Below, piece after piece: positions 1 through 64,000 of a stretch of DNA of 64,000 nucleotides. The translations under genes were made by a program, and so were the position numbers. The stretch's first letter is position 1, and every line of letters starts with the position of its first letter. Source of the DNA: Candidatus Stammera capleta. GTDB lineage: Bacteria > Pseudomonadota > Gammaproteobacteria > Enterobacterales > Enterobacteriaceae. The notes beneath the pieces are model-generated. The model was not told the DNA's origin. It saw only the letters and a program-made list of their open reading frames with translations, and ran no database searches. The stretch lies in NCBI GenBank assembly GCA_015134335.1, contig CP043975.1:196486-260485 (forward strand), read 5' to 3'.

Positions 1-1068
1 TGATGTATTTAAATTTTTAAAACATCAATTGTGTAAGCCACCAGAATTAAATGTATTTTTAATATTTAATTTTTTAGAATATTTTTTATTTAATATTCAT
101 GTTTTTAATATACCTTTTTTTACTAATATATATTTTTTAGTATTAAGTCCTTCATTATCAAAAGGTTTGCTTCCTATTCCCTTATAATAATGTGGATCTT
201 CAATAATATTTATTCATTTAGGTAAAATATATTTATTTAAAAGTTTATACATAAATGAAATTTTATTATATATATTTTTTCCCTTTAAAGATAAATATAA
301 ATATTTAAATAGTTCGGAGCTTGTAATATTATTAAATATAATATTATATTTTTTAGTTTTTAATGTTTTATCTTTACATTTATTTTTAAAAATTATTTCT
401 TTGTAAGTATTTAAAGGAAATAAATTTATATTATGTATTAAATCTGATAATTTATGATACTGTAAATATTTAGTATTATAATTTATATAATTATTTTTTT
501 TTGTAAAAATATTACTAATTAATATATAATTTTGGTTTATATAATATTTAATAAATTTATATTTATTATAAATAATTTTTAATATTGTATTTTTTATAAA
601 TATTATACCATCACTAAAAATTATATTTTTATTAAAATTTAAAATATTATTTTCTATGTTTTTACATAAATTAATTATATTAGATGTTTTTATATTATCA
701 AAAAATATTATTCCTAAGTTTTTATTATATTTTTTACAGAATTGTTTTTTATTACATAATAAATTATGTTTATCTTTAGATATGAATTTAATAGTATTTT
801 TTATATATTTTACAAATTTTAGTAGAGTTTTTTCTTTAAAATTATTACATATAAATTCACATTTTTTATATTTATAAAATATTTTAATATTTATTAATTT
901 AATGTTTTGTATGTTATAATTTTCTATATTTAGATTTTTAATTTTAAATTCTTTTCCTCAATTTATAGATATATTAATTTGTATATCTTTTATATTGGTA
1001 TGTAATTTTATAAAATTATATATTTTAATTATTTGTTTTTTGTAAAATTTTATTTTTTTAATTAACAT
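1..1068 (-). CDS. pmbA: PmbA/TldE metalloprotease subunit (3' end outside window)
   Basis: Partial gene: 356 codons are visible, against about 450 in E. coli PmbA, and the C-terminus lies beyond the left edge. PmbA (TldE) pairs with TldD as a cytoplasmic protease acting on small peptides such as microcin precursors and CcdA. The visible end carries the family segment with an EDP motif, GxGSxPFDxEG (here GIGSKPFDNEG), then a KKGILKTWIL stretch and a GGLHN segment, matching the PmbA C-terminal half. The tryptophan in KTWIL is encoded by TGA. The start at 1068 is the first ATG of the frame. TldD is not in this window, so whether a working heterodimer exists is unknown. Confidence 0.85.
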
Positions 1069-1149
1069 TTTTTTATTTTTATTATTTTATATAAATTATA
1101 AATTATATATATTTAAAATCAATATTTAATTAAATAAAAGGTGTAAATT

Positions 1150-1674
1150 ATGTATTTTAAAAATATTATTCCTTCTGGAATTAGTATTCCTAATGATATT
1201 TTTGTAATTATTGAAATATCTTATGGACATTCATTAATAAAATATGAAGTAAATAAAAAATATAATATGATGTTTGTAGATAGATTTATTAAAGCTCCTG
1301 TTTTTTATCCATTTAATTATGGATATATAAATAAAACATTAACATATGATGGTGATCCATTAGATGTTATGGTTTTAACTAATTATAAAATTTTAATAGG
1401 TACAATTATTCATTGTAGACCTATAGGTGTTTTAAAAATGGTTGATGAATCTGGTAAAGATTATAAAATATTGGCTGTTCCTAATTATAATATTTCTGAT
1501 GAATATAAAAATATTCAAGATATTTCAGATATTTCTAAATTTTATTTAGATAAAATTATATTTTTTTTTCAGAATTATAAATTACTTGAATCAAAAAAAT
1601 GAGTTGAAATAGATAATTGATATGATGTATTAGAAGCTAAATATATTATAAAAAAAAGTATATTTAAAAATTAA
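1150..1674 (+). CDS. ppa: Inorganic pyrophosphatase
   Basis: Soluble family I pyrophosphatase hydrolysing PPi to two phosphates, which pulls nucleic acid synthesis and tRNA charging forward. It is 174 aa, close to 176 in E. coli. Visible signature: the FYPFNYGYI region and the acidic metal-binding motif DGDPLDVMV near residues 71-79, then the EYKNI and DISDI region. TGA codons at 1600 and 1618 are read as Trp; stopping at the first would remove the conserved C-terminal helix. The ATG at 1150 follows an AAGGTG ribosome-binding site. It converges on the BI-1 gene, with a hairpin between them. Confidence 0.95.
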
Positions 1675-1685
1675 TATTTAATAAT

Positions 1686-1738
1686 AATTAATACCTTCAT
1701 ATAATTTAAATTATTGTGTAATTAAGAAGGTATTAATT
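1686..1738. terminator. Bidirectional hairpin terminator between ppa and the BI-1 gene
   Basis: A perfect 13-bp inverted repeat (AATTAATACCTTC at 1686-1698 and its complement at 1726-1738) lies in the 72-bp gap between two convergent genes. The ACCTTC/GAAGGT core is notably GC-richer than its surroundings, which suggests it is selected. Confidence 0.7.
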
Positions 1739-1746
1739 TATAAAAA

Positions 1747-2481
1747 TTATTTTTTGTTATTTTCTTCTTCTTGGGTTTTGTTATTATTTAATATTTTTAG
1801 TATTAATAAATATATATTAATAAAATTTAAATAGCATAATAAAGCTCCTAATATAGAATATTTTCTTAATTGATCATTTTCTTTAATAATCAAATTTATA
1901 CCTATTTCTTTTAATTTTTGTGTATCTCAGGTTGTTAAAATAATAAAAATAATTATACCTATATAAGACATAATTAGTGTAATATATGAATTTTTTAATA
2001 TTATATTAATTAAACTACATATTAGTATACTAGTTAAAAATATTATAGATAAATTTCCTATATTAGTTAAATCTTTTTTTGTTATAAATCCTACTATACT
2101 ACTAATTAAAAATATAATACTTGATATAAAAAATGATATATATATTGTATTATTATTATATATTAAAAATATACTAGATATTGAAATTCCTGTTAATATT
2201 GAATATACTATAAATAGTATAGTTGCAGTGTTAGCTTTTAATTTATTAATTGAATGTGTTAGAATAATTACTATAGTAAATTGAGTTATTAGTAATAATA
2301 TAACTAAAAAGTGATTATTGACTATTATATTAAATAAAAATGAAAATTTAGTTAAATATCATGCTGTAAATGAAGTTAATAATAATCCGTAAGACATTCA
2401 TAAATATACATTATATATATATATATTAAGATTATTATTTTTATTATTTATTTTTTTATTATTAAAATAATTTTTAGACAT
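1747..2481 (-). CDS. Bax inhibitor-1 family inner-membrane protein (YbhL/YccA type)
   Basis: A 244-aa polytopic membrane protein with about seven hydrophobic helices. The pattern is that of the bacterial BI-1 family: NTATILFIVYSILTG with ISISSIF, a GFITKKDL motif after helix 4, and near the C-terminus TTWDTQKLKEIG, which corresponds to the D/TQK motif of YbhL and YccA. E. coli paralogues are about 220-235 aa. YccA modulates FtsH; the activity of YbhL is uncertain, and pH-sensitive ion leak has been shown for a relative. Three TGA codons are read as Trp. I cannot tell which E. coli paralogue it descends from, so no symbol is given. Confidence 0.85.
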
Positions 2482-2616
2482 TATAATTTATTCCTATAAA
2501 AATTTTTATTTATTTTTTAAATAAAGATTAAAAAAATTTTTTTAAATATATTTTATTATACATTATATATAGTAATTACATTTTTTGTTTTTATTAAAAA
2601 AATTATTTTTTAATTT

Positions 2617-4914
2617 TTATTTATTATTTAATTTTTTTATATCATCATCTATTAATGCATTAAGTTTATATTTTAATAATTTTTTACAATTATATATTAT
2701 TTGGTTTATTTCAGATTCTATAAGTGTTCTCTTTTTATTTTGTATTTTAATTCTTATTGTAATATTTTTTTTATTAATTTTATTTAGGTAGTTATTAGAA
2801 AATAAATTTATTATTTTAATTTTTTTAATTAATTTAATTGTTTTACATATTTTAATTATTTTATTAATATTTATATTTTGGTTTATTATTAAAGTAATAT
2901 CTCTAATACTAAATGTATATTTACAAATTTTATTTATTTTTATTTTATTAGGTATAAGAATTTTATCAATTTTAATTTCTAATATATATATTGGAAATTT
3001 ATTTGATAATTTTTTTTGTATATTAGTATTTAATTTTCCAATATATCCTATATTATTTTTTTTATAATATATATTTGCATTTTGATGTTTATCTAAAAAG
3101 TTATGTTTACTTTTTTTTAAATTTAAAAATTTAATTTTATATTGTTTTTTAAATATTAATTCTAAATCATTTTTTAAATCATAAAAATCAAATAATATAT
3201 TTTTTTTTATATTTCAAGTTTTTTGATATTTATATCCGTATAAAATTAAACATAGTTTAGTATTTAATTTTATATTATTATTTTTATATTTATAACATGT
3301 ACCTATTTCAAAAAGTTTTATATTATATATTTGTCTTTTAATATTGTAATTTAATGTTTTTAATAAATTAGGTAATAAAGTAGTTCTTAAAATAGATTTA
3401 TTATATGATATAGGATTTTTTATTTTAATATATTTTTTGTTATTATAAATACGTTCTTTTTTTTTGCAACTAAAATGAAAATTTATTATTTCAGTATAAC
3501 CTATATTTGATAAAAATATTTTTATATTATTTATATAATAATTATAATTATTGTTTGTTGAAATTATATTAGTATAACTATAAAAATTTTTAGTTTTTAT
3601 ATTATTAAAATCAATTTTTTTTAATATTTCTTCTATATAGTCTTCATAAATATTTAAATCATAACGATAATTATGTTGCATTATTAATAAAAATTTATAT
3701 TTTTTAATTATTTTACAATCCAAATTTTTAATTATATTAATTATTTTATTTTTTTTAATTTTAATTCCGATTTTTTTATTTATTTTAGAATAATGTATTA
3801 AAATTTTTGATTTTATATTATTATTTATTTGTTTTGTTTTAAAATGAATAATTTTGCTTTTATTAATATTTTTTATTAAAAAACATACTTTTTTTAAATG
3901 TAAATCTTGTGTTTTTTTATTTATATTATTATTTAGTAAAAGTCAATTATTAAAATTTTTGTTAAAATTTTTTATTATAAAATTTTTATTAAATAAAATA
4001 GATATTAAAATTAAATATTTAGTATTAAAATTAGGTTTATAAATTTTATTATAGATATCATAATTTTTTACTATTATATGTTTTGATGTTTTAATAAATA
4101 AATTATTTATATTTTTATTTTTTTTAATTTCTATATATATTTTTTTATTTTTAATTTTTTTATAATCTAAATATATTAAATTTAATCCATATTCTATAGC
4201 AGAATATTTTATAATATCTGATAAATTATTTTGATAAATAAAACCATTTTTTATTAAATAATTTTTAATATAAATTGGAATATTATATTTTTTTTTTTTT
4301 GTATAATTTTGTTTTAGAATTATATATTTATAATTATATATATTTTTTTTAGTTTTTTTTGTTATATAAAGGTCATAATTTATATTATTTTTATAATTAA
4401 TTTTATATTTTATAGATTTATTTATAAAAATATTATTAGTTAATTTACATATTAATTTAGATATATAATATATTGAATTACATTCAATTCTATTATAAGG
4501 AATATTAATATCAATATATTTATTATTTATAATATTATTATTATTAATAATATTTTGTATTAATATAAGTTTATAATTTTTTTTTTTTTTTAAAAGATTA
4601 ATATAAAAAATTTTTCTTTTATAATTAAGTATTTTGTATATATTAATATTAATTAATATATATTTATATGAAAATATATTTATATTTTTTATATTTAAAA
4701 TTTTAATTTTTAATATTTTTTTTTTAAGTTTAATAATCAAAAAATATATTAAATAATTTATTTTAATTATTTTAATTGGTTTTATTTTTATATAATTATT
4801 AGGTATATAATTTAATTTACATTCAAATCCATTTTTGTTTAATATATTAAAAATTTTATTATAATTAATTTTATTTTTTATATATTTATTTATTCATTTG
4901 ATATAAAATTTCAT
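2617..4914 (-). CDS. pheT: Phenylalanine-tRNA ligase beta subunit, editing site eroded
   Basis: Beta subunit of the heterotetrameric PheRS, 765 aa against 795 in E. coli. The C-terminal half is recognisable: KNPISYNKSILRTTLLPNLL, KLFEIGTCY, WNIKKNILFDFYDLKNDLE and the anticodon-binding end with FSIRDITLI. The N-terminal EMAP-like tRNA-binding domain and the B3/B4 editing domain are badly degraded. The E. coli QPMHAFD motif aligns with NLIYLD, losing the editing histidine, and the GGIFGG loop is not visible. It begins 6 nt after pheS and is the last gene of the thrS-infC-rpmI-rplT-pheS-pheT run. Post-transfer proofreading of Tyr-tRNAPhe is probably absent (inference). Confidence 0.93.
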
Positions 4915-4920
4915 ATTTGT

Positions 4921-5907
4921 TTAAAATTGATTTAAAAATTTTAAATTATTTTTATATAAATTTTTAATATTAATTATATTATATTTAATCATAGTTAATC
5001 TTTCTATTCCTATTCCTAAAGCGAAACCAGTAAATTCTTTATTATTAATATTAACATTTTTAAATATATTAGGATGTATTAATCCAGCTCCTATTATTTC
5101 AATTCATTTGTTTTTTTTGTTTTTGATATATATTTCGAATGATGGTTCGGTAAAAGGAAAATATGTAGGTATTATTTTATATTTAATTTTTTTTTCAAAA
5201 AAATAATATAAAAATTTTTTTATAATATATATTAAATTACTTAAATTTATATTTTTATCAACTAAAAATACTTCTATTTGATGAAACATTGGTGTATGAT
5301 TAGAATCATCATCTTTTCTAAATACACAACCTGGTGAAATAATTTTTAAAGGAGGTTTATATTTTTTCATACATCTAATTTGTATGCTAGATGTTTGGGT
5401 TTTTAATAATAAATTTTTATTTATTCAAAAAGTATCTTTATCAGTTCTAGAAGGGTGATTTTTTTTTATATTTAAATAATTAAAATTATATAATGTGTTT
5501 TCTATTTCTTTACTGTTTATAGATTTAAAACCTAATTTATTGAAAAAGTTTTCTACTGTATTAATAGTTATAGTTATAGGATGTAAATTAGCATATAAAA
5601 TATTTTTGTTGCTTGGTAAATTAATATCAAGTATATTTAAGTTTATAATATTTTTTTTATTTATTTGTGATATTTTTTTTTTTTGTTTATTAATTAAATT
5701 TAAAAATTTGTTTTTTAAAGTATTTATTTTTAAACCTATATTAGGTTTTTTATGTTTAGGTAGTTTGTTAAAAATTTTAATAATTTTTTTAAAATATCCG
5801 TTTTTTTTATTTAAACATTTTTTATATATATATTGTAATTTAGTAAGATTATAAATATTATTAATAATTTTAATTTGTATTTTAATTTTTTTAAAAAACT
5901 TTAACAT
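4921..5907 (-). CDS. pheS: Phenylalanine-tRNA ligase alpha subunit
   Basis: Catalytic subunit of PheRS, 328 aa against 327 in E. coli. Class II motifs are present: HPSRTDKDTFW (E. coli HPARDMQDTFW), LLLKTQTSSIQIRCM, GCVFRKDDDSNHTPMFHQIE (motif 2), FPFTEPSFEI and GFALGIGIERLTMIKY (motif 3). The N-terminal coiled coil is shortened and lysine-rich. The ATG at 5905-5907 overlaps the end of rplT, so the E. coli pheM leader and attenuator between them have been lost. Translational coupling with rplT is likely. Tryptophans in DTFW and KKNKW are encoded by TGA. Confidence 0.96.
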
Positions 5908-6260
5908 TTATTTTTTTTATTAATTAAATTAATTAATTTATTAAAAATATTAGGGTTATTATTTATAATATCAGATATAATTTTTTTATTTATATTTAAT
6001 TTTTTTTGTTTTAATTTATTTATAAATTTACTATATGTAAGTCCATGTTGTCTAACTTTAGCATTTATTTGAATTATTCAAATTTTTTTAAAAAATCTTT
6101 TTTTTTGTTTTCTGTCTCTATATGAATATTGAAATGATTTTATTACTGCTTGATTTGCCGTTTTATAACATCTAGATCTTGCTCCATAATATCCTTTAGA
6201 TAATTTTAAAATTTTTTTATGTGATTTATGTTTAATTTGGCCTTTTTTTATTCTTATCAT
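5901..6260 (-). CDS. rplT: 50S ribosomal protein L20
   Basis: Essential early assembly protein of the large subunit, which in E. coli also represses the rpmI-rplT operon. It is 119 aa against 118 in E. coli. Motifs: [36 protein letters not shown] and [20 protein letters not shown] at 6078-6080 encodes the conserved Trp before IIQIN. The last codons run into pheS: the TAA at 5901-5903 lies just past the pheS ATG (5905-5907), so the two genes overlap. Confidence 0.97.
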
Positions 6261-6284
6261 ATTATATATTTTAAATTATTTATA

Positions 6285-6482
6285 TTAAAAATATGGTGTA
6301 GATTTTTTTATTTTTTTTTTATTGGTTTTATGTATTATGTTTTTAATTTTGTGTTTTCTTTTATAATTTTTTGTTTTTTTAGTTAAAATATGTTGTATGT
6401 TTGCATATTTTACTTTAATTTTTCCTGTAGATGTTTTTTTAATTCTTTTTTTTATTGATTTAATAGTTTTTATTTTTATCAT
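6285..6482 (-). CDS. rpmI: 50S ribosomal protein L35
   Basis: Small basic large-subunit protein, 65 aa, identical in length to E. coli L35. The N-terminus MIKIKTIKSIKKRIKKTSTG corresponds to [20 protein letters not shown], followed by the KYANIQHILTKKTKNYKRK segment (E. coli RAYTNHILTKKATKRKRHLR). It sits between infC and rplT as in E. coli, with gaps of about 30 nt. Confidence 0.95.
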   Translation of the reverse strand: MIKIKTIKSIKKRIKKTSTGKIKVKYANIQHILTKKTKNYKRKHKIKNIIHKTNKKKIKKSTPYF

Positions 6483-6514
6483 TATATATTATAATTAATT
6501 TTAAATTATTATTT

Positions 6515-7036
6515 TTAATTTGGTTTAAAAAACATTATCATTTGTTTATTTTCTATTTTATTATTAAAAAAATCTAATTTTGATATGTTTTTTAAGTCTT
6601 TTGTTATATTTTTACACATATTAATAGCTATATTTTTATGAATTATTTCTCTACCTTTAAATCGTATTGTAATTTTAATTTTATATTTTTTATTAATTAA
6701 ATTAATAATTTTTTTTATTTTAATATTATAATCATTAATGTTAGTATTAGGTCTAAATTTAATTTCTTTTATTATAAAATTTTTATTTTTATTTTTTTTT
6801 ATATTTTTATTTCTTTGATATATAAATTTTCCGTAATCTAGTATTTTGCATATAGGGGGGTTAGTTTTAGGATTAATTTCTACCAAATCAAGATTATAAT
6901 TTTTAGCTATATTAAGAGCTTCATTTATATTTAATATTTTATTAAATTTATTTCCTATTATTCTAATTTTAGAAGATTTAATTTGTTTATTAATATTATA
7001 AAATGTTTTTTGAATGTTGTTTCTATAATTTTTAAT
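6515..7036 (-). CDS. infC: Translation initiation factor IF-3, with AUU start
   Basis: IF-3 prevents premature subunit joining and proofreads the initiator tRNA and start codon. The C-terminal domain is clear: VEINPKTNPPICKILDYGKF, IKEIKFRPNTNINDYNIK and TIRFKGREIIH. No ATG or GTG exists at the right place; the frame extends back to ATT at 7034-7036, eight bases after a GGAGA Shine-Dalgarno, and the first residues I-K-N-Y-R match E. coli, where infC also starts with AUU followed by AAA. From there the protein is 173 aa (E. coli 180). The AUU start is the basis of IF-3 autoregulation in E. coli, so that circuit appears to be kept. The start overlaps the thrS stop. Confidence 0.95.
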   Translation of the reverse strand: MKNYRNNIQKTFYNINKQIKSSKIRIIGNKFNKILNINEALNIAKNYNLDLVEINPKTNPPICKILDYGKFIYQRNKNIKKNKNKNFIIKEIKFRPNTNINDYNIKIKKIINLINKKYKIKITIRFKGREIIHKNIAINMCKNITKDLKNISKLDFFNNKIENKQMIMFFKPN

Positions 7037-7055
7037 AGTTGTATTCTCCTTTAAA
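7032..7055 (-). promoter_or_regulatory. infC ribosome-binding site with AUU start, overlapping thrS stop
   Basis: On the minus strand GGAGA lies eight bases before ATT (7036-7034). The TAA that ends thrS occupies 7034-7032, so the last thrS codon, its stop and the infC start interlock. This is the only gene in the window for which I found a clear AUU start, and it is the same exception as in E. coli. Confidence 0.8.
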
Positions 7056-8258
7056 TATTTTAAAATATTTATATTTTATTTTTTTTATTAAATAAGTAAT
7101 ATTTTTTTGTTTAATAATTTTTTTTTTAGTAAATCTAATATTTATTTTATTTATTAATTGTTCTTTATTTCCGCATATTATAATATATGGTACTTTTTGT
7201 AAAGTATATTTTTTTATTTTATAATTAATTTTTTTGTTTGTAAAATCAGAAGATATTCTTATATAATTGTATTTTTTAAATATATTTAATATTTTTTTAC
7301 AATATAATATATTTTTATTAGATATATTTAATATTATTATTTGAATAGGTGTTAATCATATTGGTAGTCATCCTTTATTATGTTCAATTAAAATAGCTAT
7401 AAATCTTTCTAAAGAACCTAATATTGCTCTATGTATAATAAATGGAGTTTTAAAATTATTATATTTATTTATATATTTTAAATTAAATTTTTTAGGTAAA
7501 TTAAAATCTATTTGTATTGTTCCACATTGTCATTTTCTTTTTAATTTATCTTTTAGAATGAATTCTATTTTAGGTCCATAAAATGCACCTTGTTTTTTTT
7601 TGATTAAAAATTTTATTTTATTATAATAAAATAATTTTATTATTGTTTTTTCAATTTTATTTCATTTTTTTTTATCACCTAAATATTTTTTAGGTCTAGT
7701 AGATATATAAATATATATTTTTTTAAATTTAAATATTTTATATATTTTTAAAGTTATATTAAGACAATTTAATATTTCTTTTTGTATTTGTTTTTTAGTA
7801 CAAAAAATATGAGCATCATCTTGAGTAAATGATTTTGTTCGCATTAAACCTAATAATGATCCAGTGGGTTCGTTTCTATGACATAAACCAAATTCAGAAT
7901 ATTTAATTGGTAATTTTTTATAAGATGGTTTATATTTCATATATAATGTTATATGCCCTAAACAATTCATAGGTTTTAAACAATACTTAATATTATTTTT
8001 TTTTATTTTAAATATATATTTTTTGTAATTTTTTAAATGACCACTAATTTTTCAGTTTTTTTGATTTATTAAATATGGTGTTTGTATTTCTTGGTAGTTA
8101 TTATCATTTAATATATAACGTATTAATTTTTTAATTAAATTTATTACAATTATTCCATTTTTTAATCAAAAAATAACTCCTGGATTTTTTTTATCTATAT
8201 AAAATATTTTAATATAGTTATTTATAATTCTATGGTCATAAATATGTAATTTTTTCAT
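7032..8258 (-). CDS. thrS: Threonine-tRNA ligase lacking TGS and editing domains
   Basis: Charges tRNAThr. It has 408 aa against 642 in E. coli, and the missing part is N-terminal: the ATG at 8258 is followed at once by [13 protein letters not shown], which aligns with E. coli residues from about 243 (EDHRKIGKQLDLY). The whole TGS (N1) and editing (N2) domains are therefore absent. The catalytic core is well kept: zinc ligands in KPMNCLGH, motif 2 in [42 protein letters not shown] and motif 3 in [11 protein letters not shown]; the anticodon-binding domain follows. Only about 70 nt separate it from the next gene, so no domain is hidden upstream. The stop overlaps the infC start. Confidence 0.95.
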
Positions 8259-8331
8259 AAATTAATTATATTTTAAATTAATATATTTTATAATATATTA
8301 TATATTATAATTAGTGGTTAATTTTATATTT

Positions 8332-8898
8332 ATGATGTATACAAATCATTTAATTTTTTCATTATCGTTTTGTATATTTATATTAAAATTATTTAATATT
8401 AAATATATATATATAACTAATATATTAATATCCTGTTTATTAGGTAGTATTATACCTGATATTGATCATACTAATTCTTTTATAGGAAATAGAATAAAAT
8501 ATATTTCTTTAATAATTAAAAATAAATTTGGTCATAGACAAATAACTCATAGTTTTTTATTTTTAGTTTTATTATATATTTTAATATTTTATTTAAATTT
8601 TTTTAATATTTTAAATTTAAATTTAGATTTTAAATATGGATTATTTATTGGTTGTGTTAGTCATATAGTAGCAGATATGTTAACATACAGAGGAGTTAAG
8701 TTTTTTTGACCATTTTATTATAATGTTAAATTTTATTTAAAGTTTTTAAATTTTAATAAAAATAAAAAAATAGAATATTATTTTTGTTTATTTTTATTAT
8801 TTTTAGCTTGTTTTTATGAAAAAATTTTTTGTATGTTAAATGTATTAATTAAATTTTTATATAAAATATATTATTATGTTCATATTATATCAGACTAA
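8332..8898 (+). CDS. YdjM-like membrane-bound hydrolase family protein (DUF457)
   Basis: A 188-aa integral membrane protein. The sequence carries the DUF457/YdjM metal-site pattern: SIIPDIDHTNSFIGNR near residue 40, FGHRQITHSF near residue 65 and CVSHIVADMLTYRGVKFFW near residue 110. E. coli YdjM is a LexA-controlled inner-membrane protein of unproven hydrolase activity. I chose the ATG at 8332 because the following residues match the YdjM N-terminus (GHLLFS in E. coli, NHLIFS here); a GTG at 8314 and an ATG at 8335 in the same frame are alternatives. The last 23 bases overlap recC, so the two may be coupled. Confidence 0.8.
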
Positions 8899-11800
8899 TA
8901 ATTTTAAAATATTAAAACATATGTTTCTTCATGTTTTAATAAAAAAACAATTTAAAAACAATATAATTAATATTTTAGTTGCTAATAAAAATATTTCTTT
9001 ATTTTTAAAATTTTTTTTTAGTAGTAATTTAGATATATTTGCTAATTTTAAATTTTATTCTCCTAGTAAATTTATATTTAAATTATGTAAAAAATATATT
9101 AATGATATTTCTAATATAAATTATTTTAGTAAATATAATTTATTATATAGTATAATGTATATATTACCTAAATTATTAATAAAACAAGAATTTGATTGCT
9201 TAAAAAAATACTTATTTGATGATATTAAAAATAATAAATTATTTAATTTATCTTATAAGATATCAAGTTTATATAGTAAATATTTAATATATAGACCTGA
9301 TTTATTAATTAATTGAGAGAAAAATATTTTAGATAAAAATATAAACAATATTCATCAATTTTGGCAATTAATTTTATGAAAAAAAATAGTAAATTTTTTA
9401 AAAAGAAAATTTAATTGTAAATTGTATATATCTAAAATTTTATTTAAATTTTTAAATTTTTTAAATAAAAAAAATAATATTTTTAAAGAACTTTATCAAG
9501 ATATTTTTATATTTAATATTAATAATTTAGCTCCAATATATTTAAATATTTTAAACACTTTGTCTAAATATTTCAATATTCATTATTTTATTGTTAATCC
9601 TTGTAAGGAATATTGATATGATATTAATTATTTTAATAATATTAATTATTATAATTATAAAAATATAAAATTAATATATGATTTTTCTTTAGATAATAAT
9701 AATTTAATGTTTTTATATTATAATAGAATGCTTGTAGAATATTTTTATTTATTGTCTAATTTTAATAATATTATAGAATTTAATTATTTTTATAAAAAAT
9801 TTAAAAGTAATAAACTTTTAGATAATATAAGAAAAAATATATTATATTTTAAAAATTTTAAGATTAATAAAAAAAAATTAGACAAAATAGATAATTCTTT
9901 AATTATTAAATCTTGTAATGGATATTTTGATGAAGTTAATATTTTAAAAAAATTTTTATTAAAAATAATTATAAATTATAAATATAAATATAGTGATATA
10001 TTAGTTTTAGTTACTGATATGAAATTATATTATCCATATATAAATTTAATTTTTTCTGATTATAAATATAAACATTTATTACCATATATTATATTAGATG
10101 AAAATTTAGAAAATAATTATGTATTTTTATTTTTATTTAAAATTTTAAATATTAGCAATTTCAATTTAAATAGTTATGAATTTATTAAATTATTAAAACA
10201 TAAAATTATTTTATCTAAATTTAATATTAATAATAATGAATTAGAAATTTTATTATATTTTATTAATAATATGAGTTTTATAAAAGATATTAAAAATTTT
10301 TCTTTTGATAATATTATTTTAAATAAAATTAATAATATTTCATTATTAAGTAATATTAAAAGTTTATTATTAAGTTATGCTGTTCATGAAAAATTTTTTA
10401 TTTGAAAAAATATTTTTAATTATGCAACTATAGGTAATAATTATATTAATAAATTAATAGCTAAATTTTCTGACTTTATTTTTAAAATTTTATATTGAAA
10501 AAAAATTTTAAATAATAAATATAATTTTAATATTTGAGTAAAATTGTTGAATAATCTTATAAAAGATTTTTTTAATTTTAATATTATAAAAAAATATTAT
10601 TTTTTACAAAAAAATTATTATAAATATTTGTTATTTAAATATAAATGTTTTAGTTTAATTAAAAAAATTGATTATTTAATATTTATTAAAATTTTAAATT
10701 TGTTTATTAATAAAAAATCTAGTAAAAAGTTGTTTTTACTTAATCATATTAATATTTGTTCAATAGAAAATATTATTTCTTTGTCTTTTAAAGTTGTTTG
10801 TATTTTAGGAGTAAATTCTAATATATATCCTAAAAATTTAACTAATTATAATTTTGATTTAATGAATATATATTATAAAATTGGTGATAGTTCAAGATTT
10901 GAATATGAAAAATATTTATTTTTTGAAAAAATTTTATTAACTAGAAATTTTTTATATATAAGTTATATAAATATTTCTTTTAAAAATTTTAATAAATATT
11001 TTCCTTCAATTTTGCTTAATAATTTATTAAATTATGTAGGTTTATATTTTAATATTTATTATAAAATTAAATTAAAGAAATTATTTTATAAATGTTGTAA
11101 TAAAAAAAAAAATAATAATATAGATATTAATAATAAATTTATTTTAATAAATAAAAATATTAATATAAAATATATTACTTTAAAAAATATATATGAATTT
11201 TGATTAAATCCTGTAAAATATTTTTTTAATAATTCTTTATATATTAAATTTAATTATATTATGAATAATTTATTGGTTTATTATAATATAGATTTTAATA
11301 TTAAAAATTTTTATATGTTTAGAAAAATATTTATAAATTATTTATTAATGGGAAAAAATTTTAATAAAAATTTTTATTTATATTTACAAATGTTAAATTT
11401 AATTCCTATGGGAAATATAGGAAAAATAATATGAAATAAAGAAATTTATAATATAATAAAATTATTTAATAGAATGTTTAATTATGTAAAAAATATTAAA
11501 TTATATAATTTTAATATTAATTATAAAAATTTTGTATTAAGTGGTAATTTTAAATTATATAATAAATTAAATTTACATTGAATACCTAAACGTATTAATG
11601 TTAATGATTTATTAATTTTTTGGATAAATCATTTAATATATAATTATATAGGAATGAATTGTAATAGTTTTTTATATGGTTATAATGGTATTTTTAAATT
11701 TAAAAAATTAGATATTAATACATCTAAATATAATTTAAATTTTTATATAAATGGATTTTTAAGTGGTATTAAAAATATGTTATTTTTTTTGCCTGAATTT

Positions 11801-12034
11801 AATAATTATTATGTATTTAATTTTTATAGTTTTAATAAAGAAAAATTTTATAAAAAGAAATTATTATTTAAATTTAAAAATGTATTATTAAATTATAAAT
11901 ATTTAAAATTATATATTAAAGATATATATATAAATTATTTAATTAATAATAATTATTTTATAGATTATAAAAATATTATTAAACAGTCTGAAAAATGATT
12001 GTTACCTATGTTAAAATATTTAAAAATTAAATAA
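8876..12034 (+). CDS. recC: RecBCD enzyme subunit RecC
   Basis: The non-catalytic subunit that splits the duplex and reads Chi in RecBCD. It has 1052 aa against 1122 in E. coli. Conserved stretches include LYQTNN near the start, KLFNLSYKISSLYSKYLIYRPDLLINW (E. coli KLFQLSSKAADLFDQYLVYRPDWLAQW), NPCKEYWYDI, the SIENIISLSFKVVCILGVNSNIYP region and GDSSRFEYEKYLFFEKILLTR. The frame is open over more than 3 kb only if roughly ten TGA codons are Trp. ptrA, which lies between recC and recB in E. coli, is missing; recB starts 15 nt later. Chi-recognition residues could not be judged by eye. Confidence 0.95.
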
Positions 12035-12049
12035 AAGTATAATATAAAT

Positions 12050-15000
12050 ATGGTTAAGGAAACTATTTTTAATTTATTAAAAAGTAAATTATATAAGAGT
12101 AGTTTAATAGAAGCATCTGCTGGAACAGGTAAAACTAATATTGTTTCTTTATTATATTTAAGATTTTTACTAAAAATAAATATAAGTAATAAATTTAATA
12201 ATTTAAATATTAATAATATTTTAATAGTAACTTTTACTGATTTAGCTACTTTAGAAATCAAGAGTAGAATTTTAAATAATATTAGATTTTTAAAAGAGTC
12301 TTGTATATTAAAAAAATGTGTTAATAATGAAATTATAGAAATATATGAATATATTAAAAATTCAGTTAATATAATTAATTTATTAATACAATTAGAATAT
12401 CAAATAGATAATATTTCTATTTTTACTATACATAGTTTTTGTAAAAAAATTATATTTAATAATTTTTTAGAATTTAACATTAATTATAATTCAAATATTA
12501 TTTCTAATGAATTTTATTTAATTTATGAATTAGTAATTATTTATTGGTATAAAAATATATCTAATTTATCTAGTAAAATTATTAAAATAATTATAACATA
12601 TTGGTATAATTATAATAAATTACATAAAACAATTATTCCTTTATATAATCATATTAAAATTGATTTTAATTTTAATAGAAAAAAATATAAAAATATTAAT
12701 AGTTGTTATAAATTTATTATTAATCATATTAATATTTTTAAGTCTTTATGAAATTTAAAAAAAAAATATATATATAATTATTTATGTTTAATAAAAAAAC
12801 ATATAAAAAATATTTATGATATAGATTCTTTATTTAAAGAAATAAATTTATGAGTTAAAGATGAAACTTTAAATTTTAATTTACCTAATAATTTAATTAA
12901 GTTAAGTTATAATTCTTTAATATATAATAATATTGTAATTTTTAAATATGATATATTTATTTATATTGAATATTTATTATATTTAGTAAAAGATTTACAT
13001 AATTATATAATTTTAGATTGTATATTTTTTATTAATAAAAATTTAGAAAAGCGTAAAAAAAAATATTCTTTAATTAGTTTTAATGATTTAATAATTAAAT
13101 TAAATAATTATTTGAATATAGATTTTAAAGAATCTTTGATTAATATTTTAAGAAAAAATTTTCCTATAGTATTAATAGATGAATTTCAAGATACTGATAT
13201 TTATCAGTTTAATATTTTTAATAATATTTATATAAAAAATAATACTAATTTATATACAAAAATTATATTAATTGGAGATATTAAACAATCTATTTATTCT
13301 TTTAGAGGAGCAAATATATTTCATTATATAAGTATAAAAAAATTAGTTAATCATTGTTATACATTTAATATTAATTGACGTACTTCATATTTTTTAAATA
13401 AAAGTATTAATTATATATTTAGTTATTTTAAATATCCTTTTTATTATAAAGAAATTTTATATATAAAATCTAAATCATGTTTAAATAGTAAAAAATTTTA
13501 TATATTAAAAAATAAAAAATTAGATAGTTCTTTAAAAATTTTTTATATATATAATTATAGTGGTTTAAATAAAAAATATAAATTAGCTGAATATTGTGCA
13601 TATCAAATTTTAAATTTATTAAATAAAAAATATAGCTTAATAGATAAATTTACTTTTAAAAATAGATATATAAAATTTTCAGATATATCTATATTAGTAT
13701 ATAATAATAATGAAATTAATATTATTTTAGAAGTATTTAATAAATTTAATTTACCTATTATAGGTTTTAATAATACTAAAAATATATTTAATATATCTGA
13801 ATCATTAGAAATATATTATATTATTAAATCTATTTTAAACCCTGTTTCTAAATTAGATTTAAAAAATGCGTTATTAACAAAATTATTTGGTTATAATATT
13901 TTTAATATTAATAAATTTATTAATAATAATAAATTATTTAATTATATATTAGAAGAATTTTATTTATATTATGATATTTGAAATAATCATGGATTTTATT
14001 CTATGATTAAATTTATTATTAAAAAAAAAAAAATTATAATAAAAAAATTAAATAATTTTAATAAGTATATAACTAATATATTACATATTTCTGAAATATT
14101 ATATAAAGTTAATTTAAAATTAAATGATAAGTTTTTATTATTAAATTGATTTGAAAATAAATTAAAAAATATAAATAATATTTGTAAAACTAAATATTAT
14201 ATTAGATCTTCTTATTATAAATATGAATCTATTAATGTTACTACAATACATAAGTCTAAAGGTTTACAATATAATATTGTATGATTACCTTTTTTAATAT
14301 CTTTAAGTAAATATTATAATTACTATTTTTTTAATAACAAAAAAAATTTTAAATATAATATAGATTTATATAAATTTAAATTTAATAAAAATTTAATGTT
14401 AAATGAAATATATTCTGAAGAAATAAGAATACTTTATGTTGCTTTAACAAGAGCAATATATCAATGTAATATATTTTTATATAATAATAATAATATAAAT
14501 AATTATTTTAGAAATATTTATAGTTATATTAATAATATTTTTAATATTGATTTAGAAAAAAAAAATATAAATTTTAGTAATATTAAATATAAATTTATAT
14601 TTATTAAATATATTAACTTAAAATTATATTTAAGTAATTATGAAAAAAAAATTTATATATTAAAACAAAAAAAAGGTAAAAAAAATATTATAAATTATAA
14701 AAATATTTCTTTATGTAAATTTAATAAAAATATTTTTAATTATTCTAAAATAAAATTATTAATGAATTATAATTTTAATTTAAATATTAATATTAAACTA
14801 AATAAATATAATAAATATAATTTAGGTAATTTACCTAAAGGAAAAAAGATAGGTAATGTATTACATTATATATTAGAGATTATTAATTTTAAAAATGAAT
14901 TAAATTTTAATTATTTATTATTTATTTTATATAAATTTCAAGTTAACAAAAAATGAATTTTTATAATAAAATATATGTTATTAAATTTATTAAATTATAA

Positions 15001-15535
15001 ATTTATATTTTTAAATGTTAATTTGGTAAATATTAAGTATAAAAATATATTTAAAGAATTTAATTTTGTTTTATCTTTAAAGAAAAAAATAGATTTTGAT
15101 CAATATTTTAATTTATCTAGTAAATATGATTTAATTACTAAAAGTTGTTTAAATAACAATATAGAAGATATTTTATATGGATATTTAGATGGAGTTATAG
15201 ATTTAATTTTTATATATAAAAATTGTTATTATATAGTTGATTATAAAACTAATTGATTAGGTTATCATTATACTGATTATAATTATGAAAATATGTTTAA
15301 TTCAATGTGTGATAATAGATATGATATTCAATATCAAATATATAGTATAGCTTTACATAGATATTTAAATATTAAATTATCAAATTATAATTATAATGTT
15401 AATTTTGGTGGTATATATTATATTTTTTTGAGAGGTTTAAATTTAAATTCTAAATTTAGAAGTATATATGGTATATATTATATTAAACCTAAATTTAAAT
15501 TAATAAATAAATTAAATTTATTATTATTTAAATAA
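12050..15535 (+). CDS. recB: RecBCD helicase-nuclease subunit RecB
   Basis: A 3'-5' SF1 helicase and the only nuclease of RecBCD, 1161 aa against 1180. Helicase motifs in order: Walker A EASAGTGKT (21-29), FTIHSFCKK, LIDEFQDTD, IGDIKQSIYSFRGA, TTIHKSKGLQY and EEIRILYVALTRA. The C-terminal nuclease domain is intact: GNVLHYILE, GYLDGVIDLIF, YYIVDYKTNWLG and QYQIYSIALHRYL supply the DGxxD, DYK and Q/Y motifs of the RecB nuclease family. The W in DYKTNW is TGA (15254-15256). Retention of both activities suggests a working enzyme for repairing double-strand ends. A run of 13 A occurs near 14021-14033. Confidence 0.97.
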
Positions 15536-15546
15536 AAAAATTATTT

Positions 15547-17385
15547 ATGAAAAATATAATTTATAAATTTTTATTTGAATCTTTAAAATACAAAGAATTT
15601 GAATTAGTTGATATAACTTTTGCTAAATTATTTGAATTTAATAATGATAATTATAGTTGTATATATATGTTGTTTGCTTCAATTGTAAGTTTATCAACAA
15701 GAAAAGGTAATGTTTGTTTGTTTTTAAATCAAATATTAAATAATAATTTTTTTACTAATTATATAAAGAATTTTTTATTTTATTTTTTTAATAATTATAT
15801 TTCATTAAAAAAATGTATTGAATTGATGTTTATAAATGATATTATAAGTTCTTGATATCAAAATAGATATACACCTTTAATATTATTTAATGATTGTATT
15901 TATTTATATAAGTATTGATTTTATGAAAATTATATTATTAATTATTTAAATAAAAATTTATTAGTAAAAAAAGTTAGTTCTTTTTTAGATAAAAAAATAT
16001 ATTTTTACATGGAACATTTAAATATTAAAAAATATTTTTATAAACTTATATTTAGTATTTTAAATAATAAAATTACTATTATTTCTGGTGGTCCTGGTAC
16101 AGGTAAAAGTATGTTAATTATTAAATTAGTATTTTTTTTATATAAAATATGTAAATTTAATATTAATAATTCTATTATTTTATTATCTTTAACAGGTAAA
16201 TCTTCATCATTACTTAATAATAGTTTATTTAATAAAATTAATAAATTTAATATTAATTTAAGAAATAAATTTAATTTTAATATTAAATGTTATACATTAC
16301 ATAAATATTTAGGATATAATTTTAATTATAATTATATTAAATATAATATAAATAATAAAATAAAAGCTAATTATATTATTATAGATGAATGTTCAATGTT
16401 AGATTTAGTAACATTTTATAATTTTATATCATCTTTAGATATAAATACTAAAATTATTTTAGTAGGCGACAAAGATCAAATTTCTTCAATAGAGTGTGGT
16501 TCTGTTTTTAATGAAATTTGTAATTTAATTAAAAATAAGTTAATAATAAAAAAATATAATAATTATATTTTAAATTATAAAAATTTCTTTTTTTTAAATA
16601 AAAATTATCGTTATAAAAATAATAAATATTTATATAAATTTTTAAATTTAATTAAAGTTAATTATAAATCTAAATTATATAAATTTATTTATAATAAAAA
16701 TATAAATTTTAAATATAATATTAATTTTTATGATTCTAATAAATTTGATTATAATTTTTTATTAAAATTATGTATTAGTCATTATAGTAATTATATTAAT
16801 TTAATTAAATTAAATTTTTTTGATATTAATATAAATTTATTATTTAAATATTTTAATAAAAATAAAATTATTTGTATATTAAAAGATTCAAAATATGGTA
16901 TTAATATTTTAAATAAGTATATAAATAATTATCTTATAACTAATAATTTAACTAATATTAATTATAAAAATATATTATCTCTTAAAAATAATTATAATGG
17001 TGAACCTATATTGATAATTAGAAATAATAATTATATTAAATTATTTAATGGTGATATAGGTTTTTTTTATATAAATAAATTTAATAAATTAAGATTAATT
17101 TTTAAAAATCTTAAAGAAGATATACATCCATTTATTTTAGAAAATTATTGAATTAATTCTTGAGCAATTACAGTACATAAATCTCAAGGTTTAGAATATG
17201 ATAATATTTTATTAATATTGCCTAATAGGATTATATCTTTATTAAATAATAATATTATTTATACTGCTTTAAGTAGAGCAAAAAAAAATATTATAATATA
17301 TGGCGATATTAATATTTTTTGGAAAAGTATAAAAAATTATGATATTAAATATAATAATATAATAAACAGAATAAATGTTTTTTAA
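15547..17385 (+). CDS. recD: RecBCD 5'-3' helicase subunit RecD
   Basis: 612 aa against 608 in E. coli. SF1B helicase motifs: Walker A SGGPGTGKS around residue 181, the CYTLHKYLG motif, Walker B IIDECSMLD, VGDKDQISSIECGSVF (motif III), AITVHKSQGLEYDN (motif V) and YTALSRAKKN (motif VI). The N-terminal RecB-interaction region is shortened but contains LSTRKGNVCL, matching E. coli LSRLTEQGHVCL in place. It follows recB by 11 nt, so recC-recB-recD is one transcription unit. The stop codon overlaps the end of the convergent holA by four bases. Confidence 0.96.
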
Positions 17386-18095
17386 AATTTTAAAGAATTA
17401 TATTTTATAATATATAAACATAATATTTCAATATTATTTCATGTAATTTTATTATTAAATTTATAATTTATTTCATATTTATAAAATATATCTATAATTT
17501 TTTTAGTATATATATAAATATTTTTATTAATATTTAATATAAAGTTATTAAATAGAATATTGAATATAAATATTTTATCAAAATTTTTATATTTAATTTT
17601 ATTAAAAGTTATAAAAAATTTTTTAATGTTTTTTTTATTAAAAATATATGTTATTAATTTTTTTATATATTTATTATTGTTGTTATTGTTAAATTTTTTT
17701 GTTTTTAATTTGCAATTTAAAATTTTATATTTTTTGTGGGTTTTAATTAAATTTATATTTTGTTTAAACTCATAATTAAATATTAAATATATTTTTTGTT
17801 TTTTAAATATATTTAAAATATATTTTTTAATTAAATCGTTTAGTTTATTTATATATTTATTAATATTTAATATTATTATTTTAGGATTTTTAAAATAAAC
17901 ATTAGTATTAATTATTTCATTTGTTATTACATTTCATGTAAAATTTTTATTAATAAAATAATTATATATATTAATATTTTTATATATATTTTTTATATTT
18001 TTTATAATTTTTTTTTTTTGTTTATTTTTTTTTAAATTATTTTGACCTATAATATAATAAATAGTATATTTAATTTTTTTTTTTATGTTATTCAT
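17382..18095 (-). CDS. holA: DNA polymerase III delta subunit, divergent and short
   Basis: Probably the clamp-loader delta subunit that opens the beta ring. It has 237 aa against 343 in E. coli. Identification rests on place (immediately after leuS, as in the E. coli leuS-lptE-holA order, with lptE gone) and a weak N-terminal match: YYIIGQNNL to YLLLGNDPL, then FTWNVITNEIINTNVYFKNPKIIIL to DWNAIFSLCQAMSLFASRQTLLL, and QKIYLIFNYEFKQ to DLLLIVRGNKL. Much of the collar domain is missing. The ATG at 18095 is 12 nt after the leuS stop. A profile search against PF06144 would settle it. Confidence 0.65.
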
Positions 18096-18107
18096 TTTAA
18101 ATTAATT

Positions 18108-20654
<2,547 letters not shown>

Positions 20655-20675
20655 ATGTTATTAAAAAATTTAATA

Positions 20676-22328
20676 TTATTTTTTATATATTATTCTATAG
20701 TATATAAATTTTTTATTTTTATTGATTTTATTATAAAGATTATTAAATAATCTATATATATAATTATTAAATTTATATAAATAATTATAATAAATATTAT
20801 TAACAATTATAAAATTTTTTTTATTAATTTTAATATTATTATTAAATTTAATATTTTTTTTTATATAATTATTTTTGTTTTTAATTCTATATATTATATA
20901 GTTTGAGTTTTTAAAATTTTTATTTTTTATTATTTTTAATTTAATATTTTTTTTTTTTATATAAGTAATTATATTTTGTTTTTTATTTATTATGTATTTA
21001 GCTATTTTAATAGATAAAATTGCATATATTTTAATAGTGTTTTTTTTTATTGCTTTTTCTTGTATAATTCTTAGTATTAATAAAGTTATAGATTTGTAAT
21101 TTCTTATATATCCTCTACCTTTACATTTATTACAAATATAATAACTAGATTCATTTAAAGAAGTATTTAATCTTTGACGAGACATTTCTAATAAACCTAA
21201 TTTTGATATATAACAAATTTTTGTTTTAGCTTTATCTTTATATATTATTTTTTTAAATTTATTTTCTAATTTTTTTTGATTTTTTAAAATATTCATATCA
21301 ATAAAATCTATAACTATTATTCCGCCTACATTTCTAAATCTTAATTGTTTTGCTATTTCTTTGCAAGCTTCTAAATTTGTATTTAATGCTGTAATTTCTA
21401 TATTATTAGATTTATTAAATTTTGATGAATTAACATCTATACATGTTAAAGCTTCTGTAATATCTATTGTTATAGAGCCTCCTGAAGGTAATTTAACTAT
21501 TCTTTTAAATGCAGATTCTATTTGATTTTCAATTTTAAAGTAACTGAATAATGGTTTTTCTTTATTATAAAATTTTATTTTATTTATATAATTATTTGTA
21601 TTTAATTTATTAATATATTTAATAAATTTTTTATAAATTTTATAATTATCTATAATTATTTCTTTAATTTCTTCATTTAAGTAATTATTAATAATTCTAA
21701 AAAAAAAATTATTTTGTAAATATATCAAATTTGTGTGTTTTATTTTTTTAAATGTATATTGTATTTTAAATCATATTAAAATTTGTTTGTCAATATTATG
21801 TTGTATTTCTTTATATGATTTATTATATGCGTTTGTTCTAATTATTAATCCTATATTTAATGGTAATTTAATTTTTGTTATTGTTTTTTTTAATAATTTT
21901 CTATAATTTCCTCTAATTTTTTTAGATATACAAAATTTTTTTTTATAAATTAATAAAATAGTATTATTACTAATTAAAGTTATAAATGTTGTTAAAACAG
22001 CTCCTTTGTTTTTTCTTGCTTCTTTAATTATTTGAACTATTAATTTTTGTCCTTTATATAATAAATTTTTAATATTTTTATAATTTTTTGATTTATTATA
22101 TATATTATATATTTCTTTAAATGGAAGAAATCCATATTTAGGTTCTCCATAATCTATAAAAACAGCTTCTAAACTTTGTAAGATTTTAATAATTGTTCCT
22201 TTATAAATATTTAATTTTTTAGGTTTATGTTTATTATTTTCAATATTTAAATCATATAATTTATTATTTTTTATTAATGCAATTCTTAATTCTTCTTTTT
22301 GAGTTGCGTTTATTAATATTTTTTTCAT
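20676..22328 (-). CDS. rne: Ribonuclease E, catalytic domain only
   Basis: Endoribonuclease for rRNA and tRNA processing and mRNA decay. The N-terminus KKILINATQKEELRIALI matches E. coli RNase E (MKRMLINATQQEELRVALV), followed by the S1 domain (NIYKGTIIKIL, LEAVFIDYG, HGFLP-like YGFLPFKEI). The DNase I-like part has LPSGGSITIDITEALTCIDVNS with catalytic aspartates, and the zinc link is CNKCKGRG (CxxC). At 550 aa it ends shortly after the small domain, where E. coli RNase E continues to 1061 aa; the scaffold for PNPase, enolase and RhlB is absent. RNase E is chosen over RNase G because rluC lies divergently next to it, as in E. coli. Confidence 0.93.
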
Positions 22329-22456
22329 AATATAATTTTTTTAATTTTTTGATTTTATTTATTAAATTTTTAGTATATAATGTATTATTAATTAAATTAA
22401 TATTAAATATTATAAATATATGTTTTAATATTTTATAACTGAAAATATATTTAATT

Positions 22457-23395
22457 ATGAATAATAAATTTTTTTTAAATTATATTACAGTAGATGTAAA
22501 TAATTTAAATCAAAGAATTGATAATTTTTTATTTAGTAAAATTAAAAATATATGTAAATCTAAAATTTATTCTTTAATAAGAAAAGGTAATATAAGAGTT
22601 AATAAAAAAAGAATTTGTTATAAATATAAATTAAAAATAAATGATATTATTAGATTACCTTTAATAAATATAAATATATATACAAATAATATTTTTTTGA
22701 GTAAAAATAGAATTTTTTTTTATAAAAAATTTATTTTATATGAAGATAATTATTTATTAGTTATTAATAAACCTTCAGGTATTAGTGTACATAGTGGTTT
22801 AAATACTAATATAAATATAATAGATATTTATAGAAATATTTATAAAGATAAAATGTTAAATTTAATTCATAGATTAGACAAATATACTTCTGGTGTTTTA
22901 TTAATTTCTAAAAATAGATATATGTTATTAAAATTAAATAATTTATTTTTATATAAAAAGATAATTAAAAAGTATATTTTATTAGTTTATGGTAAATTTC
23001 CTTATTTATATTTTAAGATTAAAAATTTTTTAATTAAATATAATAAAAAATCATATATTTTTAAAAATAAAGTTTTTAATAGTAAAGAAGCTATTACTTA
23101 TATTAAATTATTAAAATATATTAATAATTTTAGTTTATTAGAAGCTTTTCCTGTTACAGGAAGATTTCATCAAATTAGATGTCAATTAAGTGATTTAGGT
23201 TATCCTGTTTTGTATGATAATATTTATGGTAATAAATTTATTAATAAAAAATATTTTATTAAAGGATTTAGTAGGTTGTTTTTACATTGTAAATCTTTGT
23301 GTTTTATACATCCTATATATAAAAAAAAAATTTTTATAATTACAAATTTAGATAAGAAATTATGTTATATTTTAAATATTATTAAAAATATATAA
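22457..23395 (+). CDS. rluC: 23S rRNA pseudouridine synthase RluC
   Basis: Makes pseudouridines at 955, 2504 and 2580 in E. coli 23S rRNA. It has 312 aa against 319. An N-terminal S4 domain (RIDNFLFSKIKNICKSKIYSLIRKGNIRVN) precedes the catalytic domain with YLLVINKPSGISVHSG and the catalytic motif LIHRLDKYTSGVLLI, whose Asp is the nucleophile; a third conserved block is TGRFHQIRCQLSDLGYPV. Divergent from rne, with rpmF 12 nt downstream, which preserves the E. coli rne/rluC/rpmF neighbourhood. Confidence 0.95.
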   Translation: MNNKFFLNYITVDVNNLNQRIDNFLFSKIKNICKSKIYSLIRKGNIRVNKKRICYKYKLKINDIIRLPLININIYTNNIFLSKNRIFFYKKFILYEDNYLLVINKPSGISVHSGLNTNINIIDIYRNIYKDKMLNLIHRLDKYTSGVLLISKNRYMLLKLNNLFLYKKIIKKYILLVYGKFPYLYFKIKNFLIKYNKKSYIFKNKVFNSKEAITYIKLLKYINNFSLLEAFPVTGRFHQIRCQLSDLGYPVLYDNIYGNKFINKKYFIKGFSRLFLHCKSLCFIHPIYKKKIFIITNLDKKLCYILNIIKNI

Positions 23396-23407
23396 TAGGA
23401 TAAAAAA

Positions 23408-23572
23408 ATGGCTGTACAAAAAAGTAAAAAAAGTAGATCTAAGAGAGGTCATCGTAGATCTAATAAAAAATTATATGCACCAGTTATTTTTTATAATAAT
23501 AAAACCGATACATATAATTATTATCATCATATTGATAAAACATATTTTTTAAATAAAAAAAATAAAATTTAA
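23408..23572 (+). CDS. rpmF: 50S ribosomal protein L32
   Basis: 54 aa against 57 in E. coli. The start MAVQKSKKSRSKRGHRRSNK corresponds to [20 protein letters not shown], and the C-terminal Y-H-H-I-D segment to YHRRHHITADGYYRGRKV, which is reduced. The ATG follows an AGGA ribosome-binding site. It is probably co-transcribed with rluC. Confidence 0.92.
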   Translation: MAVQKSKKSRSKRGHRRSNKKLYAPVIFYNNKTDTYNYYHHIDKTYFLNKKNKI

Positions 23573-23591
23573 ATAAAAAAATATTTTAAAT

Positions 23592-25133
23592 TTATTTTAT
23601 AAATAAATCTTCTTTTTTAATATTTATAATTCATAAATTTATTGTATATATAGTAATAGTTAATATTATTAAATATATTATATAAAAAAATCTTTTTAAA
23701 AAGTTATATTTAATAAAATATAATTCTAAATTAGAAGCATATAAATATAGTATAATTATAATAATTAAATTAGATATAATAATTTTATAAAAGAAATTAT
23801 TTCATTTAATATGATGCTTAAATTTATTATTAATTTTTAGAATTAAATATAATAGTATTGTTTTTAAATAAGCTATTATACAATTTGAAATAGATATACC
23901 TATATAATTAAATCATTTTAATGTAAAAAAATTTAAAATTTGTGAAAATATTGATGCTGATATAAAAATTATATTTGGTATAATTAAATTTTGTTGTGAG
24001 TAAAAACATGTAATTAATATTTTATTTAATATAAGTGCAGGTAAAGATAAAGTATTTATAATTAGTATGTTAGATGTTTTTAATACATCAGTATATGTAA
24101 ATTTACCATATTGAAATAAAGTACTAATTAATAATTTAGAACATATTATAAAAAAAAAACATAAAGGTATTATAATTAATAAAATACTTTGTAAATATTT
24201 ATCTATAATTTTATTATATTTTATAATATTTTTTTTATAAAAAATATTAGATAATTTTGCTAATAAAATAGTAGATATTAAGCCTCCGAATATATTTAAT
24301 GGTAATTCAGTTAATTTATCAGCATAATGTGTTCAAGACACTGAACCTATTTTAGTATTTAATAATATATTACTATTTATTATATTAGATATATTATATA
24401 TTAATATACCAAATATACTAGGTATTAGTTTAATAATAATTTTTTTAAATCCTTTATGTAATAAATTAATATTATTAATACAAATATTTAATTTAATTTT
24501 ATTGAAAAAAATTCTTTGGAAGGTAAATTGTATTAAACTACTTAATATTATAGATATAATTAATGAAATAATAGGAATTTTAAAATATTTACTTATAAAT
24601 ATACTAAAAAAAATTATATTTATATTAGTAATAAATGATATAAAAATTATAGGATAAGTAATATTTCATAAATTTAGTATTAAAGCAAAAAAATATGATA
24701 GAGTAATTGATATTATAAAAGGTGATATATATTTGTATAATTTAATAATTAAAAAGTTATTATTATAATTTTTTATATTTGAATTTTGTAATGAGCTTAT
24801 TAATATAATATAATTAGCATATTTTAAATTCAAGTAACTTAATATAAATAATATTATTAAAAGAAAAAAATATATTGAGCTAATTAATTGTTCAGTATCT
24901 TTAATGCATTTTTTATTTTTATATTTACTTAATATAGGAATAAATAAATATGATATAAAGCCATCTGTAAATATTTTTCTTAATAAATTTTGTAATTTTA
25001 AAGAGATAAAAAATGAATCTGTGTTTTTATTAATACCAAATATATTAGCTATAGTTATATCTTTTATAAATCCTATTATTTTTATAATACATGTTAGAGA
25101 ACTAATTTTTAGTATATTGTATAATATTTTCAT
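23592..25133 (-). CDS. murJ: Lipid II flippase MurJ
   Basis: Inner-membrane MOP-superfamily flippase that moves lipid II to the periplasmic face, 513 aa against 511 in E. coli. About 14 hydrophobic segments are visible. Family signatures: GFIKDITIANIFGINKNTDSFFIS (E. coli [24 protein letters not shown]), LLRKIFTDGFISYLFIPIL, SVSWTHYADKLTELPLNIFGG and LITCFYSQQ. Arg residues of the substrate cavity are partly recognisable. It is the only peptidoglycan gene in the window and suggests that some cell wall is still made. It converges on rpmF. Confidence 0.94.
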
Positions 25134-25210
25134 ATAAAAATATTTATATTAAAAAGTTATTTTTTATATTTATTTAAAATGTTATATAAATATATAAAAT
25201 AATTTTTTAA

Positions 25211-25636
25211 TTATTTATAAATATATAATTTGTTAATAATAATATTATTTATATGTAAAATAATTTTTTTTAAGATTACTTGTTGAAATATGTTAATATC
25301 TTTAATTAATTTCATTTTTGTGAAATATTTTATAATTTTTTTGAAATTAATATTTTTAAATTTATATCTATTATAAATAGATATTATAATTACTAAAATA
25401 CTTTTAATTAAAATTGTATTACTATCTGCATTAATAAAAATATTATTATTAATTTTATAAATTTTAATTCATATTTTATTATTACAATTATATAATATAT
25501 ATTTTTTTTTTCTAATATTAATTTTATTAATAGGTAAATTTTTACTTAAATAAATTAAATAACTAATTTTTTCATCTCAATTTTTACATAATAATATTTC
25601 TTTTTTAATAGTTTTACTGTTTCATTTAATAATCAT
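25211..25636 (-). CDS. sufE: Cysteine desulfuration protein SufE
   Basis: Accepts persulfide sulfur from SufS and passes it to SufBCD. It has 141 aa against 138. Family features: NWDEKISYLIYLSKNLP near residues 19-35 and Cys51 in YNCNNKIWIK, aligning with the catalytic Cys51 of E. coli SufE (GCQSQVWI), then NADSNTILIKSILVIIISIYN, corresponding to GDSDAAIVKGLIAVVF. CsdE is a related alternative, but its position directly after sufS supports SufE. The gene is too broken by TGA codons to be seen under the standard code. Confidence 0.92.
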
Positions 25637-25658
25637 TTTATATATTTAAATATATTTT

Positions 25659-26897
25659 TTATTTAAGAATATTAATTACTTTTTTTAAATAATAAATAAA
25701 TGTATTAATATCCTTTTTAGAATTATATAAAGCTAGTGATATTCTACACATGCCTGTAATATTGTAATATTTCATTATAGGTATACAACATAAGTTTCCT
25801 GTTCTTATACATATTCCGAATTTATCAAGTAATAATCCTATATCATAGCAATGTATATTTTTAATATTGAATGATATTATACCTATTTTTGGTTCAATTC
25901 CATAAATAATTATATTAGGTATTAATTTTAGTTTATTTAAAGTATATAATTTAAGTTTTTTTTCATATTTTATAATATTTTTTAATTTAATATTTTTAAT
26001 ATATTTTAGTGCATATTTTAAACTTATAATTGCTTCTATATTATATGTTCCAGGTTCATATTTTCAAGGAGAATTTATTAAATGTATTTTTTTTATTTTG
26101 TTTTTTATTATATTAATATTTGCTATATTTCCTCCTCCATATTGATATGGATTAAATTTATTTAATAATTTTTTTTTACCATATAAAATTCCTATTCCAT
26201 TTAAAGTAAACATTTTATGCCCAGAAAATATAAAAAAATCACATTTTAATTTTTGTACATTAATTTTAACATGTATTATAGATTGTGACCCATCTATAAT
26301 AGATAAAATTTTATATTTATTTGTAATTTTAATTATTTTTTTTATTGGATTTATGGTTCCTAAAGTATTAGAAATATGTGATATAGATACTAATATTGTG
26401 TTTTCATTAATTAATTTTTTAAATTTATTTATATTTAATTTACTATTATTTTTTATAGTAATTATTTTTAACTGTATATTAAATTTATTACATATAAAAT
26501 ATCATGGTGCTAAATTTGAGTGATGTTCTATAATAGAAATTATTATATTACTTTTAGATGTTGTTTTAATATTGTTTTTTATTAATATATTAGATAATAA
26601 ATTTATTCCTTCAGTAGTGTTTTTAATAAAAATTATTTCTTCTGGGCTTTTTGAATTTATAAATTTTGATATTTTAATTCTAATATTTTCTACTAAATTA
26701 GTATTATTATTATTTAATGTATATATACCTCTATGTATAGTTGAATATTTATTAATTAAGAATTTTTTTATATTGTTTATTACTATTTTAGGTTTTTGTA
26801 ATGTACTAGCGTTATCTAAATATATAAGTTTTTTATTATTTATTTTTTTTTTTAATATTGGAAAATCTTTTTTAATTTTTTTTATATTTAAATTCAT
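25659..26897 (-). CDS. sufS: Cysteine desulfurase SufS
   Basis: PLP-dependent enzyme that extracts sulfur from cysteine for Fe-S assembly. 412 aa against 406. Visible: YLDNASTLQKPK, EEIIFIKNTTEGIN, EHHSNLAPW, the Schiff-base lysine in FIFSGHKMF, YGGGNI and the active-site cysteine region IRTGNLCCIPIM (E. coli VRTGHHCAMPLM). A leading segment IKKDFPILKKKINNKKLIYLD is typical of SufS rather than IscS. The start lies two bases after the sufD stop, consistent with an operon. Confidence 0.96.
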
Positions 26898-26898
26898 T

Positions 26899-27924
26899 TT
26901 ATTTATTTAATTGTTTATTAATAATTTTATTTATTATTTTTTTTAATAATTTTATTTTAATATATTTTAATATATATTTAAAATATGATATATATATTAT
27001 ATATGTAGCAGTTTTAATATTTAAACCTCTATTTAATATATAAAATAATTGTTTTTTATTAATATGAGTAATTGTTGTTTTATGTTTATATTTACTTGTT
27101 TTATTAAAACTAATTATATTAGGTTTGCTAGATATAATATTATTATGACTGTTATATAGGTTATTATTAATAATATTAGAAAAAGATTTTTGTGCTTTTT
27201 TTTTTAAAAATGAATTAGAATTGAATTTAAAAGAACAATTATTATTTTTAATTAATGAATTGTGTTTATAATAACTTATTGAATTTTTATATTTATGTAT
27301 TATTTTGTTATTAAAATTAAATATATTATTAAATATTAAAATTGATAAAAAATTTATTATAATTTTAGAATTTTTGTATAAATAACATATTAATTGATGA
27401 TTTAAATTTTTAATATTATTAAAAATACTAATAAAATTTAAGTATGAATATTTATATATAATAATTTTATATGTAACTATAAATTTAAATATTTTTAAAT
27501 ATTTATTAATATTAAAATTATAAAAATTTAAATAAGAATGTTTTTTAATATTAATTTGATATTTTAATGTTATAAAATTATTTTTTTTATTATTATAATT
27601 TATAATTTGATCTATTATAGATATATTTAAATTTTTATATACATTAATATTTATTATATATAGTGGTTTATTATGTTTATTAATATAAATTAAGTGTATT
27701 AATTTATTAATATAAATATTATTAAATATATTAATATTAATAATATTTTTTATATATTTAATATTTATATAATTAATGAAATTTTTATTAATATAAAAAA
27801 TTTTTTTATTAATAATAAAAATTTTTATTGATGAAATTTTAAAAATTTGTTTTTGAATTAAATTAATAAATTTTTTATTTTTAATAATTTTTAAAATATT
27901 ATAAATATTTTTTTTATATTTCAT
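26899..27924 (-). CDS. sufD: Fe-S scaffold subunit SufD
   Basis: Partner of SufB in the SufBC2D scaffold. 341 aa against 423, the loss being mainly N-terminal and in the beta-helix loops. The C-terminal signature KHKTTITHINKKQLFYILNRGLN (E. coli CSHGATVGRLDEEALFYLRSRGI) keeps the histidine used for cluster assembly. It abuts sufC (which ends at 27925) without a gap. Rates of change are visibly higher than in sufB. Confidence 0.9.
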   Translation of the reverse strand: MKYKKNIYNILKIIKNKKFINLIQKQIFKISSIKIFIINKKIFYINKNFINYINIKYIKNIININIFNNIYINKLIHLIYINKHNKPLYIININVYKNLNISIIDQIINYNNKKNNFITLKYQINIKKHSYLNFYNFNINKYLKIFKFIVTYKIIIYKYSYLNFISIFNNIKNLNHQLICYLYKNSKIIINFLSILIFNNIFNFNNKIIHKYKNSISYYKHNSLIKNNNCSFKFNSNSFLKKKAQKSFSNIINNNLYNSHNNIISSKPNIISFNKTSKYKHKTTITHINKKQLFYILNRGLNIKTATYIIYISYFKYILKYIKIKLLKKIINKIINKQLNK

Positions 27925-28629
27925 TTATTTTTTATAAAATTTATTACTTATTATTTTGTGTTTTTTTAATTTATGTATAAAATTTATATTTAAATTTTTA
28001 ATTAATTTTTTATTATGTGTAATTATTAAAAATGATTTTTTTTGTTTTTTTAAATTATTAATTAATTTAATAGAATTATTAATTGTATTTTTGTCTAAAT
28101 TAGCATCTATTTCATCTAATATTATTAATTTAGGTTTAAGGATCATAATTTGTAATAATTCATTTTTTTTTTTCTCTCCTACTGAAAATTTATAATTAAA
28201 ATCTCTTTTTAAGAGATTAGATGAAAAATTAATTTTTTTAATATATTTGTATATTAGTTTTTTAAATTCTATAATATTTAATTCTTTTTTTTTATTATAT
28301 TTTCTATTATTATTATTTAATATATATAAAAAATATTGATTATTTAATCCTTTTATTTCTATATTTTCTTGAAAGCTAATAAAAATACCTTTTAAGAATC
28401 TTTTGTTTATGGAATATTTATTAATATTTTTATTTTTAAATAAAATTTTACCTTTTTTTATTTTAAATTTTTTATTTCCTGAAATAGTTCATACTAAAGT
28501 GCTTTTACCAGATCCGTTTTTACCTGTTAAAATATGTATTTCGCCTTTTTTAATTATTAAATTTATATTATATAAAATATATTTATTTTTTAATTTTACT
28601 GATAGATTAATAATTTTAAATAAACACAT
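27925..28629 (-). CDS. sufC: Fe-S assembly ATPase SufC
   Basis: ABC-type soluble ATPase that drives conformational change of SufBD. 234 aa against 248. Walker A is GKNGSGKST near residues 37-45, the Q-loop region is FISFQEN, the ABC signature is degenerate but in place ([13 protein letters not shown]), Walker B is [12 protein letters not shown] and the switch histidine is in LIITHNKK. Tryptophan after STLV is TGA. It is 12 nt downstream of sufB. Confidence 0.95.
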
Positions 28630-28641
28630 AGTTAAAATATT

Positions 28642-30003
28642 TTAATTAAACAAGTTTTTAATTTCTGTATGTATTTCTAATGGTAATATATTAATAATAT
28701 TTTCACAAAATCCATTTATTAATAAAGATAATGCATGTGTTTTTTTAATTCCTCTACATTTTAAATAAAATAGTTGTTTTTTATTAATATTATATGAACT
28801 GGCTTCATGTTCAATAATAGAATTTTTGTTTTTATTATAAATTGTTGGTAAAGTATATATTTTGCTATTAGTATTAAATATTAAAGAATCGCATTTTGTA
28901 TAGTTATAAGAATTAAATGCATTTTTGTTTATTTTAATTAAATTACGATTTGTGTTTTGACTGTTTTCGTAGGCAATATTTTTTGTTATTACTAAAGATT
29001 TTGTGTTTTTACCTATATGTATTATTTTTGATCCAGTATCAGATTGTTGATTTTTTTTTGTTATAGATATAGAGTAAAAATTACTTTTACTATTATTTCC
29101 TTTTAAAATTGTGGTTGGATATTTTCAGTTTATATATGAACCTTTTTCAATTTGAATTCAAGTAATTTTACTATTTATTCCTTCACATAATGCTCTTTTT
29201 GTTACAAAATTTAAAATTCCTTTTTTATTTTTTTTATTACCACTAAATCAATTTTGTAAAGTTGTAAATTTTATATTAGCATTACGTTTAATAATTATTT
29301 CTACTACAGCAGAATGTAATTGATTTTTTTTTTTAAATAAAGCTGTACATCCTTCTGTATAATTTAAACTAGAGTTTTCATTTAATATAATTAAAGTTCT
29401 TTCAAATTGTCCTAAATTATTTTTATTTATTCTAAAAAAAGATGATAAAGGTATAGGACATATGGTGTTTTTAGGTATATATATAAAAGTTCCATCAGAA
29501 AATATACATGTATTAAGAGTTGCATAAAAATTGTCATTTATAGGTACAATTTTGCACATATATTTTTTTATTAAATTTGAATATTTTAATATAGCTTTAT
29601 TAAAAGAACAAAATATAATACCTAATTTTAGTAATTTATTTTCATAAGAAGTATTAATAGAATTACTATTAATAATTGCATCTATACCAATATTTTTTTT
29701 AATTAATTTAAGATTTTTTAGTATATTATGAATATATTTATTAGAAATTATTGTTTTAGTGTAATATTTATATTTATTAAAATTTATTTTATTATAAGAA
29801 CCATTAAATCATTTAGGTTCTTTATTTTTATTTTTTTTTCATAACTTATATGCTTTAAGTCGTGTTTTTAACATTCATAAAGGTTCTAATTTTTTTTTTC
29901 ATATTTTAATTATAATATTTTTATTAATACCATATTTAAATTCATCATATAAAATTTTATTGTATATTTTTTTTTTAATTTTATTTTTATTATATATATT
30001 CAT
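28642..30003 (-). CDS. sufB: Fe-S scaffold subunit SufB
   Basis: Core scaffold protein on which the cluster is built, 453 aa against 495. Motifs: DEFKYGI near the start, KEPKWF, DGTFIYIPKNTICPIPLSSFFRIN (E. coli [24 protein letters not shown]), FERTLIILNENSSLNYTEGCTA, ALCEGINSKITWIQIEKGS and EHEASSYNINKKQLFYLKCRGI with the conserved Glu. The Cys in EGINSKIT/KCDSLI positions used for assembly (Cys405 region) appears as YTKCDSLIF. First gene of sufBCDSE; sufA is not present. Confidence 0.95.
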
Positions 30004-30009
30004 AAAAAA

Positions 30010-31002
30010 TTAAATAATATCATTACATGATTTATTAAGATTTATTTTTTTTATATTTTTAAATGTTTTTATTGAAATATTAGTTAAAGCTTCTTTAGTA
30101 AGAAAAGCTTGGTGACTTGTTAATAATACATTAGGATATGATAATAATAAATTTATATTATCATCTTCTATTATTTTATTAGAATAATTTTTAAAAAAGA
30201 ATTTTTTTTCATTTTCATATACATCCAATGCTACTCCACTTAATTTTTTGTTTTTTATTGCTTTTATAAGTGCGTTTGTATTAATTAATTCCCCACGACT
30301 AGTATTTATTAGTAAAACATTTTTTTTCATTAAATTTAATTCTTTTTTATCAATCATATAATGATTATTTTTTGTATATGGACAATGTAGTGTAATAATG
30401 TTAGATTTTTTATATATATTATTCAAGGAAGTATATTTAACTTTGTATTTTTTTATATAGTTATTTTTTATAATATCATAAGCTAATATATTCATATTAA
30501 ATCCTTGTAATATTTTAATTAATTGTATTCCTATTTTACCAGTTCCAATTATACCAATAGTTTTTTTGTACATATTGAAACCAATTAAACTATTTAATTT
30601 AAAATTTTTATTTTTAGTGTTTTGGTAAGCAATATGTATCTTTCTGTTTAAATTTAATATTAAACTTAAAGTAAATTCTGCTATAGATATTGGTGAATAA
30701 CATTTTACATTAATTACTTTAATATTATATTTGTGTGTTAAATCTAAATTAACATTATTAAATCCTGAGCATCTTAGCGCTATAGTTTTAATATTATATT
30801 TTTTTATTTTTTTTATTATATATTTATCGTATGCATTATCGTTTACAAATATACATATATGATTAAAGTTTTTTGCTTTATAAATTGTTTTTTTTTCTAA
30901 TCTTTTTTTAGTATATTTAATATTAAATTTATATTTTTTATTTATTTTATTAAATAATTTTATTTCATATTTTTGTATACTATAAAATAGTATTTTATTC
31001 AT
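30010..31002 (-). CDS. ldhA: D-lactate dehydrogenase (fermentative)
   Basis: NADH-dependent reduction of pyruvate to D-lactate, regenerating NAD for glycolysis. 330 aa against 329 in E. coli LdhA. N-terminus KILFYSIQKYEIKLFN matches KLAVYSTKQYDKKYLQ. Then RCSGFNNVNLDLTHKYNIKV, YSPISIAEFTLSLIL, the NAD-binding GIIGTGKIGIQ, NTSRGELINT with catalytic Arg, ALDVYENEKKFFF with Glu and LTSHQAFLTKEAL with catalytic His. It lies 6 nt beyond sufB on the same strand. With PTS, eno and pyk it points to a fermentative energy economy. Confidence 0.96.
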   Translation of the reverse strand: MNKILFYSIQKYEIKLFNKINKKYKFNIKYTKKRLEKKTIYKAKNFNHICIFVNDNAYDKYIIKKIKKYNIKTIALRCSGFNNVNLDLTHKYNIKVINVKCYSPISIAEFTLSLILNLNRKIHIAYQNTKNKNFKLNSLIGFNMYKKTIGIIGTGKIGIQLIKILQGFNMNILAYDIIKNNYIKKYKVKYTSLNNIYKKSNIITLHCPYTKNNHYMIDKKELNLMKKNVLLINTSRGELINTNALIKAIKNKKLSGVALDVYENEKKFFFKNYSNKIIEDDNINLLLSYPNVLLTSHQAFLTKEALTNISIKTFKNIKKINLNKSCNDII

Positions 31003-31150
31003 ATTTATTATGCACTATATTTATTAATATATTTTTATTATAATATAAATTAATATATGTTATAAATTTATTTTATATAATAAAAATATATATAGATAAA
31101 TTAATATTATTATAAAATATTATATTGTTATTAATAATAAAATTTTAAAA

Positions 31151-31576
31151 ATGTTTATAATTTGTTTTGATTGTGGAATGAAAAATATTGGTGTAGCAAT
31201 AGGACAGTTTTATACTAAAACTGCTAATCCGTTGATAAGTTTAAATGCTAAAAAAGGCATTCCAATTAATTGGTTAGATATTAAAAAAATTATTGATGTA
31301 TGATCTATAAAGAAAGTTGTAATAGGTTATCCAGTTTATACAAATAAAAATTTAGATAATAAATTATTTTTATATTCTATTAAAAAGTTTGCTTATATTT
31401 TAAATACTAAATTTAATTTAAAAATTTTTTTTATAGATGAATGTTATACTTCATATGAAGCTAGAAATTTTATTAATAAAAATTATAATTTTTATAATAC
31501 TTTTTATTCTAATTATAATATTCATGCTATAGCTGCCGTATATATATTAGAAAGATGATTAATATTAAATTGTTAA
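31151..31576 (+). CDS. ruvX: Putative pre-16S rRNA nuclease RuvX/YqgF
   Basis: RNase H-fold protein involved in 16S rRNA 5' maturation. 141 aa against 138. Family motifs: CFDCGMKNIGVAIGQ (E. coli AFDFGTKSIGVAVGQ), VVIGYPV (VGLPL), IDECYTSYEARNF (DERLSTVEAR) and the C-terminal NIHAIAAVYILERW (DSASAVIILESYF), where the usual Asp is replaced by a nearby His, so the catalytic triad looks altered. Two TGA-encoded Trp. It converges directly on rluD (stop codons adjacent). Confidence 0.9.
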
Positions 31577-32539
31577 TTAATTATATAATCTAATAATATT
31601 AATTAATTTTTGCATATCTTTTGGTATAGGAGATTCTATTTTAATATAATTTTTATTTATTGGGTGTTTAAATATAATTGTAGTAGCATGTAACGCTTGT
31701 CTTTTAAGATTATTAATTGAATTTTTAATATTAATATTAGTTATATTATAATTATAATTTTTAATATCTTTATTTGTATATATTTTATCACCTATAATAG
31801 GATGATTAATATATTTCATGTGTAATCTTATTTGATGTGTTCTTCCTGTTTGTAAAATTATTTTTAATAAAGTACTAAATTTATATTGTTCAATTATTTT
31901 GTAATAAGTTATAGCTTCTTTTCCTTTATTATTAATATGCATAGTAGTTCTTTTATAGGGATGTCTGCTTATAGATTTGTTTATGTATCCATATTTATGG
32001 GTTTTACCATATACAATGGTTGTATAAATACGTTTAATTTTTCTTAATTTCATATTATTAATTAATTTAGTATAACTCTTAATATTTTTAGCTATTATTA
32101 ATATTCCTGTTGTATCTTTATCTAATCTGTGTATTAATCCATATCTAGGTAAAAGTTTATTTGTTTTAAAATAGTAAAACATTAATTGATTTACTATAGT
32201 ATTATTATAATTAAATTTACTTAAAGTAGGATGAACTAAAGTAAACGCTGGTTTGTTAATAATTAATAAATCTATATCCTCATAAATAATATCTAGTTTT
32301 TTTTTTGATATATTTAATTTATTATTTGGTAATATATAATTAATTATTATTTTATCATTTATATTAATTTTTTTATTTGGTTTAGTTGTTTTAATTTTAT
32401 TAATTAAAACATTTTTATTTTTTATTAATTGAATAATTTTATTTCTAGATAAAATTTTTAATTTTTTTTTAATAGTTAAATCTAATCTATTAGGATTATT
32501 TATTTTTTTTATTTTAAAAGAAAAAATTTTATTTTTCAT
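31577..32539 (-). CDS. rluD: 23S rRNA pseudouridine synthase RluD
   Basis: Modifies helix 69 (positions 1911, 1915, 1917), near the decoding centre. 320 aa against 326. An S4 domain (RLDLTIKKKLKILSRNKIIQLIKNKNVLIN) and catalytic motif YGLIHRLDKDTTGILIIAKN with the nucleophilic Asp; ILQTGRTHQIRLHMKYINHPIIGD is the conserved third block. The N-terminal S4 sequence and the LVHPTLSKFNYNNTIVNQLM segment favour RluD over RluA or RluC. Confidence 0.95.
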   Translation of the reverse strand: MKNKIFSFKIKKINNPNRLDLTIKKKLKILSRNKIIQLIKNKNVLINKIKTTKPNKKININDKIIINYILPNNKLNISKKKLDIIYEDIDLLIINKPAFTLVHPTLSKFNYNNTIVNQLMFYYFKTNKLLPRYGLIHRLDKDTTGILIIAKNIKSYTKLINNMKLRKIKRIYTTIVYGKTHKYGYINKSISRHPYKRTTMHINNKGKEAITYYKIIEQYKFSTLLKIILQTGRTHQIRLHMKYINHPIIGDKIYTNKDIKNYNYNITNINIKNSINNLKRQALHATTIIFKHPINKNYIKIESPIPKDMQKLINIIRLYN

Positions 32540-32552
32540 ATAACATATTTTA

Positions 32553-33944
32553 TTATTTTCCTATACAAAAATTTTTAAATATATTATTAATGATTGTTTC
32601 AGGAGTAAATTTTCTTTTTCCTATAATTTGATTTAAATATTTTTGTATTTTACTTATTTCTTGTTGTAAAATATCTAAATTTATAGTTTTATAATTAAAA
32701 TTATTTAATTTATTAATAATATATTTTGTAGATTTATTTGTTTTTTGTATTAATGTAATATGTCTTTTATTTATATAAAATATATTTTCGTTATTATTAA
32801 TAAGTTTAATATATTTTTTAATATATTTTAATAATATATTAATACCTTTTTTTGTTTTATTTGATATATTAATTATATTAATATTATTTATTTTATCATG
32901 TTTTTTATGTTTATATTTACTTAGATCAATTTTATTACGTATTAAAATCAATTTTTGATGTTTTTTTATTTTTTTTATTAAATTAATATTTTTTTTTAAA
33001 AATTTTTTATTTGATATATTATAATTATCATCTACTAATAATATTATTTTTGATAATTTTATTTCATTTAATGTTTTTTTAATACCTATTTTTTCAATTA
33101 TGTTTTTAGTTTTTTGTATTCCTGCACTATCAGTAATTTCTATATTTATATTATTTATATATATTTTATCTTTAATTAAATCCCTTGTAGTTCCACTTAT
33201 ATTAGTAACTATGGAAGTATTATATTTAGTTAAATTATTCATTAGACTAGATTTACCTACATTAGGTTTACCTATTATTATTATTTTGATTCCATTATCA
33301 TAAAATGATTGTTTATAATTTTTTTTATATAGATTTTTAATTTTTTTATAAAAATTTAACATATATTTTTTAAATTTTTTATATTTTAAATATGTAAATT
33401 CTTTTTCTGTAAAATTAATTTCTTTTGTTATAAAAATATTAATTTTATTTATTTTATAAATATAATTTATAATTTTATCTGTTAATTTTCCTTTTAATGA
33501 TAAAAGTGATTTGTTAAGTTGATTAGTAGAATTTGTATTTATTAAATTATTAATAGATTCTGCTTGTATTAAATCTATTTTATTATTTAAAAAAGCTCTC
33601 TTAGTAAATTCACCTGGTTTAGCTAAACGTATATTTTTTATTTTAAATTTTAATATTGTATCAATAATTTTTTCCATTATTTTTTGTCCTCCATGACAAT
33701 TTAATTCTAATACATCTTCTCCTGTAAATGATTTTGGAGATTTAAAATATATAGCTATACCATAATCTAATATTTTGTTGTTATTGTTTTTAAATTTATA
33801 AAATTTTGCATATCTTGTTTTTGGGCAAACTCCTAATATAATTTTAGATATTTCATATGATTTAGAACCAGAAATTTTTATTATTCCTATACCACTATTA
33901 CCTATAGGTGTACATTGAGCAATTATGGTAGATTTAAATTTCAT
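32553..33944 (-). CDS. mnmE: tRNA modification GTPase MnmE
   Basis: With MnmG forms cmnm5U34 in tRNAs that read NNA/NNG codons. This matters here because UGA (Trp) and UGG must be read by one tRNA. 463 aa against 454. N-terminal formyl-THF-binding domain with QCTPIGNSGIGIIKISG, SFTGEDVLELNCHGG and KPGEFTKRAFLNNKIDLIQAE. G domain: GKPNVGKSS, TTRDLIKD, DSAGIQ and RNKIDLS. C-terminus FCIGK, the zinc/K-loop cysteine motif of MnmE. Upstream of it lies yidC, as in E. coli. Confidence 0.97.
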   Translation of the reverse strand: MKFKSTIIAQCTPIGNSGIGIIKISGSKSYEISKIILGVCPKTRYAKFYKFKNNNNKILDYGIAIYFKSPKSFTGEDVLELNCHGGQKIMEKIIDTILKFKIKNIRLAKPGEFTKRAFLNNKIDLIQAESINNLINTNSTNQLNKSLLSLKGKLTDKIINYIYKINKINIFITKEINFTEKEFTYLKYKKFKKYMLNFYKKIKNLYKKNYKQSFYDNGIKIIIIGKPNVGKSSLMNNLTKYNTSIVTNISGTTRDLIKDKIYINNINIEITDSAGIQKTKNIIEKIGIKKTLNEIKLSKIILLVDDNYNISNKKFLKKNINLIKKIKKHQKLILIRNKIDLSKYKHKKHDKINNINIINISNKTKKGINILLKYIKKYIKLINNNENIFYINKRHITLIQKTNKSTKYIINKLNNFNYKTINLDILQQEISKIQKYLNQIIGKRKFTPETIINNIFKNFCIGK

Positions 33945-33945
33945 A

Positions 33946-34779
33946 TTATTGTATAAATTTATAATATATGTATTTATTTAATAAAATATTAAATATAGTG
34001 TTACTTATATTATATATAAGTGAAATATTAGATATATTGGAGAAAATAATTGTTATAAACATTAATAATTTTATATTATCATAATTATTATAATTTTTAT
34101 AATTATTGTGAAAATTATAGTAATAATTTAATAATATTAATAATAATGTTAAAATATTATATTTATCAATTATTATTTTATTAATTAAAAATGTTGTTCT
34201 ATATATTCTAAAAATATAGTATATATATATTATAATAATAAAATTTATTATATAATAAATATTATTATATATTATATTAATATTATTTTTTTTGTATAAA
34301 TTTTTTATTTTTAAATTTATTTTCTTATTATTATTTTTATATTTATTATTTATTTTTAATATTTTATTATATAATTTATTATTTATTTTATAATTATTAA
34401 TATATTGTATTTTATATAATTTATATAATATTATTTTTATTAAAAAATTAAATATTATAATAGTAAATATTCAATTATTACATATATAGTTTATTTTATT
34501 TAATATATAGATAATAGGATTATTTATAATTTTAAAATAATTATTTATAAATGTATAATTATGTTGTGTATTATTTATAATTTTATTAATTAAAAAATTA
34601 TTCATTTGATATTTATGTAATATATATTGTAATTTCATATCATTTTTATTTAAATAATTATTATATATATTAATACTAGAAAGTTTATTATTAATAATAT
34701 ATTTTTTTTTTATTATATAATTAATAATTATTGCTATAAATAAAAAGATGAAATTATATGTAATTTTTAAAAATGTCAT
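33946..34779 (-). CDS. yidC: Minimal membrane insertase YidC
   Basis: 277 aa against 548 in E. coli. The large periplasmic P1 domain is gone: after a first hydrophobic helix there is only a short linker of about 70 residues before the conserved core. Core segments: INYICNNWIFTIIIFNFLIKIILYKLYKIQY (E. coli [27 protein letters not shown]) and the following lysine-rich coiled cytoplasmic loop. Later helices are weakly conserved. The place between mnmE and rnpA-rpmH fits exactly the E. coli order rpmH-rnpA-yidD-yidC-mnmE, with yidD missing. Function as Sec-independent insertase is inferred. Confidence 0.85.
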
Positions 34780-34813
34780 TTATAATTTATAATTTAATTT
34801 ATATATATTTTTT

Positions 34814-35107
34814 TTAATATTCTAAATATAGACTTTTTAATATATTAATTTTAATATTATTTTTTTGATAAAATAAAATATTTTTATTAATTTTAAATAT
34901 AAAATCTATTTTTTTTATATTATATTGATTAATTCGAAATATTTCATATATTATTCTTCTATATTTATTTCTTAAAGTTGATAGTTTAATTTGTTTTTTA
35001 GGTATAATTATTTTAATTCTAGGATAATGGTTATTTATAGAATAATATATAATTGATCAGTCATATTTTTTTATAAAATTAATTTTTATTTTTTTTTTTA
35101 TAATCAT
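34814..35107 (-). CDS. rnpA: Ribonuclease P protein component (start uncertain)
   Basis: Basic protein that assists the RNase P RNA in tRNA 5' maturation. The RNR signature is present as KLSTLRNKYRRIIYEIFRINQ (E. coli [23 protein letters not shown]), preceded by HYPRIKIIIPKK (HPRIGLTVAKK). From ATG 35107 it is 97 aa; E. coli RnpA has 119. The same frame stays open back to 35173 and encodes [11 protein letters not shown] upstream, which resembles the conserved FPRELRLL N-terminus, so the real start may be a non-standard codon such as ATA at 35149 inside rpmH. One TGA encodes Trp. Confidence 0.85.
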
Positions 35108-35132
35108 ATTTTTCTTAAAAAAGAATCTTTTT

Positions 35133-35267
35133 TTATTTGGATATTTTATATCTTTTTTTTTTTCTTCTGTTGTTTAATATTTTTCTTCCATTTTTGTTAG
35201 ATTTTCTTTTTATAAATCCATGTTTTTTTTTAGATCTAATTTTAGATGGTTGATATGTTCGTTTCAT
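35133..35267 (-). CDS. rpmH: 50S ribosomal protein L34
   Basis: 44 aa against 46. [20 protein letters not shown] corresponds to [20 protein letters not shown] and [13 protein letters not shown] to KNGRQVLARRRAK. It is first in the rpmH-rnpA-yidC-mnmE unit and divergent from dnaN, as in most bacteria near the origin, where dnaA would normally stand between. Confidence 0.96.
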
Positions 35268-35446
35268 TTTTATATTTTTTATTATTAAGTTAAAATTATT
35301 TTTATATATTTATATTAATATAATTTTATATTTATAGATAGTATTATTATGTAATTTTATATATTATATTTTATAATATAAATAAATTTTTAAATCAATA
35401 ATTTTTTGGTTTATAGTTTATTAATATATAATTGACATATTAAAAT
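35268..35446. other. rpmH-dnaN divergent intergenic region, dnaA absent
   Basis: A 179-bp gene-free region between the divergent rpmH and dnaN. In E. coli dnaA lies here. I see no trace of dnaA and no clear DnaA boxes (TTATNCACA). Promoters for both directions must lie here; several TATAAT-like hexamers occur but the base composition makes them meaningless individually. A TTGACA at 35432-35437 is too close to the dnaN ATG to be its -35 element. Confidence 0.5.
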
Positions 35447-36589
35447 ATGAAATTTTTTATTAAAAAAAAAAAAATAATAAAATTATTAGGTAAATTAAAT
35501 AGTTGTATTACAATAAATTTTAAAAATCCAATTTTATCAAATATTTTATTATTATTAAAAGAAAATTGTTTATATTTAACTGTTACTAATTTAGATATTG
35601 AAATTAATTATAATATAATTTTACCTAAGAATTCTATTTTAGAGGTTGGGGAAATTACGGTAAATATTAGAAAATTTTATGATTTATGTAATACTTTTTC
35701 TGATGAAAGTAATTTATTAATTGATGTAAATAATAATTTAAATTTAATAAGAATTATTTGTGAAAAAAGTATATTAACATTATCTGGTTTATCTACTAAA
35801 CATTTTCCTTTACTAGAAAAAAATAATTTAATTTTTAGATATAAGTTTGTTTTTAGTATTAATTTATTAAGAAATATTATTTATAATATTTCTTTTTCTA
35901 TTAGTAACAATGATATACATAATTATTTAAATGGATTATTAGTAGAATTTTATAATAATTTTTTTTTTTTCGTTACCACTGATAGTTATAGACTTTCAAT
36001 ATATAAAACAGCAGATTATTCTTATTTAAATATAAAAAATTATAATTTTAATTTTATATTATCTCGTAAATTAGTTTTAGCTTTATATAAATTTTTAGAT
36101 TTTATTAAAATTGATAGTAATATTATTTTTGAAGTAAATAAAAATTTAGCAAAGATTACTTTTGATAATTTTGTTATTTATTCAAGTTTAATTGATGGTA
36201 TATTTCCTGATTATAAAAATATTTTGTTAATGACTAAATTATATAATTATTTAATAATTGATATTAAATCTTTTAAATCAGCTTTATTAAGATCTGCTAT
36301 AATTAGTAGTTATACATATAGTTATGTAACTTTAACATTTGATAAACATTGTTTAAAAATATATTCTAATAATTCTTTTAGTGATGAAATTATTGAAAAG
36401 ATTTATATTAATTATAAAGGTAAAAAATTTAAAGTTCATTTAAATGTTAAATTTATTTTAGATGTTTTAAATGTAGTTAAAAATTCAAGTTTAATAAGAT
36501 TTTATTTTCATAAACATAATTCTGTAATAAAAATAAATGATAATAAAAATTTAAATATATTGTATATAATAATGCCTTTAAAATTATAG
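35447..36589 (+). CDS. dnaN: DNA polymerase III beta sliding clamp
   Basis: Ring-shaped processivity factor, 380 aa against 366. Three repeated clamp domains are seen; recognisable pieces are NPILSNILLLLKENCLYLTVTNLDIEI (E. coli LPILGNLLLQVADGTLSLTGTDLEMEM), LSGLSTKHFPLL, FFVTTDSYRLSIYK, SLIDGIFPDYKNIL and YIIMPLKL at the C-terminus (E. coli YVVMPMRL). Near the start is a run of 13 A (35462-35474), coding for lysines, that could promote slippage. gyrB follows after 26 nt; recF, normally between them, is missing. Confidence 0.96.
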   Translation: MKFFIKKKKIIKLLGKLNSCITINFKNPILSNILLLLKENCLYLTVTNLDIEINYNIILPKNSILEVGEITVNIRKFYDLCNTFSDESNLLIDVNNNLNLIRIICEKSILTLSGLSTKHFPLLEKNNLIFRYKFVFSINLLRNIIYNISFSISNNDIHNYLNGLLVEFYNNFFFFVTTDSYRLSIYKTADYSYLNIKNYNFNFILSRKLVLALYKFLDFIKIDSNIIFEVNKNLAKITFDNFVIYSSLIDGIFPDYKNILLMTKLYNYLIIDIKSFKSALLRSAIISSYTYSYVTLTFDKHCLKIYSNNSFSDEIIEKIYINYKGKKFKVHLNVKFILDVLNVVKNSSLIRFYFHKHNSVIKINDNKNLNILYIIMPLKL

Positions 36590-36615
36590 TTAAAAATTAA
36601 ATAAATAGGAAAAAT

Positions 36616-39006
36616 ATGTTAGAAAAGATTTATGATTCTACTAGTATTAAAGTTTTAAAAGGTTTAGATGCAGTAAGAAAGCGTCCAGGTATGTATATAG
36701 GAGATACTTATGATGGTAGTGGATTGCATCATATGATTTTTGAAGTATTAGATAATTCTATAGATGAAGCTTTATCTGGGTATTGTAAGAATATTTATGT
36801 AAAGATTCATTTAGATAATTCTATTTCTATTTTAGATGATGGTAGAGGAATTCCTGTTGATGTTTATAAAAAAGAAAATATTACAACTGCAGAATTAATT
36901 ATGACAGTTTTACATGCAGGAGGAAAATTTGATAATAAAGCTTATAAAATTTCAGGTGGTTTACATGGTGTGGGGGTTTCTGTTGTAAATGCTTTATCAA
37001 GTAAATTAAAATTAAAAATTTATAAAAACAATAGGATATATTTACAAATTTATAAATATGGTAAACCTTTAGAAAAATTAAATATTATAGGTAAAACTAA
37101 GTTAAATGGAACTTATATAAGATTTTGACCTGATTTAAATATTTTTAAAGGATGTACTAATTTTAATTATTCAATAATTTATAAAAGATTAAATGAACTT
37201 TCATTTTTAAATAATGGATTAAAAATATATTTATCAGATATATCTATTAAAAAATTTATAAAATTTGAAAATAAAGGAGGTTTAAAATCTTTTTTAGTTT
37301 TTTTAATTAAAGATAAAATTTTATTAAATAATAATTATTTTTATTTTATTAAAAAAAAAAATAATATTACTTTAGAAGTTTGTTGTGGATGGGTTAATAG
37401 TATAAAATCAAATATATTATGTTTTACTAATAATATTCCTCAAATTGATGGTGGAACACATTTAATGGGATTTAAAAGATCTGTAACACGTACTATTAAT
37501 AGTTATATAAATAATGAATATTTAAGAAATAAAAAACAAAAATTTAATGTTATAGGTAAAGATATAAGAGAAGGTTTATATGCTATTATTTCTATTAAGA
37601 TTCCTAATCCTAAATTTTCTTCTCAAACTAAAGATAAATTAATTTCATCTGAAGTTAGAATATTAGTAGAAAATTTAGTTTCAAAATATTTATTTGATTA
37701 TTTATTAGAAAATCCAAATGAAACTAAGTTAATTTTAAATAAAATAATTAATTCTTATAAAACTAGATTATCAATAAAAAAATTAAGGGAAATTGCTAAA
37801 AAAAAATATAATTTTGATTTAACTAATATTTCTAATAAATTAGCAGATTGTCAAGAAAAAAATCCATTGTATTCAGAAATTTTTTTAGTTGAAGGAGATT
37901 CAGCAGGAGGATCTGCTAAGCAAGGTAGAAATAGAATTAATCAAGCAATTTTACCATTAAAAGGTAAAATTATTAATGTAGAAAAAAATAGTTTAGATAA
38001 AATTTTATCTTCTAGTGAGATTAATATTTTAATATCTGTTCTAGGTTGTGGATTTAAGGATAATAATTTTGATATTAATAAATTAAGATATAATAAGGTC
38101 ATAATTATGACTGATGCAGATGTAGATGGTGCACATATACGTACTTTATTATTAACATTTTTTTATAAATATATGAAAAAATTGATTATTAAAGGACACT
38201 TATATGTTGCTAATCCTCCTTTATATAGATTACAAACTAAAAAATTTAATTATTATTTAAATAATGAGAGAGATTTATTAAAATATAAAATTATATTTAG
38301 TTTTTATAAAATTAATATATATGATCAAACTGAAAAATTAGTTATATTTTATAAAGATTTAATTAAAATTATTTTAATGTATATAAAAATATTAGGTAAT
38401 TTAAAATTTAATTTAAAAAGTTTTTTGTTGGATAATTTAATGATATTTAAATTATTTAATTATAAAGATTTATTAAAAAATAAATTATGATTAATAAATT
38501 TTGTAAAATTTTTAAATAAAGATAGTTTATATAAAATAAAAGCAATTATAATATATAATAATAAAAAATTTTATGGTATAAAATTTTTTATTAAAGAGGA
38601 TTTTAAATACAAAAAAATAATATTAGATTTATTTTTTTTTAAAAATATATATAAAAAATTAATGAAATTAAGTAAAAAATTATATTTTTTATATTTAAGA
38701 TTAAAAAAAGTATATTTTAATTTAAATAAAAAAAAATATTATTTTAATTATTTATCTGATTTAATAAAAAAGGTTTTAAATATTAAAAGTAAAAAAATGT
38801 ATATACAACGTTATAAAGGATTAGGTGAAATGAATCCTAATCAATTATGAAAAACTACTATGAATCCTAATAATAGATTTTTATCAAAAATTTATGTTAA
38901 AGATTTTAATAAAGCAGATATTTTATTTAAAACATTGATGGGTGATAATGTTATTTTAAGAAAGCAATTTATTAAAAAATATTCTATTAAAAATATTATT
39001 ATATAA
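36616..39006 (+). CDS. gyrB: DNA gyrase subunit B
   Basis: ATPase subunit of gyrase, 796 aa against 804. GHKL ATPase: [89 protein letters not shown]. The roughly 165-aa insertion characteristic of Gram-negative GyrB is kept but degenerate (from about 38230 to 38800). C-terminus: [22 protein letters not shown]. The Trp codons of RFWPDL (37126-37128) and QLWKT are TGA. The ATG follows an AGGA site. Confidence 0.98.
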
Positions 39007-39009
39007 AAA

Positions 39010-39082
39010 CTCCTCCGACTGGATTCGAACCAGTGACATACGGATTAACAGTCCGTTGTTCTACCAACTGAACTACAGAGGA
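39010..39082 (-). tRNA. tRNA-Asn (GUU)
   Basis: Cloverleaf on the minus strand: seven-base acceptor TCCTCTG pairing with CGGAGGA, D arm, anticodon stem-loop GGACTGTTAATCC with GUU, and T arm CTGG-TTCGAAT-CCAG. Very close to E. coli tRNA-Asn. The discriminator is G and CCA is not encoded. It lies antisense four bases past the gyrB stop. Confidence 0.95.
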
Positions 39083-39183
39083 ATATTTTTATTTATATTA
39101 TAAAGATAATATGTAGTTATGTCAAAATTTTTTTAATATATTTTATTTTATTTATATAGTATAATTAAAATAAAATATTAATT

Positions 39184-39271
39184 AGTGGGGTGTCTGAGTG
39201 GTTTAAAGAGCATGCTTGGAAAGTATGTATACTTTTATATAGTATCAAGGGTTCGAATCCCTTTCCCACTG
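39184..39271 (+). tRNA. tRNA-Ser (GGA)
   Basis: Class II tRNA with long variable arm. Acceptor AGTGGGG pairs with TCCCACT, one pair being G-U. The anticodon loop is CTTGGAAAG (GGA, Ser), the variable arm TATACTTTTATATAGTATC is larger than usual, and the T arm is GGG-TTCGAAT-CCC. Discriminator G as in E. coli; CCA not encoded. Upstream of rpsP. Confidence 0.94.
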
Positions 39272-39302
39272 TTAATTTATAAAAATATTTAGAGGTTAAA
39301 AT

Positions 39303-39554
39303 ATGATTAAAATTCGTTTATCACGTTATGGAATTAAAAAAAAACCATTTTATCATATTACTGTGGCAGATAGTCGTAGATTTAGAAATGCTAAGTTTAT
39401 AGAAAAAATAGGTTATTATAATCCTTTATTAAAAAAAAATATTAGTAATAATTTTTTTATTAAAAAAAAAAATTTTTATTTTTGAATAAAGAATGGTGCT
39501 AAAATTTCTAAAAGGGTAAAATTTTTAGTTAAAAAGTTTAATAAAGTTATTTAA
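39303..39554 (+). CDS. rpsP: 30S ribosomal protein S16
   Basis: 83 aa against 82. [20 protein letters not shown] corresponds to [20 protein letters not shown], followed by [21 protein letters not shown]. The C-terminal part [13 protein letters not shown] uses TGA for Trp (E. coli WVAQGATISDRVA). GAGG ribosome-binding site before the ATG. First gene of rpsP-rimM-trmD-rplS. Confidence 0.97.
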
Positions 39555-39559
39555 ATTAT

Positions 39560-40081
39560 ATGAAATTTAATAATTTATTAAAAATAGGTAAGATTTGTTC
39601 TATATATGGATATTTAGGGTGATTTAAAATAATTTCTTTTACACATATATTTAAAAATATTTTTAAATATTTACCTTGAATAATTTTTATTGATAAATTT
39701 AAAGTTATTTTAAATATTGAAAAATGAAAAAATTATAAAAATAATTTATTTTTAGTTAAATTTTCAGATATTAATAAACAAAAAACAGCTTTAAAATTTA
39801 TTAATTATTTTATATTTACTTATAATTTTTGTTCTGATATAAATAAAAAATTTTTTTATTTAAAAGATCTTATAAAATATAAAGTTTATAGTTTTTATAA
39901 TAATATATATTTAGGATATATAAATTATTTTATAAGAATTAGTAAAGATTATTATTTAATGATTATTAATAAAGAAGATTTATTAAATAAGTTGGTTATT
40001 CCTTTTATATATAAAAAATTTATTATAAATATAGATTTTATTAAATATATAGTTTATATAAATTGAGTTGATATTAATTAA
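39560..40081 (+). CDS. rimM: Ribosome maturation factor RimM
   Basis: 30S assembly factor that binds S19. 173 aa against 182. The N-terminal motif LKIGKICSIYGYLGWFKI corresponds to VVMGKFGSTYGIRGWLRV; the PRC-barrel region contains YLKDLIKYKVYS and the C-terminal NKEDLLNKLVIPFI. The sequence is otherwise highly diverged; identification also relies on its place between rpsP and trmD. Five or so TGA codons are Trp, so it appears only with code 4. Confidence 0.92.
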
Positions 40082-40091
40082 ATTACATATT

Positions 40092-40778
40092 ATGTATTAT
40101 ATTATAAATTTAATAACGATAAATCCTAATTTTTTTAATTCTATTTTAGAAAATGGTTTAATTAATAAAGCTGTAAAAAGTAATATTTTAAAGTTTAATT
40201 TTATTAATCCTAGATTGTTTTTAGATATTAATGATAAAAATATTAATGATAAAATATATGGAGGAGGACCTGGTTTATTAATTAAGCCTGAACCTTTGTA
40301 TAAAGCTTTATATAAAGCTAAAAATATTTGTAATAAATATTATATAATATATTTAACACCTAAGGGAAAAATATTAAATTTAAATATTATTAAAAAATTG
40401 TTAACTTATAAATCTCTTATATTTATTTGTGGGCGTTATAGTGGTATAGATTATAGAATAATAAAGAAATATGTAAATTTAGAATTATCTATAGGAGATT
40501 ATATAGTTAGTTGTGGTGAAATATCTTCTTTAGTTGTTATAGATAGTTTTATTAGATATATACCTGGTATTATATCTAATAATAGTAATTTAAATGATTC
40601 TTTTAATTTTTATAATAGTTTATTGAGTTATCCTATGTATACTAAACCTTTTAATTTCAAAGGAATGAAAGTTCCTAAAGTTTTATTATCTGGAAATCAT
40701 GCTAAAATAGAACGTTGAAGATATAAAAAAGCATTAAAGAATACATATAAAAAAAAATTATATTTAATAAAAAAATAA
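40092..40778 (+). CDS. trmD: tRNA (guanine-37-N1)-methyltransferase
   Basis: Methylates G37 of tRNAs reading CUN, CCN and CGG, preventing frameshifts. 228 aa against 255; the lost part is the C-terminal tail. SPOUT knot motifs: IYGGGPGLLIKPEP, ICGRYSGIDYRII, LSIGDYIVSCGEISSLVVIDS and KVLLSGNHAKIERWRYKKAL, where W is TGA at 40716-40718. The ATG at 40092 is chosen because the residues after it match E. coli (IINLITINPNFF to IGIISLFPEMF). Confidence 0.97.
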
Positions 40779-40781
40779 TAT

Positions 40782-41129
40782 ATGAAAAATAAAATTTTAA
40801 ATTTTGTAGAAAGTAATTATATATATAAAAATATTAATTTAAAATTTAAAGTAGGAAATTTATTGGAAGTAAAAATTTGAGTTTTTGAGGGCAAAAAAAA
40901 ACGTATACAGTCTTTTGAAGGAATAGTAATAGCTAAAAGAAATAGGGGTATAAATTCTTCTTTTACTATTAGAAAAATATCATATGGTGAAGGAGTTGAA
41001 AGAGTTTTTCATGTTTATTCTCCTATTATTAAAAATATTATTGTAAAGAATATTAAAAAAGTAAGGAAATCTAAATTATATTATTTACGTTATAGTAATA
41101 AAAATTTATTTAAAAAGTTGATTAATTAG
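40782..41129 (+). CDS. rplS: 50S ribosomal protein L19
   Basis: 115 aa, the same as E. coli. Motifs [60 protein letters not shown], then [10 protein letters not shown] near the end. Trp in KIWVFEG is TGA. Stops at TAG. The start is 3 nt after the trmD stop. Confidence 0.97.
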
Positions 41130-41146
41130 TTATTTAATTTAATTAT

Positions 41147-41917
41147 ATGTTATTATTAAATAATAAGTATTGTTATAGATTATTGGTATGTGTTGAATAT
41201 AATGGTACTTTATATCATGGTTGACAAAAACAAAATCATTATACTAAATTAAATAGTATTCAATATGTTATTGAAAATACTTTATCTAAAATATGTAAGC
41301 ATAATATTAAAATTTATTGTAGTAGTAGAACTGATTTAGGTGTTCATAGCATGGGTCAGACATTTCATTTTGATACTTTTAAATATAAAAAAGAGATTGA
41401 ATGATTAAAAATATCTAATTATAACTTACCTGAAGATATAGCATTTAAATGAGTTAAATTTGTATCATTAAATTTTCATGCTAGATACAATGTTTTATTT
41501 CGTAGATATAGATATATATTATTAAATACTAATCAAAAATATGCATTATTAAATAATTTAGTTTATATTTATCCTAATATTTTAAATTTAAAATTAATGA
41601 GACAGGCATCTAAATTTTTATTGGGTAAACATGATTTTACTATATTTCGTTCTAGTGGTTGTCAGTCTTTAAATACTATTAAGAATATAATATATATAAA
41701 TATTTTTAAAGTTGGGTTATTATATTTTTTTGATATTAAAGCTAATTCTTTTTTATATCGTATGGTTCGTAATATAATAAGTTGTTTGTTATTTGTAGGA
41801 ACAAAAAAATATTCTTTAAATATGTTTAAAGAATTTTGATTTTTTAAAAATAAAAATATTTTTAAATTTAATTTAGTTAAACCTGGAGGTTTGTATTTAT
41901 ATAAGGTTTATTATTAA
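41147..41917 (+). CDS. truA: tRNA pseudouridine synthase A
   Basis: Forms pseudouridine at 38-40 of the anticodon stem. 256 aa against 270. VEYNGTLYHGWQKQ (E. coli IEYDGSKYYGWQRQ), the catalytic Asp63 in CSSRTDLGVHSMGQ, RYRYILLN, GKHDFTIFRSSGCQS and FLYRMVRNII are clear. TGA is used for Trp in HGWQK. It follows rplS by 17 nt, a linkage not seen in E. coli. Confidence 0.96.
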
Positions 41918-41942
41918 TAGATGATATTATTTAGTAAATATT

Positions 41943-42242
41943 ATGAATTTAATGTGATTTATATGTTTATTTTTTTTTATTAATAAAAATTTTTTATATA
42001 AAAATATATTTTTATTAATTTTAAGTTATGTTTTTATAAATAAATTTTATTATATTTTATATTTTTTATTAAGTAAAAATATTAAAAATTTTCATAAAAA
42101 TATAATTTTTTATGAAGTTTTATTATATTTATTTATATATTGATGTTTTTATATATTTTATGATTTATTTTTATATATAGTTAAATTAATTTTATATATA
42201 TTAATATTAGTTTTTTTCATAAAATTAATATATAAACTTTAA
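41943..42242 (+). CDS. Unidentified small membrane protein
   Basis: 99 codons from ATG 41943 to TAA 42240, open only if two TGA codons are Trp. The product is strongly hydrophobic, with about three or four predicted helices (residues 3-12, 18-35, 58-75, 78-95), and a short basic loop near KNIKNFHKNI. I cannot assign it to a family. In E. coli truA is followed by dedA; a remnant of DedA is conceivable but I see none of its motifs. It is same-strand with truA, 25 nt away, so it may be co-transcribed. Confidence 0.5.
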
Positions 42243-42258
42243 TAAAATTATTATTTTA

Positions 42259-42331
42259 TTGCGGGAGTTGGATTTGAACCAACGACCTTCGGGTTATGAG
42301 CCCGATGAGCTACCAGCTGCTCTATCCCGCG
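42259..42331 (-). tRNA. Initiator tRNA-fMet (CAU)
   Basis: Minus-strand cloverleaf almost identical to E. coli tRNA-fMet. The identity elements are visible: the unpaired C1-A72 at the end of the acceptor, the three G-C pairs of the anticodon stem (TCGGGCTCATAACCCGA) and discriminator A. The D loop is one base shorter than in E. coli. CCA is not encoded. Confidence 0.96.
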
Positions 42332-42472
42332 ATAGTATTATTATATCATGATTTAATTTAAAGTCAAATTTAAATTAAAATTTTTATTATAAATTAAAGT
42401 TAAATATAAATAGTTAAATATTTATTATATAATATTATAAATTTAATTAATTTTTAATATAGTAAAATTAAT

Positions 42473-43798
42473 ATGTGTAAATTAAAAAATATAAAAGGTA
42501 GACAAGTTATAGATTCAAGAGGTTGGCCTACTGTAGAAGTTGAGTGTGAATTATCTAATAAAATATATGCTAGAGCTATAGTTCCTTCAGGTGCTTCTAC
42601 AGGTATAAATGAAGCTTTAGAATTACGTGATAATAATTTAAATAAATTTTTAGGTCGTGGTGTACAAAAGTGTGTTAATAATATTAATAATATAATATCG
42701 TCTGAATTAATTGGTTTAAGTGTTTTAGATCAATCTAAAATAGATAATTTAATGATAGAAATAGATGGTACGTATAATAAATCTAAATTAGGTGCAAATG
42801 CTATTTTAGCTGTTTCTTTATCTATAGCTAAATTAGCAGCTAAATATTTAAATTTACCTTTTTATAGTTATATCTCAAAAATTAATAAAAATTTTAATAA
42901 ATATTGTTTACCTGTACCTATGATGAATATTATTAATGGTGGTTGTCATGCTAATAATAATTTAGATATACAAGAGTTTATGATATTACCTTTAGGTGTA
43001 AATTTTTTTGAAAGTATTAGAATGTGTTCAGAAATATTTCATAATTTGGGTATTTTGTTGAAAAAATATAAAAAAAGTACATTAGTAGGAGATGAAGGAG
43101 GTTATGCACCTGATCTTAAAAATCATGAAGAGGCAATTATTTTAATTTGTGAGGCTATATATAAATCTAAATATAATTTAGGAGAAAATGTTTTTTTAGG
43201 TTTAGATTGTGCGTCTTCTGAATTTTATAATAGTAAAAATAAATTATATTATTTAAGTAGTGAAAAAAAAAAATATACATTTTATGAATTTACTGATTAT
43301 TTAAATTCATTAATTAATAAATATCCTATAATTTCTATTGAAGATCCTTTAAGTGAAAATGATTTAGAAGGTTATGTTTATTTTACTAGTCTTTTAAAAG
43401 ATACTATACAAATAGTTGGTGATGATTTATTTGTAACTAATACTAAATTATTTAAAAAAGGTATTAATTATAATATAGCAAATTCTATATTAATTAAACC
43501 TAATCAAATAGGGACTATATCAGAAACATTAAATTGTATAAATTTAGCTAAAAAACATAATTATTCTGTAATAATATCTCATAGGTCAGGAGAAACAGAA
43601 GATACAACAATATCAGATTTAGCTGTAGGTATGAATGTAGGTCAAATAAAATCAGGTTCTATATGTCGAACAGAAAGAGTATGTAAGTATAATAGATTAA
43701 TTAGAATTGAAGAGCGTTTATATGATTTAAATTTATTTAAGGGTATAAAGGAGTTTAGATTTTTGACTAAAAATAAATTTTTAAATAATATTTTATAA
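42473..43798 (+). CDS. eno: Enolase
   Basis: Converts 2-phosphoglycerate to phosphoenolpyruvate, feeding both pyruvate kinase and the PTS. 441 aa against 432. Highly conserved: RQVIDSRGWPTVEVE, PSGASTGINEALELRD, GANAILAVSLS, MNIINGGCHANNNLDIQEFMI, GDEGGYAPD, SIEDPLSENDLEG, VGDDLFVTN, KPNQIGTISET and SHRSGETEDTTI with catalytic Lys and Glu in place. It has its own upstream region, is followed by a strong terminator and does not sit with pyrG as in E. coli. Confidence 0.98.
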   Translation: MCKLKNIKGRQVIDSRGWPTVEVECELSNKIYARAIVPSGASTGINEALELRDNNLNKFLGRGVQKCVNNINNIISSELIGLSVLDQSKIDNLMIEIDGTYNKSKLGANAILAVSLSIAKLAAKYLNLPFYSYISKINKNFNKYCLPVPMMNIINGGCHANNNLDIQEFMILPLGVNFFESIRMCSEIFHNLGILLKKYKKSTLVGDEGGYAPDLKNHEEAIILICEAIYKSKYNLGENVFLGLDCASSEFYNSKNKLYYLSSEKKKYTFYEFTDYLNSLINKYPIISIEDPLSENDLEGYVYFTSLLKDTIQIVGDDLFVTNTKLFKKGINYNIANSILIKPNQIGTISETLNCINLAKKHNYSVIISHRSGETEDTTISDLAVGMNVGQIKSGSICRTERVCKYNRLIRIEERLYDLNLFKGIKEFRFLTKNKFLNNIL

Positions 43799-43806
43799 AT
43801 AAATTT

Positions 43807-43847
43807 AATATTTCCTTTTTTTATATTAATTTTAAAAAGGAAATATT
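43807..43847. terminator. Strong hairpin terminator shared by eno and tyrS
   Basis: Perfect 14-bp inverted repeat, AATATTTCCTTTTT at 43807-43820 and its complement at 43834-43847, followed by T-rich sequence, between two convergent genes. The TTTCC/GGAAA core stands out against the AT background. Confidence 0.8.
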
Positions 43848-43853
43848 TTTATA

Positions 43854-45113
43854 TTATTTTCAGTTTATTAAATAAAAATTTTTTTTACCTTTAGAAATTA
43901 TACTATATTTATTAAATAATTTATCATTATTATTAATTAAATAATTAATATTGTTTATATTAATTTGATTTAAATATATAGATTTGTTTTTAATTAAATT
44001 TATGGATTGATTATTTGAATTTGATATTTTAAGTAAAATTAATATTTTTTTTATGTTAATATTATTTTTGTAATTAATAGTTATTTTAGGTAAATTAATT
44101 TTATTAAGTAAATTAAATTTTTTTAATGTTATTTTTTTAATATTATTAAAATAGCATTTTGTAGCAAATATTGCTTTTTGTGTGTTTTTTTTACCATGAA
44201 CAATAGAAGTAATATATTTAGCTAATATTTGTTTATTAATATTAATATTATTTTTTTTACAAAGTATTTTTATTTTTTTTGTTTTGAGAAATGTAAATTG
44301 TTTTAAATATAAACTAGTTAAATTATCTTTAATATTTAATCAAAATTGATAAAATTCATATATTGAAGTTAGTTTTTTATTTAGTCATATAATATTTTGT
44401 TTATTTTTTGATGATTTACTTAATTTGTTTCCTAAATTATCTGTTATTAGTGGTAATGTAAAACCAAAAGCATTTTTATTATATTTTTTTTTAATTAAAT
44501 TTATTCCTGATATTATATTTCCTCATTGATCTGATCCACCTATTTGAAGATTAGTTTTTTTATTTTTATATAATCAATAATAGTCGTAACTTTGTAAAAG
44601 TATATAAGTTATGTTTTTAAAAGTTATGTTTTTATTTTTATTTATTTTGGATTTTATGTGTTCTTTATTTAAAATTTCGTTAATATTAAAATAATTTCCT
44701 ATTTTTTTTAAAAAATCTATAAGTTTTGTTTTTTTAAATCATTTTTTATTGTCAATAAAGTTAATTTTGTATTTTTTTTTATAATTTTGAAAAATATTTT
44801 TAATTTGTTTTTTTATTATTTTAGTAAATTGTTTAATTTTATTTTTTTTATATTTTATATGTGAAGTATATTCTCCTATTTGGGCTGTTATAGTTCCTAA
44901 TATAATAGTAATATTAAATTTTTTTATTTTAAATCTTAATAGAGTAATTATTAATAATAAATGTCCTATATGTAAACTTTTATATGTAGGATCAAAACCA
45001 CAATATATATTAATTATTTTATTATTTTTAATATTTTTTAAAAAAATAGATTTATTAGAAATTTGTTTAATTAATTTTCTTTTAATTAGGTCTTTTATAA
45101 TATTTTTAGGCAT
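43854..45113 (-). CDS. tyrS: Tyrosine-tRNA ligase
   Basis: Class I synthetase, 419 aa against 424. YCGFDPTYKSLHIGHLLL carries the HIGH motif, then LQIGGSDQWGNIISG, where the conserved Trp is TGA at 44523-44525, and LSKSSKN replaces KFGKT-type KMSKS. The C-terminal S4 domain is present but degraded. The protein ends NFYLINWK, matching E. coli NYCLICWK; the Trp before the last Lys is TGA at 43860-43862, and TAA follows at 43854. This is a clear place where reading TGA as stop would cut a conserved end. Confidence 0.96.
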
Positions 45114-45269
45114 AAAATTAATTTAAATTGATTAAAATATTATTATATAATAATATATATATATAATATAAATTTTATTTAGTTTAAATATAAAAAATAT
45201 ATCTTATTAGGGTTTAAACATAAAATGTAATTATTACTTATATTTATTAAAAAAAAATAATTTAAAAAT

Positions 45270-46688
45270 ATGAAAAGAACAAAAATAGTATGTACTATAG
45301 GTCCTTCTAGTAAAAGTAAAGAAATAATGTTAAATTTATTAAAATATGGAATGGATGTTGCTAGATTAAATTTTTCACATGGTAATTATGAAGAATATAT
45401 AAAATATATTTATAATTTAAAATGAGCTAGTAGAAAATTAAATAAAAAAATAGCTATTATTTTAGATACTCAAGGTCCAGAAATTAGGACATTATGTTTA
45501 TATGATAACAAAGATGTTTTTTTAAAAAAAAATCAAAAAATTTTTTTTGTGTATAATAATAAAAATAATTTGGGTAATAATAAACAAGTTTCAGTTTCAT
45601 ATAATTTTTTTAATAAAATTAAGGTTAATGATTTAATTTTAGTTGATGATGGATTATTAAGTTTTAAAGTTTTAGATAAAATAAGTAATGATAAAATTAT
45701 ATGTATTGTTTTAAATAATGGTATTTTAGGATCAAATAAAAGTATTAATTTACCTGGATTAAATATTGATTTACCTTCTTTATCTTTGAAAGATAAAAAT
45801 GATTTATTGTTTGGTTGTAAAAATAAAATAGATTTTATTGCTGTTTCTTTTGTTAGAAATAGTAATGATGTATTAAATATTAGAAATTTTTTAGATAATA
45901 ACAATGGTAATAATATACAAATTATTTCAAAAATTGAAAATTTGGAAGGGTTAAAAAATTTTGATAAAATATTAAATGTTTCTGATGGTATTATGGTTGC
46001 TAGAGGTGATTTAGGTGTTGAAATACCTGTAGAAGATGTAATATTTGCTCAAAAAATGATGATAAAAAAATGTAATTTATATCGTAAAGTAGTTATTACA
46101 GCAACTCAAATGTTAGAATCAATGATTTATAATCCTAGACCAACAAGGGCAGAAGCTGGTGATATAGCTAATGCTATATTAGATGGTACTGATGCTGTTA
46201 TGTTATCTGGAGAAAGTGCTAAAGGGTGTTATCCTTTAGAATGTGTTAAAATTATGTCTATAATTTGTAAAAGAGCCGATTCTTTATTGAATAAATCTAT
46301 TAATTGAAATAAAAATGAAAAATATATACCTATAAGTGAAGCTATATGTCAAAGTGCTGTTGATATTTCTAATAAATTAAAATCTCCATTAATTTTAGTT
46401 TATACTAAAGCAGGTAAATCTCCAAAATTAATTCGTAAATATTTTCCTAAATCTTTAATTTTAGCTTTAACTAATAATAAAATTATAGCAAAACAATTAA
46501 TTTTAACTAGAGGAGTAATAACTTTAATAGTTAAAAATATTAAAAGTACTGATGATTTTTATAATATTGGAAAAAAATTATCAATATCTCATGGATATGC
46601 TAAAGTAGGTGATATGATAATAATGGTATCAGGTGCTTTATTAAGCTCTACTATTATAAGTAATACTGTATCAGTACATATTTTATAA
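45270..46688 (+). CDS. pykF: Pyruvate kinase
   Basis: Final ATP-forming step of glycolysis, 472 aa against 470 in E. coli Pyk[130 protein letters not shown]. The N-terminus and length fit type I (PykF) better than PykA. Divergent from tyrS with a 156-bp spacer. Together with ldhA it completes conversion of PEP to lactate. Confidence 0.96.
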
Positions 46689-46689
46689 A

Positions 46690-49173
46690 TTATATTTTTA
46701 CTAAACTAATTGCTTTTTCTAAAGGTTTTAATCTAATTAAAATAATACCTTGTGTGTTTCTTTTTAATATATTTATGTTTTTATTTGATATTTTTAATAA
46801 ATTACCTTTATTAGTTAGTATTAATAATTTATAATAAATTTTATTTTTTATATATAATGCTTGGCTTACAAAACCATTTTTATTGTTTATTTTGATAGCT
46901 ATTAATCCTTTAATTCCTCTTGATTTGGTAGTAAATTCATTTATATAAGTTTGTTTACCATATCCATTTTGGGTAATTATTAAAATTAAATCATTATTAT
47001 TATTTTTCATAGGAATAATTAATGATGATTTAACTTTATCTTCTTTTGATAAATTAATAGCTTTTATACCATAAGAGTTTTTGTTCATATTACGAATGTT
47101 ATTTATAAAAAATTTTACTATTTTGCCTTTTTTGGTAATAATCATAATTTTATGATTATTTGTTTTTAATAAATGTGTATTTATAATTTTATCTTTATTT
47201 TTCAATTTTATTAAGTTAATTCCTTTTTTTCATTTAAAATTAATTTTTTTAATTAATATTTTTTTTATTATTCCTAATTTTGTGATTAATATTATATATT
47301 TAAAATTTTTTTTTTTATTAAAAGATGTTATATGATTTATTTTTTCTTTATTTTTTAAAAAATTTACAATTGGTTTACCTGTAGGAGATTGTATATAATT
47401 TAATAATTTATAAATTTTAATACATAATATTTTACCTTTATTAGTAAATAATAATATATAATAGTGAGTATTAGTTAATATCATGTTTTTTATATAATCA
47501 TTTTCTTTTAATTTTATTATTTTTTTTCCCTTTCCACCTCTTTTTTGAGTATTAAAATTAGATAATTTACTATATTTTATATATCCTGTTTTAGTAAATA
47601 AAATGATAATTTTTTTTTTTTTAATTAAATCAAATATTTTAAAATTAAAACTGTTTTTTTTTATTTTTGTTAATCTTTTATCACCAAATTTGTTTTTAAT
47701 ATTAATAAATTCTTTTTTAATAATATTTATAATTAAATTTTTATTATTTAAAATTTTTTTATATTTATTAATTTTTTTTTTAAAAAATTTATATTTAATA
47801 TATATATTATTTTGTTCTTTAATAGTTAATTTATGTAAACTTAATTTTAATATATAATTAATTTGTTTTTTAGTAAATTTATATTTTTTTTTATTATTTT
47901 TGTTTATAATATTTTTATTTAGTATATTTCATTTTTTTTTTAGTATTATTTTAAGAGCATATTTTTTATTTTCTGATTGTTTAATTATAATTAATATTTT
48001 ATCTATATTATATATACATATTAAATATCCTTTTAATATATGTAATTTATATTTATATTTTTTTAATTTAAATATAATTTTATTTTTTATAATTTGTTTT
48101 CTATATTTAATAAAAATTTTAATTATATTTTTTAAATTAAAAATTTTTGGTTTTTTTTTATATAAAGCTACCATATTAATGGTATATGAAATTTTTAAAT
48201 TAGTTAAATATATTAGTTTATTAATTAAAAATTTACGTTTAATATTTTTTTTAGATTCTATAACAATTCTAGTTCCTTTTCTATCAGATTCATCTTTTAT
48301 ATAATTTATTTCATCAATTTTTTTTTCTTTAATTAATTCTATAATTTTTTTAATAAGTATAGATTTGTTAATTTGATATGGTAATTGAGTAATAATGATA
48401 TTTTTTTTAATTTTATTATTTATTGTTATATTTTCTTTTTTTATTTTAGCTATAACTTTAATAGTTCCTTTTCCTGTTTTATAAGCATTATATAATCCAT
48501 TATTATCTTCTATAATAGCTCCTGTAGGAAAATCAGGTCCTTTAATATATTTCATTAAATTTTTTGTAGTAATATTTTTATTTTCTATATATTTAATAAA
48601 TGCTTTCATAATTTCTGTAATATTATGTGGAGGGATATTAGTTGCCATTCCAACAGCTATTCCAGTTGTTCCATTTATTAAAATATTAGGTATTTTACTA
48701 GGTAAAATTTCAGGTATATATTCAGTAGAATCATAATTATGATTAAATTTAACTGTTTTTTTTTCAATATCATTTAATAATAATGTTGTTATTTTTGACA
48801 TACGTATTTCTGTATATCTCATAGCAGCGGCGCTATCACCATCTATAGATCCAAAATTTCCTTGTCCGTCAATTAATGGATACCTCATAGAAAAGTTTTG
48901 TGCCATTCTAACTATTGAATCATATACTGCGTTATCTCCATGTGGGTGATATTTTCCTATTACATCTCCTACTATTCTTGCTGATTTTTTATATGCTTTG
49001 TTGTAGTAATTTTTAAGTATATACATTGCATATAATATTCTTCTATGTACAGGTTTTAATCCATCACGAATATCAGGTATTGCTCTATTAATAATTACAG
49101 ACATTGCATAATTTAAGTAAGAATTTTTTAGTTCTTTAGTTATATTTATATTTTTGTTTTTTTTATTATTCAT
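46690..49173 (-). CDS. gyrA: DNA gyrase subunit A
   Basis: Breakage-reunion subunit, 827 aa against 875. [46 protein letters not shown], active Tyr120 in [12 protein letters not shown], and the GyrA box QKRGGKGK in the C-terminal beta-pinwheel, which supports gyrase rather than topoisomerase IV. The quinolone-region Ser83 of E. coli is Asn81 here. The acidic C-terminal tail of E. coli is missing. It converges on pyk with a 1-bp gap. Confidence 0.97.
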
Positions 49174-49225
49174 AAAATAATATTTATTATTAAATTAATT
49201 ATATTTTTTGTAAATAAATTAATTA

Positions 49226-49268
49226 TTATACTCATATATATATAATATATATTTATATATGAGTATAA
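49226..49268. terminator. Hairpin downstream of the DUF883 gene
   Basis: A perfect 15-bp inverted repeat (49226-49240 and 49254-49268) containing ATACTCATATATA, between the DUF883 gene and the upstream end of gyrA. It probably ends the DUF883 transcript. The location just before gyrA also allows a regulatory role. Confidence 0.55.
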
Positions 49269-49274
49269 ATAAAT

Positions 49275-49547
49275 TTATTTATTGTTATTTTTATTATTAT
49301 GATTATTTTTAATTAAATATCCAATAATAATTCCAATAGATAATGATAAAATTACAGATATAAAGGGTTTTTCTTGTATATTATTTTGTAATATATTTAA
49401 AGTTTCATTAATAAATTTTTTGCTTTTATTAAGGTAATGTTTTGTTGTATTTTTAATTTTTTCATTTTGTGATATTTTTTTATATTTTTCTTTAATATTT
49501 TCTGCTGTTTCTTTAATTTTTTTTTCTGTTTTATTTAAAATATTCAT
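49275..49547 (-). CDS. DUF883 family membrane-anchored protein (ElaB/YqjD/YgaM type)
   Basis: 90 aa. A highly charged amphipathic N-terminal two-thirds (KTEKKIKETAENIKEKYKKI) is followed by EKPFISVILSLSIGIIIGYL, the C-terminal anchor of the DUF883 family (E. coli ENPWQAVGIAAGVGLLLG). ElaB, YqjD and YgaM of E. coli are tail-anchored proteins that associate with ribosomes in stationary phase. Which paralogue this is cannot be told. It lies downstream of the PTS operon on the same strand, 18 nt from manZ. Confidence 0.75.
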   Translation of the reverse strand: MNILNKTEKKIKETAENIKEKYKKISQNEKIKNTTKHYLNKSKKFINETLNILQNNIQEKPFISVILSLSIGIIIGYLIKNNHNNKNNNK

Positions 49548-49565
49548 AATTTATTTTTTATAAAT

Positions 49566-50381
49566 TTAATATAGTAATTTAAAATAATTACATATAATTC
49601 CTAATGTTATAACTAATGTCATTACTATAAGTGGATTTATTTTTTTATTAAGTAATCAAATACATATGAAAGTTAGTAATAAAGGTATAAATCCAGGTAT
49701 TAAACTATCTAATATATTTTGTAATTTTAAATTTATTATTTGTCCGTTTTTTAAATAATTAGTAATTATTATTGGAGTTTTGATTTTAGTTCATTTATTT
49801 ACTAATGCGCCTAATATAAATAAACCTAATATAGATGATCCTTCTGTTATTTTTTTTATAAAATTATTATTAATTTCTTTAATAATTTTTATACCTTTTT
49901 TATATCCAAAATGAATACCATAATATAGAAATAATAATCTAATAGTATTAAAAGATATAAAAAAGAATAAAGGACCTAAAATAGTACCAGTTAGAGCTAA
50001 ACTAGCTCCTATGGCAGCTAACATAGGTCTTATTGTACCTCAAAATATGGGATCTCCTATTCCTGCTAAAGGTCCCATTAATCCTATTTTAATATTTCTA
50101 ATAGATTTAGATTTAAATTTATAATTTTTAGATTTTTCTTTTTCTAATGCAATGGTTATACCTAAAATAGGTCCCACCATATAGGGGTGTGTATTAAAAA
50201 ATTCTAAATGTCTTTTAAATGCTTTTCGTTTTTGTATATTATTATTAGCATATAGTTTATTTAATATAGGTGTAATTGCATAACAGAAGCCTAAAGCTTG
50301 CATTCTTTCAAAATTTCATGAACCTTGTAATAAAAAACTACGTATTAGTACTCTATTAATATCTTGTTTTGTAATTTTCAT
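49566..50381 (-). CDS. manZ: PTS mannose-family permease subunit IID
   Basis: Membrane component that forms the sugar channel with IIC. 271 aa against about 283. SFLLQGSWNFERMQALGFCYAI (E. coli SLFLQGSWNFERMQALGFCFAM), HLEFFNTHPYMVGPILGITIALE, GLMGPLAGIGDPIFWGTIRPMLAAIGASLA, then LFFFISFNTIRLLFLYYGIHFGYKKG. An AGGA site lies before ATG 50381. The very strong similarity to E. coli ManZ suggests a specific, conserved substrate role. Confidence 0.96.
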
Positions 50382-50391
50382 AAAATTTCCT

Positions 50392-51201
50392 CTAATCTAA
50401 TTCATCATCTTTTATTACATTATTAGATGTTTTTTCATTAATATTTTTATATGGTATATAGTAATATTTAGGACATAGTTGTATATATATTATAGCTAAT
50501 ATAATACCTAATATTCCTAATGATATTAAATTTAAAGAACTAGTACTAGCAATTATAAAACCTAAAAAGAAAAAAATCATTAAATGTTTTTCTTTTATCA
50601 TATTAATTACCATAGCATAACCTATACTAGCCATCATATTACCTGATAAATTTAATCCATTAGTTATAAATGTAGGAACTAAATTTAATAAATATTGTAT
50701 AGTTTGTGTATTAAAGCTATAAGCAAATAACATTGATGGTAAAGAAATTCTTAATCCTTGTATTAATAAAGCAATTATATGTAAATATGATATATAAATA
50801 ATATTATCATTATTTTTAATAATTGAATCAGCTCAATGTTGGAAACTTATAGATATGCTTCTTACTATTATAGTTAATATTTGTCCTGCTGCTGCTATTG
50901 GTATAGCTAATGTAATACCAGCACCAATATTTTGTTTTCCTATAATTACTATTATTGTTGATAAAATAGCAGCTAGAGATGTATCTGGGCATACAGCTGC
51001 TCCTATATTTATTCAACCTAAGGACATTATTTCTAATGTTCCTCCTACCATAATACCAATAGGTAAATTTCCTAATATTAATCCTATTAAAGTGCTTGCT
51101 AGAATAGGTCTATGTAATTGAAACTGGTCTAGTATAGATTCTATTCCAATTATATTGCTTATTATAAAAATTAGAAATAGTTGTGTAGATGTAATTTCCA
51201 T
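50392..51201 (-). CDS. manY: PTS mannose-family permease subunit IIC
   Basis: Polytopic subunit binding the sugar, 269 aa against 266. Begins MEITSTQLFLIFIISNIIG (E. coli MEITTLQIVLVFIVACIAG) with ILDQFQLHRPILASTLIGLILGN, GGTLEIMSLGWINIGAAVCPDTSLAAI and RISLPSMLF. Ends at TAG. It is 5 nt after the IIB stop and 10 nt before manZ. TGA is used for Trp in LGWINIG. Confidence 0.96.
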
Positions 51202-51206
51202 TATTA

Positions 51207-51704
51207 TTAAACCTTATTAATATTAATATTATTTAGTATATTAATTAAATTTATTTTATTGTCATTAGGTACTTTTCGAATTTCTAATTCTATATTTAAT
51301 TTATGTAATTTATAAAAATATTTTATATCTTTTTTAGATACGCATATTGCATCTGTTATTTGTTGTTTGTTTTTTTTATATGCCATTCCTCCTATATTAA
51401 TAGATTTTATATTTGTTCCTAATTTAATAATTTTAAAACAATCTTTAGGATTAGTTAATAATAATAATACTTTATCTTTTTTATATTTAGGATTTTTATA
51501 TACTTTAATAAATTTATTAATATTAATTACATGAGAAGTAATACTAGATGGAGATACTTGTTTTAATAATTGTACTCTAAGTGAATCTTTACTAATTTTA
51601 TTATTAATTACTATTATTCTAGATATATTTAGAGTTTTGCTTCATCCAGTACATACTTGTCCGTGTATTAATCTATCATCAATTCTAGTTAGTTTTATTT
51701 TCAT
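51207..51704 (-). CDS. manX: PTS mannose-family IIB component, separate gene
   Basis: Cytoplasmic phosphotransfer domain, 165 aa. LTRIDDRLIHGQV carries the phosphorylated His14 (His175 of E. coli ManX), then VSPSSITSHVININKFIKVYKNPKY, LLLLTNPKD and SINIGGMAYKK. In E. coli IIA and IIB are fused in ManX; here a TAA at 51706-51708 ends IIA and this gene restarts at ATG 51704. The stop is unambiguous even under code 4. The match to the ManX B domain is nearly full-length, so it looks functional. Confidence 0.9.
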
Positions 51705-51705
51705 A

Positions 51706-52131
51706 TTATTTTTTTTTATTTTTATTTATATTAAAATTTGTACTTTTTATTCCTTTGATTCCATTGTTAAGAGCAATTTTAATTAATTTATTAATTGAAG
51801 TATTTGTGTTTCTTGACATTATTGTTTCTAGTAACATTGGTATATTAGTACCTGATATTATTTCTGCTATAATATTTTTTTTATAATTTAATAATCTATT
51901 TGCTGCATTATAAGGACTTCCTCCTAATATATCTACGAAAAATATAATATTTTTATTATTACAATATTTTTTAATATAATTTTTATATTTTTTAATAATA
52001 TTATCAATATTTTCATTACTTAAAAAATTTATTGCTTTAATATTTTTTTGAGTTCCTATTATTAATTCTATTGTATTAAGTATTTCTGTTGCTAAATTTC
52101 CATGCATACAAATTATTATTGAAGTTTTCAT
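51706..52131 (-). CDS. manX: PTS mannose-family IIA component, separate gene
   Basis: 141 aa; phosphoryl acceptor from HPr. ICMHGNLATEILNTIELIIG carries His10 (E. coli IGTHGWAAEQLLKTAEMLLG), followed by FFVDILGGSPYNAANRL, ISGTNIPMLLETIMSRNT and NNGIKGIKS. A short Lys-rich tail replaces the Ala-Pro linker of E. coli ManX. First gene of a four-gene IIA-IIB-IIC-IID operon. HPr and enzyme I must be encoded elsewhere. Confidence 0.92.
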   Translation of the reverse strand: MKTSIIICMHGNLATEILNTIELIIGTQKNIKAINFLSNENIDNIIKKYKNYIKKYCNNKNIIFFVDILGGSPYNAANRLLNYKKNIIAEIISGTNIPMLLETIMSRNTNTSINKLIKIALNNGIKGIKSTNFNINKNKKK

Positions 52132-52231
52132 TTTTTATTTTTTCTTAATTTATTTTATATAATCAATAATTTTATTTTAAAAATATGTTATTATTTATAA
52201 TAATAAATATAGTTATTAATGTACTATATAT

Positions 52232-53533
52232 TTATATTTTAGAAAAATTTTTATAGTATATATTTAAATTTTTAAATTTATTAATATTAATATTTTGTGG
52301 TATATTCATTATATTATCTATTTTTACAGAAATAATAGTTGATATATAGTTTAGTGCAAATCATAATTTAGTATTAAATAATAATAATTTTTTATGAGTT
52401 AATTTAGTTATAATAAATAAATTTAAAATATATATAATTAATTTACTTATACTTTTTAATAAATAACTTATTATTATTAATTTTGAATATATTAATACTT
52501 TTTTTTTTATATAATTACCTAATGTTAATTTGTTGTATATAATTGATAAAATTGGTCCAAATATTGTTATTAATAATGTGTTTAATGATTTAAATTGTTC
52601 AGGTTTTAAATTATATAAAAAAATATTTGTATAAAAATTTTTTATTTTAAAAATTTTTAATGAAGTAGTAATTAAATTATATAGTATAAAGAATAAATTA
52701 GATTCAAATAATAAAATTATTGTTACTAAAATAATTTTTTTTATTATGGAATTTAAATAAAGAAAAATTTCTAGAATTTTAATAAATAATAATGATATTA
52801 TTATTTTAAATATAAAATTTATTAAAATTATATTATTAATTATTAAATTTGAAAAAATAGTTAATAATATAAAAAAAATTATTAAGTAATTTATATATAT
52901 AATATTAATTTGTTCAAAATATAATTTTGATACTAATTTACTAATATAATTAATATAATACATTAATATTATTAATGTTATTATTAAAGATATAAATGAA
53001 AAAAAAAATGTAATTTTAAAAACTAATTTATAATTTATTCAAGGAGTAATTAATGTTGAAAATAATCATAATATATTAATATAGATATAATATAATGTAT
53101 ATCAACTATATATATTATATTTATTTTGTTTTTTTTTATATATTTTTGATAATATAAGTGATGTGCTAGTTTTTAAAAACGCATTACTTATAGATATTAT
53201 AATTAAACATAAATAGATAAAGTATAATTTATTACAATATAATAATATTATGATATATTCTAGTAATAATAAAATTAGACTAAAAATAATATTTTTTAGA
53301 ATTAAAATGTTATTATCTATTAATTCTAATAATATTATTAAACTATATAAAATTGCTTTAAATGAATAAAATAGGTTTATATATTTTTGTTTATATAAAT
53401 TTAATTGTTTTATTAAATATATTATAAGTATAGATTGTAGTATATAAAAAGAAAAACGTTTTCATAATTTTAAATTAAATAAAAAATAAAATAATTTTTG
53501 TTTTTTAAATATATTTTTTATATTTTTAATCAT
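52232..53533 (-). CDS. POT/PTR2-family transporter with altered proton-coupling motif
   Basis: 433 aa against about 500 in E. coli DtpA. The fold is recognised by LKLWKRFSFYILQSILIIYLIKQLNL (E. coli [26 protein letters not shown]), WYTLYYIYINI (MYYMSVNIGS), and FFILYNLITTSLKIFKIKNFYTNI followed by LKPEQFKSLNTLLITIFGPILSIIY (E. coli [45 protein letters not shown]). The ExxER motif needed for proton coupling is Lys-xx-Lys-Arg here. About 12 hydrophobic segments. It may carry peptides by another mechanism, or be decaying. Confidence 0.8.
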
Positions 53534-53554
53534 TTTTTTTTATTATTACTTTAA

Positions 53555-54583
53555 TTATTTATTAATTAAAATTTTTATTATATCTCCATTTTTTATTATA
53601 TAATTTTTATTTTTTATTAATAATTTTCCTTTTTCTTTACAATTATTTCATCCTTTATATTTTATAAAGTTTTTATAACTAATTACTTGTGATTTAATAA
53701 ATTTTTTATTAAAATCACTATGTATTAATTTAGCTGCTTTATGTGAAGTTGTTTTTTTATTTATTATTCATATTCTAGATTCTAGTTTATTAATAGTAAA
53801 AAAGAATTGTTTTTTTGTTAATTTAAAACATAATTTTTTTATATTATATAATTTTATATTTTTTTTATTAATTTTTTTATTAAAATATTTTTTAATATTT
53901 AAAGTAAATATATATTTTTTATGATTTATGTCTTTAATATATTTGTATATTTTTTTATTAATTATATTTTTTTTAATTTTTTTTTTAATATTTAATATAT
54001 ATATTTTTGGTTTTAGACTAATTAAGTTTAATATATTAATTTTTTGAAATTCATTTTTATTAAATTTATTAATTTTTATATAATTATATTTTTCTATATG
54101 TTGTATACATTTTTTTATTATATTTTTATTAATATTAATATTATTGATATTATTTTCAAGAGTTATTAAATCATATAATAATATTTCATTGTTTATATTT
54201 TTTATTTCTTTTTTTATTTTATTTTTTTGTTGTTTATTTTTATTAAATTTATTTTGATAGTTAAATATTCCTATTATATGTATTAAAATATTACTTTTTT
54301 TTATATATTTAAAAATATTATTACCTAATCCTTTTCCTACATATGAGTTTTTTATTATTCCAGGTATATCAATAATTTGTAATTTAGGTCATTTAAATAT
54401 TTTGTTAATACATATATTTGCTATATTGTATAATTTTTTATATTTAAATTTTGTATATCCTTTGTTAGGATTTATCGTACTAAAAGGGTAGTTTTTTATA
54501 ATACATTTTTTTTTAGTTAAAATAGAGAATAATGTAGATTTACCTATGTTTGGAAATCCAATTATTCCGCATTTTATGTTCAT
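53555..54583 (-). CDS. ychF: Ribosome-binding ATPase YchF
   Basis: OBG-family ATPase linked to ribosome function and redox stress. 342 aa against 363. CGIIGFPNIGKSTLFSIL (E. coli CGIVGLPNVGKSTLFNAL), NYPFSTINPNKG, IIDIPGI, SYVGKGLGNNIF with the family GxGLGN motif, then the C-terminal TGS domain with WIINKKTTSHKAAKLIHSDFNKKFIKSQVI (E. coli [30 protein letters not shown]). In E. coli it follows pth; here pth is 2 kb away. Confidence 0.95.
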
Positions 54584-54694
54584 TTTTTATATTATTTTTT
54601 TGTTTATTAATAATAATTATTATATAATAATTTATTATATTAATAATATAAATATTATATATTAATTATAATTAAAAATTATAGATAAATTAAT

Positions 54695-55321
54695 ATGTTG
54701 ATTAAATTAGAAAAGAAACTTTTTAATATAGCTAGTTCTATTTATGGGTATTCTATATTAGATTTAATAAATATAAGTAATTATAAATATTTTAAAAAAT
54801 ATAAATTAGATAAAGGTTTTATAGGTAAATTAATTGAATTTTTTTTGATTGGATATTTAAATATTAATAAAAAAGGAAATATTTGTGATTTAGATATTTT
54901 AAATTTAGAAATTAAAATTTTAAGTTTTAACTTTAATTTATGTATTAATAATGATATTTCATTAATTAAATTTAATATTTTTAAGTTTATAGATTTTTTT
55001 ACTTTAAAAAAAATATTATTAAAATTTTATAAAATTATGTGGATACCTATTATAGGGGATAGTTTAGATAATAAAATTATAGGTAAAGCTTTTATATCAA
55101 AATTAAATATTTTAAATTTATTTAAAATATTTAATGAATTAAATAAATCAAAAATTAAAAATACATTTAATAAGTATTTTAATAATAAAATTAATAATAT
55201 TTATACTAATACTTTTAGATTTCAATATAAATATAATAAAGATTTTATTAATATAAATTTATTTATTAGAAAAAGTTTTATTAAAAATTTTATTAAAAAA
55301 AATAATATAATAATTTTATAG
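54695..55321 (+). CDS. mutH: DNA mismatch repair endonuclease MutH
   Basis: Nicks the unmethylated strand at hemimethylated GATC. 208 aa against 229. The catalytic residues are in place: Glu48 in GFIGKLIEFFLIG (E. coli GWIGVLLEIWLGA), Asp65, Glu72 and Lys74 in CDLDILNLEIKIL (E. coli DFAALGVELKTI), with the correct D-x6-E-x-K spacing. MWIPIIGD corresponds to LWIPVEGE and a C-terminal KNTFN segment is degraded. MutS, MutL and Dam are not in this window. A MutH/Sau3AI-type restriction enzyme is less likely given the match. Confidence 0.88.
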   Translation: MLIKLEKKLFNIASSIYGYSILDLINISNYKYFKKYKLDKGFIGKLIEFFLIGYLNINKKGNICDLDILNLEIKILSFNFNLCINNDISLIKFNIFKFIDFFTLKKILLKFYKIMWIPIIGDSLDNKIIGKAFISKLNILNLFKIFNELNKSKIKNTFNKYFNNKINNIYTNTFRFQYKYNKDFININLFIRKSFIKNFIKKNNIIIL

Positions 55322-55325
55322 TATT

Positions 55326-56693
55326 TTAAATATTTTTTAAAGTTGGAAAAAATATAATTTCTTTAATAGTATTTATTTTTCCTAAAATCATTATTAATCT
55401 ATCTATTCCAATACCTATTCCTGCAGTAGGTGGTAGTCCGTATTTTAAAGCTTCTATATAATTTTTATCATAGTTTATATTTTTATTTTTTATTTGTTTT
55501 ATAAATCTTTTTTTTTGTTCTTTGTAATTGTTTAATTCTGAAAAACCATTAGCTATTTCATATCCGTTAATAAATAATTCAAATCTATCAGAAATATTTT
55601 TATTGTATTTATTTTTTAATGCTAATGGAGAAGTTTCAATAGAATATTCAGTTATAAATGTAGGTTGAATAAGTTTTTTTTCTGTTGTTAATTTAAATAT
55701 TTTTTCAATAATTTTATTATTTGATAATTTAATATTTATATTTAATTTAATAGCTATTTTTTTAATATATTTTTTGTTATCTAGTTCTTTAATATTTTTA
55801 AATAAAGAACTATATTTATATATAGCTTTTTTAATAGTTAATACTTTATATTTTTTATAGAAAAAAATTTTGTTATTTTTAATTGTTATATATGTTTTAT
55901 TTTTATGAATATTTTGAAATAAATAGTTAATTATTTTTTGTATTAGTTTCATCATATATTTATAATTTGAATATGCTTTATAAATTTCTATCATAGTAAA
56001 TTCAGGATTATGTGTTGTTGATATTCCTTCGTTTCTGAAATTTCTATTTAATTCAAATATTTTAGTAAATCCTCCTATAATTAATTTTTTTAAATATAAT
56101 TCAGGTGCTATTCTAAGATACATTTTCATATTTAATTTTTTATGATATGTAATAAATGGTTTTGCTATAGCTCCTCCAGGAATAGGATGCAACATTGGAG
56201 TTTCTACTTCTAAATAATTATTATTATTAAGATATTTACGTATTAAATATAAAATTTTAATTCTTAATAAGAAGTTTTTTTTAGTTTTTGAATTAATAAT
56301 TAAATCTAAATATCTTTTTCTAAATTTAGTATTTTTTTTTTTTAATTTATTATATTTATCAGGTAAATGTAATTTTATTTTTACTAATTTTTTTATATAT
56401 TTGCATTTAATTGTTAATTCATTTGTGTTTGTTTTGAATAAAAATCCTTTTATATATATTATATCGCCTATATTACTATTTTTAATTATTTTAATATATT
56501 TATGTTTTAAAATTTTTTTATTTGCCAATATTTGTATATTATTTTTAATATCTTGTAAATTAAAAAAGATATTTTGTTTCATTATTCTTTTAGAAATAAT
56601 TCTACCTGAAAATTTAATTTTTAAATTTAATTTTTCTATAATATTTTTAGGTTTATTTTTATATAATTTAATTATATAAGATATATTTTTCAT
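55326..56693 (-). CDS. lysS: Lysine-tRNA ligase (class II)
   Basis: 455 aa against 505 in E. coli. OB-fold N-terminal domain reduced; LSGRI is FSGRI here. Catalytic motifs: KFRKRYLDLI, FLEVETPML as YLEVETPMLHPIPGGAIAKPF, YLRIAPELYLKKLIIGGFTKIFELNRNFRNEGISTTHNPEFTMIE and GLPPTAGIGIGIDRLIMI. In E. coli prfB is directly upstream; here pth is upstream and prfB is absent, which agrees with the recoding of UGA. Confidence 0.97.
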   Translation of the reverse strand: MKNISYIIKLYKNKPKNIIEKLNLKIKFSGRIISKRIMKQNIFFNLQDIKNNIQILANKKILKHKYIKIIKNSNIGDIIYIKGFLFKTNTNELTIKCKYIKKLVKIKLHLPDKYNKLKKKNTKFRKRYLDLIINSKTKKNFLLRIKILYLIRKYLNNNNYLEVETPMLHPIPGGAIAKPFITYHKKLNMKMYLRIAPELYLKKLIIGGFTKIFELNRNFRNEGISTTHNPEFTMIEIYKAYSNYKYMMKLIQKIINYLFQNIHKNKTYITIKNNKIFFYKKYKVLTIKKAIYKYSSLFKNIKELDNKKYIKKIAIKLNINIKLSNNKIIEKIFKLTTEKKLIQPTFITEYSIETSPLALKNKYNKNISDRFELFINGYEIANGFSELNNYKEQKKRFIKQIKNKNINYDKNYIEALKYGLPPTAGIGIGIDRLIMILGKINTIKEIIFFPTLKNI

Positions 56694-56701
56694 TATATTA
56701 T

Positions 56702-57265
56702 TTAATATTGTTTAGAATTTATTATATTTTGTATCTTATTAAAATTATTTTTTATTATTAGTTTTTTTATATATTTAATATTCATTTTTATAGATTTAAC
56801 AATTAAATTTTTTTCTTTAGTAGGTGGAATACTTAGTACATATTTTTTTAAATTATTTGTATTATAAGGTTTACCTATTCCTATTCTAAGTTGATAAAAG
56901 TTATATTTTATGTATTTTATAATATTTTTAATACCGTTATGTGTATTATTTTTATTTTTATTATTAATTATAATTTTTGATTTACCTATATTTAGGTTAA
57001 TATCATCATGTATTATTAAAATATTTTTATTATTGTAATTTAAGTATTTTTTTATTTTATATATATGAAAACCATACTTATTAATATAAGTATTTGGAAT
57101 ATATATATATATTTTTTTTTTTTTTATATTTAATTTATATAGTTTATTTAAAATAATATTATGTAATTTAATAAATTTTTTTATAAATCATATTCCTACA
57201 TTATGTCTGGTATTATTATATTTTTTATTTTTGTTTCCTAATCCAATTATTAATTTTATATTCAT
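56702..57265 (-). CDS. pth: Peptidyl-tRNA hydrolase
   Basis: Recycles peptidyl-tRNAs dropped from ribosomes. 187 aa against 194. IIGLGNKNKKYNNTRHNVGIWF with Asn11 and His21 catalytic (E. coli [22 protein letters not shown]), LIIHDDINLNIGK with the catalytic Asp, HNGIKNIIKY and FYQLRIGIGKP. Immediately upstream of lysS, 8 nt apart. Confidence 0.96.
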
Positions 57266-57392
57266 ATTTATAAATTTAATTTAAATTACTTTAATATATA
57301 TTATATAATATTTATATATTATATAAAAAAATTAAATAAATTATATATAATATAAAATTTAGTATATAAAATTAGTTATTATATTAAAATTT

Positions 57393-58436
57393 ATGAATAA
57401 TTATTATAAAGATAAATTATTTAAGATTCAAAAGAAAATTATATATATAGAAAGTAAATTATATGATAAAAAATTTAATTATATTAATAATAAATTTAAT
57501 GTAAAGATTTTTAAGAAATATTCTAATTTATTAAAGATTAGAAATATTTTAACAACTATAAATGAATATAAAGTTGAATTAAATAAATTAAAAATTTTAA
57601 AATATGATAAAGATTTGTTTGATTTAGTTTATGAAGAAAGAAATATATTAAAAATAAAGATTAATAATTTAATTAATAAATTAAATAAATATGATTGTAA
57701 TTCAGATAACAAAGTTTCTAGTTTATATTTAGAAATTTATTCTGGAACTGGAGGTGAAGAGGCTGCTTTTTTCGTTTATGATTTATTTAGAATGTATATT
57801 AAGTATTGTGAAAAAATGAATTGAAAAGTAGATTTAATAAGTAGTAATAGTATAACTTGTAAAAGTTATAAATATATAATTTTAAAAATATCAGGTAAAA
57901 GTGCTTATAATTATTTAAAATTTGAATCTGGAGGTCATAGAGTTCAAAGAGTACCTAAAACTGAAACTCAGGGTAGAATACATACTTCAACATGTATAGT
58001 TGCAGTTATGCCTATAGCGCCAAAATTATTAGCTCCTATTATAAAAAATGAAGATATTAAAATTGATACTTTTCGTTCTTCTGGTGCTGGAGGACAACAT
58101 GTAAATACTACTGATTCTGCAGTTAGAATAACTCATTTATCAACTGGAATAGTTGTTGAATGTCAAAAGGAACGATCACAACATAAAAATAAATTTAAGG
58201 CTTTAGAAGTTTTAAAAGCTCGTATTTATTCTTGAGAATTACAAAAAAGGAAAAAAGAAATTAATATTAAAAAAAGGAATTTATTAGGTACTGGTTTACG
58301 TAGTAATAGAAGTAGAACTTATAATTTTATAAAAAATAGAGTTACAGATCATAGAATAAATTATTCTATTTATTGTTTAGATAAAATTTTAAATGGAAAT
58401 TTAAATTTGTTAATTAAATTTTTATTAAAAAAATAA
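57393..58436 (+). CDS. prfA: Peptide chain release factor 1
   Basis: Recognises UAA and UAG. 347 aa against 360. The stop-codon motif is PKT within [19 protein letters not shown] (PxT class, RF1; RF2 has SPF), and the catalytic GGQ is in [41 protein letters not shown]. Also NRTYNF as SRTYNF and [10 protein letters not shown]. Trp in KMNWKV is TGA. Since UGA is sense here, RF1 alone would suffice. prmC follows 19 nt downstream, as in E. coli. Confidence 0.98.
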
Positions 58437-58455
58437 TTATTTTATAATTTTATAT

Positions 58456-59298
58456 ATGAAAATAAAAAAATGATTAAATAAAATTTTGTTATATACATAT
58501 AAAAATAAGTATATTTATAAAGAAAGTTTAATTTTATTAAGTAATGTTTTAAAAAAAAATTTATTATGAATTTATTTAAATTTAGATTATATTTTAGTAG
58601 AAAAAAAATTAATATTTTTAAATTTATATTTTATAAAAAGATTAAGAGGAGAACCAATTTGGTATATTTTAAATAAATGTTTTTTTTATAAAATATATTA
58701 TAAAATATATCCTGATGTTTTTATACCTAGAATAGGAACAGAAATAATGTTAAATTATTTATTAAATTTAATAAAAAAGTATAAATTATTTAATATTTTA
58801 GAATTAGGTTTTGGTTCTGGAGGTATTTCTTTAAATATAGCAAAAAAGTATAAAAATAGTTTTATTTGAGCTGTTGATAAAGATGATTTAATATTAAATT
58901 TACTTAAATATAATTGTAATTTTTTAAATATTAAAAATATAATTATATATAAAAGTAATTGATTTGATAATATTAATAGTAGTAAATTAAATTTTTTTGA
59001 TTTAATTGTTTGTAATCCACCTTATTTATGGAGTAAAGATAATTGTTTAAATAAAGGTGATTTACGTTATGAAAATTATACTAGTTTAGTATCTAGTAGT
59101 AAAGGTTTATTAGATATTATTTATATTATAAAAAAATCTTTTTTTTATTTAAAAATTAATGGTTTTTTGATTATTGAGCATTCTTTGTTAAATTTAGAAA
59201 AAATTGTTTTAAATTTTAAAAAATATTTTTATTTTGTAAAGACCTATAAAGGTTTAAATTATAATTATAGATTTACTATAGGAAAAAAATTAATATAA
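58456..59298 (+). CDS. prmC: Release factor glutamine methyltransferase PrmC
   Basis: Methylates the GGQ glutamine of release factors. 280 aa against 277. RLRGEPIWYIL (E. coli RRDGEPIAHLT), VFIPRIGTE (LIPRPDTE), SAM-binding ELGFGSGGISL, DLIVCNPPYL (NPPY catalytic motif) and a LLDIIYIIKKSFFYLKINGFLIIEH region. Tryptophans are mostly TGA. It ends next to the argS stop, tail to tail with no gap. Confidence 0.95.
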
Positions 59299-61008
59299 TT
59301 ATATATTGTATAAAATAGGTATTCCTAATATATTTAATCCAATTCTTAGTATTTTGGAAATTATTGCAATTAGTTTTAATTTGCTTTTTTTTAATTTATT
59401 GTTTTTAATATTAGAAATATTTTGTTTTTCATATAAATTTGAAAATAATGAACTTATATCATATAAATATTTGCATATAATATTAGATTTGCATTTTTTA
59501 GCACTTTTTTTTATAATTTCTTTAAAATTTAATATTTTTAGTGAAATTAAATATTCTAATTTAGATGTAATATAATATTTAAAATATTTTATACTATTGG
59601 TAGTATTAGTATTATTTTTTCTTAATATAGAAATTATTCTAGTATATGAATATTGTATATATAAACTAGTATTAGATTTTAATGATAATACTTTATTTAT
59701 ATTAAAATAATAATTAGTTTTTCTATTTTTAGATAATTCTATATATTTTATAGTTCCTATTGTAATTTTTTTAGTTATTCTGTTTATTTTATATTTATTA
59801 TATTTTTTATTATAATTAATAAAATTTTTAGATTTTTTTTTAATTAAATTAATTATTTGTTTAATTGTTAAATAGTTGTCTTTTCTAGATTTTATTGGTT
59901 TGTTATTTTTATTTAATATTAAACCGAATTTATAATGTATAATATTAAAATTTTTAGGTATATAATTAGAATTTTTACATATTTGAAAAATTTGTTTTAA
60001 ATATTCTGTTTGTCTATAATCTATTATATAAATAATTTTATTTGGTTTAAATTTTTTATATCTATATTTAATAGCAGCTATATCTGTAGTGCTATATAAA
60101 AAACCTTTGTCTTTTTTTTGTATTATAATTGGATATTTAATATAATTTTTTAAGAAAATTATAATAGATTTATTGTTTTTAATAGCAATTTTTTTTTTTA
60201 TTAAATCATTTACAATTTTAGTTAATGATTTTTGATAGTAGCTTTCTCCTATAGTATGTTTTTTTTTTAATTTTATATTTAAATATTTGTATATTTTATA
60301 ATTTTCTTTTGTTGTTATTTTAACAATTTTTTTTCATAAATTATATATATTTTTTTTTTTATTTTGTAATTTAACAACATTTTTTTTTGCTTTTAATGCA
60401 AATTTATTATTTTTATAAAAATATTTTTGAGCTTTTTTATATATATAACTTATATATTTTATATTTTTGATTTTTTTTTCTAATTTATATTTTTTTATTC
60501 ATGTAATTAATATACCAAATTGTGTACCTCAATCACCTATATGATTAATTTTAATTATTTTGTTTCCTAAAAATTTTAAAATATTTGATAAGTAATCACC
60601 TATTATAGTAGAGCGTAAATTTCCAATATGCATTTCTTTTGCTATATTAGGAGAAGAATAATCAATTAATATTTTTTTTTTTTTAGTTTTTTTTATATTA
60701 AATTTTTTTTTTTTAGAAATTTTATTTATTAATTTTTCAATATATTTTTTATTTAAAAAAATATTTATAAATCCAGGATTAATTATTTTAATTTTATTAA
60801 ATATTTTATTTTTTAATAATTTTTGTTTAATGAGTTTAAATAAAAAATTTAATTTAATTTTTTCTTTTTTAGAAATTATAATTATACCATTAATTTGATA
60901 ATCGCTATATTTATAGTTATTTTTTATTTTATAATTATATTTTTTATTAATATTAATAGATTTTAGAATATTTGTTATTTGATTTTTTATGTAATTTTTA
61001 ATATTCAT
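59299..61008 (-). CDS. argS: Arginine-tRNA ligase
   Basis: Class I synthetase, 569 aa against 577. [24 protein letters not shown] with a HVGH-like motif (HIGN), INHIGDWGTQFG where W is TGA (60529-60531), [14 protein letters not shown] and the C-terminal anticodon-binding domain with [11 protein letters not shown] (E. coli QYAYTRVLSV). The sequence ends [13 protein letters not shown] (E. coli GLGVLGLEVVDRM-like). Lysine-rich drift is strong in the N-terminal third. Confidence 0.96.
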
Positions 61009-61107
61009 TTTTATTAATTATATAATTTAATAATTTATTTAGTTTATTTATATATTATAATATAATTAAAATTAATTATTAATATTATATTAAATTAATT
61101 GTATATT

Positions 61108-62781
<1,674 letters not shown>

Positions 62782-62814
62782 TTGTTTTAGGTTAAATTTT
62801 TATTAAAATAAAAT

Positions 62815-63324
62815 ATGAAGACTATTAATAGTAAAATAATTATAGGTGTTGATCCTGGTACATACCATACTGGTTATGGTTTATTAAAAATTAGTAATAA
62901 TAATTTGTTAATTAATAAAAATATTGTATTTATATCTGGTGGTATTATAATTAGTAAGTCTAAAAGTTTTATTATTAGATTGAATAAGATTTATAAATCT
63001 TTTATAAAAATATTATATATTTTTAGACCAAATATATTAGTAATAGAAAAAACTTTTTTAAAAAATAATTTAAATACTAGTTTTAAATTAAATCAAATTA
63101 ATGGTGTGATTATGTTAGCAGCTTTAAATTATTTAATTCCTATTTATGAATATAATATTAATAAAGTTAAAAGTGCATTTTTTTCTAATATAAAAGTTAA
63201 TAAAAATTATATAAATTTATTTATAAAAAAGATTTTTAATATAAAAAATAATATTAAAGATCATGTTACTGATGCTTTAATAATAGCTTTGTATCATATT
63301 AAATATAATAATTTAAATTTATAA
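62815..63324 (+). CDS. ruvC: Holliday junction resolvase RuvC
   Basis: Cuts four-way junctions. 169 aa against 173. Active-site residues: Asp13 in IIIGVDPGTYHTGYGL, Glu78 in LVIEKTFL, and the third and fourth acidic positions in DHVTDALIIALYH (His150 in place of E. coli Asp138, a variant also found in other RuvCs, and Asp153). The N of NLNTSFKLNQINGVIML is the dimer helix region. Follows aspS, as in E. coli minus nudB and yebC. ruvAB are not in this window. Confidence 0.96.
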   Translation: MKTINSKIIIGVDPGTYHTGYGLLKISNNNLLINKNIVFISGGIIISKSKSFIIRLNKIYKSFIKILYIFRPNILVIEKTFLKNNLNTSFKLNQINGVIMLAALNYLIPIYEYNINKVKSAFFSNIKVNKNYINLFIKKIFNIKNNIKDHVTDALIIALYHIKYNNLNL

Positions 63325-63362
63325 TTAATTAAAAATATGTTTGATTTAATTAATATATATGT

Positions 63363-63394
63363 TAATCTATATTTATAGATTATATTTTTTTTTT
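63363..63394 (+). terminator. Hairpin plus T-tract after ruvC
   Basis: A nine-base inverted repeat (TAATCTATA at 63363-63371, its complement at 63374-63382) is followed by TATTTTTTTTTT, a classic rho-independent shape on the plus strand. It separates ruvC from cspE and could also act in the cspE leader. Confidence 0.65.
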
Positions 63395-63407
63395 AAAGGT
63401 AATATTG

Positions 63408-63620
63408 ATGTCTACAAGAGTTAAGGGTAATGTTAAATGGTTTAATGAATCTAAAGGTTTTGGTTTTATTACTCCAGTTAATGGTGATAAAGATGTATTT
63501 GTACATTTTTCAGCAATTCAAAGTAGTGGTTTTAAAACTTTAACTGAAGGTCAATCTGTAGAATTTGAAATTACAAATGGTGCTAAAGGTCCTTCAGCTA
63601 CAAATGTTGTTCCATTATAA
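63408..63620 (+). CDS. cspE: Cold-shock-like RNA chaperone CspE/CspC
   Basis: 70-aa OB-fold RNA/DNA chaperone and antiterminator. [34 protein letters not shown] includes both RNP motifs (KGFGFI, VFVHF), and the C-terminus [19 protein letters not shown] is almost the E. coli CspE sequence. It is by far the least diverged gene of the window and has a better codon and base composition than its neighbours. ATG 63408 is used; a TTG just before it is ignored because E. coli CspE begins MSK. RBS AAAGG upstream. Confidence 0.95.
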
Positions 63621-63844
63621 AATTAATAATATAATTAATTTTATATTAATTTAAAGTTGTATTTATATTTTAAATTTTATATGATGTAATTTATTATTTA
63701 AAAATAAATAACTTAAATTTTTAAAATTTAATTATATATTAATAATTGTTTTATTTATTTATTTTATTTATTATTTAAATAATTATTACATCTATTTTAA
63801 TTATTATTTCAATAAAATCTTATTATATTTAATGTTTTGTTTAA
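63621..63844. other. Gene-free AT-rich region downstream of cspE
   Basis: About 224 bases (285 including the palindrome that follows), the largest gap in the window. I see no open frame, tRNA or GC-richer island that would suggest an RNA gene. The 3' end of the cspE transcript and a promoter for the next gene presumably lie here. Confidence 0.5.
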
Positions 63845-63894
63845 TGTCACATATTATATAAATATATATATATATATTTATATAATATGTGACA
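63845..63894. repeat. Perfect 50-bp palindrome
   Basis: Two 25-base arms without a spacer: TGTCACATATTATATAAATA continues into an alternating AT core, and the second arm is the exact complement ending in ATGTGACA at 63894. It lies 11 bases before the next ATG. It can form a hairpin or cruciform; the GTCACA/TGTGAC ends are GC-richer than their surroundings. Confidence 0.85.
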
Positions 63895-63905
63895 ATAAAT
63901 ATATT

Positions 63906-64000
63906 ATGAGTATATTAAATTTAATTAAAAAAACTAAAAAAAAAATAAAAAAAATAGATAATTTAGATATTAAAAATATTAAAAAAATAAAACTATATAA
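63906..64000 (+). CDS. Start of an unidentified gene (continues beyond window)
   Basis: ATG at 63906 opens a frame of 31 codons to the right edge without a stop (MSILNLIKKTKKKIKKIDNL and on). The visible part is only a lysine- and isoleucine-rich N-terminus. I cannot identify it. In E. coli the cspE region lies near lipA, whose N-terminus is also basic, but no motif supports that. Confidence 0.45.
   Translation, partial: MSILNLIKKTKKKIKKIDNLDIKNIKKIKLY

Follow-up and report, generated by a model that had tools for sequence, protein, structure and literature searches.

Gene content of the window and in-frame UGA codons

The window, a very AT-rich stretch of 64,000 nucleotides (13.8% GC), belongs to the assembly G000, which has 267,621 bases and is 93.2% complete. 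Read with translation table 4 (code 4), its genes carry many TGA codons in frame: ppa (1150..1674, forward strand) at 1600 and 1618, recB (12050..15535, forward) at eight positions including 15254, and leuS (18108..20654, reverse) at 19 positions with no TGG, the highest TGA count of the 41 genes examined. Likewise, gyrB (36616..39006, forward) combines TGA at 37126, 38488 and 38848 with one TGG, trmD (40068..40778, forward) has TGA at 40716, and truA, encoding tRNA pseudouridine 38-40 synthase (41147..41917, forward), has four. The reverse-strand gene tyrS (43854..45113) encodes 419 aa by code 4, ends with TAA and contains six (Trp 125, 180, 197, 243, 258 and 418), and argS (59299..61008, reverse) contains three (60529, 60499 and 60334). 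Two are found in prfA, encoding RF1 (57393..58436, forward; 57822 and 58233), and four, with two TGG, in prmC, encoding the release-factor glutamine methyltransferase (58456..59298, forward). All nine TGA codons on which the original prediction of UGA as tryptophan was built (tyrS 44523 and 43860, argS 60529, gyrB 37126, trmD 40716, recB 15254, prfA 57822, ppa 1600 and 1618) are indeed in frame.

Alignments were made for the 41 window genes with a fetched E. coli MG1655 homologue, out of 55 ORFs that reach 120 aa by code 4, with TGA masked as X. These genes hold 118 in-frame TGA codons, spread over 31 of them, and E. coli has tryptophan under 91 of the 111 that align, against a tryptophan background of 178 in 15,548 aligned columns (1.1%); chance is excluded as the cause of this match. 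The remaining 20 fall on E. coli F (four), P (three), A (three), E (two) and eight residues that occur once each. TGG is also in use, with 11 codons in the same genes, of which 10 align and six fall on E. coli tryptophan. Because the ORFs were delimited by TAA or TAG (38 and three genes, respectively), a hidden TGA stop would instead show itself as a gene that extends well beyond the end of its E. coli homologue. The largest C-terminal excess among the 41 genes is nine codons in eno, followed by eight in pheT, and neither gene has a TGA beyond its last aligned residue, which bears out the view that the genes examined stop at TAA or TAG and not at TGA. With a 120-aa minimum, non-overlapping ORFs in the window number 35 under the standard code, for 8,298 aa in all, and 47 under code 4, for 18,889 aa. 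Sequence comparison thus finds both features of NCBI translation table 4, UGA at conserved tryptophan positions and UGA not used as a stop; judged in this way, the window uses table 4, with UGA as tryptophan and UAA and UAG as stops. The reading of UGA as tryptophan in an E. coli-like genome was correct.

Reduced symbiont genomes do contain decaying genes, and the TGA codons could on that account be nonsense mutations, or else sequencing errors, under the standard code. This explanation has a negligible probability and is refuted by the concentration of TGA on tryptophan columns across three quarters of the genes (31/41), including those for synthetases, gyrase and RF1, and by the recurrence of the same pattern in those parts of the 11 congeners that were sampled.

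Identity of the organism and the code across the genus

The organism of the window is almost certainly Candidatus Stammera or a congener. S. capleta is described in part of PMC7042692 as a pectinolytic symbiont of tortoise beetles with a genome of 0.27 Mbp; in size, pectinolysis and UGA reassignment no difference from the window organism was found. A GH28 (pectinase) match is present in 12/12 genomes of the genus, that of G010 being weak (34.4 bits). A sequence comparison with a collection of named genomes, which may omit the organism's own or near records, matched 17 loci, each of them distant. The suggestion that this would be a further case of UGA recoding does not hold, as the Codetta paper's table of known reassignments lists Candidatus Stammera capleta with UGA Stop->W, citing Salem et al. 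2017 (PMC8629427), and a passage of PMC13092985 lists it too. The recoding itself is therefore not new.

In the parts sampled from the 11 congeners, aligned TGA codons fall mostly on E. coli tryptophan in every genome (14/22 to 16/20; 59/79 in the part of G003 sampled), and among the 10-30 genes tested per genome none exceeds its E. coli counterpart by more than 15 codons at the C-terminal end. UGA makes up 345 of 381 tryptophan codons in the ORFs of G003, 268/286 in G005, 183/198 in G000 and 216/228 in G001. The share in G003 is not significantly below that of G005 (p=0.15), G000 (p=0.54) or G001 (p=0.09), and is slightly lower in the pooled comparison (345/381 vs 667/712, p=0.07).

A single tRNA-Trp with a CCA anticodon

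The tRNA-Trp with a UCA anticodon that had been proposed as a check was not found among the 28 tRNA genes of the G000 assembly, where tryptophan is served by a single gene with anticodon CCA. The UCA-type recoding of Hodgkinia and most Mycoplasmatales thus finds no counterpart in the window genome; parts of PMC2704378 describe Candidatus Hodgkinia cicadicola and mycoplasmas as having UGA as tryptophan and prfB lost, like the window genome, but in Hodgkinia a tRNA-Trp(UCA) is the sole tRNA-Trp, in contrast to the CCA of Stammera. One tRNA-Trp match per genome was found in 12/12 genomes of the genus, all CCA, the 11 congeners being searched with the CCA gene as query and G000 by its full tRNA list. 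All 12 carry A24 and U43, positions that were checked against E. coli trpT, and the 27-43 pair is A-U in 10/12 and G-U in 2/12. RNA folding of three tRNA-Trp genes returned no cloverleaf for the two symbiont ones and was uninformative. The S. capleta tRNA-Trp(CCA) is classed in the relevant passage of PMC13092985 as having a 5-bp anticodon stem, as in the window genome, and with 27-43 either A-U or G-U in all 12, the genus has a stem different from the 4-bp one for which UGA reading has been demonstrated in E. coli.

Candidatus Zinderia insecticola, like the window genome, has lost prfB, but it is betaproteobacterial. According to passages of PMC13092985, it uses UGA as tryptophan with no tRNA-Trp(UCA) found and has a 4-bp anticodon stem, in a class defined as lacking A24. 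XS4 (Fastidiosibacteraceae) shares with Stammera a gammaproteobacterial origin, UGA as tryptophan and tRNA-Trp(CCA) only (part of PMC12213064), and its tRNA-Trp is also placed in the 4-bp class (PMC13092985, in part), whereas the top pair in Stammera is A-U or G-U. The feature that defines Blastocrithidia-like recoding by tRNA-Trp(CCA), a 4-bp stem without A24 (as in Zinderia, and in XS4 as a 4-bp case), was not found in the genus, where 27-43 is paired and A24 occurs in 12/12. The E. coli Hirsh UGA suppressor, a tRNA-Trp G24A with anticodon CCA (described in part of PMC13092985), has the same A24; in Stammera, by comparison, A24 is natural, fixed and combined with purine27-U43.

A24 is also found in relatives. 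Eighty reduced relatives were chosen by eye from 295 genomes at a listed size of at most 1.0 Mb; their code is presumed standard, as each has two release factors and, among the matches listed, one (G126) has one in-frame TGA. In the 60 of 80 with a tRNA-Trp matching the pattern, A24 with CCA occurs in 16 and U43 in none. A24 as the whole explanation was rejected, given these 16 presumed standard-code carriers in eight genera and the TGA-ended ORFs that persist in the four of them sampled at greater depth. In these four, TGA ends 10/116 ORFs in G016, 4/83 in G099, 2/58 in G111 and 2/46 in G074, compared with 6/76 in the G24 control G063; a smaller draw gave 9/137 for ten A24 carriers vs 15/139 for ten others (nine G24, one unread), groups that differ in GC. 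All these ORFs were defined by length and not by homology, and some TGA-ended ones lie between adjacent genes. Long open frames past TGA in G074, G016 and G060 were rejected by eye as recoding: four join adjacent genes that share a frame (glyQ-glyS, cyoB-cyoC, aceE-aceF and bioB-bioF), and the others seem to lie on the strand opposite real genes.

How UGA may be served in Stammera by a CCA anticodon on a paired 5-bp stem is left open in parts of PMC13092985, and the combination of A24 and U43 is a concrete candidate; together with the CCA-only tRNA-Trp across the genus, it is new here. The U43 association comes from one lineage of 12 related genomes and therefore counts as one event. In the proposed mechanism, tRNA-Trp(CCA) would read UGA with C34 mismatched to A at the third codon position, and A24 in the D stem and the purine27-U43 top pair of the anticodon stem, both outside the anticodon itself, would make this reading efficient. 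The A37 modification started by MiaA, whose gene is present in 12/12 genomes of the genus, would perhaps help.

Alternatively, a changed anticodon may be hidden, either because C34 is edited or modified to pair with A, or because a tRNA-Trp(UCA) is encoded in a part missing from the assembly or is supplied by the host. The CCA gene in all 12 genomes lends this some weight, as an unmodified C34 does not ordinarily form a pair with A, and so do the incomplete G000 assembly and the use of the CCA gene as the only query in the 11 other genomes. However, a similar UCA copy should also have been matched in 12 assemblies that each gave one tRNA-Trp, A24 and U43 offer a possible route without it, and the passages on XS4 (PMC12213064) and Zinderia (PMC13092985) also describe CCA-only systems, so that a hidden anticodon seems unlikely.

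Loss and retention of RF2

The prfB site of the window is closed: 8 bases (56694..56701, reverse strand) separate lysS (55326-56693, reverse) from pth (56702-57265, reverse). The original prediction had pointed to prfB as a check, and its absence holds for the window genome, in which prfA, the sole class-I release factor gene found there, supplies the one match to either the PCRF or the RF-1 domain, but not for the congener G003, in which prfB is intact. A search for the PCRF and RF-1 domains found one of each in 11/12 genomes of the genus, with no prfB, and two in G003; at least two PCRF matches were found in 80/80 reduced relatives. In the 11 genomes without prfB, termination would be carried out by RF1 alone. 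The G003 prfB (L066:6703-7818) occupies this site, immediately upstream of lysS and on the same strand, an arrangement shared with E. coli, and encodes its own three Trp codons as TGA; its GC content is 16.2%, vs 18.1% in a G003 sample of 159 kb. An intact prfB beside a tRNA-Trp with only CCA had been put forward as part of the case against recoding. G003 has exactly this combination, yet shows TGA at tryptophan positions throughout, and this part of the argument is therefore not decisive. The passages seen on S. capleta make no mention of prfB retention in one congener.

The RF2 of G003 may no longer terminate at UGA and be kept only for UAA, a proposal that sequence comparison leaves evenly balanced. 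It would fit the UGA share in G003, which is not significantly under that of G005, G000 or G001, and the changes in this RF2, which affect 14 of the 85 columns that 17 other RF2s keep invariant, compared with 5 of 78 for its RF1; the same idea is proposed for XS4 in part of PMC12213064. On the other hand, the SPF and GGQ motifs are intact, with none of the 14 changes in them, the slightly lower pooled share (p=0.07) is what weak residual competition might give, and the ratio of RF2 to RF1 identity in the relative G111, whose code is presumed standard, differs little from that in G003 (0.80 vs 0.79). Retention of RF2 as in G003 has a published precedent in XS4, whose RF2 gene has kept the codon-contacting residues (PMC12213064, in part); being a single genome, XS4 gives no order of events.

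Order of events

Whether RF2 loss drives the change of UGA to tryptophan or follows it is an open question in the parts of PMC2704378 and PMC8629427 that concern it. This order becomes testable in a genus that shares the code and contains two sister genomes with the same tRNA-Trp, of which one has RF2 and the other does not. In a genus tree of six proteins (LG+F+G4), G003 and G005 are sisters with support 100/100, and the root-fixing branch has support 64/73. G005 has no prfB, and a tree with a single prfB loss is rejected (AU p=4.7e-8). Since G003 keeps prfB beside UGA as tryptophan, UGA probably became tryptophan before RF2 loss, and RF2 was probably lost at least twice. The evidence from relatives suggests that the new meaning of UGA settled while RF2 was still present.

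The reverse order, in which the reassignment was driven by an earlier loss of RF2 and G003 later regained prfB, appears very improbable. In its favour, McCutcheon et al. 2009 put forward the loss of RF2 as the common force in recodings of this kind, though their own scheme has a changed tRNA-Trp as step 1 (PMC2704378, in part), and 11 of 12 genomes are without prfB. A transfer would, however, need to restore the gene to its ancestral place upstream of lysS, and both its GC content, close to that of the genome sample, and its three TGA-encoded tryptophans speak against a regained gene.

The order favoured here is that the tRNA changes and UGA as tryptophan would have come first, in a common ancestor still with RF2, which was then lost at least twice and kept in the G003 lineage. 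Taken as a whole, an explanation in which Stammera uses table 4, tRNA-Trp(CCA) with A24 and U43 reads UGA, RF1 acts alone in 11/12 genomes and the tRNA change preceded RF2 loss is quite likely on the sequence data. With somewhat less confidence, though still on balance, the genus may preserve successive stages of one reassignment: the A24/U43 tRNA-Trp(CCA) would have taken UGA while RF2 was made, UGA would have risen to about nine tenths of tryptophan codons and disappeared as a stop with RF2 present (G003), and RF2 would then have been lost at least twice, in G005 and in one or more lineages leading to the other ten. If so, RF2 loss would be a consequence of the new code and not its cause, and G003 would have to pass UGA three times as a sense codon in order to produce its RF2, which might form a self-limiting loop.

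UGA as a Tryptophan Codon

The window spans positions 196,486-260,485 on the main contig of the 267,621-base, three-contig assembly of genome G000 and has a GC content of 13.8%; its genes match housekeeping families of bacteria, many of enterobacterial type. Candidatus Stammera capleta is pectinolytic and has a 0.27-Mb genome in which UGA is recoded (PMC8629427 for the recoding). The genome containing the window agrees with this description and is almost certainly that of Stammera. A sequence scan against named genomes yielded 17 loci, all of them distant. The 12 genomes of the genus examined (G000–G011) measure 0.2–0.3 Mb each, and all have a GH28 pectinase match, on a small second contig in 11 of the 12 and weak in G010.

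To assess the meaning of UGA, 41 window genes with an E. coli MG1655 homologue were aligned pairwise with each TGA masked as X. They contain 118 in-frame TGA codons, 111 of which fall in aligned columns and 91 of these on an E. coli tryptophan (background, 178 in 15,548 columns). The nine TGA codons cited in the original prediction are all in frame, and TGG is indeed used beside TGA (11 codons in the 41 genes). Because window ORFs were ended at TAA (38) or TAG (3) by construction, hidden TGA stops were sought as C-terminal excess. None of the 41 ORFs extends more than nine codons, the largest overrun, beyond the E. coli end, so that no gene end appears to be concealed at TGA. Together, these alignments make the assignment of UGA to tryptophan firm at the sequence level. 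The suggestion that this might be a further case of recoding is superseded: the Codetta paper (PMC8629427) tabulates the Stop-to-W change of S. capleta among reassignments already known, with Salem et al. 2017 as its source, and the change also appears in PMC13092985. The Fastidiosibacteraceae genome XS4 is another gammaproteobacterial case (PMC12213064).

Release Factor 2 in a Recoded Genome

PCRF and RF-1 domains occur once each in 11 of the 12 Stammera genomes and twice each in G003. The RF2 gene, prfB, is thus absent from 11 genomes, that of the window included, and present in G003, where it coexists with UGA as tryptophan; a literature search, which missed most subscription journals, found no report of a prfB-bearing Stammera. 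All 80 reduced relatives outside the genus have at least two PCRF matches; among the matches listed, one contains a single in-frame TGA and the rest none. The E. coli prfB gene is the immediate upstream neighbour of lysS, and the order in G003 is pth, prfB, lysS. In the other 11 genomes, pth adjoins lysS and the open frames leave no space for a gene between them (a gap of 8 bases in the window).

For the second release-factor gene of G003, the RF2 model gives 341.7 bits and the RF1 model 190.6; the curated RF2 cut-off of 370 lies above this score, and the window prfA also falls under its own cut-offs. The gene encodes 358 aa from an ATG, has a GC content of 16.2% and carries no frameshift TGA near its start; its three tryptophan codons are all TGA, at conserved tryptophan columns. 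The new code is in use across G003, judging from 30 genes with E. coli homologues: TGA outnumbers TGG by 83 to 8, 59 of 79 aligned TGA codons fall on an E. coli tryptophan, and the ORFs end at TAA, none more than 15 codons beyond the E. coli end.

Two explanations may be offered for this coexistence. Either the G003 RF2 has stopped acting on UGA, an option also put forward for XS4 (PMC12213064), or tRNA-Trp outcompetes RF2 at UGA, in which case the three UGA codons of prfB may make RF2 self-limiting. The protein is changed at 14 of 85 columns invariant in 17 others (5 of 78 for G003 RF1). At 0.79, G003 also has the lowest value among 17 for the ratio of RF2 to RF1 identity with E. coli (0.80 in the reduced relative G111); the SPF and GGQ motifs are present and contain none of the 14 changes. 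In ORFs of at least 100 aa, TGA makes up 345 of 381 tryptophan codons in 159 kb of G003, compared with 268/286 in G005, 183/198 in G000 and 216/228 in G001; G003 shows no significant contrast with these genomes singly (pooled contrast, p = 0.07). In all four, TGA is somewhat rarer among tryptophan codons than the A-ending codon among those for Lys and Leu (TTA/TTG), and in G001 its share equals the A-ending share of Glu and exceeds those of Gln and Arg.

In a separate case, the codon-reading motif SPF is replaced by NPI in the RF2 of the reduced relative G016 (L128); even so, TGA ends 10 of 116 ORFs; G016 also carries A24 in tRNA-Trp.

Order of Events

In a tree of six proteins (2,270 columns, 12 genus genomes and E. 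coli), G003 groups with G005 with support of 100/100. A tree constrained to unite all genomes other than G003 in a single clade is worse by 45.8 log-likelihood units (AU p = 4.7e-8). Since UGA is tryptophan in all 12 genomes and RF2 occurs only in G003, the simplest history would be a common ancestor with both, followed by at least two losses of RF2. This order agrees with a published scheme in which a tRNA-Trp changed in the D or anticodon arm (step 1) precedes RF2 loss (step 2), but disagrees with RF2 loss as the driver of recoding, the view argued in the same source (PMC2704378).

The Tryptophan tRNA

All tRNAs were searched in the G000 assembly, and the other 11 genomes were searched for tRNA-Trp matches only. 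No tRNA-Trp(UCA), the reader considered in the original prediction, was found among the 28 tRNA genes of G000, where ARAGORN reports CCA as the only Trp anticodon; all 12 genomes yield a single tRNA-Trp match apiece, always with anticodon CCA. Compared with E. coli trpT, A replaces G at position 24 and U replaces G at position 43 (G000, G001, G002, G003 and G005 aligned). A24 is present in 12/12 genomes, and the 27-43 pair is A-U in 10 and G-U in two. Among reduced relatives, 60 of 80 match the tRNA pattern, with A24 in 16/60 and U43 in 0/60. The tRNA-Trp genes of G003 and G005 are identical over their whole length, and thus one tRNA serves both with and without RF2.

A24 is the Hirsh change, which enables a tRNA with anticodon CCA to decode UGA. 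Another change, G43U, opens the uppermost pair of the stem and reportedly mediates decoding of UGA in E. coli (PMC13092985 for both). Whereas the top pair is open in the E. coli mutant, it is re-formed as purine-U in Stammera, and an effect of U43 on UGA reading is therefore a proposal. A24 combined with the purine-U pair would be a candidate basis for UGA reading by tRNA-Trp(CCA). Modification of A37 may help UGA reading, and the retention of miaA in 12/12 genomes would fit such a role.

The tRNA-Trp of G002, G003 and G005 (L043, L046, L047) has one base fewer in the variable/T-stem region than those of G000 and G001. In the reduced relative G141, tRNA-Trp(CCA) (G141:C1:702482-702525) has A24 and, through a mismatch between G27 and G43, an anticodon stem of 4 bp; within a single stretch of 20 kb (L142), TGA ends none of the 14 ORFs.

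Other Features of the Window

This 0.27-Mb genome retains recC, recB and recD (8876-17385), with 22 in-frame TGA codons among them. Three genes are seemingly truncated N-terminally relative to E. coli: thrS (7032-8258; 408 versus 642 aa), yidC (33946-34779; 277 versus 548 aa) and infC (6515-6886; 123 versus 180 aa), the last with a TTG start that is perhaps misplaced. The manX gene is split into IIA (51706-52131) and IIB (51207-51704) genes, as it also is in G004 and G006; it was not seen in the examined stretches of G007, G009 and G010, and is a single ORF in G001, G002, G003, G005, G008 and G011.
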